Assembly: GCF_010093065.1 (NCBI RefSeq)
Contig: NZ_CP048113.1
Location: 7,396,001 to 7,460,000 of the forward strand
DNA: 64,000 bases
Direction of reading: 5' to 3'
DNA from: Chitinophaga agri
Lineage (GTDB): Bacteria; Bacteroidota; Bacteroidia; Chitinophagales; Chitinophagaceae
Below are positions 1 to 64,000 of the stretch, in pieces. The notes beneath the pieces are model-generated. The model saw only the letters and a list, made by a program, of their open reading frames with translations. It had not been told where the DNA came from and did not search any database. A program made the position numbers and the translations under genes. Position 1 is the first letter of the stretch. Every line of letters starts with the position of its first letter.

Positions 1-544
1 TTAGTACGATCTGTAGTTGTGTGGCTTTCGCATGTTTCAGCGTATTATGGGTGATCTCCTGGATGATACGGAAGATGTGGATCTCTTTTTCGGGAGCAAT
101 GTCGATCTTGCCTGACGTGTGAAACTTGATGTCAAGCGACTGTTTTCCTGAAAGCTGGCGTATAAATTCATGTAGTGCTTCTGTTAATCCTTTTCGTTCC
201 AATGTGGCTGGCAACAGGTTATGAGAGATCTGCCTTAGTTCCTTTATGACTTCATCTATGTAACCGGAAGAACGGGCGATGACCTGATGGTCACGCTCAT
301 CTGTCACTTCAATACTGTGAATATTCAGCTTGATAGTAGACAGGAGTGGCCCCATACTATCGTGCAGATCCGCCGCTATTCTTTTTCTTTCATTTTCAAG
401 GATGGTGATCTCTGCTACGATACGCTCACGCTGCAACTGTATGTAACGGCGATGATACAGCACAATAGATATAACAAAGAAAAGAATGATAACGGCTATC
501 AGCAGTGAAATAAATATGGTTATATAGAATATTTTATCGTCCAT
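1..544 (-). CDS. Sensor histidine kinase, NarL/DegS type (C-terminus outside window)
   Basis: The gene starts at the ATG at 542-544 and runs off the left edge, giving about 181 residues. One membrane helix lies near residues 6-30, followed by a short linker and the dimerisation/phosphoacceptor box ERKRIAADLHD, with His61 the likely phosphorylated residue (HisKA_3 family). The segment IFRIIQEITHNTLKHAKA (about 157-174) is the N-box of the HATPase_c domain, with Asn167 as the likely Mg-ATP ligand. There is no periplasmic sensor domain, so the signal may come from a partner. It lies 36 bases downstream of a membrane-protein gene on the same strand, and the pair may form one sensory unit (inference). 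Such kinases usually signal to LuxR-type response regulators, which would lie outside the window. Confidence 0.9.
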   Translation of the reverse strand, partial: MDDKIFYITIFISLLIAVIILFFVISIVLYHRRYIQLQRERIVAEITILENERKRIAADLHDSMGPLLSTIKLNIHSIEVTDERDHQVIARSSGYIDEVIKELRQISHNLLPATLERKGLTEALHEFIRQLSGKQSLDIKFHTSGKIDIAPEKEIHIFRIIQEITHNTLKHAKATQLQIVL

Positions 545-580
545 GGACTATCGTCGTTTTGGGGGCGTTGTGGCTTGCAG

Positions 581-1243
581 CTATGCGTCGAAATGCTTGT
601 TAAAATAATAGGATGGCTTAACAGGTATGCATAGTACCGCTATTGCGTAGATCAAATTTACAAAAGCGTTGATATAATTGAACATAAAAATAATGCGCAG
701 GGACAATACGGTATCTGACCCTATAAACATCGCTGCCTCATAAATGATCTGGTAGACGAAAATGATGATAAATCCCATACAGACAAGGAAACGCGCGTTC
801 TTGAACAGCGACTTGTTGTCTTTTACGATCAGGTAATTGATCTCATTGATGCTGAGTAATACAGTGATAAATGCATAGGTAACTCTGAAGTAGGGACTGA
901 AAGTCTCTATCTTATTGCATATAAGATTTTCTGTGATCCATATTGCTGCGAAACCGGATAATAATCCGATAAAAAGCGGTCGCTTTCTGCTGAGTGTTCC
1001 CCATATGAAGAACTGGTACACGATCACCAATGACTCGGCAAGACCGTACAGGTTTAGCGGAACAGCGTTGCTCGTGTGCAGCACACTGATGCAGATGAAG
1101 CAGATCGTTTCCGACAGGAATGCCAGTGAAAGCAGCAGCAGAAAGGGCTGAAAGCTTGCAACGGTCCTGTTGAAGCGGATCAGCCCTATCGCTAAAGGAA
1201 TAATGACTAACTGGCTTACCAGGAAGGCGCCTATATTATTCAT
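581..1243 (-). CDS. Multi-pass inner-membrane protein, unknown function
   Basis: This 220-residue protein is almost wholly hydrophobic, with about six or seven predicted membrane helices spread from residue 5 to 205 and a short polar C-terminus. I recognise no catalytic motif. It sits between a lipoprotein gene (24 bases upstream) and the histidine kinase gene (36 bases downstream), all on the minus strand, which suggests one transcript. Since the kinase lacks its own sensor domain, this protein may supply the membrane sensing part, much as 7TM sensor modules do in other systems. That role is inferred from gene order only. Confidence 0.7.
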   Translation of the reverse strand: MNNIGAFLVSQLVIIPLAIGLIRFNRTVASFQPFLLLLSLAFLSETICFICISVLHTSNAVPLNLYGLAESLVIVYQFFIWGTLSRKRPLFIGLLSGFAAIWITENLICNKIETFSPYFRVTYAFITVLLSINEINYLIVKDNKSLFKNARFLVCMGFIIIFVYQIIYEAAMFIGSDTVLSLRIIFMFNYINAFVNLIYAIAVLCIPVKPSYYFNKHFDA

Positions 1244-1267
1244 CAGGACAAGGATAATAACGGTGGA

Positions 1268-1780
1268 TTATAATGCGCTTTTACAAAGTGGCGGACAACG
1301 CTGACCACTTTCCATTGCCTGCACTTCATTGCCGGCTCTGGCAGTAGATATACCGGGGATATTGGCTGCTTTTTCCCTGGTGACGAGTGTCGTCAGGATA
1401 TCTTTCCCTTCAGCATCTACGGGCAATAGCACCATGCGCACCTGCCCCCTCTGGTCTTTACCCATATAGATGCGAAGCCCTGCAGCTCCCTTGGCATTCA
1501 GTATCGCGGCAATCGCATGACGATTAAATGTCTCTCCCTCAGGAATGTTAAAGGCACTGTCAAGATAATTACCTCCCAGTCTGGCCTGTAACTCCTTTCT
1601 ACCGGCAAGAAAACCCTGACGCAAACCACGGGCTTCTTCTATTGGAATGACGTGTTCAAAGGCTCTTCCTTTATCGAGGGGTATTTCTCCATTTTGGGGG
1701 GCTGGGGTGTGCGTACAGGCAGAAAATGCGGTAAGCAGGATGGCAGAGGAAATGATACGTACCATGTTACGGTGCTTCAT
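1268..1780 (-). CDS. Lipoprotein of unknown function
   Basis: The protein has 170 residues and starts with a lipoprotein signal peptide: basic MKHRNMVR, a hydrophobic core, then the lipobox FSAC with the lipidated Cys near residue 22. The rest is soluble and probably periplasmic or surface-anchored. A C-terminal CPPLC motif could bind metal or form a disulfide. No family was recognised. It is the first gene of a likely three-gene operon with the membrane protein and the histidine kinase. MVRIISS, six residues in, is an alternative start that would still give a signal peptide. Confidence 0.7.
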   Translation of the reverse strand: MKHRNMVRIISSAILLTAFSACTHTPAPQNGEIPLDKGRAFEHVIPIEEARGLRQGFLAGRKELQARLGGNYLDSAFNIPEGETFNRHAIAAILNAKGAAGLRIYMGKDQRGQVRMVLLPVDAEGKDILTTLVTREKAANIPGISTARAGNEVQAMESGQRCPPLCKSAL

Positions 1781-2129
1781 AATAGCGGTTTTATAATGAA
1801 TGAATACTAAACTAACAGATATGGCCGGGATTATTCCGGGTAGAAATGCTGAAAATAAAACGTATAAATACCTATTGGGGCGTAATTAATTAGGAACTAA
1901 GATCAGGAATCAGGAATTCCCCGCAATTCATGCACTGCAAATATAGTTATTGCCCCTATATCAAAGTTTTCCATCTGCTCTTCCCATGAATGCCTATTCT
2001 GCAATTTCAACATCGATCTATGGCTGATTCCTGATTCCCCATGGGCCAGAATATCAAAAAAAATCTAATATCTGGTACTTATATAAGTATTATCGTTCAT
2101 TTATTTTTGTCCTCCTTTTAAAATTGACA
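1781..2129. other. Intergenic region with a long-range inverted repeat
   Basis: No gene is visible in these 349 bases between two divergent genes. GGAATCAGGAAT at 1906-1917 recurs inverted at 2027-2038, about 110 bases away, and each arm contains a tandem TCAGGAA-like unit. TATTTTTG at 2102-2109 fits the Bacteroidota -7 consensus TAnnTTTG for the marR-type gene starting at 2130, but no clear -33 box was found. Confidence 0.5.
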
Positions 2130-2786
2130 ATGGAAAAAACATCAGGATTCAGTCCTGAGCAGCAATTAACATCTCTCGATGCGAGACTGTTATTATCGTT
2201 ACAGCGGCTCAGTGACATGCTCAAGGCAATGCAGTGGGAACAGGCCAGGATCCTGGGCATTACACCTTTACAGCTTCAGATACTATTATTCACCGGTCAC
2301 CATACAGCAGAAGTCAATAAAGTGGCCTATATAGCAACAGAATTACAGTTGAGTCGTCCGACTGTCAGTGATGCAGCTGCTGCACTTGTCAGTAAAGGAT
2401 TTCTCCGGATAGAAGAAGATATGAGGGACCGGCGTAGCTACTCCTTTCTGCTGACAGATACAGGGCACGAGGTGCTCGCAAAGGCAGAGCAATATACCGG
2501 GGAACTGGATGCGATTCTGCAAAAAAGACCTTTGCAGGAGAAGAGTGGTTTATATCAGTCTTTGGTGACTATTATCGCCGGACTATATGATAAGGATAAA
2601 GGTGGTATGCAGCGTATGTGCTACAGCTGCGCCCATTATGACGGTAATAAAAAAAGGCAGCACGCATGCCGCCTTTTAAAGAAAAAATTATTGTCATCTG
2701 AACTGCAGATCGATTGTTTACATCACTCCAGTTTGACCACGTCAGTTAATAACGCAGCACCAACTGAGAACGGTCCTCTCTTATAA
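2130..2786 (+). CDS. MarR-family regulator with a C-terminal cysteine cluster
   Basis: The 218-residue protein contains a winged helix-turn-helix at about residues 25-125, with recognition-helix region QLSRPTVSDAAAALVSKGF and wing DMRDRRSYSFLLT, both typical of MarR. The usual family length is about 150 residues. Here a further 60 residues carry CYSCAHYDG, then HAC and DCLHH, a pattern that could bind a metal or sense oxidation. The ATG at 2130 is preferred over a TTG two codons earlier. The gene is convergent with the MocR-type gene at 2781 and overlaps it by six bases. A terminator-like hairpin lies inside the coding sequence. The target is unknown. Confidence 0.85.
   Translation: MEKTSGFSPEQQLTSLDARLLLSLQRLSDMLKAMQWEQARILGITPLQLQILLFTGHHTAEVNKVAYIATELQLSRPTVSDAAAALVSKGFLRIEEDMRDRRSYSFLLTDTGHEVLAKAEQYTGELDAILQKRPLQEKSGLYQSLVTIIAGLYDKDKGGMQRMCYSCAHYDGNKKRQHACRLLKKKLLSSELQIDCLHHSSLTTSVNNAAPTENGPLL
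2652..2677 (+). terminator. Terminator-like hairpin inside the marR-type coding sequence
   Basis: AAAAGGC at 2652-2658 pairs with GCCTTTT at 2671-2677, extended inward by two more pairs after one mismatch, and is followed by AAAGAAAA. The T run is only four bases. It falls in the cysteine-rich extension of the MarR-type protein, so it could be chance or could cause premature termination. Confidence 0.3.
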
Positions 2787-4238
2787 CTGCTGGATCACTT
2801 TGGCCAGCTTTCCCAGTCCTTTAATGATCCCGGTTTCATTCATAGAGGCATAACCAAGTCTCAGGCCGGGCGCATGACTAAACATAGGATTATAGTAGCT
2901 CAATGGATTTACCACGTTAACCCCCGCCGACTGTACTTTCTGTAGCAACTGTTCCGGTTCCACCTGTTTATATAACTGCAACCATATGGCCAGGCCGCCC
3001 TGTGGACGTGTATAGTATGCCTGTCCTGCAAACACGGAATGGATGATACTATGTGCCAGTTCCAGCCGTTTCATATATACGTACCGGGTATTATGAATAT
3101 GCTTTCTGATATCGCCAGCAACCATCAGATTTGCCACCGCCTGCTGTAATACCGGATCCCCCTCTCTGTTCACTATACTACGGTAAGCCGCAAGCGACCG
3201 GATAAAGGCCGCAGGTCCACATACAAAGCTGATAGGTAATGTATGCATGACTGAGCCTATATAGATAACATTATCTGCATGTGGCATACCTGCCAGTGGA
3301 ATATAATGTGTGTCAAAATGATATTCATGGTCATAATCATCTTCTATGATCATGAAATTATATTGCTCGCTTAATGCTAATAACTGTTGCCGTTTCTCTA
3401 CAGAGAGCGTGCTTGTTGTCGGATACTGATGATGCGGTGTTATATATAACGCCTTCAACGGAGTTTGCTGGCAACATCGTTCCAGTTCCTCCAGGTTGAT
3501 CCCCTGCTGATCTGAATGAATATAATGCAATTGAGCTCCCGCCATGGTAAAGGCCTGCCAGGCAGGCTGATAACCAGGATGTTCAACCGCAATATGATCA
3601 CCAGTAGTCAGCAGCGTTTGCGCCGTCAGGTATAAGGCCATCTGTACACCCTGGGTGATACAGATGTTCTCCGTCGTAACGGCCAGTCCCCGGTCATTGT
3701 TCAGCATCGCATTGATCTCCTGTAACAGATACTCATTGCCCCGGTCACTGTTATTATTGTAAATAGTACGCTGGTCGTCCTGCTGTACCAGTCTGCGGCA
3801 CTCCCGGGTGATTTCAGTAACCGGGATCAGCTTCAGATCTGGTAAGCCATCATCAAACGCAATATCATAGTCGCCGGTCGGATTAGCAGGGGGGATTGAT
3901 ATATTTACATGACGAAACGGGATCTGTAAGGCCGGTTTGGCGGCCGTCTCCCGTCCGGCTGTTCCGGCATGCCCGGAGGGCATACTATCACTGACGCGGG
4001 TCCCACTTTTATAATGAGAGGTCAGCCAGCCGGCCGAAATAAGCTGATCATACACAAGCATGACAGTATTCCTGTTGACTTTCAGTTGTTGAGCCAGTAC
4101 ACGGGAACCTGGCAGTAAGGCCCCCGGAAGCAATCTGCCTCGCACTATCTCGTTGATTATATACGCTTTTATCTGTTGGTATATTGGCTCTTTGCTGTTA
4201 AACGACAGCTGGATCTGCACATGCCTGTAACTCTTCAT
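2781..4238 (-). CDS. MocR-type GntR regulator with a degenerate aminotransferase domain
   Basis: The 485-residue protein has an N-terminal GntR winged helix (about residues 10-75, IYQQIKAYIINEIVRGRLLP and NRNTVMLVYDQLISAGW) joined to a fold-type I aminotransferase domain (about 115-485). Such proteins normally bind PLP through a lysine in a motif like GTFSKTL. Here the motif reads GSVMHTLPISFVCGP, so the lysine is replaced by His332 (codon 3243-3245). EDDYDHEY and the C-terminal LRLGYA arginine are kept. The protein may therefore bind PLP non-covalently, bind another ligand, or be ligand-independent. The ATG at 4236-4238 is preferred over a TTG three codons upstream. The gene is divergent from the arsR-type gene at 4386. 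Confidence 0.88.
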   Translation of the reverse strand: MKSYRHVQIQLSFNSKEPIYQQIKAYIINEIVRGRLLPGALLPGSRVLAQQLKVNRNTVMLVYDQLISAGWLTSHYKSGTRVSDSMPSGHAGTAGRETAAKPALQIPFRHVNISIPPANPTGDYDIAFDDGLPDLKLIPVTEITRECRRLVQQDDQRTIYNNNSDRGNEYLLQEINAMLNNDRGLAVTTENICITQGVQMALYLTAQTLLTTGDHIAVEHPGYQPAWQAFTMAGAQLHYIHSDQQGINLEELERCCQQTPLKALYITPHHQYPTTSTLSVEKRQQLLALSEQYNFMIIEDDYDHEYHFDTHYIPLAGMPHADNVIYIGSVMHTLPISFVCGPAAFIRSLAAYRSIVNREGDPVLQQAVANLMVAGDIRKHIHNTRYVYMKRLELAHSIIHSVFAGQAYYTRPQGGLAIWLQLYKQVEPEQLLQKVQSAGVNVVNPLSYYNPMFSHAPGLRLGYASMNETGIIKGLGKLAKVIQQL

Positions 4239-4385
4239 AGCTGGCAATAAGGTGTCATTGATATACGGACATCAGACCTATACGGTTGTTAATTTTTGTT
4301 AATGAAGAAAATAATTATAAATATGAGTCCGCTATTTCTCATTGCTGTATTTTCATAGACATCGAAAAATATCTATTTTTACAGC

Positions 4386-4655
4386 ATGGACGCAGTCACG
4401 ATAGAGAAAGCAGCAAACGCAATAGCTGATAAGCACCGGTTATCCATTATACTGGCCGCATCCCGGCAATCTGCTATCCAATGCTGTGAGATCACAGAGC
4501 TGACCGGTTTGTCTCAACCTACTGTATCTCATCATATTAAGATCCTGGTAGACAGTGGAATACTGATTTATGACAAAACCGGCCGGAATGTTCAGTTAAC
4601 CATTAATAAGGAGATGATGAAGCATCTCTCCACTTTCTTCGGCCAGTTAAGCTGA
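4386..4655 (+). CDS. ArsR-family winged-helix regulator
   Basis: This is an 89-residue single-domain winged helix. ADKHRLSIILAA forms the first helix, and LTGLSQPTVSHHIKILVDSG is a textbook ArsR recognition helix, followed by a short wing (YDKTGRNVQLTI). A vicinal CC pair (IQCCEI) precedes the HTH, but the classic CxCxxC metal site is absent, so metal sensing cannot be assumed. The gene is divergent from the MocR-type gene and lies 77 bases upstream of the tetR gene on the same strand; the tetR promoter lies in that gap. The target is unknown. Confidence 0.85.
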   Translation: MDAVTIEKAANAIADKHRLSIILAASRQSAIQCCEITELTGLSQPTVSHHIKILVDSGILIYDKTGRNVQLTINKEMMKHLSTFFGQLS

Positions 4656-4670
4656 TCTTTTTTGAAACTT

Positions 4671-4701
4671 TTTGCAAATTAATAATGAGGCATTACCTTT
4701 G
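4671..4701 (+). promoter_or_regulatory. Bacteroidota-type promoter of the tetR gene
   Basis: TTTG at 4671-4674 and TACCTTTG at 4694-4701 are separated by 19 bases. This matches the Bacteroidota housekeeping consensus TTTG-N19-TAnnTTTG. The -7 box runs directly into the palindromic operator starting at 4698, so a bound repressor would block polymerase. Confidence 0.7.
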
Positions 4702-4718
4702 GTTAACCAAATGGTTAA
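4698..4718. promoter_or_regulatory. Putative TetR operator upstream of tetR
   Basis: Two overlapping palindromes are visible: TTTGGTTAACCAAA at 4698-4711 (perfect) and TTAACCAAATGGTTAA at 4703-4718 (imperfect only at the centre). The second nearly matches the perfect palindrome TTAACCAATTGGTTAA ahead of the tolC gene at 5365-5380. The shared site in front of regulator and target operon indicates autoregulation plus control of the pump. Confidence 0.7.
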
Positions 4719-4732
4719 ATCGGATAGTTTAG

Positions 4733-5341
4733 ATGGCACAGGAAAAAAATACAGAGGAGCTGATCATAGAAGCGGCCAGAAAGATATTTGTCAAACGTGG
4801 GCTGGCAGGTGCCCGGATGCAGGATATCGCAGACGAAGCCGGGATTAATAAGGCAATGTTGCACTATTACTACCGTAGCAAGGAAAAGCTGTTTGAGATC
4901 GTATTTAATGAGGCATTTTCCAGCGTAGTAAGCGCCCTGGGGCAAATACTTGAAGGACAGATGCCTATAGAAGATAAGATCAGGAAGGTGATAGACAATT
5001 ATATAAATGGGATCGCGGAAGTGCCTTATCTGCCAATATTTATACTGAATGAGATCAATCAACAGCCTGAGATCATGGTTAAACGCCTTAGTTCACAGGC
5101 CGCATTTCCCAGTATCCTGGCATTCATGAAAGAAGTGATCGAAGCCGGTAAGAATGGTACAATTAAGAACGTCAGTCCTATCCAGCTCTTTCTGAATATT
5201 ATATCACTCTGCATATTTCCGTTTGTGGCCCGGCCATTGGTACAGGGAATATTTCAGCAGGATAATATCCAGTTCGATCTGCTGATACAGGAGCGAAAGC
5301 AAATGGTGGCAGATGTCATCCTTGCCTGGTTGAAGCCTTAA
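4733..5341 (+). CDS. TetR-family repressor of the adjacent efflux operon
   Basis: The 202-residue protein has the TetR N-terminal HTH at about residues 8-55: AARKIFVKRGLAGARMQDIADEAGINKAMLHYYYRSKEKLF. The remaining helical region is the ligand-binding and dimer domain. It precedes a TolC-HlyD-ABC operon, and the same GGTTAA palindrome occurs before both. In E. coli the TetR regulator CecR (YbiH) likewise precedes ybhGFSR, an ABC exporter of the same architecture. The likely role is to release the operator on binding a toxic substrate. Its own transcript ends at a terminator overlapping the stop codon. Confidence 0.9.
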   Translation: MAQEKNTEELIIEAARKIFVKRGLAGARMQDIADEAGINKAMLHYYYRSKEKLFEIVFNEAFSSVVSALGQILEGQMPIEDKIRKVIDNYINGIAEVPYLPIFILNEINQQPEIMVKRLSSQAAFPSILAFMKEVIEAGKNGTIKNVSPIQLFLNIISLCIFPFVARPLVQGIFQQDNIQFDLLIQERKQMVADVILAWLKP

Positions 5342-5354
5342 CAGGCTTTTTTTT
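5333..5354 (+). terminator. Intrinsic terminator after tetR
   Basis: AAGCCT (5333-5338) and AGGCTT (5343-5348) form a six-pair stem with a TAAC loop that contains part of the stop codon, followed by six T residues. Confidence 0.7.
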
Positions 5355-5364
5355 GAAACTGACA

Positions 5365-5380
5365 TTAACCAATTGGTTAA
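5365..5380. promoter_or_regulatory. Putative TetR operator upstream of the efflux operon
   Basis: TTAACCAATTGGTTAA is a perfect 16-base palindrome ending 14 bases before the ATG of the tolC-like gene. It matches the tetR-proximal palindrome at 4703-4718 except at the centre. Confidence 0.75.
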
Positions 5381-5394
5381 AATAAATAGTTAGT

Positions 5395-6636
5395 ATGATG
5401 AAGTATCTCGTATGGGCCATCGCATGCTGCAGTATCCCTGCTATGGCGCAAACCTCCCTGACGCTGGAAAACTGTTACCAGCTGGCACAAAAGAACTATC
5501 CGCTTATCAAACAACGCGAACTGATCACTAAAGCAGGTAGCTATACGGTAGCTAATGCGGCCAAAGGTTATTTGCCACAGCTCACCTTTACCGGACAGGC
5601 CACTTACCAGTCGCAGGTGGTTGAAATCGCATTTCCTGGCGCGCCACAACTGAGTAAAGATCAGTATAAAGTGCAGGCCGAAGTTTCCCAGACGCTTTTT
5701 GATGGCGGCAATGTCCACTACCAGAAAGAACTGAGTAGGGCGAATACAGCCATCCAGCAACAACAGCTGGAAGTTAACCTGTACAATGTGAAAGACCGCA
5801 TTAGCCAGTTGTTCTTCGGCATTCTGCTCATTGATGAGCAGCTCCGCCAGAACCAGTTGAGAAGAGAGGATATCGCCAGTGGCGCACACAAAACAGCCGG
5901 TGCGGTCAACAACGGAACGTCACTACGTAGCCACCTCGATGAACTAAAAGCGGAACTATTGAATGCGGACCAGTTACGTATACAACTCAACGCTAATCGT
6001 ACTGCGTATTTACAGATGCTGGCACTGTTTATCAATCAGCCACTGGATGAACGGACTGTCCTGATAAAACCTGAACAGGTGAATTTATCACCCGAAATAC
6101 GTCGTCCTGAGCTGGCATTGTACGATTATCAACAGCGAAGCTTTACCATCCGGGAAAAGCAACTGAAGGTAAATTATCTGCCGAAAATCAGTGCGTTCGT
6201 ACAGGGGAGTTACGGCAGGCCTACACTCAACTTTGTAGGTAATGATTTCGGGTTTTACGGACTGGGTGGTATCCGCTTTAACTGGGCACTGGGTAGCTTA
6301 TATACTAATAAGAACAGTAAGCAGTTGTTGCACATCAGCCGTCAGGATGTGGAAGTACAGAAAGAGACCTTTCTGTTCAACACCCGGCTGACAATGACCA
6401 GTCAACAGGCACAGGCCGCTCAATACAATGATCTAATCCAGAAAGACCAGGAGATCATCGATCTGCGTTCTTCCGTGAAAAAGGCGGCCATGGCTCAGCT
6501 GGAAAACGGCGTGATCACCTCACATGACTATATCAGTCAGGTGAATGCTGAAAATCAGGCCAGACTCGCACTTGCGCTGCACGATATACAATTGCTGCAG
6601 ATACAATACAATCACAAAAACACATCCGGTAACTAA
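5395..6636 (+). CDS. TolC-family outer-membrane efflux protein
   Basis: The 413-residue protein has a signal peptide (MMKYLVWAIACCSIPAMA, cleavage near residue 19). The mature part shows the two-fold TolC pattern: long amphipathic helices rich in Gln, Ala and Leu with repeated LENCYQLAQKN- and LARANTAIQQQQ-type segments, separated by the beta-barrel strands FVQGSYGRPTLNF and FGFYGLGGIRFNW. It should form the trimeric outer-membrane channel for the exporter encoded directly downstream. Two ATG codons are adjacent at 5395 and 5398; either could be used. It is the first gene of the TetR-controlled operon. Confidence 0.9.
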   Translation: MMKYLVWAIACCSIPAMAQTSLTLENCYQLAQKNYPLIKQRELITKAGSYTVANAAKGYLPQLTFTGQATYQSQVVEIAFPGAPQLSKDQYKVQAEVSQTLFDGGNVHYQKELSRANTAIQQQQLEVNLYNVKDRISQLFFGILLIDEQLRQNQLRREDIASGAHKTAGAVNNGTSLRSHLDELKAELLNADQLRIQLNANRTAYLQMLALFINQPLDERTVLIKPEQVNLSPEIRRPELALYDYQQRSFTIREKQLKVNYLPKISAFVQGSYGRPTLNFVGNDFGFYGLGGIRFNWALGSLYTNKNSKQLLHISRQDVEVQKETFLFNTRLTMTSQQAQAAQYNDLIQKDQEIIDLRSSVKKAAMAQLENGVITSHDYISQVNAENQARLALALHDIQLLQIQYNHKNTSGN

Positions 6637-6655
6637 TAAAATGACTAGCTGATAT

Positions 6656-7588
6656 ATGAAATACTTATCTCTTCCTGTGCTCTTCTGTTGCCTGGCAGCC
6701 TGCTCTTCAGGAGACACGGCCTCCGATGCTTCCGGTAATTTTGAAGCGGACGAAGTAATTGTTTCCGCTCAGCAGAACGGGCAACTATTGTCTTTTACTG
6801 CGAAAGAAGGAGATACGCTTGCGAAAGATGCTATTGTCGGAAAAATAAATGTCAATGGGATCTCCCTTCAGAAAGAACAGGCAGAAGCGACTATTGATGC
6901 ATTAAAGGAAAAAACGACTGATCCGTCACCACAATTGGCCCTCGTCAGAAAGCAACTGGCGGTACAGGAAGCGCAGCTGACGCAGTTAGTGCATGAACAG
7001 CAACGTACAGAGAATCTTGTAAAAGCCGATGCAGCAACACCTAAACAGCTGGATGATATCAATGCGGCTGTTGATCAGATGCAAAAACAGATCCAGGCGA
7101 CCCGCCAGCAACTGACCGTCAGCGAGACTAACATTGCTAACCAGAACAGAAGTATTCTGAGTGAAAGATCCCCGCTGGAGAAGTCGCTGGCCAGATACGA
7201 TGATGAGATCAGTAAGGGGATCATTGTGAACCCGGTAAAGGGAACGGTACTCGCCAGGTATGCCCTGCAGGGAGAAATGACGGTGGTCGGTAAAGCGCTG
7301 TATAAGATCGCGGATACGGACACGCTGTTACTGAAGGCCTATATCACGGGTAAACAACTGCCGGAAATCAAACTCGGTCAGTCCGTAAAGGTGCTGATCG
7401 ATGCTGGCGACAAAGCATATAAGACATATCCAGGCGTGATCTCCTATATATCTGGTAAGTCGGAGTTTACACCTAAAACTATCCAGACAAAAGAGGAACG
7501 CGCTAATCTTGTATACGCCATCAAAATACGCGTTCCTAATGATGGATACCTGAAAATAGGCATGTTCGCACTTACCCAATTCCACTGA
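6656..7588 (+). CDS. HlyD-family periplasmic adaptor lipoprotein (YbhG-like)
   Basis: The 310-residue protein has a lipoprotein signal MKYLSLPVLFCCLAAC with the lipobox LAAC (Cys16). A biotinyl-lipoyl-like half (EADEVIVSAQQNGQLLSFTAKEGDTL, about 30-60) is followed by an alpha-helical hairpin (about 75-175), the second lipoyl half (ISKGIIVNPVKGTVLARYA) and a beta-barrel domain. It would connect the inner-membrane ABC permeases to the TolC-like channel. It lies 19 bases after tolC and 2 bases before the first ATPase gene, so translation is probably coupled. E. coli YbhG holds the same place in its operon. Confidence 0.9.
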   Translation: MKYLSLPVLFCCLAACSSGDTASDASGNFEADEVIVSAQQNGQLLSFTAKEGDTLAKDAIVGKINVNGISLQKEQAEATIDALKEKTTDPSPQLALVRKQLAVQEAQLTQLVHEQQRTENLVKADAATPKQLDDINAAVDQMQKQIQATRQQLTVSETNIANQNRSILSERSPLEKSLARYDDEISKGIIVNPVKGTVLARYALQGEMTVVGKALYKIADTDTLLLKAYITGKQLPEIKLGQSVKVLIDAGDKAYKTYPGVISYISGKSEFTPKTIQTKEERANLVYAIKIRVPNDGYLKIGMFALTQFH

Positions 7589-7590
7589 TC

Positions 7591-8511
7591 ATGGATACAG
7601 TAATACTGGAGAATATCAGTAAGTCATATATAACACACACAACACCTGCACTAAACGATGTGTCTTTTTCCGTCGGGAAGGGGGAGCTGTTCGGACTGAT
7701 CGGACCAGATGGTGCCGGCAAGTCCACCATCTTCCGCATACTGACGACCTTGTTGTTGCCGGATAGTGGAAAAGCCACCGTAGCAGGATATGATGTAGTA
7801 AAAGATTACCACGAGATCCGTAGTTGTGTAGGATATATGCCCGGTAAGTTCTCACTCTACCAGGATCTTACGATCGAAGAGAACCTGCGTTTTTTTGCAA
7901 CACTCTTCGGTACGACAGTAGCAGAAAACTATGCCCTGATCAAAGATATCTATGAACAGATCGCACCTTTTAAAGACCGGAGAGCAGGAAAGCTATCGGG
8001 TGGGATGAAACAGAAGCTGGCCCTTTGCTGTGCATTGGTGCACAGGCCCGAAGTACTTTTTCTTGACGAACCAACTACGGGTGTGGATGCTGTATCCCGC
8101 CAGGAATTCTGGGAAATGTTACGACGCCTGAAAGCACAGGGGATCACTATCGTGGTATCTACTCCATATATGGACGAAGCCAGTTTGTGTGAACGGATTG
8201 CGCTGATCCAGACAGGGACGATCCTTTCAATCGATACCCCTGATAATATCATCCGGGCATACCCCGGAAAGTTATATTCCCTGAGAGCGCCCAAAGTATA
8301 TCTGCTGCTGCATGATGTGCGGTTGTATGAGGGTATTGACCAGTGTTATGCTGCTGGTGAAACATTGCGTGTATCATTTAAAGATGAGCGGAAAGATCAT
8401 CCTGCATTGCTGCGGGCGTATCTGCAGCATAAGGGGCATCCGCAGGTATCAGTTGATCAGATCACACCTGACATAGAAGACTGTTTTATTGAGAAACTGA
8501 GTGATCAGTAA
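7591..8511 (+). CDS. ABC transporter ATPase (first half of a split YbhF)
   Basis: This 306-residue nucleotide-binding protein has Walker A GPDGAGKS (38-45), Q-loop region GYMPGKFSLYQDLT, the canonical signature LSGGMKQKLAL and Walker B VLFLDEPTTGVD, followed by an H-loop region where VVSTPYMDEA replaces the usual His with Pro-Tyr. A C-terminal extension of about 80 residues follows the core. Together with the next gene it corresponds to the two ATPase halves that are fused in E. coli YbhF. It powers export through the two ABC-2 permeases downstream. Confidence 0.92.
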   Translation: MDTVILENISKSYITHTTPALNDVSFSVGKGELFGLIGPDGAGKSTIFRILTTLLLPDSGKATVAGYDVVKDYHEIRSCVGYMPGKFSLYQDLTIEENLRFFATLFGTTVAENYALIKDIYEQIAPFKDRRAGKLSGGMKQKLALCCALVHRPEVLFLDEPTTGVDAVSRQEFWEMLRRLKAQGITIVVSTPYMDEASLCERIALIQTGTILSIDTPDNIIRAYPGKLYSLRAPKVYLLLHDVRLYEGIDQCYAAGETLRVSFKDERKDHPALLRAYLQHKGHPQVSVDQITPDIEDCFIEKLSDQ

Positions 8512-8544
8512 TATGTCCTAACCAAAGAAAAAAACAAGCTGGCT

Positions 8545-9288
8545 ATGAGTAACAAGGCAATCAGCTGCAAAGACCTTACGAAACGCTTTGGTGACTTTTT
8601 CGCGGTCAACCATATTTCTTTTGATGTGGAACAGGGTGAGATATTCGGCTTTCTGGGGGCAAACGGAGCTGGTAAGACCACGGCCATGCGGATGCTTTGT
8701 GGATTATCCTATCCGACCTCCGGTGAGGCAACAGTAGCCGGCTTTAATGTCTTCAGACAACAGGAGGAGATTAAAAAGAACATCGGATATATGAGTCAGA
8801 AATTCTCGTTGTATGAGAGTCTGACGGTAAGAGAGAACATCCGTTTTTATGGTGGTGTATACGGTCTTTCAGACAGACAATTGAAAGAGAAGGGTGATGA
8901 ACTGTTGGAAAAGCTTGGCATGCAGCAGGAAGCAAAGATGATGGTTGGAAGTCTGCCGTTAGGCTGGAAGCAGAAACTGGCCTTCTCTGTGGCAATCATC
9001 CATCAGCCACGCATTGTGTTTCTGGACGAGCCAACCGGTGGGGTAGACCCCGTTACAAGAAGACAGTTCTGGGACCTGATTTACGATGCTGCAAAGCAGG
9101 GCATCACTGTATTTGTCACGACACACTATATGGACGAAGCCGAGTATTGTAACAGGATATCCATTATGGTTGACGGACGGATCGATGCGCTGGATACACC
9201 CGCTAATCTGCGGACACAGTTTGGCGCAGCCTCCATGAACGAAGTTTTTTATGCATTGGCCAGAAGCGCAAAGCGTTCTGCCGACTAA
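8545..9288 (+). CDS. ABC transporter ATPase (second half of a split YbhF)
   Basis: The 247-residue ATPase has Walker A GANGAGKT, Q-loop GYMSQKFSLYESLT, Walker B IVFLDEPTGGVDP and the H-loop VTTHYMDEAEY with its His intact. The signature motif is LPLGWKQKLAF rather than LSGGQ; this LPLG variant is, from memory, common in the second ATPase of YbhF-like transporters. It probably pairs with the preceding ATPase as an asymmetric heterodimer: one subunit has a canonical signature but lacks the H-loop His, the other has the reverse. It lies 33 bases after the first ATPase gene. Confidence 0.92.
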   Translation: MSNKAISCKDLTKRFGDFFAVNHISFDVEQGEIFGFLGANGAGKTTAMRMLCGLSYPTSGEATVAGFNVFRQQEEIKKNIGYMSQKFSLYESLTVRENIRFYGGVYGLSDRQLKEKGDELLEKLGMQQEAKMMVGSLPLGWKQKLAFSVAIIHQPRIVFLDEPTGGVDPVTRRQFWDLIYDAAKQGITVFVTTHYMDEAEYCNRISIMVDGRIDALDTPANLRTQFGAASMNEVFYALARSAKRSAD

Positions 9289-9299
9289 AATCTATACAC

Positions 9300-10406
9300 A
9301 TGAAACAATTCATGGTGTTTGTCAGAAAGGAATTTTATCATGTTTTCAGAGACAGGCGGACATTGCTCATACTTTTCGGATTGCCTGTTATGCAGATCCT
9401 CCTGTTCGGCTATGCGCTGACCACAGAGATCAAAAATGCCCAGATCATCATTGTAGACCATGCCGGTGATGCGGCATCCGGGAAGCTGATCGCTATGATA
9501 TCAGCAAGTAAATATTTTAATATCAGTCAGCAGGCATACGCTGATGACGATATCTATACAGACTTTAAAAAGGGAGCGGCAAAATGTGCGTTGGTCTTTC
9601 CTGCCGGTTTTGGAAATGACCTGCGGAACGGTCAGGTAGCACAGTTACAGATCATTACGGATGCGACAGATCCTAACACGGCAAAAACGCTTACCAATTA
9701 TCTCACAGCCATAGTAACCGATTACCAGCAGCAGATCAACCCAACTGCCAATATACCGATGCGTATAGAACCAGTGACGAGAATGCTGTATAATCCTGCG
9801 TTAAACGGATCTATGAACTTCGTCCCGGGTGTGATGGCCCTTGTGCTGATGATCATCTGTACAACCCTGACATCTGTCTCTATTGTGCGGGAGAAAGAGA
9901 TGGGTACTATGGAGATATTGTTGGTGTCTCCATTTAAACCTGTATATGTTGTACTAGCTAAAGCCGTACCTTATCTGGTCCTGGCCATGGTTGACTTTGT
10001 GATTATCCTGTTATTGAGCATACTGGCGCTGGAGATGCCTGTCAGGGGAAACCTGCTGTTGCTGTTTATGGAGAGTACGCTGTTCATTATCAGTTGTCTT
10101 TCGCTGGGGCTGTTGATATCGAGCGTAACGCGCTCTCAGCAGACGGCCATGATGGTTTCGATGATGGGCATGATGTTGCCGACTATTTTATTTACCGGCT
10201 TTATTTTCCCGCTGGAGAATATGCCATTGCCCTTGCAACTCATATCCAACCTGCTGCCTTCCCGCTGGTTTTATGTGATCGTGAAAGCAGTCATGCTCAA
10301 AGGACTGGGCATAGGTGTGGTGTGGAAGGAAACACTTGTACTGGCTGGAATGACGCTGGTATTACTTACTATCAGTATTAAAAGTTTTAAAACACGGCTG
10401 GCATGA
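9300..10406 (+). CDS. ABC-2 type permease (YbhS/YbhR-like)
   Basis: This 368-residue protein has one N-terminal membrane helix (about 22-42), a periplasmic domain of about 130 residues, and five C-terminal helices (about 175-365). This is the layout of ABC2_membrane_3 exporters. The FVPGVMALVLMIICTTLTSVSIVREKEMGTMEILLVSPF segment with its EKE-GT-E loop is diagnostic of the family. It overlaps the next permease gene by four bases (ATGA). The two permeases probably form a heterodimer driven by the two ATPases. Confidence 0.92.
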   Translation: MKQFMVFVRKEFYHVFRDRRTLLILFGLPVMQILLFGYALTTEIKNAQIIIVDHAGDAASGKLIAMISASKYFNISQQAYADDDIYTDFKKGAAKCALVFPAGFGNDLRNGQVAQLQIITDATDPNTAKTLTNYLTAIVTDYQQQINPTANIPMRIEPVTRMLYNPALNGSMNFVPGVMALVLMIICTTLTSVSIVREKEMGTMEILLVSPFKPVYVVLAKAVPYLVLAMVDFVIILLLSILALEMPVRGNLLLLFMESTLFIISCLSLGLLISSVTRSQQTAMMVSMMGMMLPTILFTGFIFPLENMPLPLQLISNLLPSRWFYVIVKAVMLKGLGIGVVWKETLVLAGMTLVLLTISIKSFKTRLA

Positions 10407-11518
10407 GAACATTGCGACTATTGCTGGAAAAGGAATTCAGACAGATATTCCGCGATAAGGGACTGTTGCCTGTCATCTTTGTAATGCCCATGATACAGTT
10501 GCTTATCATGCCGCTGGCAGCAAACTTTGACGTGAAGCATATTAATCTGGCGGTGGTGGACAGAGATCATTCTACCTACACGCAGCAAATGGTGGCTAAG
10601 ATCGCTTCGTCTGGCTACTTTTTTATAAAAGGTTATTATACAGATTACACACCTGCCCTGCACCAGGTAGAGCAGGAAAAGGCGGATATTATCCTGGAGA
10701 TACCAGCTCACTTCGAAAGGGACCTGGTAAAGGAGAACAAAGCAGCTGTATATCTCGCGGCAGATGCAATTAACGGTACGAAAGCAGGACTGGGCAGTGC
10801 TTATCTGAACACGATCCTGGGCGATTTTAACAACGAGATCCGCATGAAATGGTTACCTGTAAAGATGCCTGGTGCCGGGACAATAGATGTAACGTATTCA
10901 AACTGGTTCAATCCGAATATGAATTACCGGTTATATATGGTGCCGGGTATATTGGTATTGCTTGTGACAATGGTAGGTGGTTTTATTGCAGCGCTGAATA
11001 TCGTGAAGGAGAAAGAGATGGGTACGATAGAGCAGATCAATGTCACACCTATTAAGAAATGGCAGTTCATTCTGGGTAAGCTGATCCCTTTCTGGGTGAT
11101 TGGCATGGTCGATTTTAGCCTGGGATTATTGCTGGCAAGATTTGTCTACGGCATCATCCCGTTGGGTAGTCTGTTGCTGTTGTACAGTTTCCTGGCAGTT
11201 TATCTTGTTGCACTGCTTGGGTTCGGACTGCTAATCTCTACCTATAGTGCTAATCAGCTACAAGCCATGTTTGTAGCCTTCTTCTTTATCATGATCTTCA
11301 TGCTGATGAGTGGATTATTTGTTTCTGTGGATAATATGCCTGGATGGGCGAAGGTGATCGCTAAACTGACACCGGTAACGCACTTTATTGATGTCATGAG
11401 GATGATTGTACTGAAGGGGAGCCGGTTTGCGGATATAAAAATGCAGTTCCTGTATGAGATAGCCTTTGCAGTGGTATTGAATGGATGGGCTATCTGGAAC
11501 TATCGCAAGACAGCATAA
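10403..11518 (+). CDS. ABC-2 type permease, partner subunit
   Basis: The 371-residue protein has the same topology as its neighbour: an N-terminal helix, a large periplasmic domain (about 45-170) and five C-terminal helices. The conserved coupling loop reads AALNIVKEKEMGTIEQINVTPIKKWQF. It starts inside the stop codon of the preceding permease gene, which indicates translational coupling and equal stoichiometry. It closes the TetR-controlled operon and is followed by a strong terminator. Confidence 0.92.
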   Translation: MRTLRLLLEKEFRQIFRDKGLLPVIFVMPMIQLLIMPLAANFDVKHINLAVVDRDHSTYTQQMVAKIASSGYFFIKGYYTDYTPALHQVEQEKADIILEIPAHFERDLVKENKAAVYLAADAINGTKAGLGSAYLNTILGDFNNEIRMKWLPVKMPGAGTIDVTYSNWFNPNMNYRLYMVPGILVLLVTMVGGFIAALNIVKEKEMGTIEQINVTPIKKWQFILGKLIPFWVIGMVDFSLGLLLARFVYGIIPLGSLLLLYSFLAVYLVALLGFGLLISTYSANQLQAMFVAFFFIMIFMLMSGLFVSVDNMPGWAKVIAKLTPVTHFIDVMRMIVLKGSRFADIKMQFLYEIAFAVVLNGWAIWNYRKTA

Positions 11519-11556
11519 AAATCTAATAGTATATACAGTTGTAGGTTTAAGCAATG

Positions 11557-11589
11557 GACCGGGATAGTCTTGTCCCGGTCTTTTATTTT
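11557..11589 (+). terminator. Intrinsic terminator of the efflux operon
   Basis: GACCGGGA (11557-11564) pairs perfectly with TCCCGGTC (11573-11580), with an 8-base loop, followed by TTTTATTTT. It acts on the plus strand. Confidence 0.85.
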
Positions 11590-13015
11590 AAGAGAGTTTT
11601 CTGATCAGGCGTCCCAGTGTTTTTAATCCATCATCCACCTGCTTACTCCACGGATTGCTGTAGCTAATGCGCATACAGTTATTATATCTTTCCTGTAACG
11701 AGAACATCCTGCCAGGTGCAAAAGATATTTTATGTTTGATGGCCTGCTCGTACAGTTCATAGGTATTCACCCTGGGATTTAACTCCACCCACATCACGAA
11801 ACCACCTTGCGGGCGTGATACACAGCAATCCTCCGGGAAATATTCCCGTATTGCCTGCAGGTGCCGCATATACTGTGTATGCAGTGCTTTTCGCATGCCT
11901 CTCAGGTGATGTTCATACCGGTCATTTTCCAGGAAACATGCGATGGCCGCACTTGGAATAGATGCGGATGAAATGGAATGATGGCGTTTCAGGTTCAGTA
12001 CTTTTTCAAGGTATCTGCCTGGCACCGCCCAGCCCACCCGATAGCCCGGAGCTACAGACTTGGAGAAGGAGTTACACAGCAATACCAGGCCGCTTGTATC
12101 AAATGTTTTGCATACACCTGGTCGTTCTTTACCAAAGTACATGTCTCCATAAATGTCATCTTCAATCAGTGGGATATCATATTTCTCCAGGAGTTTCACC
12201 AGCGCCTGTTTATTGGCGTCTGGCATACAGGCACCTAATGGATTGGTGAAATTGGTGACGAACAGGCAGGCCTTTATTTTAAATTTAGGGATCGCTTTAT
12301 CCAGGTATTCGATATCGATGCCTGTACCAGGATGTGTGGGTACTTCCAGCACTTTCAGTCCCAGCGTTTCTGCCAGTTGCAGAGACCCGTAATATGCGGG
12401 ACTTTCCACAGCGATCGTATCTCCCGGCTGCGTCACAGCGGACAGGCAAAGCGTCAGCGCATCCATGCATCCGCTTGTGGTAACAATCTCATCTTCACTG
12501 ACAGCGCCACCCCATAATATAGAATTGCGGGCGATCTGTCTGCGGAGGTCTGCGTTTCCCTGTACAGGTTCATATCCCACACCCGCGAAAGGTGTCTTTC
12601 TTAAAGCCTGGATCAGTGCTTTCGATATCTTGGCTGCGGGCAGCATAGATTCCGGTGGCGCGGCAGAAGCAAACCGGGTAATATTTTCGAGTCGCATATC
12701 CTGAGATACCTGTGTGATCATTTCATGTACGGTAACTTCCGAAGGTTTCCTGACCGCTTCACATGCTTTAGGCATTTCGGGCATCCGGCGCGGACTGAAT
12801 ATGACGTAATAACCTGACTTTGGCCGGGATTCAATAAGTCCTTTCGCCTCGAGGTGATAATATGCCTGAAAGGCCGTACTCATACTCACTCCCTGTTCCT
12901 CGCTCATCGTCCGGACGGAGGGAAGCTTATCTCCGATCTTTAATACTTCTTTGGCAATGAGCTGCTCCAGTTTGTCGGCAATCTGCAGATAAAGATGTTC
13001 AGCAGTTTTTAGCAT
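11588..13015 (-). CDS. MocR-family (PdxR-like) GntR/aminotransferase regulator
   Basis: The 475-residue protein has a GntR winged helix (about residues 5-75; KLPSVRTMSEEQGVSMSTAF is the recognition region) fused to a type I aminotransferase domain. Unlike the MocR-type protein at 2781-4238, it keeps the PLP lysine in NSFSKSVAPGYRVGW and has the ligand motifs FTNPLG and EDDIYGD. It is therefore likely to sense PLP or an amino acid-PLP adduct. The ATG at 13013-13015 is preferred over a TTG ten codons upstream. The gene is divergent from the ArsR-Ada repair operon, and the 131-base gap carries paired GCAA/TTGC sites. Confidence 0.92.
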   Translation of the reverse strand: MLKTAEHLYLQIADKLEQLIAKEVLKIGDKLPSVRTMSEEQGVSMSTAFQAYYHLEAKGLIESRPKSGYYVIFSPRRMPEMPKACEAVRKPSEVTVHEMITQVSQDMRLENITRFASAAPPESMLPAAKISKALIQALRKTPFAGVGYEPVQGNADLRRQIARNSILWGGAVSEDEIVTTSGCMDALTLCLSAVTQPGDTIAVESPAYYGSLQLAETLGLKVLEVPTHPGTGIDIEYLDKAIPKFKIKACLFVTNFTNPLGACMPDANKQALVKLLEKYDIPLIEDDIYGDMYFGKERPGVCKTFDTSGLVLLCNSFSKSVAPGYRVGWAVPGRYLEKVLNLKRHHSISSASIPSAAIACFLENDRYEHHLRGMRKALHTQYMRHLQAIREYFPEDCCVSRPQGGFVMWVELNPRVNTYELYEQAIKHKISFAPGRMFSLQERYNNCMRISYSNPWSKQVDDGLKTLGRLIRKLS

Positions 13016-13101
13016 GGCATAATTAATTGAACTGATCTGGTTCAAATGTAAGGAAATTTAAACTGATATGCCTGACGAATGTAGCAAGAAATGGGTTTTG
13101 A

Positions 13102-13143
13102 GCAACAAAAAAGTTGCATAACTTAGTGCAACTAAAAAATTGC
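13102..13143. promoter_or_regulatory. Tandem GCAA-N8-TTGC sites before the repair operon
   Basis: GCAA-N8-TTGC occurs at 13102-13117 and again at 13128-13143, both with an A-rich core and start points 26 bases apart. The second ends three bases before the ATG of the ArsR-Ada gene. Such paired dyads suit dimer binding by an ArsR-type protein; this reading is inference. Confidence 0.55.
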
Positions 13144-13146
13144 ATA

Positions 13147-13677
13147 ATGGATGAGCTATTCAAAGGTGTGTCGGATCCTGTAAGGCGGGAAATCCTTGCA
13201 TTGTTACGTTTGCAGCCACTAAACGTGAATCAGATCAACGAGCACTTCAGCCATATCAGCCGGCAGGCAGTATCGAAACATCTGCAGTTGCTGGAGGATA
13301 GTGGATGGATAAAGATCTACCAGGCCGGCAGGGAGCGGTACGGTTACCTGAACAAGGCCGCCTTTTATTCTTTTAAAGAGTGGCTGGACAGCTACCTCCA
13401 ATGGGGGGAACGTTCCCTGGAAAACGACCATGGTGTCTTTGTGGAGGAAACGGCCTACAAAAAGGGAGCGCCGCTTAGCCATCCGGTAATGCTGCAAGCC
13501 ATGTTGAGCAAGGACAAAGAATTTGACGGGCTGTTCTACAATGCCGTAAAGACGACCGGGATTTTCTGTAAACCATCCTGCGCTGCCAATCCAAGGCCGG
13601 ACAATGTCGTTTTTTATATAACAAGAGAGGAGGCACTAAAGAACGGATACCGGGCCTGTAAGCGTTGTAAACCATAA
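13147..13677 (+). CDS. ArsR-type HTH fused to an Ada phosphotriester-sensing domain
   Basis: The ATG at 13147 gives 176 residues. Residues 1-90 form an ArsR winged helix (GVSDPVRREILALLRLQP, then ISRQAVSKHLQLLEDSGW). The C-terminal part matches the Ada metal-binding domain: GIFCKPSC, NVVFYITREEALKNGY and ACKRCKP supply the four cysteines (141, 145, 171, 174). In E. coli Ada this Cys4-zinc site accepts a methyl group from DNA phosphotriesters and switches on transcription through an AraC-type HTH; here an ArsR HTH takes that place. The genes that follow are alkA and ogt, so the product is probably the sensor-regulator of an alkylation response. An upstream TTG at 13114 is less likely because it lies within the putative operator. 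Confidence 0.88.
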   Translation: MDELFKGVSDPVRREILALLRLQPLNVNQINEHFSHISRQAVSKHLQLLEDSGWIKIYQAGRERYGYLNKAAFYSFKEWLDSYLQWGERSLENDHGVFVEETAYKKGAPLSHPVMLQAMLSKDKEFDGLFYNAVKTTGIFCKPSCAANPRPDNVVFYITREEALKNGYRACKRCKP

Positions 13678-13691
13678 TACGGCAAAACACT

Positions 13692-14603
13692 ATGTATAAT
13701 AGGCGAGAAATAAGTATACCAGTTACTGATCATGATAACTTTTCTTTCGCGGAATGCCTGGTGTTTCTGGGCAGGTCAGAAAAGGAGTGTCTGCACTATG
13801 TGGCAGATGGGGTTGTGCAGAAGATGGTTGTTTCCAATGGCCATCCTGTGTTACTGGAGATCAGTGATGATCCTGCAGCAAAGGGACTGAAGGCTGCTGT
13901 AGTTAATAGTGATGCAGACGATGTAAATATAGATGAGGGATATATTCGCCGTTATCTCACACATTGGCTACATCTGGATGCCGACCTGCATCCGTTTTAC
14001 AGCTTTGCGGAGAAAGATCCTGTGCTGGGACCGCTGGCCGGCAGGTATAAAGGTTTGCGGCTCATAGGTGTGCCTGATCTGTTTGAAGCGCTGACCTGGA
14101 GTATTACAGGCCAGCAAATCACTTTGTCCTTTGCATATACGCTCAGGCAGCGGTTTATCCAGGCATTTGGCTATCATACTGTGCTGGATGGAAAGGATCA
14201 TTATATATATCCTCATCCAGCTGTAGTAGCCGCATTGGAACCCGTCTCGCTGATCAGTATGCAGTTTTCGCGGAGTAAGGCGGATTACATTATCGGCCTG
14301 GCGAAATCCATGACCGATGGCCTGCTCACTGATGCGCAGCTCTGGCAAATGGACTACCAGCAGGCCAGGCAGCACCTGATCTCATTCAGGGGTATTGGTA
14401 ACTGGTCAGCCAACTATGTACTCATGAAGTATCATCGGCACCATCAGGCATTGCCATTGGAAGATGCTGGTTTGCATAATGCGTTGAAGCAACAGTTGCA
14501 ACTGGATGTAAAACCTCCGCTGGCGCAGGTGCAGGAATATACGCAGCATTGGGGTGAGCATGCCGCTTATGCTACCTTTTATCTATGGCGATCATTGTAT
14601 TGA
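13692..14603 (+). CDS. alkA: DNA-3-methyladenine glycosylase II
   Basis: The 303-residue protein has an N-terminal AlkA-like domain, then the HhH-GPD glycosylase core. LFEALTWSITGQQIT is the typical entry helix of the core, and ISFRGIGNWSANYVL is the helix-hairpin-helix. The catalytic aspartate is probably Asp258 in LPLEDAG, matching Asp238 of E. coli AlkA. It would excise 3-methyladenine and other alkylated bases. It lies 14 bases after the ArsR-Ada gene and 22 bases before ogt, so the three are very likely one operon. Confidence 0.92.
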   Translation: MYNRREISIPVTDHDNFSFAECLVFLGRSEKECLHYVADGVVQKMVVSNGHPVLLEISDDPAAKGLKAAVVNSDADDVNIDEGYIRRYLTHWLHLDADLHPFYSFAEKDPVLGPLAGRYKGLRLIGVPDLFEALTWSITGQQITLSFAYTLRQRFIQAFGYHTVLDGKDHYIYPHPAVVAALEPVSLISMQFSRSKADYIIGLAKSMTDGLLTDAQLWQMDYQQARQHLISFRGIGNWSANYVLMKYHRHHQALPLEDAGLHNALKQQLQLDVKPPLAQVQEYTQHWGEHAAYATFYLWRSLY

Positions 14604-14625
14604 GCCTTTTTTAACTAAATTAATC

Positions 14626-15114
14626 ATGATCACAGAACATACGCACATCATCAATACCCCGGTAGGTGCATTGACCATTATAGGTAATGAAAGCGCTATA
14701 CACACACTCACTTTTAAAGAAGGACAAACGCCGACACATGAACCGCTACCAGATGTGATACGGCAATGCATGGAAGAGATGAATGAATATTTTGCAGGTA
14801 GCCTGCGCGCCTTCACGTTTCCGGTTGCGCAACCAGGAACCGCATTTCAGCAATCTGTGTGGCAACAACTGATGACTATCCCGTATGGGCAGACCATTTC
14901 CTATCTGCAACTGGCCAAACGTATCAATAATCCTAAAAGCATTCGTGCAGTTGGTACTACCAACGGAAAGAACAGGATTGCGATCGTAGTACCCTGTCAT
15001 CGGGTTATAGGCAGTGATGGTACGTTGACCGGCTATGCGGGCGGGTTATGGCGAAAGAAATGGTTGTTGGAACATGAGATCAGACAGAAATCTGGTTCTT
15101 TGGAATTATTCTGA
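14626..15114 (+). CDS. ogt: Methylated-DNA--protein-cysteine methyltransferase
   Basis: The 162-residue protein carries the active-site motif IVVPCHRVIG, with Cys124 as the methyl acceptor. It also has the helix TAFQQSVWQQLMTIPYGQTIS and the RAVGTTNGKN arginine-finger region of the Ogt/Ada C-terminal family. It repairs O6-methylguanine in a suicide reaction. The ATG at 14626 is chosen because upstream in-frame codons overlap alkA and give a non-homologous extension. With the preceding two genes it makes up the functions of E. coli Ada and AlkA, divided differently among polypeptides. Confidence 0.93.
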   Translation: MITEHTHIINTPVGALTIIGNESAIHTLTFKEGQTPTHEPLPDVIRQCMEEMNEYFAGSLRAFTFPVAQPGTAFQQSVWQQLMTIPYGQTISYLQLAKRINNPKSIRAVGTTNGKNRIAIVVPCHRVIGSDGTLTGYAGGLWRKKWLLEHEIRQKSGSLELF

Positions 15115-15343
15115 TAAAAGAGACATGAAGGCGTAGTGAGCTGCTGTGCATCATCCGGATAAAACATTCCGCAATAAAGTAAAACTGAAAAATAACGAAA
15201 TAAAACCGCCTGAAACTATCAACTAATCAAGCTGCCCCTTTTTCAATCTGATCTGGTCGAAAATTACAAAACTGAATCTGTTTTATGTGCCGGAATTATT
15301 TCAATTTTGAAGTCTAGTTCCCTAACAGTTAAACAAGCCTCCA

Positions 15344-16750
15344 ATGAACCAGTTATTAAACCAGGATCTGCAGCAGATGGATAATTTTCTACAGGAAATA
15401 AAAGATTACAGCGTGTTATTCCTGTCAAGCATAGATACATTGCCTGTGAAGGCTGGTACTGCTTCATTTGGCCCGTTTGATCTGCCACGAAAGGGATTGG
15501 GAGCAATGCACACGCTACAACAGTTCAGAAAGCGATACGAAGAGCATCTTACAGGTAACAGCGGTCCCCGTAACTGGGGCTTTGTAACCGGTGGTAGTAC
15601 AATACCTGCGATCGCAGGTGACTGGCTGACGTCTGTATTCGATATGAATGCATCTGACAGAGACATACCGCCATTCAAAATAGAAACGGAAACCATTGCT
15701 ATGCTCCGGCAACTGTTTGGGTTGCCGGACGCATTTTCCGGCAGCTTTGTCACGGGGGCAACGATGGCTAATTTTTCAGGACTGGCTATTGCGCGCCAGT
15801 GGTTGGGAGAGCAACTGGGAGTAGATGTTGCACAGGAAGGAATGGGCGCATTATCGCAGGCTAAGATCGTTTCCTGCGTTCCACATTCCAGTACAGTAAA
15901 GTCTATGGCCATGCTGGGTTTCGGAAGGAATGCGCTGGTGAAGATCCCCGCACTGCACGATCGTGAATCGATCGATATCAATGCACTTGAAGAATATCTG
16001 AAAGAGCATAAGCAGGAACCATTGATCGTGGTAGCCAGCGCTGGTACTGTCAATACAGTTGATTTTGATGATCTGCAGGCGATTGCGTCGTTAAAGGAAC
16101 AGTATGGTTTCTGGTTGCATGTGGATGCTGCGTTTGGCGCATTTGCGGCCTGCGTCCCTGCATATCGTCATCTGTTAAATGGCTGGGAGGCGGCGGCCAG
16201 TATTACTATAGACGCCCATAAATGGTTAAACGTGCCTTACGATGCGGCGATGATATTTACCCGTCATCTGCAGCTGCAACTGGATACATTTAAGAACGCA
16301 GGAGCAGCTTATCTTGGTGATCCGGAGAAAGATTTTAAGTACAGTAATTATACACCGGAAAATTCCCGTCGTCTTCGCGCATTACCTGCCTGGTTTACGT
16401 TAGTAGCGTATGGTGCCGAAGGATATACTGCTATTGTGAATAATAATATTGAGTTAGCCCGCCAGTTGGGAGCGCTGATCAGCAGTAATGATGCTTTCCG
16501 TTTACTGGCCCCTGTAAGGCTCTGTGTAGTCTGTTTCACATTGAATGTAGCGGATGAGGAGAAGCAGGCAGCGATCAATACGTTCCTGCAGGCATTGAAC
16601 GATAGTGGCAAGGTAATGCTGACCCCAACGGTTTATCACGGAGTACCGGCTGTACGTGCCGCACTGGTGAACTGGCGGACGACACAGCATGATCTGGCTA
16701 TTGCCTGGGAGGATATGCAACAACAGGTGGCAGGGGCGACGGTAGCATAA
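15344..16750 (+). CDS. PLP-dependent group II amino acid decarboxylase family protein
   Basis: The 468-residue protein has the fold-type I decarboxylase signature. SFVTGATMANFSGLAIAR binds the cofactor phosphate, HVDAAFGAF holds the aspartate that pairs with the PLP pyridine nitrogen (Asp261), and TIDAHKWLN holds the Schiff-base lysine (Lys293). The length suits aromatic-L-amino-acid or glutamate decarboxylases, but substrate residues cannot be assigned by eye. An EamA-type exporter gene follows after 44 bases, so an amine or amino acid made here could be exported by it (inference). No terminator was recognised in the gap after ogt. Confidence 0.88.
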   Translation: MNQLLNQDLQQMDNFLQEIKDYSVLFLSSIDTLPVKAGTASFGPFDLPRKGLGAMHTLQQFRKRYEEHLTGNSGPRNWGFVTGGSTIPAIAGDWLTSVFDMNASDRDIPPFKIETETIAMLRQLFGLPDAFSGSFVTGATMANFSGLAIARQWLGEQLGVDVAQEGMGALSQAKIVSCVPHSSTVKSMAMLGFGRNALVKIPALHDRESIDINALEEYLKEHKQEPLIVVASAGTVNTVDFDDLQAIASLKEQYGFWLHVDAAFGAFAACVPAYRHLLNGWEAAASITIDAHKWLNVPYDAAMIFTRHLQLQLDTFKNAGAAYLGDPEKDFKYSNYTPENSRRLRALPAWFTLVAYGAEGYTAIVNNNIELARQLGALISSNDAFRLLAPVRLCVVCFTLNVADEEKQAAINTFLQALNDSGKVMLTPTVYHGVPAVRAALVNWRTTQHDLAIAWEDMQQQVAGATVA

Positions 16751-16794
16751 TACACTCATACATTATTCATCACAATCCATAACAACTTCGGAGT

Positions 16795-17709
16795 ATGAAA
16801 AAGTCAAACACGAATGCCTATCTGGCATTGGTGGTAGTCAGTATTTTCTGGGGTACCACGTATCTGGCCTCCAGGATCGGCGTGCGTCATACACATGGTC
16901 TTATGTTGGCAGGCGCCAGACAGACAATCGCAGGGCTGCTGCTAACAGGTTTCTTTTTGCTGAGAGGGTATAAGTTCCCGGAGAAGTTTGTTCTGTCTCG
17001 TTTATTTGTGATCGGCATCATGATGCTTTGCCTGAGTAACGGACTGATTACCTGGGCCATGCAATATATTCCCAGCGGCCTCTGTGCGATTATTGTTGCA
17101 ACAGTACCTATCTGGATAACGATATTCAGTTATTTTCTTGTGCAGCGTACGAAGTTCACTATATTATTAATAACTGGTATGCTGATAGGGTTGCTGGGCG
17201 TTGGCGGCATATTTTATGATTATCTGTCGAGTCTGACAAATCCGGAGTTTCGCTTTGGCATTTTTCTGACAATGATCTCCTGTGTGAGCTGGGCGATCGG
17301 TTCGGTACTAACCGCCAGATGGGCACTCAAGATAAACTTTTTATACGGCGCAGGTTTTCAGATGTTATTCAGTGGTGTTGTAATGGTGGTCATCGCCATG
17401 CTGATGGGGTATTCCTTACCGTTAGATAGTTTTAATACGGAACTTTGGGGAAGTCTGGTATATCTCGTCTTCGCGGGTTCTATACTTGGTTACTCTTCCT
17501 ACGTCTTTGTGCTGAACAATCTGCCTCCCTCTCTGGCTTCGGTATATGCCTATATCAATCCGATAGTGGCCGTGTTACTGGGGTGGCTCATCCTGCAGGA
17601 GCACCTGAACTGGACAACAGGAATATCTTGTCTTGTGACACTGGGAGGTGTATATCTGGTAAACATAGCTGTAAACAGGAATAAAAAACAATATGGCACC
17701 ACTAAATAA
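16795..17709 (+). CDS. EamA/DMT-family transporter
   Basis: The 304-residue protein has about ten membrane helices in two EamA repeats (about 8-145 and 155-295). Typical features are IFWGTTYLASRIG near the start and SVYAYINPIVAVLLGWLILQE in the second repeat. The family exports amino acids, nucleosides and other small metabolites. It lies directly after a PLP decarboxylase gene, and its 3' end overlaps the next coding sequence by 17 bases, which points to a three-gene unit. Confidence 0.9.
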   Translation: MKKSNTNAYLALVVVSIFWGTTYLASRIGVRHTHGLMLAGARQTIAGLLLTGFFLLRGYKFPEKFVLSRLFVIGIMMLCLSNGLITWAMQYIPSGLCAIIVATVPIWITIFSYFLVQRTKFTILLITGMLIGLLGVGGIFYDYLSSLTNPEFRFGIFLTMISCVSWAIGSVLTARWALKINFLYGAGFQMLFSGVVMVVIAMLMGYSLPLDSFNTELWGSLVYLVFAGSILGYSSYVFVLNNLPPSLASVYAYINPIVAVLLGWLILQEHLNWTTGISCLVTLGGVYLVNIAVNRNKKQYGTTK

Positions 17710-18625
17710 TGACGTCACACTTCTGACTTACGAACCGGCACTTCAGCCGCATTTTGAACGACTGAACAAGTGGTGGATAGAACGATATTTCACAGTAGAG
17801 CCGGTGGATGAGGATGTGCTTGGCCATCCTGATAAGCACATTATAGAAAAAGGAGGAGAGATCATTTTCGCAAAAGCAGATGATAAAATAGTAGGTACGG
17901 TCGCGTTAAAGCCTATTGATAGTACAACTGCTGAGATGACTAAGATGGGAGTGGATGAAGCGTATCACGGATATAAGATCGGGCGCAAGTTAGTGGAAGC
18001 TATATTAAACCTGGCCAGGAGTAAGGGTTTGACGAGAGTGGTATTGTATTCCAGTACGAAACTGGTGACCGCACTGGCGATGTATGAGAAACTGGGGTTC
18101 CGGGAAATTCCTGTTGAAGCAGGGCGTTATAAGCGGAGTGATATTAAAATGGAGATCCTTTTAACAGAGGAAAACCCCCATTATGAGATCGCAAATTCGC
18201 TGTTGCATACAATAAATCTGGCTGTACCACTTTTATGTGACATCCCTGAAATCGAAGCAGCAGAAAGGCTTTCCAGGTATAAGTGGAGTCCGAAGGAGAT
18301 CATTGGGCATTTAATTGACTCAGCAATTAATAATAATGTTCGTTTTATACGATCACAACAAATATCTTTGCTGGAGATTCCTGGCTATACACAGGAATTT
18401 TGGGTAAAGGGGCAAGCCTGGCAGTTCAGCAGCTGGCAGGAATTAATTCAATTATGGGCGGGCATGAACAGGCACCTGGCGCTAACGATACGTGCCATAC
18501 CCGCCGGAGCACTAAATAACCTTATCAGTATTAATGAGAAAGAACCTGTCACAATGCAATATGTGGTGACGGATTATTTGCATCATTTAAAACATCATCT
18601 ATCACAAGTGAAAATAATATTATAA
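17693..18625 (+). CDS. GNAT acetyltransferase fused to a DinB-like domain
   Basis: Of the 310 residues, the first 150 or so form a GNAT domain: KMGVDEAYHGYKIGRKLVEAI is the acetyl-CoA-binding motif A, and LGFREIPVEAGRYKRSDI the C-terminal strand. Residues 160-310 resemble a DinB/DUF664 four-helix bundle, with WSPKEIIGHLIDSAINN and VTDYLHHLKHHLSQV offering His ligands for a metal. DinB-like proteins include metal-dependent thiol transferases. Each half is common; the fusion is less so. The start overlaps the exporter gene by 17 bases. Substrates are unknown. Confidence 0.8.
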   Translation: MAPLNNDVTLLTYEPALQPHFERLNKWWIERYFTVEPVDEDVLGHPDKHIIEKGGEIIFAKADDKIVGTVALKPIDSTTAEMTKMGVDEAYHGYKIGRKLVEAILNLARSKGLTRVVLYSSTKLVTALAMYEKLGFREIPVEAGRYKRSDIKMEILLTEENPHYEIANSLLHTINLAVPLLCDIPEIEAAERLSRYKWSPKEIIGHLIDSAINNNVRFIRSQQISLLEIPGYTQEFWVKGQAWQFSSWQELIQLWAGMNRHLALTIRAIPAGALNNLISINEKEPVTMQYVVTDYLHHLKHHLSQVKIIL

Positions 18626-18687
18626 AAGATACGATTTAGATTTAGGTATGATGTTCAAAAGGTATTTACCGCCGACATCTGGTTGAC

Positions 18688-18720
18688 ACCGTCTCGTTTT
18701 TAACGAGGCGGTTTTTTTTT
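18688..18720 (+). terminator. Intrinsic terminator
   Basis: ACCGTCTCGTT pairs with AACGAGGCGGT apart from one T-G position, followed by nine T residues. It ends the decarboxylase-exporter-GNAT unit ahead of the Nudix gene. Confidence 0.8.
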
Positions 18721-18734
18721 GTTTTCTTTGCTGT

Positions 18735-19292
18735 ATGGAAATGCAACAAAATCCCTGGACGATACTCTCCAGTGAAAAGAAATATGATAATCCCTGGATA
18801 AAGATCACAGAACACCAGGTAATTAATCCTTCCGGTGGCAAGGGCATTTATGGGGTGGTGCATTTCAAGAATGCAGCTATTGGCGTGGTCGCCCTGGATG
18901 AGGAGAACAATATTTACCTGGTTGGACAGTACCGTTTTCCACTTGAACAGTTTAGCTGGGAGATCCCCGAGGGCGGAGGTCCACTGGGCATAGACCCATT
19001 ACTGGGAGCACAGCGGGAATTGCTGGAAGAAACCGGGCTGGTAGCAACAGACTGGCAGCCGATCGTCCGGATGCACTTGTCTAATTCCGTCTCGGATGAA
19101 GCGGCTGTGGTGTTTCTGGCCCGTAACCTGGAACAAAGGGAGGCGGAACCGGAGGAAACTGAGCAATTGTTCACCCGGAAAGTGCCTTTTGAGACTGCTT
19201 ACCAGATGGTCAAAAACCATGAGATCACTGATTCCATGTCTGTTGCGGCTATTCTGAAAGTAAAGCTGATGATGCTGGAAGGGGAAATTTGA
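18735..19292 (+). CDS. Nudix hydrolase, ADP-ribose pyrophosphatase-like
   Basis: The 185-residue protein has a Nudix box in which the catalytic part AQRELLEETGL is intact. The first Glu of GX5EX7REUXEEXGU is replaced by Ile in GGGPLGIDPLLG, while the metal-binding REUXEE glutamates are kept. The preceding YLVGQYRFPLEQFSWEIPEGG segment is typical of ADP-ribose/NDP-sugar pyrophosphatases. It is probably a housekeeping enzyme. It lies 24 bases upstream of the rRNA methyltransferase gene. Confidence 0.88.
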   Translation: MEMQQNPWTILSSEKKYDNPWIKITEHQVINPSGGKGIYGVVHFKNAAIGVVALDEENNIYLVGQYRFPLEQFSWEIPEGGGPLGIDPLLGAQRELLEETGLVATDWQPIVRMHLSNSVSDEAAVVFLARNLEQREAEPEETEQLFTRKVPFETAYQMVKNHEITDSMSVAAILKVKLMMLEGEI

Positions 19293-19316
19293 CCATAAAT
19301 TCCGTTCTTTGCGGTA

Positions 19317-20108
19317 ATGGAACAACGAAAATTTAAAAAGCCTGGCGGTTTCCGTCAGCAAGCTCCCAAGCCCAAGGCATCGTCCATGGTGATTGGCAGG
19401 CAGCCGATTGTGGAAGCGATCAATGCGGGTAAGGCAATCGAGCGTATTTTTATGTTGCGCGGAGCAACAGGGGATATCATCCCTCAGATAAAGCAGTTAG
19501 CCGATCAATATAATATCCCAATCAATCTCGTTCCGGTAGAAAAGCTGAACGGGTTAACAGCTGCAAATCACCAGGGCTGTATTGCCATTACAGGCAAGGT
19601 GAGCTATCTTGACCTGCAGGATGTGATCTCGCATGTTACAGATCAGGGAGAGACCCCTTTGTTCCTGATCCTGGATGGCATTACAGATGTCCGTAATATC
19701 GGAGCTATTGCCCGTAGTGCAGTATGTTGCGGCGCTCAGGCGATTATTATCCCGGACAGAGGAATTGCTGCACTGAACGAAGAGGCGATTAAATCTTCCG
19801 CAGGTGCACTGGAGAAGATCTCTATCTGCCGTGTGAACAGTTTGCTGAAAGCGATCGATACCCTCCACCTGAACGGTATTAAAGTGATTGCCAGCGAGAT
19901 GGAGGCAGAAACGAAGCTGTATGACTGCGAACTGAAAGAGCCGGTAGCTATTATTATGGGCTCCGAGGATAAGGGTGTGTACCCGGCACTGATAAAGGCT
20001 TCGGATACATTGTTCCACATTCCTATGGCCGGAAACTTTGAGTCATTCAATGTCTCTGTGGCTGCTGGTATCATTCTGTATGAAGCCATGAAACAGAGAG
20101 GCGCATAA
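19317..20108 (+). CDS. rlmB: 23S rRNA (guanosine-2'-O-)-methyltransferase, TrmH/SpoU family
   Basis: The 263-residue SPOUT methyltransferase has an N-terminal substrate-binding domain (SMVIGRQPIVEAINAGKAIERIFML) and the three SpoU motifs: LDGITDVRNIGAIARSA (motif 1), IIMGSEDKGVYP (motif 2) and IPMAGNFESFNVSVAAGI (motif 3), which form the knotted SAM site. It most resembles RlmB, which methylates G2251 of 23S rRNA. A TrmH-like tRNA target cannot be excluded. It sits 24 bases after the Nudix gene and 14 bases before the HMG-CoA-lyase-like gene. Confidence 0.88.
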   Translation: MEQRKFKKPGGFRQQAPKPKASSMVIGRQPIVEAINAGKAIERIFMLRGATGDIIPQIKQLADQYNIPINLVPVEKLNGLTAANHQGCIAITGKVSYLDLQDVISHVTDQGETPLFLILDGITDVRNIGAIARSAVCCGAQAIIIPDRGIAALNEEAIKSSAGALEKISICRVNSLLKAIDTLHLNGIKVIASEMEAETKLYDCELKEPVAIIMGSEDKGVYPALIKASDTLFHIPMAGNFESFNVSVAAGIILYEAMKQRGA

Positions 20109-20122
20109 AAAATCTCCAGTAA

Positions 20123-20968
20123 ATGAAATTGATCGAATGTCCACGTGATGCCATGCAGGGATGGCACAGATCCATCAGTACGGATGAGAAGGTAGCATAT
20201 CTGAACGCTTTATTAAAGGTAGGATTTGATACCCTTGACTTTGGCAGTTTTGTGTCTCCCAAGGCCATTCCTCAGATGGCGGATACCGCAGCCGTGATAT
20301 CCCGCCTGGATATGAGCCATGTCAGAAGTAAACTGCTGGCCATCGTAGCGAATCAGCGGGGGGCTGAAGAAGCTGTGGTGTTCGACGAGATCGCTTACCT
20401 GGGTTATCCATTCTCTATTTCTGAGACATTCCAGCTGCGCAATACGAATAAGACGATTGACGCATCCCTTGAACTGGTGGAGACCCTGCAGGAGTTATGT
20501 ATTAAAAACACCAAACAGCTGGTTGTCTATATTTCAATGGGATTTGGCAATCCCTACGGAGACCCGTACGATCCGTCTGTCGCCCTCAAATGGGTAGACG
20601 AACTCGTACGAAGGGATATCACAACGATTTCCCTGGCTGACACCGTAGGCATTGCTAATCCGGAGATCATCACACAACTTTTCTCTACACTTATTCCTGC
20701 TTATCCTGCCGTGGAATTTGGTGCGCACTTCCATTCTGCCCCTCATAACTGGGAAGAAAAGGTAGCCGCCGCCTACGATCAGGGTTGCAGACGTTTTGAT
20801 AGTGCCATTAAAGGAATAGGCGGTTGTCCGATGGCTAAAGATGAACTGGTAGGCAATCTGGCTACAGAGCGTCTGCTTGACTTCAGCGTACAGCGCCATG
20901 AGCAGCTGGGACTCGATTCCGCTGCCCTGCAGGCCGCCCAGGAAATAGCCGACCGTATTTTTTATTAG
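20123..20968 (+). CDS. Hydroxymethylglutaryl-CoA lyase-like protein
   Basis: The 281-residue TIM-barrel protein matches the HMG-CoA lyase branch of the DRE-TIM metallolyases. The N-terminal ECPRDAMQGW holds the Arg-Asp pair, AHFHSAPHNW the metal-binding His-x-His, and IGGCPMAKDELVGNLATE the catalytic Cys loop. It would split HMG-CoA to acetyl-CoA and acetoacetate in leucine degradation, or act on a related acyl-CoA. Leucine-degradation genes are not adjacent; the neighbours are an rRNA methyltransferase and a GSCFA protein, nine bases away. Confidence 0.88.
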   Translation: MKLIECPRDAMQGWHRSISTDEKVAYLNALLKVGFDTLDFGSFVSPKAIPQMADTAAVISRLDMSHVRSKLLAIVANQRGAEEAVVFDEIAYLGYPFSISETFQLRNTNKTIDASLELVETLQELCIKNTKQLVVYISMGFGNPYGDPYDPSVALKWVDELVRRDITTISLADTVGIANPEIITQLFSTLIPAYPAVEFGAHFHSAPHNWEEKVAAAYDQGCRRFDSAIKGIGGCPMAKDELVGNLATERLLDFSVQRHEQLGLDSAALQAAQEIADRIFY

Positions 20969-20977
20969 TCTTGCATC

Positions 20978-21955
20978 ATGACAAACTTTCGTTTGACCTT
21001 TCCTGTTTCACCGCTTTCAACACCCGTAAGGTATACCGACAAGATCCTGATGGTAGGGTCCTGTTTTGCGGAGGAGATCGGTGAACGTCTTCAGCAATAC
21101 CATTTTGATGCTGTGATCAATCCACATGGCATCTTGTATAATCCGATCAGCATCACCCAGGCGCTGCATACCTATCTGGATGGCAGGCAATATACGGCCG
21201 CTGATCTCTTCCAGCATAATGATCTGTGGCATAGCTGGGATCATCACAGCCGCTTTTCCGGTCCCGATCAGGAATCGGTGCTTGCTGGCATTAACGCCGC
21301 ACAGGAAACGGCCGCTAAGCAACTGGAAGCGGCAGACTGGCTGATCATCACACTTGGTTCTGCATTCACCTATACACTTGCTGCTGTCAACCAGGTGGTA
21401 GGCAATTGCCACAAGGTACCTGGTTCCGCTTTTCACAAAAAGTTATTATCTCCTCCTGACGCTATCTCCGCGCTGGATAACCTGATGCATCGCCTGTTCT
21501 TTCGCAACAGGAAGGTGAAGATCATGTTTACGATCAGTCCTGTACGTTATACCCGTGATGGTGTGGTAGAGAATAACCTGAGTAAGGCTGTGCTGATACA
21601 GACAGTGCATCACCTGGTTAATAAATTTGACAGGCTCTTTTATTTCCCGGCGTATGAACTGGTCATTGATGATCTGCGTGACTACCGGTTCTATAAAGAA
21701 GACCTGGTACATCCAAATGATCTTGCCGTAAATTATGTCTGGGACCACTTCACAGCAAATTGTCTTGGAGAGGAAGACAGGCAGTTATTACCACGTGTTG
21801 CAGAATTGAGCAGGGCAAAACAACATAAACCTTTTAATCGTGAAAGTGCTCAGCATAAGCAGTTTCTGCAAACGTACGCACGTAAGACTAAGTTATTAAT
21901 GGAGGAGTTTCCGTTTTTAAAGCTGCATGAGGAATGGCAGTATTTTAATCAGTGA
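20978..21955 (+). CDS. GSCFA domain protein
   Basis: The 325-residue protein carries the family-defining motif MVGSCFAEEIGERL, followed by NPHGILYNP. These proteins have a GDSL/SGNH-hydrolase-like fold: the Ser in GSCFA would be the nucleophile, and DLVHPNDLAVNYVW supplies an Asp-x-x-His pair. The biological substrate is not known. It follows the HMG-CoA-lyase-like gene by nine bases and ends about 105 bases before tRNA-Lys. Confidence 0.9.
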   Translation: MTNFRLTFPVSPLSTPVRYTDKILMVGSCFAEEIGERLQQYHFDAVINPHGILYNPISITQALHTYLDGRQYTAADLFQHNDLWHSWDHHSRFSGPDQESVLAGINAAQETAAKQLEAADWLIITLGSAFTYTLAAVNQVVGNCHKVPGSAFHKKLLSPPDAISALDNLMHRLFFRNRKVKIMFTISPVRYTRDGVVENNLSKAVLIQTVHHLVNKFDRLFYFPAYELVIDDLRDYRFYKEDLVHPNDLAVNYVWDHFTANCLGEEDRQLLPRVAELSRAKQHKPFNRESAQHKQFLQTYARKTKLLMEEFPFLKLHEEWQYFNQ

Positions 21956-22060
21956 TTGCACTACTATGTGCATGACTTGAAAATTATTTTCAAAAAAAGT
22001 AAACAGAATTGTGAAGTTGTAAATATTTTATCCTAATATTGCATCCCGTTTCGGCGGAAT

Positions 22061-22136
22061 GATTCCGTAGCTCAGTTGGTAGAGCAATACACTTTTAATG
22101 TATGGGTCCTGGGTTCGAGTCCCAGCGGGATCACCA
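22061..22136 (+). tRNA. tRNA-Lys (UUU)
   Basis: A full cloverleaf can be drawn. Acceptor arm GATTCCG pairs with CGGGATC (one T-G pair), the D-arm is TAGCTCAGTTGGTAGAGCA, the anticodon stem-loop ATACA-CTTTTAA-TGTAT has anticodon TTT, and the T-arm is CTGGG-TTCGAGT-CCCAG. Discriminator A and CCA are encoded (CCA at 22134-22136). A recombinase remnant begins immediately downstream, so the 3' end is a likely integration site. Confidence 0.97.
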
Positions 22137-22176
22137 AACCCGACTTCTTGAGAATACTCTCAAAAGGTCGGGTTTC
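22137..22176 (+). terminator. Terminator-like hairpin after tRNA-Lys
   Basis: AACCCGAC pairs with GTCGGGTT, with an inner TTGAG-AATA-CTCAA type stem, followed by TTCTTCTTT. It lies directly after CCA and probably ends the tRNA transcript. Confidence 0.65.
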
Positions 22177-22940
22177 TTCTTTGTATGAATTGCCCGTCAG
22201 ATCTGCAACGAGCGAGAATAACGGATTCATTTTTGTGGTTCGAGGTACGTCATTTTCCTTGTTATAATAGATCCCTTCAGGAAATATCATTTTCTGTAAT
22301 CTTTGTTTTTCATTATAGCTGCTAAAATTCCACATGAGAGCGGGTTTTGTGACATGCTCAGTAGCGAATTCAATGTATTTTTCCAGGTTCGAGGCATTTA
22401 AAGGGAAAGGTTGTAGTTGATCCAATAATTCTTTACGTTCAACATTATATTTAATAATGAATTTTTCATAAAGTTCTTCTTTCACCTTACCCTCGACATA
22501 ACGTTCTTCCAGGTTTTCGATCTTTTGTTCCAGTTCTGTTAGTCGAACTCTATACTGTTTAGCTGTTTCTTCTCTCTCAGCATTTATGGTGGTAAACAGC
22601 TTTCTCAATTGCAGCTGAAATAGGTCGATAACTTCTCAGGAAGAGTTATCTCACTCAAGATAGCCATAAACCTCTCATGTAGCTTGTTGGCGCTAATATG
22701 GCAAGAGCATTTGCTACCATTATCACACTTATAATAGTATAGATTCTTCCGTTTAACTAAATAGCCTCTCAGATATAAGTTGCACGCTTCGCATTTCATG
22801 AATAGTTTCAGCGGCAGTGCCTCGTTAAGCGGATTTTGTACGAAGCCGTGAGTTACCTTATTCTTTTCTTCGTTGGCTATTAGAAAGATATCCCTACTTA
22901 CTAGCTTTTCATGTTTTCCCTCAACAACTTCCCCATTTAG
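22137..22940 (-). pseudogene. Serine recombinase remnant (Zn-ribbon and coiled-coil part)
   Basis: This is the C-terminal part of a large serine recombinase. Reading leftward from 22940 it shows the zinc beta-ribbon CEACNLYLRGYLVKRKNLYYYKC, then ILSEITLPEK and a long coiled coil TTINAEREETAKQYRVRLTEL. The catalytic resolvase domain is absent: the gene is cut by the IS21-type element at 22941. A one-base deletion near 22630 also breaks the frame between LPEK and LFQLQLRK. Downstream codons run into the tRNA and give meaningless antisense sequence. A related fragment lies at 49621-49953. It probably once integrated an element at tRNA-Lys. Confidence 0.8.
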
Positions 22941-22992
22941 TGTATATTCCGGACAAAGTGAACCACCATTCCGGTGCAAAGTGAACCACTTA
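22941..22992. repeat. IS21 left terminal repeats
   Basis: Two tandem copies of TTCCGG-N3-CAAAGTGAACCA lie at this end (starting near 22947 and 22969), inverted relative to those at the other end. Confidence 0.8.
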
Positions 22993-23019
22993 TAAAGCAC
23001 ATCAATAGCGTTATCAAAG

Positions 23020-23751
23020 TTAGTTAGTTTTTGCTTTACGTTTTGATTCACCCTTAAGATCTATTTTATGCATGCGGGCTGTCAATCTGTCCATAATAGC
23101 ATCTGCGATGGTAGGTTCATTTAAGTAATCATACCATTTGCTCAGCGGTAGCTGAGCCGCAATAATTGTAGATCCTCTACCATACCTGTCTTCCATAATC
23201 TGTAGTAAGGTGAGCCTCATATCATGCGTAAGCGGTTGCAGGCCGAAGTCATCTAATATCAGCAAAGGTGTTTTAGCGAGATGGTTTAACCATTTTACAT
23301 AGGTCCCATCTAATCGGGCTGTTGCTAGCGATTCAATAAATCTATTCATGGAATAATACAGCGTGCGATAACCAAGAGTACAGGCCTGACGGCCCAATGC
23401 ACAAGCTAGATAACTCTTGCCACAACCGGTAGAACCACTGATTACAATGTTCTCGGATTTTTCAATAAAAGAACCATCGCAAAGTAGCTGTAGCTGTTCG
23501 GCAGTAAACCCTCTTGCTGGGGAGCAGTGTATTTGTTCCAACACTGCCTGGTAACGTAATTTGGATAATCGAATGTATAATCCGGTACGTTGCTGACTAC
23601 GATACCCTAATTCAGCTTCTGTAAGCATCGCCAGCAGAGCATGAGCTTCTGGTTGTTGATGTATGGGAAGATCCAGCAAGGCTTCATAACGTCCAGCCAT
23701 ACCATGTAGTTTTAGTTGCTGTAGCTGGGTTACTGTTTGTTCTGTATTCAT
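23020..23751 (-). CDS. istB: IS21-family helper ATPase IstB
   Basis: The 243-residue AAA+ protein has an N-terminal helical domain (QLKLHGMAGRYEALL), Walker A SGSTGCGKSYLACALG and Walker B LLILDDFG, followed by sensor region RYGRGSTIIAAQLP. IstB helps the IstA transposase select target DNA. It appears intact and lies about 60 bases downstream of istA. Its 3' end overlaps a chimeric reading frame that runs out of the element into the recombinase remnant. Confidence 0.93.
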   Translation of the reverse strand: MNTEQTVTQLQQLKLHGMAGRYEALLDLPIHQQPEAHALLAMLTEAELGYRSQQRTGLYIRLSKLRYQAVLEQIHCSPARGFTAEQLQLLCDGSFIEKSENIVISGSTGCGKSYLACALGRQACTLGYRTLYYSMNRFIESLATARLDGTYVKWLNHLAKTPLLILDDFGLQPLTHDMRLTLLQIMEDRYGRGSTIIAAQLPLSKWYDYLNEPTIADAIMDRLTARMHKIDLKGESKRKAKTN

Positions 23752-23809
23752 GTTGCTTTTGTTTTTATGGTTCTAATAATTATTATAGAATGTGGCGAAG
23801 GGAGTGTTA

Positions 23810-25366
23810 CTAAAAAGCATCTTTTCCTCTTAGATTATCATGTAATGGCAGTTGAAAGGCCACCTTACTATCATCGGGAAGTGATTGCTGATCTAAATTA
23901 TTGGAAAGTATATTGTTAATAATCCTGTAGGCATAGGTGCCGCCTTGCAAAGCTCTCTTACAGGCAGCTTCCAGCCGTTCGTTGCCATACGTCCTCGCTA
24001 GTCTCAACAACCCTTTACAAGCGAGGAAAGCCTGCTCACTGAACTGCTTGTTTAGCAGTAATTTGTCTATATATTGGCTGGTAGCTATACCTATAGCGGT
24101 GGCTTGCCTGCGAAAGTAATCCGGATCCCAGCCTTGCTGGTAATGCTGGTGTGCTTCCGGCATATGTTCTTTGCAGGTGGTATAGCCATGGCGCTTGTAG
24201 CTTCGCTTATGCAATGCTATCCTTTGATGTGCGTAATAGATCTCTACGATGTCTGTATCATATATTGCCTTAACAGTTTTGCTGATGTAAGAACAAGGAA
24301 CACTGTAGTAATGCCAGTCTTCTCCTAATACGATGTGGTAATTACGCTGCACCTTTGCTTCGGTACTATGCTTAATAGAAAACGGATGATCTGGCAAAGG
24401 TTGTAGCTGAGATTGTTCCTGTTGTTTAAATAACTGCAATCGACTGTATTGCTTCCTGTGCATCGAACGACTATTATGTAAGCTAAGCTGCTCATTAACG
24501 GCAGCACTCAGTTCTTCCAGGCTGAAAAATACCTTATCACGTAATGGTGCATAGATACGCTGATAAGCTAATCTTACAGCACCTTCTACTGTCGCCTTAT
24601 CTTTAGGTTTAGCTACCCGCGCCGCCAGCAATGTTATATTGTAATGTAACGCCCATTGCTGTATCATATCTGTGAATACAGGCTCATAACGACAACTTTT
24701 GCTTACTATCTGCTTCATGTTATCTGTCTTCAGGTTGAATGGAACGCCTTCAAAGTATTGCAGACAATTGTTCAATGACTTTGCCAACTGAGGAAGAGTA
24801 GCATCAGGCATAGGTACAACATAGGTATAGCCACTGCAGGGTAGTACACAAACCAGCACAGGGCAATAGATAATCTCACCTGTTTGGCGATCCGTATAAG
24901 CGAGTTTATCACCTGCAAAATCAACCATCATCATCTGGCCAGGAGGATGCTCAAAATGCATGGAAGTATCCCTTATACTACTATGACGAGATAATAAATC
25001 ACAGAACTGTGAGTAGCCATAGCCATCCGGATACTGTTGCAAATACTCCTGCCACAGGAGTTGGCGGGTAACTCCGGTACGTTTAAGTTCAAGGAGAAAA
25101 TAGCTTACCCGATCTTCAAACGCCTGTCTGCGCTCATCTTTGACGGGAAAGACTACGGCGTTGTATATAAGTTCGCTGAGCGCCGCATCGTCCATGGCTA
25201 ATAACTGTTGTCAGCTATAGCCAGTAGCTTTAAGCCGTTGAAGATAATGGCGCACTGTATTGCGCGATATGTTTAACTGAAGGGCAATCTGCCGTTCAGA
25301 GGAATTACGTGATGAATGCTGGATAATACTGCGTACAATATGCATCTCTATAACCTTGTTGGCCAT
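23810..25366 (-). pseudogene. istA: IS21-family transposase IstA with an in-frame stop
   Basis: Reading from ATG 25366, the frame has an N-terminal HTH (QIALQLNISRNTVRHYLQRL) and meets TGA at 25211-25213, within ATGYS-stop-QQLLAMDDAALSEL. The same frame then continues for 465 codons with the rve catalytic domain: MVDFAGDKLAYTD, FNLKTDNMKQIV and KDKATVEGAVRLAYQRI hold the expected Asp and Glu residues. Trp (TGG) in place of the stop would suit the family, so a single G-to-A change explains it. A restart at MDDAAL would make a 461-residue protein without the DNA-binding HTH, probably inactive. Confidence 0.85.
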
Positions 25367-25436
25367 TGCTATCCGGTAATTTTTACCGCAAAGCAATGGA
25401 TTACTGAATAGATGTGCTATTGTATGCGCTTTGTAA

Positions 25437-25610
25437 GTGGTTCACTTTATGCCGGAATGGCAGGAATAATTATGATGCAGGGTGGTTCACTTTGGTCCGG
25501 AATCCTGGTTAATCAGCAATATAAATCTGTTATAGGTGGTTCAGTTTACCCCGGAATCACTGGTTCAGTTTGGACTGGAATTAGTGGTTCAGTTTACTCC
25601 GGATTATACA
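25437..25610. repeat. IS21 right terminal repeats (five copies)
   Basis: Five copies of GTGGTTCA(G/C)TTT...CCGGA occur, starting at about 25437, 25482, 25536, 25560 and 25584. Their direction is opposite to the two copies at the left end. The fourth is the most diverged. They are probably transposase-binding sites. Confidence 0.8.
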
Positions 25611-26593
25611 CTGATCGAATTAAGTGGTGAAATTTTGGCCCCACCGGATGCATTTTCATAGTAGGATAAAGACTGCGAAGGGAACGGCACACCATCAATA
25701 ATAAACAATGTTTCATTACCATTTGCAATGCTGTTACGTCCCCTGATGTTGATATTTAGGGACGAACCTGGAACACCGTTATTCTGACTGATATTCAGCC
25801 CAGAGATCCGTCCTTCCAGGGCCATGACAAAATCATTAACTGGTTGCCTTTCGATCTCCTTAGCGGTAATATGTCCTACTGACCCAGTATTTAGTTCTTG
25901 TTTCGTGGTATAATACCCCTTATTAACTACAACTTCCTGTAAGTCGGCAGAGTTCAGCGATAACTTAATACTCATGAAATCTGAAGATGCAGGAAGCGAT
26001 ACAGAAGCATAACCTATGTAGGACACTTCAATAGTCGATTTGTCATTGATACCATTTAGCTCAAAATTACCCTCGCTGTTGGTAATTGCTACTTTACTAT
26101 CGGCCTTTACAGACGCGCCAGCAAGCGGATTACCACTTTCATCGGTAACCTTTCCCCGAACGGTGATCGCTTGAAACATATCTAATACTTTATCAAGAAA
26201 GCCAGGCTTCGGTTTTGCTTTTATCGTGATGCTATTTTTCTGAATGATGTAGTTGAACGGCTGATCTTTCATGATCACCTTCAAAGCATTTTCCAGGGTG
26301 CTGTTTTTCAGATCGGCAGTGACCGGCTTTGCAGTCTTTAGGATGTGCGAAACATAAAAGAAGTTGTAACCGGTTTGCTTTCTCAGTTTTTGCAGCACCT
26401 CATGAAAGGGTGCCTTGGACACAGACAGGTTGATCTGCTGCGCATAAATATTGGCTGAAACGTTGAGACTTAACAGTAAGATTGCGGTGATAAATTTCAT
26501 AACCAGCAGATACTTAATTAATGGTCGGCTGTGGCGCTGTAGCCATGATTTTTCAGGCAAGCAGCAGCCATTGCAATGAATATTTAAATTCAT
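25611..26593 (-). pseudogene. SusC/RagA-type TonB-dependent receptor, 3' end lost
   Basis: The remaining N-terminal part holds a signal segment (VMKFITAILLLSLNVSANIYA), an STN domain (about residues 55-125, FHEVLQKLRKQTGYNFFYV), a carboxypeptidase-regulatory-like domain (VTDESGNPLAGASV) and the start of the plug (VMALEGRISGLNIS, LNINIRGRNS, LFIIDGVPFP). Full receptors have about 1000-1150 residues; here the frame ends within the IS21 terminus. The plug end, the barrel and any SusD partner are missing. The STN domain fits regulation through the FecR and ECF sigma genes upstream on the same strand. Confidence 0.9.
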
Positions 26594-26659
26594 AACTTTG
26601 GTTTAGTTGGTTGTTTAGATTGGTTGATACAAATTGGTCTTACAGATAACTAACTATAG

Positions 26660-26691
26660 CCGGGTAGTGTACAAGACTTCCCGGTTTTTTT
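26660..26691 (+). terminator. Plus-strand terminator between fecR and the susC remnant
   Basis: CCGGG-T-AGT pairs with ACT-T-CCCGG (one T-T mismatch), followed by seven T residues. The T run is on the plus strand while both flanking genes are on the minus strand, so its role is unclear. Confidence 0.45.
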
Positions 26692-26728
26692 ATCCGTAAG
26701 TTTTATTATGCTGTTGAAATGGGTCTGG

Positions 26729-27871
26729 TTACTTACGCATAATCCTCCTTCCGTCAAATGTTAATGGTACATCACTGGCAGTCTCCAGTAGTTTTAATAC
26801 ATCTGTCAGCTTATCTTTTCTGGATATTTCACCGTTAAATTCGGTATCTGGCAATGTAGAATAATCTACTTCCACGTCATACCATCGGGCCAGCTGCCTA
26901 ACGACATTTTTCAGACTGGTATTATGAAATATAAAAAGCCCATCTTTCCAGGCAATGACGTCATTTGCGTTGACCTGTTCTACATTAAAACCTGATGGGG
27001 TGGTGATGCTCTGTTGTCCTGGCTTCAGTTTGATCGTTTTTGAAGTTGCTGGCAGTGTAGCATTGATCCGGCCTTCAACGAGTGTCGTTACTCTAGGCTC
27101 TTCTGCATAGCTGTACACATTGAAATGTGTTCCCAGTACTTCAATGAGCTGTCCATCGCATACTACTCTAAACGGCTTCCCCGGATCTTTGGCAATCTCA
27201 AAATATGCCTCTCCTGACAGTTGTACGCGGCGTTCGGAATGATTAAAATGAAGAGGAAACTTCAGTGAACTTCCTGCATTCAAAAATGCAGTACTACCAT
27301 CTGGCAGCTTCACGAAATACTGCCCTCCGTTAGGGGTAGATATTGTATTGTAACCACTTCCTGCTATTCCGTCCTCAATGGTATAGACTAGCTGCCCATC
27401 GGCGGCTTTGCTGATAGATACATTGCCTTGTTTAGCTATTGTGCCATTGATCTTGCTATCCAGATCGATCTGCTTACCATTGGCCAGTGTAAGAATGGCT
27501 TTATTCGTACCAGGTAGTCTTTCCAAAGCTACTTGCGGAGTGGACGGCTTATGGCTGTTTTTTGTAAGCACAAAATAAGTTGTGCCAAGACCAATGACAA
27601 TCGCGACCGTAGCCGCTACGCGAATGAACAGGCTGCGGCTAATGCCGTTAGCCTGCCTATTCCGGTCCATCCTCATCCAGATACGTTGATACATCTTTTC
27701 GAGCCGCTCGTCCTGCAAGGTATCAGGCATCGTCTTGCCAAACTCATTATAAAAGCTATAGAGCAATAGCTTCTCTTCAGGAGTGCAATTCCCATGTTCA
27801 AATTTTTCTAATAATGCCTTGGCCTCTTGTTCAGTCATGTTTTCGATACTCCAGGTTTCAAATCTCAGCAT
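26729..27871 (-). CDS. FecR-family anti-sigma factor
   Basis: The 380-residue protein has an N-terminal cytoplasmic anti-sigma region, one membrane helix at about 87-107 (VAATVAIVIGLGTTYFVL) and a periplasmic FecR domain: ISTPNGGQYFVKLPDGSTAFLNAGSSLKFPL and RVQLSGEAYFEIAKDPGKPF are diagnostic. A C-terminal STN-like domain begins near NVVRQLARWYDVEVDY. It would relay a signal from the STN domain of a TonB receptor to the ECF sigma factor encoded 72 bases upstream. The receptor gene downstream is truncated, so the relay may be an orphan. ATG 27838 (MTEQEA) is an alternative start. Confidence 0.92.
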   Translation of the reverse strand: MLRFETWSIENMTEQEAKALLEKFEHGNCTPEEKLLLYSFYNEFGKTMPDTLQDERLEKMYQRIWMRMDRNRQANGISRSLFIRVAATVAIVIGLGTTYFVLTKNSHKPSTPQVALERLPGTNKAILTLANGKQIDLDSKINGTIAKQGNVSISKAADGQLVYTIEDGIAGSGYNTISTPNGGQYFVKLPDGSTAFLNAGSSLKFPLHFNHSERRVQLSGEAYFEIAKDPGKPFRVVCDGQLIEVLGTHFNVYSYAEEPRVTTLVEGRINATLPATSKTIKLKPGQQSITTPSGFNVEQVNANDVIAWKDGLFIFHNTSLKNVVRQLARWYDVEVDYSTLPDTEFNGEISRKDKLTDVLKLLETASDVPLTFDGRRIMRK

Positions 27872-27943
27872 GTGATTTGAATGGCCCTACAAATACCAAA
27901 TGTCCAAACAGCTGTATATATATACAGCCGTCTAAAAAAAGAA

Positions 27944-28507
27944 TTAAAATAAAGAGAAGAGGATGGTGAGTTTAGACTTGAGAACTTTCATCGCTCGGTT
28001 AAGCTGGGTATTCACAGTACCTTCAGTAGTTTGAGTAATAGCGGCAATTTCCCTACGGGATAGGTGCTGATTTCGACTAAGTTCCCAGGCTTCGCGCATT
28101 TTTGTCGGCATGCCAGCTACCGCATCTTCAATCTGGCGTCTGAGTTCTTTTTCCAAAATCAAATCGTCAGTTGTAGTTTCAGCGTATTCTGAAAACGAAC
28201 TCAAACCTTCAATATACTTTTGTTGATTTTTGCTTTTCCGAAACAACATCAATACGCCATTTCGGACAGCACGATAAAGATAGGAATCCAGAGAACTTTT
28301 TATCTCCAGCTTTTTCTCATCCGCAAGGAGATTGGAAAAGATATCATGTACCACATCTTCCGCAGCATGTTCATCCTGCAACATTTTGAAAGCATGTTTG
28401 AGCAGCAACGGCGCATATCTGATGTAAATCTCCTCAACAGCTGCATGATCTCCACCGGAAAGCAGATGTACCAATTCACTGTCAGAAAGAGATTGCATTG
28501 ATCCCAT
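27944..28507 (-). CDS. ECF RNA polymerase sigma factor (FecI-like)
   Basis: The 187-residue protein has sigma region 2 (YAPLLLKHAFKMLQDEHAAEDVVHDIFSNL, about 28-57) and region 4 (MPTKMREAWELSRNQHLSRREIAAITQTTEGTV, about 125-160), with no region 3. Bacteroidota FecI-type factors of this length pair with FecR proteins and SusC receptors. The gene is first in the sigma-fecR-susC order. Its cognate receptor is broken by the IS21 junction. Confidence 0.93.
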   Translation of the reverse strand: MGSMQSLSDSELVHLLSGGDHAAVEEIYIRYAPLLLKHAFKMLQDEHAAEDVVHDIFSNLLADEKKLEIKSSLDSYLYRAVRNGVLMLFRKSKNQQKYIEGLSSFSEYAETTTDDLILEKELRRQIEDAVAGMPTKMREAWELSRNQHLSRREIAAITQTTEGTVNTQLNRAMKVLKSKLTILFSLF

Positions 28508-28719
28508 CAGTCTTTTAAGATTAGCCAGTTACGCCAACAGGGATAGTTGTAAACCAAATGTAATTACAAATTTTCCTAATATCAAGCAATCGTAAATTAA
28601 ACATTAAGCTGTCGTTCACGGATAAACGTATAGTGCATTCAACACATACAAGACTTTTCTAATCGTATCAGTTAATTCTTTATTTTCGAGCAACTAATAC
28701 TTATTTGAGTATCTAAATT

Positions 28720-29742
28720 ATGCAGGCAGATCAACCATTCAAGATCCTCGCTATAGATGGCGGGGGCATCAAGGGACTTTACAGCGCATCCATTCTTGCC
28801 CGTATTGAACAAAAGACAGGAAAGAAAATTGGCGATCACTTCGATATGATCTGCGGCACCTCAACGGGAGGGCTTATTGCATTGGCATTAAGTACAGGCA
28901 AGCCCGCCCAGGAAATTGCAGACATGTATTTCAACAGGGGCCGGGAAATTTTCACGGTATCTGAGATCAGACCTATACGATGGCTGCAACGCAGATGGCA
29001 ATTTATGTGTCAGTTGCTAGGATATGGAAAGTTTTCAGCCGACCCATTGAAGCAAATCCTGTCCGACATGTTTGAAGAAAAGACGATGGGCCAGGCCAAT
29101 AACCTGCTGTGCATCCCCAGCTACAATTTGATCAGAGGCATGCCCCGTGTATTTAAGTATCCCCATGCGGAAGGTGGCTTCTTCATGGACCGCGACATCA
29201 AAATGGTCGATGTTGCACTGGCTACCTCCGCTGCGCCGACCTACCTGCCCATCCATGAGCACAACAACATTTTATATGCAGATGGCGGTCTATGGGCCAA
29301 TAATCCGGCTCTATGTGGTTTATTGGAGGCACTGGATTTCTTTGTCGGTCCCGATAAGCAATTCAGCAGCTTCAAGATACTGTCTGTCTCCAGTGTAGCA
29401 CAGCCAAGCGGGTGGGCCTCCACTTCCAAGCGGCACAGGTCTTTCAGGCATTGGGGCAACAAACTGTTTCAGGCGTCAATGGATGGCCAGGCTTATTTTA
29501 ATGACTTCTTTCTAAAAAGAATCATCAATAACATCCAGCCATCAGGTACCTATTACCGCATTCCTCCGCCAGCACTTTCCAAACAACACATCGGATTGAT
29601 CGATATGGACATTGCTCACCAAAAAGCCCTAAAGACCCTGAAGGCAATGGGTGACCAGGATGGTTACCATTACGCCATTCAAAATGAAGTATTAGAATTT
29701 TTTGATCACCCAAAAATTTACCAAACCAACCCAAAACCATGA
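28720..29742 (+). CDS. CBASS effector: patatin-like phospholipase (CapV/CapE type)
   Basis: The 340-residue patatin-domain protein has the oxyanion motif DGGGIKG (13-19), the nucleophile elbow GTSTGG with Ser48, and the catalytic Asp188 in ADGGLWANNP, so the Ser-Asp dyad is complete. In CBASS, cyclic nucleotides bind such effectors and the phospholipase degrades the inner membrane, killing the infected cell. The adjacent gene, overlapping by four bases (ATGA), encodes a CD-NTase, which strongly supports this role over a lipid-metabolism one. The order is effector then cyclase. No transmembrane segment or signal peptide is present. Confidence 0.92.
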   Translation: MQADQPFKILAIDGGGIKGLYSASILARIEQKTGKKIGDHFDMICGTSTGGLIALALSTGKPAQEIADMYFNRGREIFTVSEIRPIRWLQRRWQFMCQLLGYGKFSADPLKQILSDMFEEKTMGQANNLLCIPSYNLIRGMPRVFKYPHAEGGFFMDRDIKMVDVALATSAAPTYLPIHEHNNILYADGGLWANNPALCGLLEALDFFVGPDKQFSSFKILSVSSVAQPSGWASTSKRHRSFRHWGNKLFQASMDGQAYFNDFFLKRIINNIQPSGTYYRIPPPALSKQHIGLIDMDIAHQKALKTLKAMGDQDGYHYAIQNEVLEFFDHPKIYQTNPKP

Positions 29743-30614
29743 ACATTACTGAAAATCAACTGATCGCCTGGTCACGGCCAGTTAGCGACTCCGAAGACGC
29801 GATGTGTCAGAGGGCCATTACACAAATCACTGAAGCATTGCGGGCAAAATTCGGCACCAAAGTATCTATATTCCTGCAAGGCTCTTACCGCAACAATACC
29901 AACGTCCGTAAAAACAGTGACGTGGATATCGTGATGCGCTTCGATGATGCATTTTATTCCGATCTTGTTAGGCTAAACGCAGCAGATGCCGCGATTTACA
30001 ACGCAAGGCATACAGACTATGGTTATAATTTCACGCAACTGAAGAACGATACAGAGCAGGCGCTACGCATCGTTTTTGGCGATGATGTCAAACGTAAAAA
30101 CAAATGTATTGAAGTAAGGGGTAACACTTACCGTGTAACAGCAGACGTGATCCCCTGTTTTACTTTAAGACGACCAGCAAACCTTGAAAGAATTGAAGCA
30201 GAAGGTATCAAATTCTATAGCGAAACCAATCAGGAAATCATCAGCTTTCCCAACCAGCATTACGAAAACGGCACGTCCAAGACTAATAACACCTACCGTT
30301 TATATAAAAGAATGGTTCGCATCCTAAAGGTGATCAACAATCGCCTTATTGATGATAATAAAATATCAGACAAACTGGCCTCGTCATTTTTCATTGAGTG
30401 TCTGGTGTACAATGTTCCTGATCATTATTTTATCAATGGCAATTACACCCAGACCCTACGCAACGTGATTAGCAAGATATATGAAGACATGCAAGCCAAC
30501 GCCAACTACAAAGAAGTTAGCTGCTTGCTATGGCTTTTTGATAGCCGATCACCAAGAACTCATAAAGATGCTTTGGACTTCATGCAGCACTGCTGGAATT
30601 TCGTAGGCTATTGA
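29739..30614 (+). CDS. CBASS CD-NTase (cyclic-oligonucleotide synthase)
   Basis: The 291-residue protein has the nucleotidyltransferase motif QGSYRNNTNVRKNSDVDIVM: GS at 48-49, metal-binding Asp61 and Asp63, and the third acidic residue Asp136 in TADVIPCF. The C-terminal helical part resembles other CD-NTases. The sequence is nearest in style to clade E (CdnE), whose product in studied cases is a pyrimidine-containing cyclic dinucleotide; I cannot fix the product by eye. No Cap2/Cap3 (E1/E2-JAB) or HORMA-TRIP13 gene is nearby, so this is a minimal type I CBASS. The 3' end overlaps the convergent gene at 30608 by seven bases. Confidence 0.92.
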   Translation: MNITENQLIAWSRPVSDSEDAMCQRAITQITEALRAKFGTKVSIFLQGSYRNNTNVRKNSDVDIVMRFDDAFYSDLVRLNAADAAIYNARHTDYGYNFTQLKNDTEQALRIVFGDDVKRKNKCIEVRGNTYRVTADVIPCFTLRRPANLERIEAEGIKFYSETNQEIISFPNQHYENGTSKTNNTYRLYKRMVRILKVINNRLIDDNKISDKLASSFFIECLVYNVPDHYFINGNYTQTLRNVISKIYEDMQANANYKEVSCLLWLFDSRSPRTHKDALDFMQHCWNFVGY

Positions 30615-32422
30615 TCGGTTTTTCCCTCAATAAATAACCGCGCTTCTTCCTTGATCCTGGTGACCGTTGGTGAAGGAATTTTAACAGGCATAGTAATGAT
30701 GTACTTTGCTACATTCTTTGCTTCAACATGCCTGTTCATGCGCTGAAGCAGCTTCATTTGTTCATACCTCGGTCCGAACTTTGAAGGGAGGTAATACGAA
30801 AGATACCGGAATCTATTAAGCGCGTTAGCATAGTCGCCTTCTTCAGCATAACAATTCGCGAGTTGCAGACTGTTCTGATACCCTCTATAATAACAGTGAC
30901 TATCACTGAAGCATTGTTTTGCGCGGGGCAACTCGCCATATTCCAACAGCACCATACCCATACGCGTTAATGCTTTTCCGTCTCTGGATAAATTGATGCT
31001 GACATCCCTTTCCAATGCCGATAGTTCTGCTGGCGATAAGTTATGCATGTTTTCAGCTATGGTCAGATTTGCTATCGCGCAAACCTGGCTATAATTCTTC
31101 ACACCGCAAAATAGCACCAGGGCAGATATGACTACAAGAATAGGATACCTCAGTCTTGCATCAGATCTCAGGAAGATACTTGAATCAGCGTCATAGCTGC
31201 CCTTGAGCACAAACAGCACCAGAAGCATCAAAAGCGGAGTACAGTGAAAACTATAAAATGTAAATCCTGAAATCAAAATAGCTGCAACCGTTATCTTCAG
31301 CGTCCAGGCCAGCCTTTCCCCAGGATGGCCATTAGAAGACCGGAAGAAAATAAATAAGGAGCCTGCCAAAAGTAGCATTCGCAAAATTCCAACTTCGCAA
31401 AGCAGCTGTACATATTCATTGAACGCATTGATCGTCTCCCCGGCAGAAAGAAAATAAGCGGTTGGAACTTTATGATGTGTCTGAAAATATTCAGCCTGCC
31501 ATTGTGGATACCAGTAACTAAATGTGCCTGGTCCGGTACCCAGGAGAGGACGATCCTTAATGTGCTGCCAGCACACTTCCCAAATGAGCATTCTTCCTTC
31601 AGCCGACTGGTATTTTAGATGATAAAGCGAATGAATTGCCCACAAACCAAATCCAATTATGATGATCCCTATAAAAGCGGTGAGTGCTTTGTGTCTCATT
31701 ACCCATACCCAGGCAGCCCTTCCGTATGCGCTCAGTCCCATGAGTCCATTGATCACCATCAAAGTCAGAATTGAAGTGCGGGAAACGGTGATGGCAAGCA
31801 ATCCTAAAATCAGCAGTGTAATCAGAAGATATCCGCCGATGGATACCCATTTTCCAAACCGATGCCCGGCTGGGACTATCACACAATAAACGATGATAGG
31901 GAAAGTAGCCACCAGAAAAACAGATAGTGCGGCAGAGTTGTCAAAATAGCCTGTTATTGCCAGCGATAACGGTATACTTCCATGATCAGCAAATACCTGT
32001 AGGTAGGCTTTCCCAATCTCCACCGCCGCAGAGACAATGATGAAATATAGAAAGTATTTGATCAGGCGGCCTTCCACATGGAAAAGAAAAATGTACCCAG
32101 CCAGAGCAGCGCAATACAAATTGTACAGGTGCTCGTTACCTGAATATAATATTGGTGAATCATAATAAGACAGCAACAAAAAGAAAACGATTACCACTAT
32201 GTAGCAGATGCGGAACAGGCTAAAGTCTTCCTCATCTACCACGCTCCAGATCAGGAAATTAAGAAATACGCCACTACACACAGCAAATAGTGGATAATGT
32301 GCAGACTGGTCCAGTTCCAGATTTGTCGTGTACGGATAAGCTGTGAGGTAGTAACCAAACAGGCAACAACAGCAGATCAGGCCCAAGTATTTATATAGCC
32401 AGTTGAGAATCTTAGTTACCAT
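30608..32422 (-). CDS. O-antigen-ligase-like membrane protein with C-terminal TPRs
   Basis: The 604-residue protein has about ten or eleven membrane helices in the first 430 residues. It contains a Wzy_C-type periplasmic loop: WQHIKDRPLLGTGPGTFSY, then ETINAFNEYVQLLCEVG. The C-terminal 150 residues form TPR-like repeats (LLEYGELPRAKQCFSDSHCYYRGYQNSL, YAEEGDYANALNRFRYLSYY). Such proteins usually join glycan chains, but no glycosyltransferase genes are nearby. It is last in the operon with TolC, RND and peptide genes, two bases from tolC. A role in modifying an exported product is possible. The ATG at 32420-32422 is preferred over a TTG two codons earlier. Confidence 0.82.
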   Translation of the reverse strand: MVTKILNWLYKYLGLICCCCLFGYYLTAYPYTTNLELDQSAHYPLFAVCSGVFLNFLIWSVVDEEDFSLFRICYIVVIVFFLLLSYYDSPILYSGNEHLYNLYCAALAGYIFLFHVEGRLIKYFLYFIIVSAAVEIGKAYLQVFADHGSIPLSLAITGYFDNSAALSVFLVATFPIIVYCVIVPAGHRFGKWVSIGGYLLITLLILGLLAITVSRTSILTLMVINGLMGLSAYGRAAWVWVMRHKALTAFIGIIIIGFGLWAIHSLYHLKYQSAEGRMLIWEVCWQHIKDRPLLGTGPGTFSYWYPQWQAEYFQTHHKVPTAYFLSAGETINAFNEYVQLLCEVGILRMLLLAGSLFIFFRSSNGHPGERLAWTLKITVAAILISGFTFYSFHCTPLLMLLVLFVLKGSYDADSSIFLRSDARLRYPILVVISALVLFCGVKNYSQVCAIANLTIAENMHNLSPAELSALERDVSINLSRDGKALTRMGMVLLEYGELPRAKQCFSDSHCYYRGYQNSLQLANCYAEEGDYANALNRFRYLSYYLPSKFGPRYEQMKLLQRMNRHVEAKNVAKYIITMPVKIPSPTVTRIKEEARLFIEGKTDQ

Positions 32423-32424
32423 GA

Positions 32425-33888
32425 TCAATCATTCGTTTCAGCAATAGCTTTTCCAATAACCGGATCAAAGCCCGTCAGCTTACGGAATCCAAAATGACCC
32501 TTCCAGTATTCCCGCAACGCAGCAGTATATTTTTTTCTGGCTGCGTCTCGTTGAGCCTGCGCGATCGACAATTCAGTCACCGTATACTTGCCCGCCTGAT
32601 AATTAGTCAGGGCAAATCCATATCGATTTTCTGCAACTTTTTGCACCTTCTGTCCCTGGAGTACATTATTCTGTAAGAGCACCAGGCTTTCGACAAGTGT
32701 GGTTATTTGTTGAGCAAGCGTGCTTTCATCAAGCATGTTTTGGTATTGCTGGAGCTTAAGGTTCGCTTTCGCAGTGCTGATTTTTGCGTTACGGCGGCCC
32801 CAGTCTACCATTGGGATGTCAAACTCGACACCTACTGTGGTCTGCGATTTCAAATCTCCGTATGCACCGGCAAACCGTAGATCACTGTTATTATATCCCA
32901 TTGTGGCCGCCACATTCACCCCGTATTTTTCCGCCTTCGACCTGGCGAGTTCACCTTGCGCCTCCAACTGCTTTCTTTCAAAGGCAATGTATTCAGGCCG
33001 GTTTTTTTTGGCAAATGCCAGTGCCTGCGCAGCGTCCGGATAATAAACGGTAGCCAGTTCCGGCATCAGCACCTCAAAATCTTCAGCCGCTGTAATTCCC
33101 GCGAAAACCTTCAGGTCCAGCCTCGCTATTTTGAGTTGATATTCCGCAGTCTTCAAAGTTTGTTCGGCCTCCAGCACCTGCAATTCAAGTTGCGTCAGCT
33201 TGTCCTGGTTGGTTGTACCAAGGGCGATGCGTTTAGTTTCGACATCATAATTTGCCTGGTAGTCCGATACGTTTTGCCGGGATACTGTAATGTCGTTCTG
33301 CGCCTCAAGAACATTAAAGTAAAGGTCTGTGGCTTTTAGCCTTATCTCTTCCATTTCTACAGAAAAAGCCTTTTTTGCTTCAGCGAAACGCAGGGGTTCG
33401 ATCTTCCTCGCCCAGCGCATAGCATTAAAGCCTCCTAGCGGCTGATTTAGGGCAAGAAATATAGGTGTAGCATTATACTGCTTGAAATTGGTAATATAGT
33501 CGTCAAATCGGCTCAAATTCGTGTTTAACGAGATTTGCCCGCCTGTGGCAGTAATGGCCTGGCTCAGGCTGAATCCTGCGGTGCTGAAATTCTGCTTAAC
33601 CGGTATGAAAAGGATCTTGCCATCAGGCTGGGTAATGGGTGCATAAGATTTATTATACATCGGTACTGCGCCGCTAAAGCTGATCTGAGGTCGCCGGTCA
33701 CTTTTATAGGTTTGAAATACATTGTTCGCAATCTCCTTTTGTGTTTCAGCCAATCTGGAGTGTATCGAATTGCTGGCCGCAATGCTCAGTACCTCTTCCA
33801 GCGTTAGCTTTTTTTGTGCAAAGATGGCAGGTCGGTAGAGTAGCAATGTTGTCATTAGGAACCACAACACTATATAAATCTGTCTCAT
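32425..33888 (-). CDS. TolC-family outer-membrane efflux protein
   Basis: The ATG at 33888 gives 487 residues with a clean signal peptide (MRQIYIVLWFLMTTLLLYRPAIFA). An upstream in-frame TTG would overlap the RND gene by 89 bases and add a non-signal leader. The mature protein has the repeated TolC helices (LTLEEVLSIAASNSIHSRLAE near the start, then two long coiled coils) and ends with a C-terminal TVTELSIAQAQRDAARKKYTAAL helix. It lies four bases after the RND pump gene, so pump, adaptor and channel are encoded together. Confidence 0.9.
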   Translation of the reverse strand: MRQIYIVLWFLMTTLLLYRPAIFAQKKLTLEEVLSIAASNSIHSRLAETQKEIANNVFQTYKSDRRPQISFSGAVPMYNKSYAPITQPDGKILFIPVKQNFSTAGFSLSQAITATGGQISLNTNLSRFDDYITNFKQYNATPIFLALNQPLGGFNAMRWARKIEPLRFAEAKKAFSVEMEEIRLKATDLYFNVLEAQNDITVSRQNVSDYQANYDVETKRIALGTTNQDKLTQLELQVLEAEQTLKTAEYQLKIARLDLKVFAGITAAEDFEVLMPELATVYYPDAAQALAFAKKNRPEYIAFERKQLEAQGELARSKAEKYGVNVAATMGYNNSDLRFAGAYGDLKSQTTVGVEFDIPMVDWGRRNAKISTAKANLKLQQYQNMLDESTLAQQITTLVESLVLLQNNVLQGQKVQKVAENRYGFALTNYQAGKYTVTELSIAQAQRDAARKKYTAALREYWKGHFGFRKLTGFDPVIGKAIAETND

Positions 33889-33892
33889 GTCT

Positions 33893-36800
33893 TTAGATTT
33901 TTCCAGTCCATTTTTGAATGTACCAATAGGCCAGTGGGATGAACCAGGTGGTGAAAAACGTACCGATCGTAAGGCCACCAATGATTACAATAGCCATCGG
34001 TCGCTGCAAGTCGTTGCCGATCCCGCCAATAAAAAGGATAGGCAGGAGTGCGATACTCGTAGTGAGTGACACCATCAACAGGGGTTTAAGGCAGATTTCA
34101 CCTGCTTCATGTATCATCTGGTGCAAAAGCGTTTCATCATATTCACGTCCTGCTTTTCTGTATTGGTCGGCAAGTTTGTTCAGCGTTTCAATTTTGAGCA
34201 GGGGATCATCAACGATGAGTCCCAACACCACGACAAAGCCTATGGCCGACATCACGTTGAAAGTCCCCCCGGTAATCAACAACAGCAGGCAAGCACCCGC
34301 AACGCCGAGCGGAATGGTGAGCATGACGATCACGGGTTGTACAAAGCTCTCAAACTGGATCGCCAGGACTGTGTACAACATCACCAGGACAATCAGGAAG
34401 ATGAGGGACAATTGTCGCATTAACTGCCGGTTTTCAAAATACTTCCCCGTAAAATCGACATCGTATCCAAGGCTTCTGGCTTCAGCAGTAATTTCATTCA
34501 AGATGGCTTTGATATCAGGTTGTTCAGATAACGCGATGGATCGGTAGGTGCCGTCTTTGTCTGCACTGATGGCAGAAAATTGCAAGACCGGTTCAAAACG
34601 AATGAACTTTCGTATGGGATAGGCGATCCCCTCGCTGTTTCTGACAACCGCGTCCAGCTTTTCTTCAACCGAGCCGCTTGCTTCGGTCACCAAAACACGA
34701 GTTTTATCACCTGTGGCATCCACCGCACCCGCCTCAGCACTTCCAAACAACACCTGTAATTGCTGATCTATCTCGGCCCGGTTGATTTGATACCGGTTCA
34801 TTGCCTCCATATCCAATACGCCACGCATAGCCGGTTCGCGCATCATCGATGGCTCTGGAGCATATTGAACGCGATTCACTTTAAGCCAGTCCGTCAGAAT
34901 ATCAAGATTTTGTGCTGAGCCTCCTTTAACCAACGGTTTGAATTTAACCCTGACATAAGGCTCATCATTTACGAACAACTGTGTAAACGCGTTCGGAGCA
35001 TCGAGAATATTAAAGGTGCATTTAGGATACCTGACCAACTGCTGTTTCACCATCCGGTCAGCCAGTAGCTTTTCCTTTTCAGAGGCGCATTCATAATAAA
35101 CGTTTGCCTGATAGATGGTCGTTCCGTCCTGCTGAAAAATATATTGTGTGGCACCCACATCACTTTCTGAAACTGCAACCACGGGCGATAGCTTTGCAAT
35201 CAGCGCCAAGGAGCGGGCCTTGTTTTCCTGCAAATCAAGCGGCTCGTTCCAACTGATCTTGATCAGACTTTCTTTTTTTTCGATAGCCGGTAGGCTTTCA
35301 AACGGAATGAAAAAGGCCAGCCCAACACCCAAGGCGATTACAAGTAGTGTAATCGCAAAGAACAGCTTACGTTTCAATAAGACAAACGAAATCATGCTGT
35401 GGTACCGGTTCCGTACAAAAGTGTAAAATACAGTATCCTGCTTCAACCGCTCTGGCGGAGACTTCAGCAAAAGTTTATAAAGCACGGGTGTCAATACGAA
35501 TGCAACCAATAAAGAGACAAACAGCGATATGGTCAGTGCTATACTTTGGTCCATCACCAGCGCTCCGGAAAGTCCGTTGAGTATCACGAGCGGAGCATAG
35601 ACCACCACCGTGGTCAATACCTGGCTGATCACGGGTACCGCCATTTCATTTGTACCCCTAATTGCGCTGTCAGTTACTGAAAGCCCGGCAATGCGCTTGC
35701 GCGTAATCTCACCGATCACGACAATGGAATTGTCTATCAGCATACCAATGCCCAGCGCAAGACCGGACAGGGAAATGATGTTGAACGAAAGGCCAAACAG
35801 TTGAAAGAAGATAAAGGTGATCAACAGCGATATCGGAATGCTGATACTCATGAGCACAGGTGATGCCCAGTTACCGAGAAATAGAAACAGTAAACCGATG
35901 GTCAGCGCTCCACCGAGTATAATATCTTGCTTTACATTGTCTATACCAGCATCAAGCAAAAAGCTCTGGTCCTGAGAAATGTTGAAACGTGCCTGGGGAT
36001 ACTGTTTCTGAAAAGCACTGACCAAACTTCTGATCATTGGCAGCAATTCATTCATGCGGCTTTTGGCTTGTGCCTGAACAGTAACTACTACACCAGGCTT
36101 CCCATTGTATAGATGATAACCGGTAAGCTGGTCCGTGTCCATTTCTACGCTGGCAATTTCTTTCAGTTGCACGGGCTGGCCTGATAAGCCTTTGACTGAG
36201 ACATTACCTAAATCGCTCACGGTACGGACCTGGTTTTCCAGTCTGATGAAATACTGGTATTGCCCGTCTTTGAGGTTCAGACCGCCAATTTCCATATTTG
36301 AAAGTCTCACGGCCTCCAGCAAGGCAGATGTAGTTATACCAAAGGCATTCATCCGGTCCCTGTCAGGCTTCAATATGGCAACAGTACCTCGTTGTCCATT
36401 CATGTCCACTACCGAGACACCGGGCAGCTGCTCCAGCCGCCGCTTCAAAACTTTTTCTGTGAGATCCGACACTTCCTGATAGGTTGCATCTGAAACAGGC
36501 ACCACCTGGATACGGACAACAGGTATATCGCTGGTATTGATGCGGACTACCTGCGGACGGGGCATATCAGGCGGTAGCCGCCCAAGCAGTCTATCCATCT
36601 TTTCATTTACCTCGATATATGCCAGCGACATGTTCGCACGGTAATCGAAGTCCAAATACACAGTTCCCAGGTGGTTAGATGCTTCTGAATGTAAGCCGGT
36701 TAAATCATCTACCAAAGACAGTTGTTCCCGGATAGGCTTCAGCACCTGATCTTCAACCTGTCTTGCGGAAGCATTAGGGAAATTGACCTTAACGATCATT

Positions 36801-36925
36801 CGTGGTACATCAATAGCGGGCAACAGGGATACAGGCACCTGAAAAATGAGTACCAGGCCAAATGCCATCAAAGCGGCGAATAAAACCAATATGGCAACTG
36901 GACGGTTGATGAAATATCCGATCAT
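33893..36925 (-). CDS. RND-family inner-membrane efflux transporter
   Basis: The 1010-residue protein shows standard RND architecture: an N-terminal helix (MIGYFINRPVAILVLFAALMAFGLVLI), a large porter loop, helices 2-6 around 335-480, a second porter loop and helices 8-12. Helix 4 has GIGMLIDNSIVVIGE, one Asp followed by Asn where AcrB has Asp-Asp, as in many HAE-type homologues. Helix 10 has the VLGLIVDDPLLKIETL motif. The TKVNFP/AIDVPRM start of the porter domain fits drug/peptide rather than heavy-metal pumps, but this cannot be settled by eye. It overlaps the adaptor gene by four bases. Confidence 0.92.
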   Translation of the reverse strand: MIGYFINRPVAILVLFAALMAFGLVLIFQVPVSLLPAIDVPRMIVKVNFPNASARQVEDQVLKPIREQLSLVDDLTGLHSEASNHLGTVYLDFDYRANMSLAYIEVNEKMDRLLGRLPPDMPRPQVVRINTSDIPVVRIQVVPVSDATYQEVSDLTEKVLKRRLEQLPGVSVVDMNGQRGTVAILKPDRDRMNAFGITTSALLEAVRLSNMEIGGLNLKDGQYQYFIRLENQVRTVSDLGNVSVKGLSGQPVQLKEIASVEMDTDQLTGYHLYNGKPGVVVTVQAQAKSRMNELLPMIRSLVSAFQKQYPQARFNISQDQSFLLDAGIDNVKQDIILGGALTIGLLFLFLGNWASPVLMSISIPISLLITFIFFQLFGLSFNIISLSGLALGIGMLIDNSIVVIGEITRKRIAGLSVTDSAIRGTNEMAVPVISQVLTTVVVYAPLVILNGLSGALVMDQSIALTISLFVSLLVAFVLTPVLYKLLLKSPPERLKQDTVFYTFVRNRYHSMISFVLLKRKLFFAITLLVIALGVGLAFFIPFESLPAIEKKESLIKISWNEPLDLQENKARSLALIAKLSPVVAVSESDVGATQYIFQQDGTTIYQANVYYECASEKEKLLADRMVKQQLVRYPKCTFNILDAPNAFTQLFVNDEPYVRVKFKPLVKGGSAQNLDILTDWLKVNRVQYAPEPSMMREPAMRGVLDMEAMNRYQINRAEIDQQLQVLFGSAEAGAVDATGDKTRVLVTEASGSVEEKLDAVVRNSEGIAYPIRKFIRFEPVLQFSAISADKDGTYRSIALSEQPDIKAILNEITAEARSLGYDVDFTGKYFENRQLMRQLSLIFLIVLVMLYTVLAIQFESFVQPVIVMLTIPLGVAGACLLLLITGGTFNVMSAIGFVVVLGLIVDDPLLKIETLNKLADQYRKAGREYDETLLHQMIHEAGEICLKPLLMVSLTTSIALLPILFIGGIGNDLQRPMAIVIIGGLTIGTFFTTWFIPLAYWYIQKWTGKI

Positions 36926-38028
36926 TGGCTTTCTTCTTTCACGGCAGATTCGTGTACCAATTGGAGATTGTTGGTGATGATCACTTTTTCTCCGGCTTTT
37001 AGCCCCCCGGTGATCTCGACCTCCTTACCGTTATCATGTCCGATGCTGACATCATTCCAAATGGCCTTTCCGTTAGCATAGGTAAATACGACAGGCTTTT
37101 CATTACGCTTTACCAATGCCGCTTTAGGAATTACAATGCCTTCAGCTACCCGCGCATTTACCAGAGCAGAGCAGTGCATGCCGGGGAAAAGCCTTGCGTC
37201 CGCAGGAGACTGCATGATCTTTATCCGCAGCGTGACCATGCCATGCGCATTCACATAGGGATCAATATTTTCAACAACTCCCTTTATCATCGCATTCCGT
37301 TCAGATACCGGAAGCAGATCACAGACAAGGCCGGGTTTCAAAATTTTAAAGTCTGTTTCCATTACTTCAGTTTCCACATAGAGGTCATGGTCTGTATAAA
37401 GTGTAAACAGTCTTTCTCCGGCACTTAAATGCGAACCCTGCTGCACGAGAACACCACTCAGTACGCCGTTGAAAGGTGCTTTTATGATCGCATGATTCAA
37501 CATTTCCCTCGTCTCCCTGATATCCTGTTCAGCGACAGCCAGCCCGGTTGCAATGCGCAATTTCTTCCGGATGGAGTCCTGTTCTTCCAGTGGCCTGCCT
37601 TTTAGCAATTCCTGATAGCCAAGGAGCTGGCTTTCGTATTCCCTGCTGGCATTGAATCGCGAAAGTTCGGCACGTTCCAGCTTCATTTTGATCAATGCCT
37701 GATCCAGGACCGCAATCGTATTTCCTGCACCGTAACGCCTGCCGTTAGCACCTGCAAAGACAGCTATCTTTCCTGCTGTTTCCGAAATGAAAATTTGTTC
37801 GCGGGCGGCCCTGATTTTGCCTTCTGTCTTCAGATGATACTCAAAAGGTTGCCGTTTCGCTTCCGCCGTTTTCACGGTGGTTATTGCATCGGAAACCTGA
37901 ACCAGTGACGTATCCTGATCTGTAGAACTATCACGGGCGCTTCTTGCCTGGTTGCAGGCATGCAAACCAACGGTGGCAAGAATGAAACCCGCCAGATAAC
38001 TTACAGCCGAATGTTTAAATGGGAACAT
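36922..38028 (-). CDS. RND periplasmic adaptor lipoprotein
   Basis: The 368-residue HlyD/AcrA-type protein starts MFPFKHSAVSYLAGFILATV and has the lipobox GLHAC. The lipoyl halves (EQIFISETAGKIAVFAG and HAIIKAPFNGVLSGVLVQQG), the helical hairpin between them, the beta-barrel (LYVETEVMETDFKILKPG) and the membrane-proximal domain (VIPKAALVKRNEKPVVFTYANG) are all recognisable. It would connect the RND pump to the TolC-like protein, both encoded directly downstream. The ATG at 38028 is preferred over a TTG three codons upstream. Confidence 0.9.
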   Translation of the reverse strand: MFPFKHSAVSYLAGFILATVGLHACNQARSARDSSTDQDTSLVQVSDAITTVKTAEAKRQPFEYHLKTEGKIRAAREQIFISETAGKIAVFAGANGRRYGAGNTIAVLDQALIKMKLERAELSRFNASREYESQLLGYQELLKGRPLEEQDSIRKKLRIATGLAVAEQDIRETREMLNHAIIKAPFNGVLSGVLVQQGSHLSAGERLFTLYTDHDLYVETEVMETDFKILKPGLVCDLLPVSERNAMIKGVVENIDPYVNAHGMVTLRIKIMQSPADARLFPGMHCSALVNARVAEGIVIPKAALVKRNEKPVVFTYANGKAIWNDVSIGHDNGKEVEITGGLKAGEKVIITNNLQLVHESAVKEESQ

Positions 38029-38033
38029 TTGAA

Positions 38034-38516
38034 TCAATTCACTTCTTTATGTAATGCTTCCAGCTGCGCGTCCACTTTATCTGGTTCTACTATCTGTGGC
38101 TTATTCATTTTGCCGTCATTGTAGGTTACCAGCGTTACAAATCCATGGGTAAATCCCTCACGGATATACTGCTTTGCGGTATCCTGTAGAATGTTAGACG
38201 AGGAGAGTTCCGCTTCTGTATACTCGCTGGTCATTACACGCCTGGACTGCTCACTGGTCAGGATAAAGGTGATCCGATCATTATTCAGGTGCGCTTTGGA
38301 AAATTTGATGCACTTCTCTACGCACTTTCCGCAACCTCCAACAGGAATCAACAGGTAGTAATATTTTCCCGGCTTCGCAATCGTATCTTTCGTGAGTAAT
38401 TCAAAGCGGCGTTGTGTTTCATCCTTAGAAATCTGCCTGTCTGCATTTCCACAGGCCATAGCAAAGCAGGCCATGCTCACCAGCAAGGCCGTATTGAATA
38501 GGGTATTGAGCTTCAT
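38034..38516 (-). CDS. Thioredoxin-like lipoprotein with CGKC motif
   Basis: The 160-residue protein has a lipoprotein signal ending CFAMAC (Cys22). A strand-turn-helix YYYLLIPVGGCGKCVEKCIKF carries CGKC where thioredoxins have CxxC, plus another Cys three residues later. The rest has alternating strands and helices compatible with a small thioredoxin fold, though a cis-Pro loop is not evident. It is likely a periplasmic thiol-disulfide or metal-binding protein. It overlaps the propeller lipoprotein gene by one base and lies five bases before the adaptor gene. A second thiol protein (TlpA-like) is encoded at the head of the operon. Confidence 0.65.
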   Translation of the reverse strand: MKLNTLFNTALLVSMACFAMACGNADRQISKDETQRRFELLTKDTIAKPGKYYYLLIPVGGCGKCVEKCIKFSKAHLNNDRITFILTSEQSRRVMTSEYTEAELSSSNILQDTAKQYIREGFTHGFVTLVTYNDGKMNKPQIVEPDKVDAQLEALHKEVN

Positions 38517-39694
38517 TATTTCACGATTTTAAATTTGCTGTAAGAAATAAAGCCTTCGGAATTTTCGGGGTTTGCGCTGTGGTTGTTACTGATGTAAAGG
38601 CCATCCTGGCCGATGAAAAAATCACGGAAATAGTGGATCTTTGCTTTCAAATCAGTTTCACCTTTCACAGAAAAATCGTCCGCATCGAGGATCTGCACCG
38701 TGATCGGCTTGTCCAGCATCGCACTAAAGTAATCCATATACTTTTCATCCTTTTCTACCGGACGGAAAACAAAACGGTAAAACACATTTTGATAGGGATC
38801 ATAACGTAAAAGATAATTCAGGTAAGCATTTTTAGCACCATTGTTTAATTCCTCCATGCTAGGCTCTTTGATGGAAGGGGCCGGTTGATAGCCTGCTACA
38901 CCTGGCACATAGTGGGCAGTGACTTTCTCATCATTTGGATTGTAGGCATAAACAGAATCGCCAATCGGGAAGCTATAAGCAATTCCATTTCGGTACCTGC
39001 ACACGGATGGCTCCCAATGGTACGGTGCCCAGTTGTCTTTTGGGTTCATGTAATCAGCCGGAAACCTGATCTGTTTGACCAGCTGAACCTTAGCCTCTTT
39101 AAGACTGTAATGGTAAACAGGCAGGTCTGTAAATACATACTTATCAGATTTTACTTTCAGGTTCATCACACCGAAGATCTGATCGTTCAAGATGATCGGC
39201 TTATTATTCACCGAAAACCACAATTCGCGTGACTGATCAAATCCAGGCAATTTCAACTCATAAGATGTCAGTCTTTTTCCTGAACTGTCCATGAGATACA
39301 AGGTGTGGTGATCATCGCCTCTCACCAGGATCGAATCAAAACTTTTGAAATCAGCAATGTAAAAATGCCCGATCCCGTTTCGGCCTTCAGTTTCAAAATG
39401 GATTCGTTTACTCAGACGTTTGGAATCCAGGTTGTAAATATTTAGATTATTGTTACGTTGATCGGTAACCGCAATGTAGTTAGAGTCCAGATGTTTGAAG
39501 TAGTCAACGTTGACGTATGTAGTATTAGGACTGATGGAATCTACAGGTATCTTCAGGTCACCGTCTTTAACGAGCTTCCAGGTGCCAATGTTATTGCGGT
39601 CATTGTTCTGAGCACGCTTGTCATTAGGCTGATTACAGGCACACAGCGCCATGCACAAAACAGCGCAGAAGGGTCGGGAAACAAAATTAAACAT
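38516..39694 (-). CDS. Beta-propeller lipoprotein, BF3164/TolB-like type
   Basis: The 392-residue protein has a lipobox CMALCAC (Cys20) and repeated four-stranded sheet segments: YIAVTDQRNNNLNIYNLDSKRL, SILVRGDDHHTLYLMDSSGKRLTSY and ISNNHSANPENSEGF. These point to the 6-bladed propeller lipoproteins of Bacteroidota (BF3164-like). From general knowledge, such proteins are often encoded next to small NVEALA-type peptides. Here a small exported cysteine-rich peptide is encoded immediately upstream, so the propeller may bind or chaperone it. The role is unproven. Confidence 0.75.
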   Translation of the reverse strand: MFNFVSRPFCAVLCMALCACNQPNDKRAQNNDRNNIGTWKLVKDGDLKIPVDSISPNTTYVNVDYFKHLDSNYIAVTDQRNNNLNIYNLDSKRLSKRIHFETEGRNGIGHFYIADFKSFDSILVRGDDHHTLYLMDSSGKRLTSYELKLPGFDQSRELWFSVNNKPIILNDQIFGVMNLKVKSDKYVFTDLPVYHYSLKEAKVQLVKQIRFPADYMNPKDNWAPYHWEPSVCRYRNGIAYSFPIGDSVYAYNPNDEKVTAHYVPGVAGYQPAPSIKEPSMEELNNGAKNAYLNYLLRYDPYQNVFYRFVFRPVEKDEKYMDYFSAMLDKPITVQILDADDFSVKGETDLKAKIHYFRDFFIGQDGLYISNNHSANPENSEGFISYSKFKIVK

Positions 39695-39731
39695 ATTGAG
39701 TATTTATCAGGGGAGTTACAACAGGGGAAAA

Positions 39732-39769
39732 AATTATAGCAGGCTAGACTTGCTCCGCCTGCTATAATT
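39732..39769 (-). terminator. Minus-strand terminator/attenuator after the peptide gene
   Basis: AATTATAGCAGGC (39732-39744) and GCCTGCTATAATT (39757-39769) form a perfect 13-pair stem with a 12-base loop. Read on the minus strand it is followed by TTTTTT. It lies 22 bases after the peptide gene and before the propeller gene, so it would make the peptide transcript far more abundant than the export genes while some readthrough continues. Confidence 0.8.
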
Positions 39770-39791
39770 AAAAATGTATTCTGCACATTAC

Positions 39792-39962
39792 TTAGTGGCT
39801 GCAAGGGCAGCTTGAAGCGGTGCTGTAAGCGCAGATGCCTCCCGGAGGCCATAAACATTTTTGACTACCGTCATCGATCATAGCTTGTGCGCTTTGGGAG
39901 TACGCAATACCTCCGATAGCAGCTGCAACAACAGCCGCGAAAACTAACAGTTTTCTTTTCAT
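39792..39962 (-). CDS. Small exported cysteine-rich precursor peptide
   Basis: The 56-residue product has a strong Sec signal: MKRKLL, a hydrophobic Ala/Val core, then SQSAQA with an A-Q-A signal-peptidase I site. The mature part would be about 29 residues beginning MIDDGSQ, with four cysteines (36, 44, 52, 54) in KCLWPPGGICAY and SSCPCSH. I recognise no family; in size and neighbours it resembles NVEALA-type Bacteroidota peptides but lacks that motif. In-frame codons upstream to 40019 give no better start. It is encoded within an operon of thiol-disulfide proteins and an RND-TolC pump and is followed by a strong hairpin. Toxin, signal or structural peptide are all possible. Confidence 0.75.
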   Translation of the reverse strand: MKRKLLVFAAVVAAAIGGIAYSQSAQAMIDDGSQKCLWPPGGICAYSTASSCPCSH

Positions 39963-40062
39963 AAAAGGTGTGAGTTGAATGGAGTTAAAAAATAGATACC
40001 GTTCCTCTATAGTGTACACGCAATTTAATTTTTTTCGTGGACACGAAAGCGTTAATAATAAG

Positions 40063-41466
40063 TTAACGACCTATTTTTTTTCGCAGATAATCAATTATTT
40101 GTGATGGTGGGAGCGCAGTGTTTTCAGCTACTTTTCCGTCTGGTCCAATGATTACATAATGCGGAAAGCCTTTGATTGAGTAAGCCGAAATGAGCTTATT
40201 TTTTTCAGATAAATCTGAGTATAAGTTCACACCAACTGGAGAAAACTTTTTCACTGCGGTCAGCCATTCATCGTGTTTACTTTCTGCACACACATTGACC
40301 AATAGTAGATCATCAGATAGTTTATCAAGGCCCAATTCCTTTTTCAGTGCCATATCACGGCGGCAGGGTATGCACCAGGTAGCCCAGAAATCCAGATAGA
40401 TCCACTTGCCTTTGAAATCGGAAAGTGATACACGTCCGCCATCCAAGTCTGAGAAAGCAATATCTGGTACTTCGCTGCCGGATTTGAGAACAGCGGCTCC
40501 GTTTAATTCATTTGCCTTTTCATTCAGCATTCCCTGTACCAATACTGCATTGGCCATATCTTTCACCTTGGGTACAATCTGCTGCCAGAAGACAGTATAT
40601 TCGGCCAAGGCTGAATGATTGCCTATAGTTGGTATCATAAACGAATACCAAAATGCCAGGAAGTTTTCCAGCGTATTTTCTGTGTAGCCATCAGTCTGCA
40701 TCGCCTTCAGTGCTTTACCCAAGCGAGCGGTATAGCTTTCCTTATCATTATCTGCGCTCTTTTTAAAGTAGTAGAATGATAGATACATATAAAAATCAGC
40801 CTGGTAGTTCAGGTCAGCACTATCTGGCAGTTTCATTGGTATGCGCAATGTGCTGTCCAGTTTCAACAATGCACTGAAGTCCAGTCCTTTTTTGTTGGCA
40901 GCAATGAATTTAGCCGTTGTCGCCTGCATAGCGATCAATGTAATTTCCCGGCTATAGAAGTCTGACGGCAGTCGATGCTTCCATTGTTGCAGGTAAGCTG
41001 TTTCGACACGCTGAAAACTATCGACAAGTGTAAATATCCGTTTTTCAGACATCGTTTCCGGTAGCTGAAAAGTTCTGGAAGATGCAGACATATAGCCTAA
41101 TTGCTTTGCCTTCGTCTCATAGTACAAAGCGGGACCAGTGAAGACTGGGCCGGATTCATCAAACTCAATCGTGAGCGAATCTTCCGGACGGATATATAAC
41201 GTAAATGGTTTGAGCAAGTCTACATATAGCGTAGCCATGACCGGGTGCTCCAGTTGCAGGCTCATTGTTTCCCTGGACGTTACCGTAAGCGGTTCGCTTT
41301 TCAGTTGATTTGCAGGTAGGAAAGGCGCATAAAACAACTTCACAACTTTAGGGCCGGAACTGGATATAAAAGTGATCTGCTGTCCGTGCAAAGCTGCGCC
41401 CGGCAGTAAAACAGCAGGGAGAGTATAAACACAAAATCCTATAAGCCAGAAAATTAATTTTGTCAT
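40063..41466 (-). CDS. TlpA-like periplasmic thiol-disulfide oxidoreductase
   Basis: The 467-residue protein has a signal peptide (MTKLIFWLIGFCVYTLPAVLLPGAALHG). A long N-terminal beta/helical domain resembles the DUF4369-type domains often attached to Bacteroidota TlpA proteins. The C-terminal thioredoxin domain starts near SEVPDIAFSDLDGGRVSLSDFKGKW and has WATWCIPCRRD with the redox pair Cys365/Cys368 and the cis-Pro region KGFPHYVII. It is the first gene of the minus-strand operon, about 100 bases before the four-cysteine peptide, so oxidative folding of that peptide is a natural suggestion. Confidence 0.88.
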   Translation of the reverse strand: MTKLIFWLIGFCVYTLPAVLLPGAALHGQQITFISSSGPKVVKLFYAPFLPANQLKSEPLTVTSRETMSLQLEHPVMATLYVDLLKPFTLYIRPEDSLTIEFDESGPVFTGPALYYETKAKQLGYMSASSRTFQLPETMSEKRIFTLVDSFQRVETAYLQQWKHRLPSDFYSREITLIAMQATTAKFIAANKKGLDFSALLKLDSTLRIPMKLPDSADLNYQADFYMYLSFYYFKKSADNDKESYTARLGKALKAMQTDGYTENTLENFLAFWYSFMIPTIGNHSALAEYTVFWQQIVPKVKDMANAVLVQGMLNEKANELNGAAVLKSGSEVPDIAFSDLDGGRVSLSDFKGKWIYLDFWATWCIPCRRDMALKKELGLDKLSDDLLLVNVCAESKHDEWLTAVKKFSPVGVNLYSDLSEKNKLISAYSIKGFPHYVIIGPDGKVAENTALPPSQIIDYLRKKIGR

Positions 41467-41535
41467 TATAAGCGTTTTAATCTAATATTAACGAATAAAT
41501 CCCAAATAAGAACCGCTCACATTCTGCATTTTTTT

Positions 41536-44511
41536 ATGACGTTTCTTACCCCTGTCAGACTGCTGCTGATTTACCTTGTATTTGCCATGATGGGCTTATT
41601 GGCATTGCCCTATATGCGGATCGATTTATTGCCCGGACAAATGGGCAAAAGTCTTACAGTGAACTATCAAACGGCAAATACATCTCCTGAATTGAATGAA
41701 AGCCGTTACACGAGCATGTTGGAGAATGGCCTTTCACAGTTAACGCAGATCAGGCACATGGAATCTGTTTCTACCGAAAGTGGCGGTGAGGTGGTGATTA
41801 GGTTTGACGCGGCGGCAGATTTGAAAGAGAAGCGTTTTCAAATGGCAATGCTGATCCGTCAGCTGTATCCTAAGCTGACAGTAGGAATCAGCTATCCAAC
41901 AATTGCAAACACCACGACCGTAAGCAAAATGGAAAGTGAAGCCATTAGGGTATACATGATCAATGGTCCGGGAGATAGAAGCAAACTCCAAAAGCAGTTC
42001 AGCCCATTACTCCATAAATTTTTTCTTGCGATCAAGGACATTAGGGAACTTGAAATTATTGGTGCTCCAAAGCAGGAAATTTCAGTGACTTACAACAGGT
42101 CAAAATGTGCTGCATTCCACGTAACCAGCACGGAAATCAGACAAGCGCTGTCTGAGCAGTATCGATTGACGTTTCCCTGCATGATACGCGATGATCATGG
42201 ACAGAAGCTTTTCATTACTATTGGCGAAAATAGCCCTACGCTACAAAGCCTTTCGGACGCTATGGTTGTAAATGAAAGCGGACAGGCGATAAAACTCGCT
42301 GCACTGGCAGAAATTTCACAGCACGAAACACTGATCACCGATTACTACCGGATCAATGGTCAAAATGCGCTAAACGTAAACCTTTACCCAAAGCCCGGAT
42401 CGAATGCCCTGGCACTGAGTAAAAAGCTGGACTTAGCAGCGAATGAAATCAACAAGCAGCTGCCTCCAGGTTACAGCCTTAAACTGGTTTATGACAAAAC
42501 GGCCTTCCTGCACGCAGAACTTCAAACCAACTACAAACGAAGTGCATTAGCCATTGGCATTCTTCTCGCATTCATCCTGGTAGCCTACCAAAGTATAAGA
42601 TCGACCATCGTAATACTCAGCAGCCTGGTTGTAAATATCTGCATCGGGATATTGTTGATCTGTTTATTCCAGGTCAATATCAATCTTTATACCGTAGGCG
42701 GTGTCACGCTTGCGTTTGGCCTGATCATCGACAATGCAATTGTGAATCTGGATTATTACCAGCGCCACCGCAACCTCAAAATTCTTCCGGCCATGCTGGG
42801 CGCAAACCTTTGTATCATCACCGGGCTATCCATAGTTTACATGCTTCCAGATCAGGAAAGTAAAGATTACAATGACTTTTGCGCCATGATCATACTTTCG
42901 CTTTGTGCTTCGCTACTGGTGGCAGTAGGATTTACTCCAGCTGTCTCGTCATTGCTTCAGAACCATAAGCTCAATTTTAGTAGTCATAAGATACGTAGAC
43001 GAATGTGGCGTTTGTACACCATTTACCAAAAATGCCTACAGACCCTCGCACCAGGGAAATATGCGATATCCGCAATATTCTTTGTATGTCTTGGAATTGG
43101 CTGCTATTTATTTCAAACTCATATCGGCGAAAGGTCCGGAATACGCAATCCGGATCAAACCAAATTATATCTGACCTGCAACCTGGCTGATGGTCATACA
43201 GCCCTTCAGATGAACGAACTCTTTCAGCCTATGGAAGATTATCTGAAACAACAAAAGGGGATTGATAAGTTCATCACCTATATCCAAAGCGGGCAATATG
43301 GCGGGATAGAAATATTCATCAAAAAGGATCATGTACACGGTACGTACACCGCCCAGCTTTATGATGCACTGGTATCCAGGACAAACGCGATTGAGGGCGT
43401 AAAATGGCAGCTGTGGGGATTGGGTAAGTTTCATAGTACCAGCAATCACCAGCAAGCCGCCAGCTACAGTGTATTGCTCAGAGGATATCACTATCAGCAG
43501 CTGGAAGATCAGGCCCATCGGCTCCGGCATCATCTGCAACAAAATAGCCGTGTGGTCCAGGTGAATGTGAATGCGCAGTACAGTATGCGCGACCGGGAAA
43601 TGACGAGCAGTTCATTTTCTACCAATCCGGCCAATAGCCGACTGGTATACAATGCACTGCATGACTACCAGGCAGAAATCCAGCCTTTATTATTGGTACA
43701 GAACAATGGTGAATATAGTCCGGTATATGTCAGATCAGGCGGCTGGCAGGAACGCAGCCAGTTCGAGTTCCTTCATGACCCAGCTACACAGGATAGTATG
43801 CCCTTCAGCCTCAATCAGTTTGGACAGTTGGCCCGCGAAAAAGTCAGCAACAAAATATATAAGAAAGACAGGCAATACCTGCGCGTAGTCAGCTATAACT
43901 ACCAGGGCGATGATCAATTTGGTAGCCAGCACCAGGCGCTTGCCATCCGTCAGTTCAATGTTGTAATGCCTGCTGGCTTCAGTGCTTCAAAGTATGCTTT
44001 CAATTTCAAGGAAGAAAATAAGGCGCTACCAGTATGGCCGCTTTGGTTACTGGTCGCGCTGAATTTCGTGATTACCTGTATGGTTTTTGAAAACCTGAAG
44101 CAACCACTGCTGCTGATCAGTCTCATACCACTATCTTTTACCGGGCTGTTATATGTGTTTGCGCTTACAGATCACTTTGTTGATCAGGGAGCATACGCAG
44201 CTTTTCTGATGCTTGGGTGCCTTGCTGTAAATGCAGGCATTTTTCTGATCAATGATTACAATCATAGTTCTAAGCGTTATTTCACTGACCCATACCAACG
44301 TCTCGCCAGGGCTTTCTTTGCAAGAAGCAGACCCATCGTGCTTACGATCATCAGCTGTTGTTGCGCGCTGTTGCCCTTCCTGTTTGACGGCGAGGACGTG
44401 ATCTTTTGGTATTCCTTTTCTGTCGGTACACTTTCAGGCTTGCTTTTCAGCTTCCTCACGCTTTTCATTTACCTGCCACTGATGCTGGCACCAAGGTATT
44501 CAAAATCATAA
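41536..44511 (+). CDS. Divergent RND-superfamily transporter
   Basis: The 991-residue protein has RND architecture: an N-terminal helix (LLLIYLVFAMMGLLALPYM), periplasmic loop, a helix cluster at about 335-500 with GGVTLAFGLIIDNAIVNLDYY as helix 4, a second loop, and C-terminal helices from about residue 835. It is clearly diverged from the pump at 33893-36925; the helix-10 region LMLGCLAVNAGIFLINDY has Asn in place of the usual charged residue. It is transcribed away from the peptide operon with a 69-base shared gap and has no adaptor or TolC of its own. It may pair with the first RND protein or use its adaptor and channel. Confidence 0.88.
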   Translation: MTFLTPVRLLLIYLVFAMMGLLALPYMRIDLLPGQMGKSLTVNYQTANTSPELNESRYTSMLENGLSQLTQIRHMESVSTESGGEVVIRFDAAADLKEKRFQMAMLIRQLYPKLTVGISYPTIANTTTVSKMESEAIRVYMINGPGDRSKLQKQFSPLLHKFFLAIKDIRELEIIGAPKQEISVTYNRSKCAAFHVTSTEIRQALSEQYRLTFPCMIRDDHGQKLFITIGENSPTLQSLSDAMVVNESGQAIKLAALAEISQHETLITDYYRINGQNALNVNLYPKPGSNALALSKKLDLAANEINKQLPPGYSLKLVYDKTAFLHAELQTNYKRSALAIGILLAFILVAYQSIRSTIVILSSLVVNICIGILLICLFQVNINLYTVGGVTLAFGLIIDNAIVNLDYYQRHRNLKILPAMLGANLCIITGLSIVYMLPDQESKDYNDFCAMIILSLCASLLVAVGFTPAVSSLLQNHKLNFSSHKIRRRMWRLYTIYQKCLQTLAPGKYAISAIFFVCLGIGCYLFQTHIGERSGIRNPDQTKLYLTCNLADGHTALQMNELFQPMEDYLKQQKGIDKFITYIQSGQYGGIEIFIKKDHVHGTYTAQLYDALVSRTNAIEGVKWQLWGLGKFHSTSNHQQAASYSVLLRGYHYQQLEDQAHRLRHHLQQNSRVVQVNVNAQYSMRDREMTSSSFSTNPANSRLVYNALHDYQAEIQPLLLVQNNGEYSPVYVRSGGWQERSQFEFLHDPATQDSMPFSLNQFGQLAREKVSNKIYKKDRQYLRVVSYNYQGDDQFGSQHQALAIRQFNVVMPAGFSASKYAFNFKEENKALPVWPLWLLVALNFVITCMVFENLKQPLLLISLIPLSFTGLLYVFALTDHFVDQGAYAAFLMLGCLAVNAGIFLINDYNHSSKRYFTDPYQRLARAFFARSRPIVLTIISCCCALLPFLFDGEDVIFWYSFSVGTLSGLLFSFLTLFIYLPLMLAPRYSKS

Positions 44512-44521
44512 CTAAAGTAGC

Positions 44522-45556
44522 ATGCGCTTAATTATTTTAGCAGCCGGTCTATTTGGTCTTGGATTGACCGTATACTTTGTAAAGGACCGCTTTAAGACCA
44601 ACCGCACGATCCTCGGACAGCAAAACGCGATCTGGTCTGAAAGTATTTATTTCAGGGGCCATCAACCCACGACCAAAGTACCTTTAGGTGACCAGTACAT
44701 CCAGGACTATGCTGGTGTACTCAAAGCGAACAATATCAAGTATGCTTACTTCTACGCAGGGCCTATAGGTAAGGACGGCCATCTTCCAGCATACGTTTTC
44801 TCGGACACAGCCAGAGCTTCTATCAGAAAATTCAGACAACTTTACCCGGAGCTGATCATACTTCCCTGGTGCGGTGGGATACAGCACAAAACGATTTATC
44901 TTGAAGACAGCACCTGGAGAATTACCGCCATTGGTGACCTCAAAAGGATGATCGATACTCTTGGTGTAACCGGCGTTCACTTAGACTTTGAGTATTTTAT
45001 GCCGCAATATCAGCACTTAGATTCGGCTGTAGCACCGGGTAATGCCGGAGAAATGGCAGCTTACCCAGGCTACGTTAATCAATTTCACCGGCAATTGAGA
45101 GATAGTCTCCCCCAAGCCTTTATCAGTTCTGTCGTTACGTCAACCTGCCCGGCATCAATACACTGGAAGCGCAAAACCAGTTTGGATGAGTTGCGGGGCT
45201 TACTGCCGTATGTAGATCAGATTAGTTTTCTGTTTTACGATATGAATATACACGATAGCATTGCTTTCCGGCAATGTGCCATTCAGCAGGTGAAAGATCT
45301 CCAGGAACTGAAGAAAACCCATCCGGTGCAGATGTTAATTGCGATAGCTACCTTTCAGAATACGCCGGAATACCGTGAGTTTCACGACATGAAGGTAGAG
45401 AACATTATCAATACACTCAGTACCCTCAGAGATGTAGAAGCGATGATCAAACCAGACAGAGGAATAATAGATGGTATTTCGATCTACTGCGGCTGGGAAA
45501 CAAATATCAACGAGTGGGAAGATATTGCAAACAACTGGACACAGTATCATGAATAG
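44522..45556 (+). CDS. GH18-like TIM-barrel protein, membrane-anchored
   Basis: The 344-residue protein starts with a hydrophobic anchor (MRLIILAAGLFGLGLTVYFV). A TIM-barrel-like series follows: NIKYAYFYAGPIG, LIILPWCGG and GVTGVHLDFEYF. The last resembles the GH18 DxxDxDxE strand: the final Asp155-x-Glu157 is present but the earlier Asp residues are missing, so catalysis is uncertain. VDQISFLFYDMN and IDGISIYCGWE also fit late GH18 strands. It begins ten bases after the RND gene and overlaps the next gene by eight bases. Confidence 0.65.
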   Translation: MRLIILAAGLFGLGLTVYFVKDRFKTNRTILGQQNAIWSESIYFRGHQPTTKVPLGDQYIQDYAGVLKANNIKYAYFYAGPIGKDGHLPAYVFSDTARASIRKFRQLYPELIILPWCGGIQHKTIYLEDSTWRITAIGDLKRMIDTLGVTGVHLDFEYFMPQYQHLDSAVAPGNAGEMAAYPGYVNQFHRQLRDSLPQAFISSVVTSTCPASIHWKRKTSLDELRGLLPYVDQISFLFYDMNIHDSIAFRQCAIQQVKDLQELKKTHPVQMLIAIATFQNTPEYREFHDMKVENIINTLSTLRDVEAMIKPDRGIIDGISIYCGWETNINEWEDIANNWTQYHE

Positions 45557-47144
45557 AATATTACAAGCATTAGTACTGGTCACCAGCCTTTCTGCAGGTT
45601 GTCAGCCCAGGAATACCCAATCAGATATAGCTGGAAGTAGCCTTTACAAAGAGACTGACCAAAATCTGTTGAAACTCCCGGACGGCAGCATCGTGTACAT
45701 AAATCATTCTGGGAATGCTTACGCGCTGAACCAGGTAAAAGATGGGCAGTCGATGCCGATAAGCACGTTTAGCCACCCAGTGTTTTTTCCATTTTTGTAC
45801 AATGGAGAAACCGCATGGCTGACCGACTCATGCGGCAACGAACTGTATACTTCAAGTAAAGCAAATTTTAACCGCATATCGGGCAATACCATCGACCGCA
45901 TATACACCAGCAATACCGGCAGGTACCTGATTTATAAAAAGACAGATGAGGGGGTTTTCCTTTTTGACCAGCAGACGCAATGCGAAACCTTACTGGAACA
46001 ACTCACAAATGAGTTTACGCATCTGGCTTTTGACCCAACTGACAGTATTGCCAGTTACAAGGATGGCGATGATCTGTTTATCTTGCACCTCCCATCTGCA
46101 ATAACAGGAAAATTAGCTGTTCCATTATCCGGCGAAAAATTCAATCCTTGTCCGTTTGCAGGAAAAATCTATTTTGCTTGTCGGGATACTGCTCAGTTTA
46201 CGGCCATCTATAGCTGCGACCTTTCAAGCTCCGAAATAAGTAAGGTTCACCAAACCTCCAACGAACTGCGTTTGCCAACTGTTACAGACACTAGCCTGTA
46301 TTTTATTGAGATCATCAATAGCCAATACCTCTTACGCCGCAAAAGCCTGACCTCCGGAAAGGTTGATCAGATCACGGACAGGGGCGTAGTTTATACCTAC
46401 ATACCAGGAGAAAAACAGGTTTATTATAGTTATGCTGATATTAACAGTACTAAGAGCCTTTATAGTTATCGGTTGGATACACGAACAAGTGTTCCCATAG
46501 ACAGCATCACCTTGTTTCCAGATCTTGAAGCAAAACCGTATGTAATAACTCCAGGGGATACTGTTCATTATCAAATCTCCAGTAACAAGGCAATTAGTCG
46601 GCCAGGGACAATTCTCTTTATTCATCCGGGGTTGCATGGCGATTATTCGCCAAGGTTTGAGCCTTTGTTGTATCATCTGGCTAACGCGGGTTATCTGATT
46701 ATTTGTCCCAACTATCCTGGTTCAAAAGGTTATGGATATGATTATGAACATCAAAACCCTGAAGCAGCTGTAGAAATGCTGTCCAAAATGGCGCAGCAGA
46801 TTCGCAGTCAGACCAGCAAACCTTTGTATTTGCTGACCTCCAGTTCGGGCAATATACTGGCAGAGCGGCTGCTTAATATGGAGAAATGCCAATTTACTGC
46901 TGCTGTTTCCCTGTTCGGCATTCCAGGAGCAGCACCTACCCCCAAAGTACCGGTGCTGTATCTTTTAGGTGAGAATGATCAGCAAATCAATTATGGCCGC
47001 CGTAAGGAACAGCTGAGCACTGCGGCAAAAAAGCATCCAATAAGTATTTACAGCTATCCCTGTGAGGGCCACTGGTTCAGGGATAACGCAAGCCTTCAAG
47101 ATGCAAGTGAAAGAATCGTTAACCATTTCAAGCGGCAAGATTAG
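45549..47144 (+). CDS. S9-like serine hydrolase/peptidase lipoprotein
   Basis: The ATG at 45549 gives 531 residues with lipoprotein signal MNRILQALVLVTSLSAGC (Cys18). Residues about 40-350 look like a beta-propeller (LLKLPDGSIVYINHSGNAY, SYKDGDDLFILHLPS). The C-terminal alpha/beta-hydrolase domain has FIHPGLHGDYSPRF, NYPGSKGYGYDYEH, the nucleophile elbow TSSSG (Ser432) and acid and base residues Asp477 (GENDQQ) and His508 (CEGHWF). This is the prolyl-oligopeptidase (S9) layout with an unusual elbow in place of GxSxG. It would act outside the inner membrane, and it could trim or degrade the cysteine-rich peptide (inference). Confidence 0.85.
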   Translation: MNRILQALVLVTSLSAGCQPRNTQSDIAGSSLYKETDQNLLKLPDGSIVYINHSGNAYALNQVKDGQSMPISTFSHPVFFPFLYNGETAWLTDSCGNELYTSSKANFNRISGNTIDRIYTSNTGRYLIYKKTDEGVFLFDQQTQCETLLEQLTNEFTHLAFDPTDSIASYKDGDDLFILHLPSAITGKLAVPLSGEKFNPCPFAGKIYFACRDTAQFTAIYSCDLSSSEISKVHQTSNELRLPTVTDTSLYFIEIINSQYLLRRKSLTSGKVDQITDRGVVYTYIPGEKQVYYSYADINSTKSLYSYRLDTRTSVPIDSITLFPDLEAKPYVITPGDTVHYQISSNKAISRPGTILFIHPGLHGDYSPRFEPLLYHLANAGYLIICPNYPGSKGYGYDYEHQNPEAAVEMLSKMAQQIRSQTSKPLYLLTSSSGNILAERLLNMEKCQFTAAVSLFGIPGAAPTPKVPVLYLLGENDQQINYGRRKEQLSTAAKKHPISIYSYPCEGHWFRDNASLQDASERIVNHFKRQD

Positions 47145-47315
47145 ACTGCAAAACAGTCTCACCACTATGAGCGAACTTTGAACTGCAACGCAACACCACC
47201 TACTATACGCAAAAGGATGATTTTTGCTTTTTTCATGACCAAAGTTGTCAAACAACTTTAGTGTAAGTGTGTAAGTATCCGGTAGATAGCACCTATGTAA
47301 TGATTTTGGAGAGCG

Positions 47316-48806
47316 TTACTTTTGCTTCGTGATCCAGATATGAGGTAGGAGCTCTTTGATTCTGTTGATAGGATGGTCGTTAATTACCATTAAAACGTCC
47401 TTTAGCCAAAGGCTGGGATTAATGTTATGTAGTTTACAGGTTCCGATCAGGCTGTAGAGCATTGCAATTCGCTTTGCTGATTCATGGCTCCCGGCAAGGA
47501 GGTAATTCTTTCGGCCTATAACAGTCGCTCTTATAGATCTCTCAGCCGCGTTATTATCTGGATGTAGCTTTCCATCATACACGAAGGCACAGAGTTTATC
47601 CCAGCGTTTTATACTATAGGCAAGGGCTTTTCCTATCGGGCTTTGTGGAAGTACCTGCTTGTATTGGTCTTCCATCCAGCTTCCTAATTCCTTCAGTATA
47701 GGTAAGGAGTGCTTCTGTCTTGAAGCTGCTCGTTTTTCATTGTCGTGATTTAACGCCCGGCTATCGCGTTCAATCTGATAGACGAGCTGTAACTGTTCCA
47801 ATACATATTCTGCTCTTTCCCGGTCGCTGTAAATAGCGTCAGAGAAGTACCTTCTTGCATGAGCAAGACAGTGGATCAATGTTATATTATTGGTATCAAC
47901 GATGCTATTATATGCAGAGTAAGCGTCTGTTTGCAGCGTACCATAAAAATCTTTCAGCATTTCTGCGGGTCCTTCCCGGCCACGCCCGGGTTGATAATCA
48001 AAGACAAGCAGCTTGTTAATACTATCCTGATAGAGCCAGTAATACCCCCGATGAGTGCTCCCTTTCTTATCCTTGTCGAGCACCGGTACCGATGTCTCAT
48101 CAGCCTGCAAATAGTCAGCGTTGAGTACTTCTGTTACCAGCGCTCTGTAAATAGGAGTAATTAACGCAGCTGTCTTAGCAAAACCATCACTCAGCGTTGA
48201 GTATGGTAGCTTTATGCCATCTCTTTCCAGACGTTGTTGCTGGCGATGCACGGGGAGATGATCGCAGATCTTCTCAACAACCAGTTGAGCCAGTAAGCCT
48301 GGCCCCATCATCGATTTTGCAACTGGTAATGTTGGCAAAGGTCCAACAATAATTTTTGACGACGTCTCATTCGCAGATGGGAGAAGGTACTTGTTACGGA
48401 TGTAACGGACTACATAAATTTCAGCGGGTTTGTATTCCAGCACTTCAGTTTCAGTGGTGCCAATATGTTTACTACCAGCTGGTATATGGTCTGGATCTAT
48501 AATTACATCTTCTCTTCGTAAGTGAGATGGTATGGTATGACGGCTATCTCTGGCTTGAGTCGCATCTTGTTTTACAACTTTGACATAAGTCACCTTCTTT
48601 GCATCTAACACGTTGCAAACAGCAGCAGATTGTTCTGTTGGAATATCGAGTGCCAGTTGATTCTTATCTGCGGGAATAAATCGCTCCTGGCGAACTCCGA
48701 AAATCATCTTCTTGAGCTGATTCAATTCATGCTGCAGCTGCTCAACCTTGTTGATGGCAGACTCATAGAGCTGTTTGTAATCATTATCTTCTGCTGACGT
48801 ACTCAT
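47316..48806 (-). CDS. tnpC: IS66 transposase TnpC
   Basis: The 496-residue protein has an N-terminal coiled coil (YESAINKVEQLQHELNQLKKMIFG), a zinc-finger-like region and the DDE transposase core: YLQADETSVPVLDKDKKGSTH, LQTDAYSAYNSIVD, and DNNAAERSIRATVIGRKNYLLAG with the final acidic residue. A C-terminal IS66_C domain (INPSLWLKDVLMVINDHP) follows. All parts appear intact. Confidence 0.95.
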   Translation of the reverse strand: MSTSAEDNDYKQLYESAINKVEQLQHELNQLKKMIFGVRQERFIPADKNQLALDIPTEQSAAVCNVLDAKKVTYVKVVKQDATQARDSRHTIPSHLRREDVIIDPDHIPAGSKHIGTTETEVLEYKPAEIYVVRYIRNKYLLPSANETSSKIIVGPLPTLPVAKSMMGPGLLAQLVVEKICDHLPVHRQQQRLERDGIKLPYSTLSDGFAKTAALITPIYRALVTEVLNADYLQADETSVPVLDKDKKGSTHRGYYWLYQDSINKLLVFDYQPGRGREGPAEMLKDFYGTLQTDAYSAYNSIVDTNNITLIHCLAHARRYFSDAIYSDRERAEYVLEQLQLVYQIERDSRALNHDNEKRAASRQKHSLPILKELGSWMEDQYKQVLPQSPIGKALAYSIKRWDKLCAFVYDGKLHPDNNAAERSIRATVIGRKNYLLAGSHESAKRIAMLYSLIGTCKLHNINPSLWLKDVLMVINDHPINRIKELLPHIWITKQK

Positions 48807-48855
48807 TGCAATTGCAATGTTATCACATGTAAATCAATTATTTGTTAGCGCGATG

Positions 48856-49161
48856 TTAATGATCGGCAGATTGTCGAAAATACCGCCTGCGGTACTGGAC
48901 TTTATCCATCTGAATGCCTTGCATAATAAGCATCAATTGTGTAGAAGTAAGCGAGGATTGTACGCCACCTGGTTTGGGAATCTCAAATGTTCCCTTCTCA
49001 AGCCGCTTGTAATAAATCGCAAATCCATCTTGCTGCCATTGAAGTAGCTTGATATGTGTAGCTCTGCGGTTAAAGAAAATATAGACATCTCCGGTTAAAG
49101 GATCCAGATGCATCTGTTGATTGACAATAGCCGCCAGTTTGTAAAAGCTATTACTTATCAT
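48856..49161 (-). CDS. tnpB: IS66 accessory protein TnpB
   Basis: The 101-residue protein carries the TnpB core: DPLTGDVYIFFNRRATHIKLLQWQQDGFAIYYKRLEKG. The ATG at 49161 (MISNSFYKL) is preferred because further upstream in-frame codons reach into tnpA's end. It is required for transposition in IS66 elements, with unknown mechanism. Confidence 0.9.
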   Translation of the reverse strand: MISNSFYKLAAIVNQQMHLDPLTGDVYIFFNRRATHIKLLQWQQDGFAIYYKRLEKGTFEIPKPGGVQSSLTSTQLMLIMQGIQMDKVQYRRRYFRQSADH

Positions 49162-49212
49162 GATTGGCTGAGTATACAGAAAATACCTGCATGAGGACGA
49201 GAGTGCCAGCAT

Positions 49213-49569
49213 TTATTTACTGTTTAGTAGCTCTTTTAGCATGTCTGTATTGACCGCCGAATGAAAAATTATCCTGTTACCTGATAAAGATATCACCTCC
49301 GCGAATGGAAGTGCAATATCTGGTATACTCGCCTTAGAAGGTGTCAGCTGAATGAAATGTTTTCGTCTGGGAACTTTTGCCGGAGTGGCAAACTGCTTCC
49401 TCCAGTTCTTGAGCATGGAGATCGTGATTCCATGATTATCACAAAACACTTGCATCTTTACGTTTGACTGGCTCCATTGCATCGCGATATTCTTCTTCTC
49501 CGATATTGTAAATGAACGTATCGTGGAATTATTGGATGGTTGCATACAGGGCATATTTAAACAACGCAA
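49213..49569 (-). CDS. tnpA: IS66 accessory protein TnpA
   Basis: The product has up to 118 residues; the likely start is MQPSNNST about nine codons in, giving 110. It has a helix-turn-helix (MQWSQSNVKMQVFCDNHGITISMLKNWRKQF) and a C-terminal strand region (AEVISLSGNRIIFHSAV), as in IS66 TnpA proteins. It is the first gene of the element. Confidence 0.88.
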   Translation of the reverse strand: MRCLNMPCMQPSNNSTIRSFTISEKKNIAMQWSQSNVKMQVFCDNHGITISMLKNWRKQFATPAKVPRRKHFIQLTPSKASIPDIALPFAEVISLSGNRIIFHSAVNTDMLKELLNSK

Positions 49570-49620
49570 ACATAAACCCTCAGACTTACATGCCGAAGAT
49601 GCTGTCTACCGGAACCTTAC

Positions 49621-49953
49621 TTTATCGGAGACGATTGTAATTCCTCTAGCAACTTTTTACGTTCTGTGCCGTATTTATCAGCGAACTTTTTATGAAGCTC
49701 TTCTGTGATCTTTTCCTCGATATAACGTTCTTCCAGCTTATCAATCTTTTCTTCCAGTTCCGTAAGTCTTGTTTTAAGATGTTTAGTCGTCTCCTCTCTT
49801 TCTGCATTGATTGTAGTAACTAGCGTTCTCAATGGCAGCTGAAAAAGAGGGATATATTTTTCAGGAAGGGTTACCTCACTGAGAATAGTCATAAATCGGT
49901 CGTGGAGTTTAGCTGCGCTTATATGGCAATAACATTTGCTGCCATTATCATGC
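49621..49953 (-). pseudogene. Second serine-recombinase fragment
   Basis: Read on the minus strand, DNGSKCYCHISAAKLHDRF, LSEVTLPEK and TTINAEREETTKHLKTRL closely match the recombinase remnant beside tRNA-Lys (DNGSKCSCHISANKLHERF, TTINAEREETAKQYRVRL), about two-thirds identical by eye. The C-terminal end is cut by IS66 at 49620, and homology stops near 49953 on the other side, so both ends are lost. It is in the same orientation as the first remnant, 27 kb away, and may mark the far side of the island. Confidence 0.75.
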
Positions 49954-50177
49954 TCTTGCTGAGACGAAAAAATAAAGATTCCAATTTCACCTGGAAAGAT
50001 ATAATCATACATCAAATCTGCTCATCTAAGGCAGGGGTTGTCTGCCATTGATGATAATAGTCATTAGTTTCGATGACCAGGCTTCTTTTTAGAATAATTT
50101 TGAGTGCATAGATTTGAATGATAGAGCTGGTTGAGGGATGTATACGATTAATAATGAATCAATAAAATCTCAAAATT
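49954..50177. other. Stretch without a recognisable gene
   Basis: No gene or structured RNA is visible. The minus-strand frame that enters the recombinase fragment starts here but has no recognisable homology before residue DNGSKC. No copy of the tRNA-Lys 3' end was found. Confidence 0.4.
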
Positions 50178-50429
50178 ATGTGCCGTTTCATAGAGCGGAT
50201 TGCCGCTGATAAGGGAATGCTTACAGAAGACGTACAGTGTATCGTTACCGCGGTTACGGGGTATCTTGTTAAAAAGGTGCCTGCCCTTGAGCAAGTAATC
50301 GAGGACGTTTTTGAGGATGCGGGAGAGGATCTGCTGAATGATCACATAGGAAAAATGATAATATCGATACAAAGAGACCAGTGGAAGGAGAAGTTCAAAG
50401 ATTTCCTGGTTTATCCTGTTGGAAAATAG
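50178..50429 (+). CDS. Small hypothetical protein
   Basis: The 83-residue acidic, helical protein (MCRFIERIAADKG start, VKKVPALEQVIEDVFED centre) has no signal peptide or membrane helix. The predicted helices and the pattern of hydrophobic residues suggest a compact bundle. I recognise no family. It stands alone next to the recombinase fragment. Confidence 0.5.
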   Translation: MCRFIERIAADKGMLTEDVQCIVTAVTGYLVKKVPALEQVIEDVFEDAGEDLLNDHIGKMIISIQRDQWKEKFKDFLVYPVGK

Positions 50430-50743
50430 TAGTGTGGGCCGCAAAAGAATAAGTAATTCAGAAAGGATAACCCCGTTGAACAACAGGGTCAAAGGATAGA
50501 GACCGGGAATTTACTTCTTCACTAAAAACACAGGAGCCATACTGCTCTTTCAGACACAACAAAAACATTTGCCTACTACAAATCAGATGTGTTGAAGAAA
50601 AGAAGAACAGCTGCAGGTGTACTTGGCGAGTCTAAGCGAATGATGTTCCGTATTGTGCAGCAGTATTAACCGTAGGGCTGCATCGAAGAAGATAGAAAAT
50701 AAATGGTCATCTGTTATTACCGGGCTGTATAAGTTGACACGCG
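50430..50743. other. Stretch without a recognisable gene
   Basis: A plus-strand open frame of about 45 codons ending at 50669 (…FAYYKSDVLKKRRTAAGVLG…) begins after a stop and has no plausible start or known family. Nothing else is supported. Confidence 0.35.
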
Positions 50744-51799
50744 TTATGAAGCAATCTCTTTCGGCCTTTTTTTCATCAATGGCGTCTCAAAATATTTGAA
50801 TAACAGGGCAGAAACAGCCAAAGTGATTAGCAGGCCGGCTGCTTTTGAAAGTACTTTATGCTGTATGAGTTTATAAACAGTGAATAGTATAGGAATGTGG
50901 CTTAAATAGATAGAATAAGACCATGAGCTGATATTTTCTATCCATTTTGAGCATATGCTGAAAATTCCCTGAGGTTTAGGTAACATGCTCAATGCTGGTA
51001 ACATTAGTGAAAAGCTCAGTGAGCTGATCACCAGTAAATACCTCCTCTCGATCGTAGCGCTGTTTAACGATCCCGCATGATAAATGCCTGCATATGCAAT
51101 CACAAAAAGGATACAGCCTAATGAAAAGGCTATCCACTTTTTGAGGTTATTAAGTTCAGCGTTACATAACCAGAAACTTATCAATACGCCGCAGCCAATT
51201 GCATCCAGTCTGGCCAGTGTTACACCCCTGACACCGGTAGTGACTTCCTGATGCATTAGTATTTCCCGAATTATTGCTGAAAAGATAAAAATTACACTTA
51301 ATGCGATAAGAAATGTCGATTTGCGTTGAGGAAGCGACCGGTTTATAATGAATAGTATCAATGGAAACAGGAGATAAAAAAACTCCTCCACACACAAACT
51401 CCAGGCCACTCCAAAAAAGCCATCCTGACGGCTTAGTAAATTCTGACCGAACCATAGGTGTTTACCCAGAACTGATAAGGGAGGGAAGCCCCCCGCAATA
51501 AAGTAATGGTAAGGCAGCATAAGAAGCAGAAAAAGATAGTAATTTGGTAAGGTACGCCACCATCGGCGTGACCAGAAGTTCATGACATGCCTGAAAGACC
51601 ATTTGTTTGATGCTGAATAACTACGCCATAGAATTTGTCCGATCAGAAAGCCACTTAGACCAAAGAAGAGTTCTACTCCCCCAAAGCCAAGGTGATCAAG
51701 TTTCTTAAAGAAATGTGCTATTAACACGAGAGTAATAGCAAATGTGCGTGCGAAATCTAGTCCGAAGATACGGGAAGGTAGTGTGTGTGTCTTATACAT
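50744..51799 (-). CDS. Acyltransferase family 3 (OafA-like) membrane protein
   Basis: The 351-residue protein has about ten membrane helices. The N-terminal segment FGLDFARTFAITLVLIAHFFKKL supplies the family histidine, and GVELFFGLSGFLIGQILWRSY is the typical second helix. FFGVAWSLCVEEFFYLLFPLI holds the conserved W-S-x-x-x-E motif, and WSYSIYLSHIPILF the late helix. Such proteins O-acetylate surface polysaccharides or lipids. It lacks the extra periplasmic SGNH domain. It stands alone; the acceptor is unknown. Confidence 0.9.
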   Translation of the reverse strand: MYKTHTLPSRIFGLDFARTFAITLVLIAHFFKKLDHLGFGGVELFFGLSGFLIGQILWRSYSASNKWSFRHVMNFWSRRWWRTLPNYYLFLLLMLPYHYFIAGGFPPLSVLGKHLWFGQNLLSRQDGFFGVAWSLCVEEFFYLLFPLILFIINRSLPQRKSTFLIALSVIFIFSAIIREILMHQEVTTGVRGVTLARLDAIGCGVLISFWLCNAELNNLKKWIAFSLGCILFVIAYAGIYHAGSLNSATIERRYLLVISSLSFSLMLPALSMLPKPQGIFSICSKWIENISSWSYSIYLSHIPILFTVYKLIQHKVLSKAAGLLITLAVSALLFKYFETPLMKKRPKEIAS

Positions 51800-52072
51800 A
51801 GGGGCATATTTATGTACTCAATAATCTGTCGGCAGGCGGGGTATGGTTATTCTACAGTTGTGTTAAATGAATTTCTATCTTTTTCCTGGAAAAAACAAGA
51901 GGTGGGAATACATGTTTTTAACTTGAAGTTATTGAAAAATATTATGTGTATTAATGAATGTATGTGTGACAATATATTCTACAGGTACTAAAGGAGCAGA
52001 TATACTCATTACCTTAAGTAGCAAGGAGCATATTGCCAGAGCAAAGCGGCAACTGATTTACAGGATTGGGGG

Positions 52073-53167
52073 TCAATGAAAACCTGCCAGCGCTATATGA
52101 TGATAAGCCTCCAACATACCATCGTCTACAAATTTGATATCCCCACCGTTTGACAATATTTGCGCTATTATTTCATCAACAGCGTCGATGCTATCGGTAG
52201 TGGTATTTTCGGATTCTTTCGTAAATCCAGGCTTTGTCAATACTCCGGGTCGCGTTTGAAATCTATAGTTTTGTTCTATTACCAGCAAGCGCCCATTTTT
52301 CTGAAACGCCTTTTTCCATACATCTTTTATTCCGCATGCCAGCTTTCCATTATCAAACAGTTCCCGCAGCTGCAATAAAAGATGGGTATCTCTTACCTTT
52401 TTCCAGTCTGAAACGGATGGTCGAAGCGAAGACTTTAATTGATAGATGTCAGCATCATCAAAGTTGCCATGGATATAGTTAACAATCCGGTTTCTATGAT
52501 GGCTGATTTTAGAGAAATGCCCCAACATCTTTTCTGTTCCTAAAAGGAATATCGGTAAGTCGTAGACCTTGAGGAATTTTTCCAGTTTTGAATCAATATA
52601 ACGTAACCATTTTTCTGTAGCAACGTCTTTGGATGAAGAAGGATCAGAGAAGTTACTTACCCTTTCCGGTAAATCGTATTGGATATCGTCAATGTCTTTC
52701 GTCTCAAGATTGATAAGAGTCGTAAACTCTGATGTATTTCCCAGAATGATCCGGCTATTTGCCTTGCTTAGCACCAACACAAGATATTGTTGCTGTTCCT
52801 TAATGTTTTTGACAAAATCTCGTATCTTAAAAGGTTGATCAACATACAGCTGACTTTCTACCGGCGTGTTGAGGTAATATATGTGCTCAGAAACCGGAGA
52901 TGCATATATCACTACCCCTTTCCGGCTACCTGATATATTTACGGATTTTATCAGGGTTTTCAATTTGTTATCCATGAGTGCTATTGTGTCGTCTGGATAA
53001 TTGCGGTGTTTTAGCTCTTTTTCAATGGCAGTTATCGATAACTGCAGGTGAAACGCCAACTCTTTCCGGGAGCCCGGTTTGGTTTCTATCGGCATGATAA
53101 TGGAAACACTTGGCCGATCGGTAGAGGAAATTATATCCATCAGGTCTTTATTCATTTTCGGTTTCAT
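52073..53167 (-). CDS. baeRF-type (release-factor-like) protein
   Basis: The ATG at 53167 (MKPKMNKDLMD) gives 364 residues. The N-terminal SIIMPIETKPGSRKELAFHLQLSI, the central FVKNIKEQQQYLVLVLSKANSRII strand and the C-terminal IDAVDEIIAQILSNGGDIKFVDDGML fit the bacterial archaeo-eukaryotic release factor (baeRF) superfamily, related to eRF1/Pelota. The GGQ loop of true release factors is not seen. Proposed roles include ribosome rescue or stress, but the function is not established. No partner gene is adjacent. Confidence 0.7.
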   Translation of the reverse strand: MKPKMNKDLMDIISSTDRPSVSIIMPIETKPGSRKELAFHLQLSITAIEKELKHRNYPDDTIALMDNKLKTLIKSVNISGSRKGVVIYASPVSEHIYYLNTPVESQLYVDQPFKIRDFVKNIKEQQQYLVLVLSKANSRIILGNTSEFTTLINLETKDIDDIQYDLPERVSNFSDPSSSKDVATEKWLRYIDSKLEKFLKVYDLPIFLLGTEKMLGHFSKISHHRNRIVNYIHGNFDDADIYQLKSSLRPSVSDWKKVRDTHLLLQLRELFDNGKLACGIKDVWKKAFQKNGRLLVIEQNYRFQTRPGVLTKPGFTKESENTTTDSIDAVDEIIAQILSNGGDIKFVDDGMLEAYHHIALAGFH

Positions 53168-53539
53168 GGTAAAATGTTTGTTTTCAATAATAATGGTTCT
53201 TCTATTTCTAAGCTGTCGTATCGCACACAAATAATCGATGAGTATAGTCAAGCAGTTGAATGACAGTGATCACTCACCACTCCCCGGATCTTAACAAAAG
53301 AATATTTTATTAACCTGCTGACATAAATAGGGTTGCCACCCGTGCGTATTTATTTTGGCTAAGTAGGTCCAGTTCCAATCCAGTATGTCAGCCATCATCA
53401 TGTATGATGATCATGGTCATTTCCCATAATATGTTTATATCCCAACTTTAGTACCGTCCCGTTGTGACTTTAGAGTTGATCGCCAGCCCCATTAAAGCTT
53501 ATCAGATTGTCATTTTATTATCTTTTAAATTCTACCATT
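53168..53539. other. Intergenic stretch between divergent genes
   Basis: No gene is visible in these 372 bases. A short ATGATG/CATCAT-rich dyad occurs near 53396-53420 (CATCATCATGTATGATGATC). Promoters for both flanking genes probably lie here but none fits the consensus well. Confidence 0.35.
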
Positions 53540-54346
53540 GTGAAAACATTAATTACCTCTCTATTCAGCTTATTATTGTGCAGCGCTCTTTTTTATAGTT
53601 GCGATAAGCATGATTATCCATACCCGCACCCACCGAGGTGTCAGATCACTAAACTAAAAGGAGAGATACTCTTCACTGACTCAGTTTTGATCACCTATAA
53701 TGCTAAAGGGAATCCTGTCAGTATGACAAGAACTCATGTCGGAACAGGAGCCCCGAATTTTCTTTTTCGCTACGACAAATACAATCGTCTAACTGACATC
53801 ATTGGTGCTTACAGTGGCAATGTAACATTCGAAACATGGCATCATTACGTCTATAATAATAACAGTTATAGTGATGCACTAAGGCCGGTTACAGACACCA
53901 CATACACTTTTGGTGTCATTGGCACAGGCCCGCTTCCTGAACAGATTTTCCATGGTGTACGCTATACCGACTTTACCTATGATCGTTATGGTAGAATTAT
54001 AGTCGCCAGGGAAGTCGATATCAGACCTATCCCTGACACCCGTGAACTGCGCTATTATTATAACGCCGCAGGAAATCTTATTGCCCTCGCAACCACTTAC
54101 CCGCAAGGTATAGATAGCATTAACCTGGTTGCTTACGACAATAAGATCAATCCGCATCAGACACACCCCATCTGGCAGTTGATAGATCGGAATTACAGTG
54201 TGAATAATCCATTCACGGCTGTTGCATATAATAACTTCGGACTCCCAACTGTTATCGGTGGAAAAGAAAGCGCAGGTGAGTTCCTCGGATATGATTTCAT
54301 CGGAGAATTGACAATAGATTATAACTGCCATGGGTCAGGTCATTGA
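53540..54346 (+). CDS. Lipoprotein of unknown function with YD-like repeats
   Basis: A GTG start at 53540 gives 268 residues with a lipoprotein signal MKTLITSLFSLLLCSALFYSC. The mature part contains repeated short beta hairpins such as FRYDKYNRLTDIIGAYSG, FTYDRYGRIIVAREVD and YYYNAAGNLIALATTYP. These resemble the DUF4595-like proteins and YD-repeat strands of Bacteroidota surface proteins. A TTG 33 bases upstream is an alternative but spoils the signal peptide. No function can be given. Confidence 0.7.
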   Translation: MKTLITSLFSLLLCSALFYSCDKHDYPYPHPPRCQITKLKGEILFTDSVLITYNAKGNPVSMTRTHVGTGAPNFLFRYDKYNRLTDIIGAYSGNVTFETWHHYVYNNNSYSDALRPVTDTTYTFGVIGTGPLPEQIFHGVRYTDFTYDRYGRIIVAREVDIRPIPDTRELRYYYNAAGNLIALATTYPQGIDSINLVAYDNKINPHQTHPIWQLIDRNYSVNNPFTAVAYNNFGLPTVIGGKESAGEFLGYDFIGELTIDYNCHGSGH

Positions 54347-54435
54347 TCATTCAGGACAACAGTCCTGTGCTGATTTATCAAATCAGCACAAGCATTTTAA
54401 TCTGCATATATCCATTAAGTCTAAATCATTTTATC

Positions 54436-54711
54436 ATGCAACCACAATTATTCTGTCAGAGTTGTACGCTTCCTATTGATGATATAGAAAACAGAGGCAC
54501 TGAAAGGGATGGATCAAAAAGTGATTTGTATTGTAAATACTGTTATCAGGCTGGAGCGTTCACTGATCCTGATATGACGCTCGAACGAATGAAAGAGATA
54601 GCAGAAACGGAAATGAGAAAGAATAACTTACAGGAAAATATCATTCGTCAGTCCATTGACATGATACCCCGACTTAAAAGATGGCAGCGGTCTTCCTTAG
54701 CCGGTAGTTAA
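54436..54711 (+). CDS. Putative zinc-ribbon protein
   Basis: The ATG at 54436 gives 91 residues. FCQSCTLPI and LYCKYCYQAGAF provide two CxxC pairs spaced as in the Zn_ribbon_2 family, followed by a helical tail (TLERMKEIAETEMRKN). These short proteins are common and uncharacterised. It is followed about 70 bases later by a strong bidirectional terminator-like hairpin. Confidence 0.75.
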   Translation: MQPQLFCQSCTLPIDDIENRGTERDGSKSDLYCKYCYQAGAFTDPDMTLERMKEIAETEMRKNNLQENIIRQSIDMIPRLKRWQRSSLAGS

Positions 54712-55045
54712 TTTGTGCAGCATCAAAAAGGCAAATTTGAAACAGTTTTAGACTGTCAGAGGCATATATCATTCGATTCGCAAAAAGAGGGTCAGCAAAA
54801 TTCCCTCTTTTTGTATGTTTTTTTGGATAAGCGTGGACGTATTCAGGGGGAATGTTGGGCAAGAAAATTCCTGGCCAGCCTGTCGTGACATGAAATCGCC
54901 ACTGACTTTATCGAAGTAGTGCTTATCAGAAACGGTCCGGGGCATTGTTGATGGCGATTAGCGGTGCTGTTTCATGATTGATCCAGGCACTATTATCTGT
55001 AAATAAACTCAAAGCAAACGCCCTTAAACATAGCAGCAACTACGT
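54712..55045. other. Stretch without genes, bounded by two terminators
   Basis: The only visible structures are the hairpins at 54781-54813 and 55019-55054 (listed separately). The 200 bases between them show no supported frame. Confidence 0.4.
54781..54813 (+). terminator. Intrinsic terminator (can act on both strands)
   Basis: CAAAAAGAGGG and CCCTCTTTTTG form a perfect 11-pair stem with an 11-base loop. T runs follow on either strand within the stem, and TTTTTTT occurs shortly after on the plus strand. Confidence 0.8.
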
Positions 55046-55061
55046 TTAAGGGCGCCTTTTT
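55019..55061 (+). terminator. Strong hairpin terminator
   Basis: CGCCCTTAAAC (55019-55029) and GTTTAAGGGCG (55044-55054) form a perfect 11-pair stem, followed by CCTTTTTAT. The T run points to the plus strand, but the hairpin also overlaps the stop codon of the minus-strand fragment at 55046. Confidence 0.7.
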
Positions 55062-55342
55062 ATAAGTATCACCCAGGCAGTAGCAGGTTGCCTGGCTTTT
55101 TCCGATCTCGTATACACCACCAGACAAGTGAACGCAACTATCAGGATAATCCGCAGTACCAAAGTAAGCTGTAATAACTCCGGGCCAGCAAGGTTCTTCG
55201 CCTCGTTCAGTGCCAGCGCTTCGGGTGTCCCTTCAAGGTCCGTCGCATAAGTCTGTAGTTGATCACCTGCAGGAAGGTGCTTGATAATCAAGCCGTCATA
55301 AAACCCTCCCTTGAACATCGTGTATATCGATACTGCGGACAT
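55046..55342 (-). pseudogene. C-terminal fragment of a membrane transporter (probably MFS)
   Basis: The 98-residue frame has two hydrophobic segments (YTMFKGGFYDGLIIK and LTLVLRIILIVAFTCLVVYTRS), the second like a last helix of an MFS transporter, joined by a polar loop (DLEGTPEALALNEAKNLAGP). A full transporter needs about 400-500 residues, but no upstream membrane part is present to the right. It is probably a relic. The family call rests on general appearance. Confidence 0.4.
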
Positions 55343-55614
55343 GCCTTCTCCAGGAAAAGAAGGGTTTACACATCACACATGGGACTTGTGGGGCTGGGGA
55401 AAAAAGAGTTTGTCATCATTGACATGCCTATCCAGTCAGTGCCTGTTACCTGTTTAGTATCCAGTGCATGCCGTCATCATAAGGTTATTTAGAGGATATC
55501 TATATATCGCCGGGATATTGAAGTGATATACAAATGACGTATTAGTACTCATTTAGACTGGAGACCTGATCGATTTCATGTATATTTGTAACTATAACCT
55601 CAAAATTGATCATT

Positions 55615-56154
55615 ATGGCCATTGTTAAAGACAATATCCTCCTGCAACTGGTGCGGGGTTCTATCGGTAGACAAGTCACTATTTACGAACGGAATGGGCA
55701 AATCATTATGGCGAAGAAACGCCGCCCTTCTAATCGGAAACCAACAAAAAAACAGCTGGAAGCCAGGCATAAAATGCGCATAGCGGCGGATCTGGCGAGG
55801 GATATGATGAACGATCCCGCGATAAAGGCCTATTATGCGTCGCTGGCTGGCCCAGGGCAGAATGCCTATAATATGGCCGTAAAGGATGCTTACCGCTCTC
55901 CCGAGGTCCAGAATATCACATTAGAAGATACTGAAGTGATCGTAACTGCCAGGGATGAATTTCGGGTGGCCGAGGTAGCCGTGCAGGTAGTGGATACTGA
56001 TGGTGTTATTATTGAGAGCGGTCCGGCGGTATTGGGCCGGAATGGAATAGATTGGCATTATAGATCAACCGCGCGGCCCGTTGGTGGCAGGATCATCATA
56101 GTGGCGGTCGATTTGCCGGGAAGAAAAACGGTGAAAGAGTTGTTATTGGGCTAA
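55615..56154 (+). CDS. Hypothetical protein with a basic N-terminal half
   Basis: The ATG at 55615 gives 179 residues. Residues 8-35 read like a short beta hairpin (LVRGSIGRQVTIYERNGQII), then a Lys/Arg-rich stretch (AKKRRPSNRKPTKKQLEARH), a helical section (ARDMMNDPAIKAYYASLAG) and a C-terminal beta domain (TEVIVTARDEFRVAEVAVQV). The basic part might bind nucleic acid. No family is recognised. It stands alone between decayed genes. Confidence 0.6.
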   Translation: MAIVKDNILLQLVRGSIGRQVTIYERNGQIIMAKKRRPSNRKPTKKQLEARHKMRIAADLARDMMNDPAIKAYYASLAGPGQNAYNMAVKDAYRSPEVQNITLEDTEVIVTARDEFRVAEVAVQVVDTDGVIIESGPAVLGRNGIDWHYRSTARPVGGRIIIVAVDLPGRKTVKELLLG

Positions 56155-56227
56155 AGGAAAAAGTTCACCTATTGAAGAATGTATCATTTGCATTTCAGTA
56201 GCATTATTATTGAAATGTCAGGCGTCG

Positions 56228-56385
56228 TTATTCCTGCCGCAACGTCTCTACCGGATTCATCACCGCCGTCCGATAAGTCTGTATTCCAATCGTCAGTACG
56301 CTCACCAGTGAAAGACATCCCAAACATCCGGTATAAATCCCCAGACCCGGCGTAGCCCGATACGTGACCGGCATTTCATACACTG
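56228..56385 (-). pseudogene. C-terminal end of an FtsX/MacB-type ABC permease
   Basis: The minus-strand frame ends TPGLGIYTGCLGCLSLVS, VLTIGIQTYRTAVMNPVETL, then RQE and stop. This is the last helix and terminal NPVxxLRxE motif of MacB-like permeases, which normally have about 800 residues. Only some 50 codons remain; sequence further upstream is unrelated. It is a relic. Confidence 0.65.
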
Positions 56386-56702
56386 CTGCACTTGGTCTGA
56401 ATGCCAGCAGTAACAACGGTTGCGTTGTGTTGGCAGCAATATATTCATAACTATCATCCCAACGGAGAGAATCCGGAAAGCAGCTGGGATGATGCTGCAC
56501 ACTTTAAAAAAGTATTACACTCCACTGTGAACCCTGATATTTTCAGGTTCGCCATTAATACGATTGAGTTGATAGAACAACGCTTGCTGAGGCCTTAGCT
56601 GAATCCTTCGGATAATATCAGAGTAATAGCCGATAAGGATAATATCGGCGTCAGTGTAGTGGATTGCCAGTATTTGTGTCTTTTTTGTAGTTTGCCGGCA
56701 AT
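56386..56702. other. Stretch with unresolved coding remnants
   Basis: A plus-strand open frame ending at 56598 contains HNYHPNGENPESSWDDAAHF and a helical end DIFRFAINTIELIEQRLL; it looks protein-like but lacks a recognisable start region or family. An imperfect dyad, CGATAAGGATAATATCGG, lies near 56632-56650. Otherwise nothing is supported. Confidence 0.35.
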
Positions 56703-57104
56703 ATGAAGAAGCAGCTTGTTATCAATGGAGACCATATACATGATATTCCTTCGTTCTACAAAGAGATCAATCGCGTATTCATGCAGGAAGAAGACTGGGA
56801 AATAGGTAATAGTCTGGATGCATTTGACGACCTGCTCTACGGAGGATTGGGTGCTATCAAAGGGCAGGAGCCGGTGCAGCTGATCTGGCTACATATCAGC
56901 AAGAGTAAGGATGCGTTAGGATATGAGGCTACGAGGAATTATTATCTGGAAAAACTGGCGCCGGGGTCACCGTTTAATAAGACGCATTTCACTGCGCAGT
57001 TGTCGGCATTGGAAGCGGGAAAGGGGCAAACTTATTTTGACATCGTGTTAGAGATCATTGCAGGGCATAAGAATATAGCATTGATAAAATCATCATCTAA
57101 ATAG
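56703..57104 (+). CDS. Barstar-family protein (RNase inhibitor-like)
   Basis: The 133-residue protein fits the barstar family: KKQLVINGDHIHDIPSFYKEIN at the start, then NSLDAFDDLLYGGLGA, equivalent to barstar's LDALWDCL helix that blocks the RNase active site, and late strands VQLIWLHISKS. Barstar-type immunity proteins normally sit beside a barnase-like or polymorphic toxin. No such gene is seen within the window, so it may be an orphan immunity gene or a housekeeping inhibitor. Confidence 0.75.
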   Translation: MKKQLVINGDHIHDIPSFYKEINRVFMQEEDWEIGNSLDAFDDLLYGGLGAIKGQEPVQLIWLHISKSKDALGYEATRNYYLEKLAPGSPFNKTHFTAQLSALEAGKGQTYFDIVLEIIAGHKNIALIKSSSK

Positions 57105-57311
57105 TTTACAGGAATAGGTTTGTTGGTTTTACGCATCGTATGTCATTTCTCCGGACAAAGGTAGGCTTTAAAGCACCAGTTCCATTTTTCTATTACTGGC
57201 ACATTTTGTAAATTGTTATAGCTAAGAGAACGTATATCGCTGTTATTCTATACGTTCAGCATTGAGTGGAGCTTACGATATGCATCAACCCCCCAAATAA
57301 ATAAGCTTCTC

Positions 57312-59045
57312 ATGAAACACAACTGTTTAAAGATGGCGGCCATTTTAATGCTCTTTGCATGCAGTAATGTCAAGTCATCCAAAGAGCAGCCTTCTGCCGA
57401 TATAGCAGCAGCTACGATCTCCTGTGCCACATCCAGCACCATGGACAAAGACTGGTATACTTCCGGTAAGAAGGCGCCTAAGTTAAAGGGCCTTGAGGGG
57501 ATAGATTTTCACATCTCAGCCACCCATCCCGGGGCCAGGGAATATTTTAACCAGGGCATGATGCTCGCGTATGGCTTTAACCATGCTGAGGCTGCGCGTT
57601 CCTTTTATGAAGCCTCCCGGCTGGATAGTACCTGTGCTATGGCTTATTGGGGATTTGCGTATGTACTGGGGCCCAACTACAATGCCGGCATGGAAGAAGA
57701 TAATTTTCAGCGGGCCTATGCCGCAGCAGTGAAGGCACAAGCGCTTTCAGCGAAGTGTATGCCGAAGGAAATAGCGTTGATCAATGCACTGGTCACCCGC
57801 TACGCGAAGGAGCCACCTGCCGACCGGCAGCCGCTGGATATTGCCTATGCGGCAGCCATGAAGAAGGTATATGAGCAGTTCCCTACAGATCCCGATATCG
57901 GGGCACTCTATGCGGAAGCATTGATGGATCTTCATCCCTGGGATCTATATGATAAGAAAACGAAGCAACCGCGTGCCTGGACACCGGAGCTGCTGAGCGT
58001 ACTGGAACACCTCATCCAAATCAACCCCCGTCATCCGGGCGCCCATCATTTCTATATACATGCGCTCGAAGCATCTGCTACTCCCGAAAAGGCACTGGCA
58101 AGCGCGCAGGCGCTCGACACATTAGTGCGCGGAGCAGGGCATTTGCTGCATATGTCTTCACATATTTATATCAATACCGGCGATTACCACCTGGGTTCAC
58201 TGTCGAATGTGCAGGCAGTGGCGGCAGATAGTAGTTATACGACTGCGTGCCACGCCCAGGGAGTATATCCGCTGGCTTATTATCCGCATAATTACCATTT
58301 TCTGGCGGCAACGGCTACACTGGAAGGCCATTCAAAGCTGGCGTGGATGGCGGCGAAGAAGCTACAGGCACATACTGCGGAAGATGTTATGCGGTTGCCG
58401 GGGTGGGGCACCCTGCAGCACTATTATACGATACCTTATTACATCGCCGTCAAGCTGGGTATGTGGGATACGATCTTTGCGCTGCCAGCTCCTGCAGAAG
58501 ACCTTGTCTATCCGCAGGCTATCTGGCACTATGCAAGAGGGATGGCGTATCTGGGAAAGAATGATATCGCTGAAGCACAGCAGGAGATGGGCTGTCTGGG
58601 AAAGCTGGCGAGGGATACTACACTGAAAGATTTGACTGTCTGGAATATAAACACGATCGCTGATCTGGTACGAATTGCGGAGAAGGTATTATCTGCCGGA
58701 ATAGCGGCGAAGCAGCGTAAGATGGATACAGCTATTGCTTTATTGCGAGAAGCGGTGGCCATGGAGGATCAGCTGAACTATAATGAACCTCCTGACTGGT
58801 TCTTCTCTGTCAGGCATCAGTTGGGGGCGGTATTACTCAAAGCTGGTAAATATAGAGAGGCGGAGGAAGTATATGTACGGGATTTGCAGATATGGAGAAA
58901 GAATGGCTGGGCTTTGATAGGGTTGTATCATGCATTGACAGGTCAACAAAAGACCAGTGAAGCAAAGCGGGTGAGAGCTGCGTTTGACCAGTCATGGCGG
59001 TATGCGGATATCACTATCGCATCATCTTCGGAAGTTATTAACTAG
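57312..59045 (+). CDS. TPR-repeat lipoprotein
   Basis: The 577-residue protein has a lipoprotein signal MKHNCLKMAAILMLFAC (Cys17). It shows TPR-like helical pairs throughout: YFNQGMMLAYGFNHAEAARSFYEASRLDSTCAMAYW, ALASAQALDTLVRGAGHLLHM, and at the end AGKYREAEEVYVRDLQIWRKNGWALIGLYHAL. The segment NPRHPGAHHFYIHALEAS is typical of a family of Bacteroidota and proteobacterial TPR proteins of unknown role. It is probably a periplasmic scaffold. It stands alone. Confidence 0.82.
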   Translation: MKHNCLKMAAILMLFACSNVKSSKEQPSADIAAATISCATSSTMDKDWYTSGKKAPKLKGLEGIDFHISATHPGAREYFNQGMMLAYGFNHAEAARSFYEASRLDSTCAMAYWGFAYVLGPNYNAGMEEDNFQRAYAAAVKAQALSAKCMPKEIALINALVTRYAKEPPADRQPLDIAYAAAMKKVYEQFPTDPDIGALYAEALMDLHPWDLYDKKTKQPRAWTPELLSVLEHLIQINPRHPGAHHFYIHALEASATPEKALASAQALDTLVRGAGHLLHMSSHIYINTGDYHLGSLSNVQAVAADSSYTTACHAQGVYPLAYYPHNYHFLAATATLEGHSKLAWMAAKKLQAHTAEDVMRLPGWGTLQHYYTIPYYIAVKLGMWDTIFALPAPAEDLVYPQAIWHYARGMAYLGKNDIAEAQQEMGCLGKLARDTTLKDLTVWNINTIADLVRIAEKVLSAGIAAKQRKMDTAIALLREAVAMEDQLNYNEPPDWFFSVRHQLGAVLLKAGKYREAEEVYVRDLQIWRKNGWALIGLYHALTGQQKTSEAKRVRAAFDQSWRYADITIASSSEVIN

Positions 59046-59230
59046 TGAATAGGGTTGTTTGTCAAGAGAGGCTACCGCTAATTTGTAATCTTGATGTTCT
59101 AATTCCATAGCCTATCATTTCTGCACTGTAACAAATTATAAATTGATTAATAATTTTATGCCTTGTAATTTACTAATAGCTGGAATATTTCGATGTCCCT
59201 TCGTTCTTAAGTACTACAGGATTGGTAGCT

Positions 59231-59551
59231 GTGAAACAAAGAAATAATGGCGAGCCTCGCTCTTCACTGAAACCCAATGGAGAAATACTTCCTTATTCTT
59301 TTGTAACAATTGAAACCAGTAACGCGGATTTTAATACTCTGAGCACGCAAGTGCAGGATACAGTCAGCTTCTTAAAGTTGCACCGGGATCAACTTATGCA
59401 AATTAAAGGAACAGAGGGTGTTGAACACATAAATTTAGACTTTGGAATAGAAATGACAGATGGAAAGTTTTCAGAAAAGATATTTCTGCCCATTGAGCTA
59501 ATTAGTTTAGCCGCCGAACTTAATATGACTGTGCAGCTTTCGATTTATTAA
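59231..59551 (+). CDS. Hypothetical protein
   Basis: A GTG start at 59231, nine bases after an AGGA-like sequence, gives 106 residues; a TTG nine bases earlier is also possible. The protein is soluble, with strands such as SFVTIETSNADFN and INLDFGIEMTDGKF and helices QVQDTVSFLKLHRDQL and LPIELISLAAELNM. No family was recognised. It could be a small immunity-type or effector-associated protein; there is no supporting context. Confidence 0.55.
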   Translation: MKQRNNGEPRSSLKPNGEILPYSFVTIETSNADFNTLSTQVQDTVSFLKLHRDQLMQIKGTEGVEHINLDFGIEMTDGKFSEKIFLPIELISLAAELNMTVQLSIY

Positions 59552-59980
59552 GAAAAAAGAATAGTTCACTATTTTTAATCATTTAGATTTACGACTATAG
59601 GGGGCAACAAACCTCAAAGGCGAAGCGTATAAGTACCCCGCTAGTTGAGACAGGTCTGGGCTTTTACAGGTGTGCTCCTGGTCATGAGGAGAAGCTGCAT
59701 GCAGAATATCAGGATAGTAGTTTATTACATTAGATATGTATTGTGTTTAGTCTCCCGATTGTCATGTATCGATCCACTATAAATTTATTCAATATAAAAA
59801 ACATTAATTTGTTTATAATGCTAATAATCATTTACTTGGGACAGTTATCTTTTTGAATCTCATAATAACACCACGATGAATGTTTGAAAGCCGGACAACT
59901 TTCTGCCCTTAACACAATAGGAAGTGTTATTCAATTAATCACCCCACTATTTGTTTTTTTAACTTCAAAATACCATAACC
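59552..59980. other. Intergenic stretch, AT-rich
   Basis: I see no gene, RNA or strong hairpin in these 429 bases. The last 200 are notably AT-rich and probably hold the promoter of the lipase gene. Confidence 0.4.
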
Positions 59981-61000
59981 ATGAACTCCGAAAACAATGC
60001 GGTTGCTCCCGGGTACAGAGCACTAGCCTTACAGTTTTGTTTTGTTGCTTCCGGTGAAAATCCTGAAGGAAATTTAAGTAAGCTGATGCCAGGCTGGCAA
60101 ATGGTCTGGAGCAGTGGGCAACCACGTGATCCCAACTACTTTTTTGTGGCCAAGGACACTAATTATACGGCTGAGGATGTTTTTGTGCTTGCTATCAGAG
60201 GGTCCGTTATGCCTACCGAAGACTGGGATACATTAGTGGACTATATTCTGGAAGATCTGAATAGTGTACTGTGGCCATGGAAATACGGTGGTACCGCAGC
60301 CGCGATCAGCGCAGGCGGAGCCATTGCCTTCCTGGAAATGGAGAAAGTACATAATGCGTTGAAGAATAGTGCTCCTGAAACACTGCTTGACTTCCTCACG
60401 AAGAACGCAGTAGGAGATCGTAAGAGACTGATCATTGCAGGGCATAGTCTTGGGGGGAACCTCGCTAAAGTTTATGCTTCATACTTCATGCAGATGCTGA
60501 AAGTGTCGATGCAGGGAAAAATATACCTTATTACCTTTGCGGCACCCGCATCCGGCAATGCTGCATTTCAGGCTGATCTGAACAGAAAGATCTCTTCTCA
60601 GGAGCATTGCCAGAATTTAAATGATATAGTGCCTTTTTATCCAACAGTGGCAGGTCTTCATGCTATCGGTACTTTATACAGGCCAGGCCCACGTGCTGCT
60701 AACATCAACATGAGCTATATGGATAAGCATACAAAAAGAATGGAAAAGATGAATCTACAGGAATTCTTCGACAAGCTAGCCGTAGATTTTACAATATTTA
60801 ATTATCAGCAACCGCTTACTGGGTACTGTACATTCCTTGCGTCTCCGCTGCTTGGTACGGCTGATGAATTAGTGGATGAATTGAAGTATTGGCAATTGCA
60901 GACAGTGCGTCAACATCAGATCGCTGTGTACGCGCATCTTCTTGGAATAGATCTTCCTAAGAGGAACACACAAACACCGGCTGCTGAAGCGACTGTTTAA
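59981..61000 (+). CDS. Lipase family protein (class 3-like alpha/beta hydrolase)
   Basis: The 339-residue protein has the lipase elbow LIIAGHSLGGNLAKVYASYF with the nucleophile Ser156. Before it come VFVLAIRGSVMPTEDWDTLVDY, which matches the lid and oxyanion region of Lipase_3 proteins, and after it YLITFAAPASGNAAF and the Asp/His region NLNDIVPFYPTVAGLHAIG. No signal peptide is evident, so it may be cytosolic or exported by another route. An inverted repeat follows the stop codon. Confidence 0.85.
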   Translation: MNSENNAVAPGYRALALQFCFVASGENPEGNLSKLMPGWQMVWSSGQPRDPNYFFVAKDTNYTAEDVFVLAIRGSVMPTEDWDTLVDYILEDLNSVLWPWKYGGTAAAISAGGAIAFLEMEKVHNALKNSAPETLLDFLTKNAVGDRKRLIIAGHSLGGNLAKVYASYFMQMLKVSMQGKIYLITFAAPASGNAAFQADLNRKISSQEHCQNLNDIVPFYPTVAGLHAIGTLYRPGPRAANINMSYMDKHTKRMEKMNLQEFFDKLAVDFTIFNYQQPLTGYCTFLASPLLGTADELVDELKYWQLQTVRQHQIAVYAHLLGIDLPKRNTQTPAAEATV

Positions 61001-61020
61001 ATGTTTCACTAAATAGTCAA

Positions 61021-61059
61021 AGGGCGTCTGCTATGTTAAATGACATTGGCAGGCGCCCT
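61021..61059 (+). repeat. Inverted repeat after the lipase gene
   Basis: AGGGCGTCTGC (61021-61031) pairs with GCAGGCGCCCT (61049-61059) apart from one T-G pair. No T run follows, so it is not a standard intrinsic terminator. Confidence 0.6.
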
Positions 61060-61197
61060 CTGATGATTAGGATGGCAAAGGCAGACAGTGCATGAATATT
61101 CGTCAGAATTTTCCTGTTGACAGAAAAAGAGACATCGGGTATTCCCTGGGATCATCACGTAGCCGGGAATGCTGTCGAAGGATAGTTGCCCCATGGT

Positions 61198-62145
61198 CTA
61201 TAGTATACAGAACTTTTTATTTCGTGTATCTATCACCAGTATGTTATGGATAAAGAGGGCATTACCAGTCATTCCACCCATGCCTGACTTTTTCATTGCG
61301 CTTACCTGTGCATCGCTGACACCTTCTATATAAGTGATGAATCCCAATGGAAGTTTTTTGTCAGCTATCGTTATACTATCGGTTGTTTTAAAGCTGGTAG
61401 CTGTGAGCAATCGTCCCCAGGACGACACATTCCGGCTTGTTGGAAGTGCCCCGGGGGACGCTAACTGTAAAGCTGTGGCCTTGTCAGTCAACAGTCCGTA
61501 AGCACTCGATCCCGTATCAAAAAAAGCGATCTTCTCAGTGCCTCCGACAGAAAAAGGAAGAAGGATCTTTCTTTTTTCATATATCAGATCAGCCCAGGTC
61601 TGCCCCGCCTGTTGTTGGGTATGAGGGTCACTGATCAGCATATACTTTTGAGGATAGTTAATGACAACGGTCTTATTATCAATAAGATCTGTTCCCAGGG
61701 TGCCGATAATCTCCATCGCATTGTGTTGCCAGTTAATACCGGTGCTGTCAAATTGTTTTATGACCATTTCCCTGACCAGTACTGGCATATTCCCTATCCT
61801 GATGCTGCACTGCTGCAACTTTCCGGTTGTATCTGAGATACGGGGTGTTTGGGGATAACGGTCGCCTATTGCCTGTAACTTATTTCTGTACAACATAGAA
61901 TAAGGGGAACCGGTATCAAATTGCATATAAAATATGCGTGGACAACCTTTAAATCTGACGGGAATAAGGAGGGCACTATATTGACTGTCTTCCGACTTTG
62001 CCCATGAAAATGGAAGCTTGTACTCTTTTCCTGCGGGTAGTACCAGCTGATTGACAGGAATGTCCTGCGCATGACAGCAGAGACAGGTATAGAAGAAGGT
62101 GGTGAGTAACAGTACCGTCTTGCGTAGCATAAATAATGGGTGCAT
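61198..62145 (-). CDS. Secreted aspartyl-protease-like protein with two DTGS motifs
   Basis: The ATG at 62145 gives 315 residues with a signal peptide (MHPLFMLRKTVLLLTTFFYTCLCCHAQ). Two retropepsin/pepsin-type motifs occur: YMQFDTGSPYSML (about residue 77) and IAFFDTGSSAYGLL (about 202). Each is followed by a beta-rich region, suggesting two lobes forming one aspartic protease site. EIIGTLGTDLIDNKTVVINYP matches the hydrophobic-hydrophobic-Gly loop after the first motif. Activity is unproven. Codons upstream of 62145 do not extend the signal sensibly. The XRE regulator gene lies 97 bases upstream. Confidence 0.78.
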   Translation of the reverse strand: MHPLFMLRKTVLLLTTFFYTCLCCHAQDIPVNQLVLPAGKEYKLPFSWAKSEDSQYSALLIPVRFKGCPRIFYMQFDTGSPYSMLYRNKLQAIGDRYPQTPRISDTTGKLQQCSIRIGNMPVLVREMVIKQFDSTGINWQHNAMEIIGTLGTDLIDNKTVVINYPQKYMLISDPHTQQQAGQTWADLIYEKRKILLPFSVGGTEKIAFFDTGSSAYGLLTDKATALQLASPGALPTSRNVSSWGRLLTATSFKTTDSITIADKKLPLGFITYIEGVSDAQVSAMKKSGMGGMTGNALFIHNILVIDTRNKKFCIL

Positions 62146-62242
62146 CTGATGTGTTTTTGATACAGCGAAAGTAGGCGAGGGGATGCGCCGCAACAACGGC
62201 ATTTCCACGTCATTTGCACGACATTTATTGTAAACCAATAAG

Positions 62243-62815
62243 TTAAGTCCTTCTTTGAATGCGCATGCTGTTATACAAGATCAGTCCTGCATTCAGGAAA
62301 TACATGAAGAAGAACGGGCACAAATAGTGTATGGTGTAATGCTTATTACCCGATATTTTTACTGAGAGAAGGTTATAGGCAAGTGTTAGCAGCATGAGCA
62401 ATTGCAAAATGACCACCCAATATACCTGCTGTCGTACTATTTTCCGGCCAAGGGTCAGTGCCTCTCCGTCTATATTTGTTCGCTTTTTTAATAAGAAATT
62501 GGGTATCAGAAAATGTGCCCAGGGAATAACGAGATAAGAAAAACAAGATAAGTTGACTAATTTCAAAAAATGGGTAATGTCTTCTGCTGGCAGTGGCGTG
62601 CCGGTATCCTGTACCCCCGATCCCGCATTTGTCAATGTTTCATAAGGCACATCCAATGCTTTTGCAATGGCTTTTAGTGTATAACTCCTCGGAACGCTTT
62701 CTCCATATTCAACACGCTGTATAGTGCGTACCGTCACCTGCGCGAGATCAGCCAGTTCTTCCTGGGTATATCCTTTATCTTTACGGGCCTTACTGATTCG
62801 TTCATTCAGTTTCAT
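62243..62815 (-). CDS. XRE-family HTH protein with C-terminal membrane helices
   Basis: The 190-residue protein has an N-terminal HTH_3 domain (NERISKARKDKGYTQEELADLAQVTVRTIQRVEYGESVP, about 3-62). The C-terminal half has three membrane segments: about 85-105, 130-150 (VYWVVILQLLMLLTLAYNLL) and 163-182 (YLCPFFFMYFLNAGLILY), like DUF4870-type tails. It is likely a DNA-binding regulator tethered to the inner membrane. The ATG at 62815 is preferred over the GTG one codon earlier. It may regulate the adjacent protease-like gene or itself. Confidence 0.8.
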   Translation of the reverse strand: MKLNERISKARKDKGYTQEELADLAQVTVRTIQRVEYGESVPRSYTLKAIAKALDVPYETLTNAGSGVQDTGTPLPAEDITHFLKLVNLSCFSYLVIPWAHFLIPNFLLKKRTNIDGEALTLGRKIVRQQVYWVVILQLLMLLTLAYNLLSVKISGNKHYTIHYLCPFFFMYFLNAGLILYNSMRIQRRT

Positions 62816-62893
62816 CACACAGGATTTACAGAAAAAAACGACGGAACACCAGTTCCGTCTATAAATTCAACGATCAACAGATACCGTTCCCAG

Positions 62894-63076
62894 TTATTTT
62901 TGCCTGGAGGTCCTTACAAGAAAGTAAATAGTCATCAGGAACGTTAATACGTATACAATGCCTATTCCTGTTTCCTGGAATCTAAAAGTTTTAAAGTCGA
63001 ACTGCTTGTAAATGGTCCATCCTAAAACGATTGCTACAATTACCAGTGGAAAAGGTTGTCCTTTTTTGTTGCTCAT
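62894..63076 (-). CDS. Small two-helix membrane protein
   Basis: The 60-residue protein has two hydrophobic segments (FPLVIVAIVLGWTIYKQF and IGIVYVLTFLMTIYFLV) with a short polar linker and basic ends. It is encoded 78 bases upstream of the membrane-linked XRE gene on the same strand, so the two may be co-transcribed. No family is recognised. Confidence 0.6.
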   Translation of the reverse strand: MSNKKGQPFPLVIVAIVLGWTIYKQFDFKTFRFQETGIGIVYVLTFLMTIYFLVRTSRQK

Positions 63077-63341
63077 TAGGTCAAAGGTTTAGTTATCATA
63101 TATGCTATAGTCTTAACCAGCGTAGTAGGCCAGACAAATGTATAATTTTTACACTTAAAATTTTATCAAAATAATTTATTGTCAGCGTTTGGGTTGATAC
63201 TGGCTTTTACGCTGTAGTCTGCTGTTTCGAGTGTAACACCTTTGCATGTACGGTATTGAAAAACTGGGGTGTCGATCCCGGGAGGGTGCCGATAGACATT
63301 CAATCAAATTGTATTAAATTTAGCTGACCAATTAACCCGTT

Positions 63342-64000
63342 ATGAAAAACATTTTATTGACCGGCATTTGTATAGTCTTGAGTCAGGCTTTAACAGCACA
63401 GGTTTCTCCGTCGTCTTTCAAAAACAATCAGACTGCATATGTTGATATCAACCTGGAACAAACAGTAGGCCCTATGAAGCCTGTATGGGCCTGGTTCGGC
63501 TATGATGAACCGAATTATACCTACATGAAGGACGGAAAGAAGTTGCTTTCCGAAATAGCTAAACTCAGTCCTGTTCCCGTATATGTGAGAACACACAGTC
63601 TGTTGGTAACGGGAGATGGTATTGCCGCACTAAAATGGGGCTCGACAAATGTGTATACCGAAGATGGTGATGGTAAGCCGGTTTATAACTGGACTATCAT
63701 GGACAGTATTTTTGATAGCTATATCAGTCGTGGCATGAAACCATTGGCACAAATAGGTTTTATGCCGCAGGCATTATCTACGCATCCCGAACCTTACCGT
63801 CATTATTGGAAGCCAGGTGATCCCTATACGGATATCATTACCGGCTGGGCCTATCCTCCCAAAGATTACGATAAATGGCGGGAGCTGGTGTATCAGTGGG
63901 CAAAGCACGCTATTGAACGTTATGGAAAAGAGGAAGTGGCAAGCTGGTACTGGGAAGTTTGGAATGAGCCGAACGGACACTATTGGAAAGGGAGTCAGGA
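63342..64000 (+). CDS. GH39-like glycosidase, 3' end outside the window
   Basis: About 219 residues are visible. A signal peptide (MKNILLTGICIVLSQALTAQ) is followed by a TIM-barrel start resembling GH39 beta-xylosidases/iduronidases: MKPVWAWFGYDEPNY, PVPVYVRTHSLLVTGDG, YISRGMKPLAQIGFMPQAL. SWYWEVWNEPNGHYW contains the acid/base Glu in the NEP motif, typical of clan GH-A. The nucleophile lies beyond the window. It is probably periplasmic or secreted, for plant polysaccharide breakdown. Confidence 0.85.
   Translation, partial: MKNILLTGICIVLSQALTAQVSPSSFKNNQTAYVDINLEQTVGPMKPVWAWFGYDEPNYTYMKDGKKLLSEIAKLSPVPVYVRTHSLLVTGDGIAALKWGSTNVYTEDGDGKPVYNWTIMDSIFDSYISRGMKPLAQIGFMPQALSTHPEPYRHYWKPGDPYTDIITGWAYPPKDYDKWRELVYQWAKHAIERYGKEEVASWYWEVWNEPNGHYWKGSQ

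Follow-up and report, generated by a model that had tools for sequence, protein, structure and literature searches.

A Chitinophaga agri locus with an unusual two-part RND pump, probably for the secretion of small disulfide-bonded peptides

We analyzed a 64,000-nucleotide stretch (the window) of the Chitinophaga agri genome, which is a single contig of 7.97 Mb, and found a gene cluster whose probable task is to secrete small peptides with disulfide bonds by way of an unusual RND pump in two parts. In many relatives, this pump pair lies beside different Cys-rich peptides, and the locus therefore has the look of a peptide secretion system not described before. Our preferred reading, which we hold with reasonable confidence, is that small disulfide-rich peptides are secreted in two steps, and we infer that their export runs through RND1/RND2-HlyD-TolC. 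More tentatively, and as something just short of an even call, we propose a Bacteroidota form of it: an RND pair, a propeller and a thiol lipoprotein would export fast-changing, Sec-delivered, disulfide-knotted peptides, some of them periplasmically glycosylated and including stand-alone chitin- or cellulose-binding modules of mainly animal and fungal types.

As listed in Table 1, the cluster consists of a minus-strand operon of eight genes (TlpA, peptide, DUF4221 propeller, CxxC lipoprotein, HlyD, RND1, TolC, and Wzy_C-TPR) and a divergent plus-strand arm with RND2, a GH18-like gene, and an S9-like gene. All genes named in the first-pass annotation were located in their places, and three starts were corrected, to ATG 33888 for tolC (487 aa), to ATG 32422 for Wzy_C-TPR (604 aa), and, as the most likely choice, to ATG 45549 for the S9-like gene (531 aa). 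The operon had been described as tightly packed, which holds for five of its seven junctions (three overlaps of 1 to 4 bases and two gaps of 2 to 4 bases) but not for the two flanking the peptide gene, of about 100 bases each. The GH18-like label has a PF00704 match behind it, but at 25.8 bits this lies under the Pfam cut-off of 29.6; for the S9-type label, the whole protein passes (24.8 against a cut-off of 22.6 bits) but no single stretch does. Profile scans gave no ABC family match among the operon proteins scanned and no LanC-like cyclase among the window genes scanned.

Table 1. Features of the cluster, with positions counted from the first nucleotide of the window
Feature	Position	Strand	Basis
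Wzy_C (O-antigen-ligase-like) membrane protein, C-terminal TPRs	30608..32422	-	PF04932 1.8e-13
TolC-family outer-membrane channel	32425..33888	-	PF02321 7.1e-35; 57% identity to L031 gene
RND1 permease	33893..36925	-	PF00873 1e-154; own clade
HlyD/RND periplasmic adaptor	36922..38037	-	TIGR01730 3.8e-42, over cut-off
CGKC lipoprotein, predicted thioredoxin fold	38034..38516	-	no Pfam match; structure model
DUF4221 beta-propeller lipoprotein	38516..39694	-	PF13970 9.3e-18; model matches 3s9j, E 3.1e-25
Terminator-like hairpin 3' of peptide gene, then T run	39733..39768	-	12-bp perfect stem
Peptide precursor, 56 aa, Sec-type signal	39792..39962	-	sequence; orthologue L105:6903-7076
TlpA-like protein, CIPC active site, AhpC-TSA/thioredoxin domain	40063..41466	-	PF00578 8.1e-14
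RND2 permease, divergent second pump protein	41536..44511	+	PF00873 8.8e-80; own clade; found with RND1
Membrane-anchored GH18-like protein	44522..45556	+	PF00704 1e-05, below cut-off
S9/alpha-beta-hydrolase-like lipoprotein	45549..47144	+	PF00326 1.7e-05, just over cut-off; L031 orthologue, 35%

In the window precursor, MKRKLLVFAAVVAAAIGGIAYSQSAQA precedes a predicted mature part of 29 residues, four of them Cys; by pattern, the leader is of the Sec type and ends in an AQA site. A double-glycine leader and a peptidase ABC transporter were not found in the window peptide and operon. The Pfam and PADLOC profile libraries assigned the peptide to no family, and NCBIfam returned a single line at 13.5 bits, far under the 35-bit cut-off. 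Relatives were sought in genomes and loci only, and the 79 genomes of the genus held just one clear relative (genome G012, 6.3e-14). Starting 23 bases past the stop codon, a perfect 12-bp inverted repeat, with a T run after it, gives a hairpin with a folding energy of -20.5 kcal/mol (z -6.5), and the hairpin of the C. oryziterrae orthologue is comparable (-19.7, z -4.2). The window hairpin was not listed by a terminator scan because the 12-base gap between its arms exceeds the loop limit of 8. With such a strong terminator-like hairpin 3' of its gene, the peptide can exceed the downstream genes in output. Across loci, a terminator-like hairpin followed 30 of 64 peptide ORFs, a set that includes a few likely false peptides, versus 0.9% of shuffles and 44 of 409 propeller-sized control ORFs.

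A search for the CGKC lipoprotein in 99 relatives gave 17 with a match (own genome included), and inspection of the 20-kb surroundings yielded one full orthologous locus, that of C. oryziterrae (L031 and L105, which are one and the same locus). Identities to the window proteins were 38% for TlpA, 49% for DUF4221, 35% for CGKC, 49% for HlyD, 59% for RND1, 57% for TolC, 36% for Wzy_C, 46% for RND2, and 35% for S9. The L031 RND2 protein (1332 aa) carries a fused GH18-like part, its residues 1015 to 1330 being 52% identical to the window GH18-like protein. The first-pass annotation had made its reading depend on conservation of the peptide frame, and in C. oryziterrae the peptide is present in the same place, at 57 aa, with 54% identity and all four Cys (4/4). 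Codon comparison between the two peptide genes gave 18 identical, 13 synonymous, and 26 nonsynonymous codons.

Judged by sequence, RND1 and RND2 are divergent RND permeases that stably occur as a pair. RND1 occurs in 6 of 294 family genomes, own included (E <= 1e-150); the five other copies have 45 to 52% identity and at least 933 bits, and the first match below this set is the distant copy of the same genome, at 534 bits. RND2 was found in five of these six genomes at E <= 1e-60 and in the sixth, that of Niastella populi, at 6.4e-60 close to RND1, so that all six have RND2. Scanning GTDB species genomes with an RND1 alignment gave 79 loci from the best 80 of 174 relatives: 3 weak ones in Treponema and 76 in Bacteroidota, spanning Chitinophagaceae, Sphingobacteriaceae, Cyclobacteriaceae, Saprospiraceae, and others. 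Together with the window, this makes 77 Bacteroidota loci, and RND2 was recognized in 66 of them (best 80 of 174 relatives). Among the other 11, a genome search showed RND2 cut by the flank edge in 4, 6 lie on short or ending contigs, and 1 is L113. In a tree of 84 RND rows with Algoriphagus rows thinned, 35 RND1 and 27 RND2 proteins were each split off by a fully supported branch, with long branches for two Sphingobacterium RND2 proteins; the other 22 rows were 19 RNDs of this genome and 3 of Treponema. Moreover, RND1 and RND2 distances correlated across 21 loci (r 0.49), a value equally high in 6 of 2000 permutations.

The ACR_tran domain (PF00873) spans the full length of both permeases. 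At the positions of the AcrB proton relay (D407, D408, and K940), RND1 has D (77/77), N (77/77), and then N (50) or D (27), with D/N/D in the window, and RND2 has D (63/68), N (60/68), and N (60/68), each set counting two loci twice. The full AcrB relay is kept by neither protein, which counts against the secretion reading; among the 22 other RNDs, D408 is kept in only 11 and K940 in 12. The pair is accompanied by HlyD and, outside Algoriphagus, usually also by TolC, by propeller and thiol lipoproteins, and by Cys peptides; the profiles behind the TolC and Wzy locus labels had some of these same loci among their seeds.

Cys-peptide and Sec-type calls in these loci were made with a simple pattern and judgment by eye. 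Leaving aside L170 and L174, which are contig fragments, the 77 loci comprise 28 non-Algoriphagus and 47 Algoriphagus-group loci, the latter including L175 from a Cyclobacteriaceae MAG. By eye, 27 of the 28 non-Algoriphagus loci have a Cys peptide with a propeller-sized ORF downstream of it (best 80 of 174 relatives), so that the case of pump genes never occurring with a peptide gene, raised by the first-pass annotation, did not arise. This count took a Sec-type Cys ORF with a propeller-sized ORF within 1300 bases, HlyD and TolC being excluded as partner. An automatic pairing rule, under which HlyD could pass as partner and a wrong ORF was counted in L115, gave 25/28 non-Algoriphagus loci (best 80 of 174 relatives) versus 0/20 control RND loci for peptides with at least three Cys, and 25/28 versus 2/20 for those with at least two. 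The controls were all from this genome, with its second copy, L030, left out; as the control figure is automatic, the like-for-like figure is 25/28. Close relatives stand within the 28 (L153/L156 and L116/L177), and Fisher's 1e-10 therefore overstates independence. An iterated propeller profile, which had given 69/76, drifted into HlyD proteins, and its count was discarded.

Two or more small Cys peptides are present in 11 of the 28 non-Algoriphagus loci, and the 27 loci with any have one to four (best 80 of 174 relatives). The Cys number after residue 22 is even in 40 of 43 peptides from these loci (best 80 of 174 relatives), as one would predict if they form disulfide bonds. Across loci, the peptides have no conserved core (mean column identity, 10%). 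The pump had been thought dedicated to one small peptide, a view that proved too narrow, since the pump pair adjoins many unrelated peptides. In a curated set of 78 peptides drawn from all loci, CBM_14 is matched by 5 and CBM_1 by 2, while for the other 71 no Pfam match is better than E 0.002; going by their modules, some of the peptides should bind chitin or cellulose.

The association also holds at a distance. The second copy in the same genome (L030, G000:C1:6285980-6297338) comprises a DUF1573/thioredoxin-like gene, two Cys-rich peptides, a DUF5128 propeller, a CxxC protein, HlyD, an RND2-like gene, and an RND1-like gene, and its tandem exported peptides each carry a CBM_1 domain (4.4e-11 and 1.1e-12). 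At E <= 1e-220, the RND1 profile matched 10 of 395 phylum genomes, own included. Seven loci came from six of those ten genomes: Cys peptides were found in L243, L244, and L249, and L245, L246, L247, and L248, the last cut by a contig end, gave no convincing peptide.

The TlpA protein has a thioredoxin domain (PF00578) with CIPC, as in TlpA/ResA-type thiol proteins. The CGKC lipoprotein has no Pfam match, and its structure model shows a thioredoxin fold (pLDDT 88.6) whose best PDB matches, at modest TM-scores of 0.4 to 0.5, are FetE and TlpA/ResA-like thioredoxin-type oxidoreductases; C22, C62, and C65 are invariant in an alignment of 29. A CxxC lipoprotein directly follows DUF4221 in 28 of 34 cases found, the L031/L105 locus being counted twice. 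Assignment of the window propeller to DUF4221 is based on its PF13970 match and a propeller model like the solved DUF4221 structure 3s9j. In several loci, the propeller is of the DUF5128 kind and has a DUF1573 or weakly AhpC-like protein as its thiol partner.

The following scheme is our inference as regards the transport of the peptides, their disulfide state, any glycosylation, and their role. The precursor would enter the periplasm by Sec, where cleavage of the leader would yield the 29-residue peptide. TlpA and the lipid-anchored CGKC thioredoxin may then oxidize or proofread it, and the propeller lipoprotein may hold it. From the periplasm, the peptide would be captured by RND1 and RND2 acting as one assembly, perhaps in a mixed trimer of the MdtBC kind, and the proton motive force would drive it through HlyD and TolC. 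Before export, the peptide may in some lineages be modified by additional enzymes, which would be Wzy_C-TPR here and GT22, or LanC-like proteins with glycosyltransferases, elsewhere.

Pump and peptide do not always go together. In the Algoriphagus group (best 80 of 174 relatives), a strict filter found a peptide with at least two Cys in 26/47 loci and with at least three in 18/47. By the same filter, 21/47 had no peptide with at least two Cys; a candidate appears in a looser scan in L122, L123, and L159, and in 18/47 neither scan shows a local peptide that convinces (best 80 of 174 relatives). The Bacteroidota co-occurrence that the first-pass annotation proposed to look for was borne out for RND1 with RND2 and Cys peptides but not at many Algoriphagus pump loci, which have no local peptide. 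These peptide-less loci retain HlyD-RND1, nearly all with RND2; a CxxC lipoprotein match is present anywhere in 8 of 15 such genomes, one of the 8 inside the same locus flank, and profile labeling gave no TolC label beside Algoriphagus pumps. No peptide was found in L164. On the other side, 15 Chitinophaga loci carry the peptide, DUF4221, and the CxxC lipoprotein without RND1, 3 of them with an RND pump of ordinary type close by on the opposite strand, and in L262 and L264 a CBM_1 or CBM_14 match stands beside a DUF1573/thioredoxin-like gene without a pump. Pump-less cassettes and peptide-less pump loci together suggest that the peptide-propeller-thiol unit may be more general than the pump, with RND1/RND2 as one of its exporters.

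The same loci are what would be expected if two independent modules merely shared a neighborhood, a peptide-propeller-thiol envelope module and a pump for other cargo, e.g., a small molecule or lipid, with the peptide leaving by another route or staying in the envelope. Known RND cargo has so far been mostly small molecules. Against such independence stand the pairing with a peptide at nearly all non-Algoriphagus loci (27/28, among the best 80 of 174 relatives) with none by the automatic rule in 20 controls, the survival of the association when the peptides change beyond recognition, and its presence in the distant lineages of L243 and L244 and in L030. NFE-type RNDs move lipodepsipeptides (PMC8277102), which fits a pump with other cargo; weighing both sides, we consider this explanation unlikely, albeit worth keeping in view.

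The accessory enzymes bear on a second alternative: a glycan or RiPP pathway in the envelope would glycosylate or otherwise modify the peptide, which would serve as its scaffold, and the pump would export the finished glycopeptide or attach it to the surface. Wzy_C scores over the cut-off in the window, L105, L155, and L246 (which also carries a signal peptidase) and below it in L108 and the L178 fragment; the Wzy_C-TPR protein is a candidate periplasmic glycan-transferring enzyme. GT22 mannosyltransferase-like genes are present in L109, L110, and L152, LanC-like genes with glycosyltransferases in L059, L107, and L112, and a glycosyltransferase in L106. Such enzymes were found by the profiles used in none of the remaining non-Algoriphagus loci and in 0/49 Algoriphagus-group loci (best 80 of 174 relatives); we hold a pathway of this kind to be quite improbable. 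As a third alternative, the peptide could sense or regulate the pump or the redox state of the envelope and never be destined to leave the cell. This is hardly credible: thiol proteins and a propeller do share its operon, but the lack of a conserved core across loci and the CBM_1/CBM_14 modules, which point to extracellular targets, argue otherwise. We retain secretion as the preferred reading, with the secreted peptides probably acting as extracellular effectors.

If this reading is true, a proton-driven RND route joins the known Gram-negative ways of secreting ribosomal peptides, RND1/RND2 beside a propeller becomes a handle for finding many unclassified small disulfide peptides, and a purpose would be suggested for one group of Bacteroidota propeller lipoproteins (DUF4221 and DUF5128). 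A search of the open-licence literature found no paper on this system and none on NVEALA or on DUF4221 in Bacteroidetes. DUF6520 (PF20130) and NVEALA (PF14055) are small exported Bacteroidota peptides; the present peptides differ from them, only 2 of the 78 giving a weak DUF6520 match and none matching NVEALA at E<=0.05.

MdtABC is a drug pump in which MdtA comes from the single adaptor gene. It is a heterotrimeric RND system with two different permeases (PMC8277102). The present locus resembles it in the stable co-occurrence of two distinct RND permeases with one adaptor gene, whereas RND1/RND2 have diverged from MdtB and adjoin peptide genes. The NFE-type RND exporter of syringomycin and syringopeptin, whose cargo is a lipodepsipeptide (PMC8277102), is alike in exporting a peptide product by RND and differs in that the peptide here is ribosomal and of the Sec type. 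Bacteroidetocins are Bacteroidota peptides with four Cys and a thiol oxidoreductase in most operons (PMC6671954); they share with our locus a Cys peptide and a thiol oxidoreductase in one operon, but there a double-glycine leader goes with a peptidase-containing ABC transporter, and here a Sec-type leader goes with RND. MacAB-TolC exports STII after Sec-dependent entry and disulfide formation in the periplasm, again through a tripartite pump (PMC8277102), and the Sec-type leader and even Cys number of the cargo here, called by pattern, are similar; it is a precedent for the proposed route, which would work in the same manner. However, MacB is an ABC transporter, and here an RND pair shares its operon with propeller and thiol lipoproteins; thus, with a pair of RND permeases as its engine, the locus is not a member of the MacAB-TolC family.

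The Chitinophaga agri genome carries a second copy of the proposed paired-RND peptide export system (locus L030), in which two exported peptides are encoded in tandem, each with a CBM_1 domain (a fungal-type cellulose-binding domain). In Chitinophaga solisilvae and C. varians (L116, L177), small exported peptides with chitin-binding domains adjoin the paired divergent RND permeases. In an Algoriphagus locus, L121, the pump operon is preceded by a gene for a DPBB (RlpA-like) protein.

Sibling cassettes without RND1, composed of a Cys peptide, DUF4221, CxxC lipoprotein, and Wzy-like gene, were found at six loci (L036, L038, L039, L042, L043, and L045); that at L042 additionally contains an outer-membrane barrel and an S26 signal peptidase. 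At L044 in the C. agri genome, an intact CxxC lipoprotein gene follows an apparently decayed DUF4221 gene. At L262 and L264, the RND label was absent within the 20 kb fetched around the CBM_1/CBM_14 matches.

The window operon is immediately adjoined by a CBASS-type pair, and the S9-like gene of the divergent arm by minus-strand genes that presumably resemble an IS66-type transposase set.

Features at the window flanks and at fetched loci (local coordinates)
Feature	Position	Strand	Match
CBASS-type defence pair: patatin-like phospholipase effector, oligonucleotide cyclase	window 28720-30614	+	PADLOC 1.2e-106 and 4.5e-88
Presumed IS66-type transposase set	window 47316-49569	-	
Second copy of system	L030 (G000:C1:6284001-6304000), 1980-13338		
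Small exported peptides, CBM_14 (Peritrophin-A) chitin-binding domains	L116:5646-7171, L177:6349-7176		
DUF4221 gene, apparently decayed (short open frames)	L044 (G000:C1:6423501-6443500), around 8990-10052		
CBM_1 or CBM_14 matches close to DUF1573/thioredoxin-like gene	L262:7765-10023, L264:9981 onward		
DPBB protein	L121:8308-8844		PF03330 2.9e-21

At L059, L107, and L112, the peptide-propeller pair and pump are adjoined by a LanC-like gene and glycosyltransferases; these loci possibly represent undescribed clusters for modified peptides.
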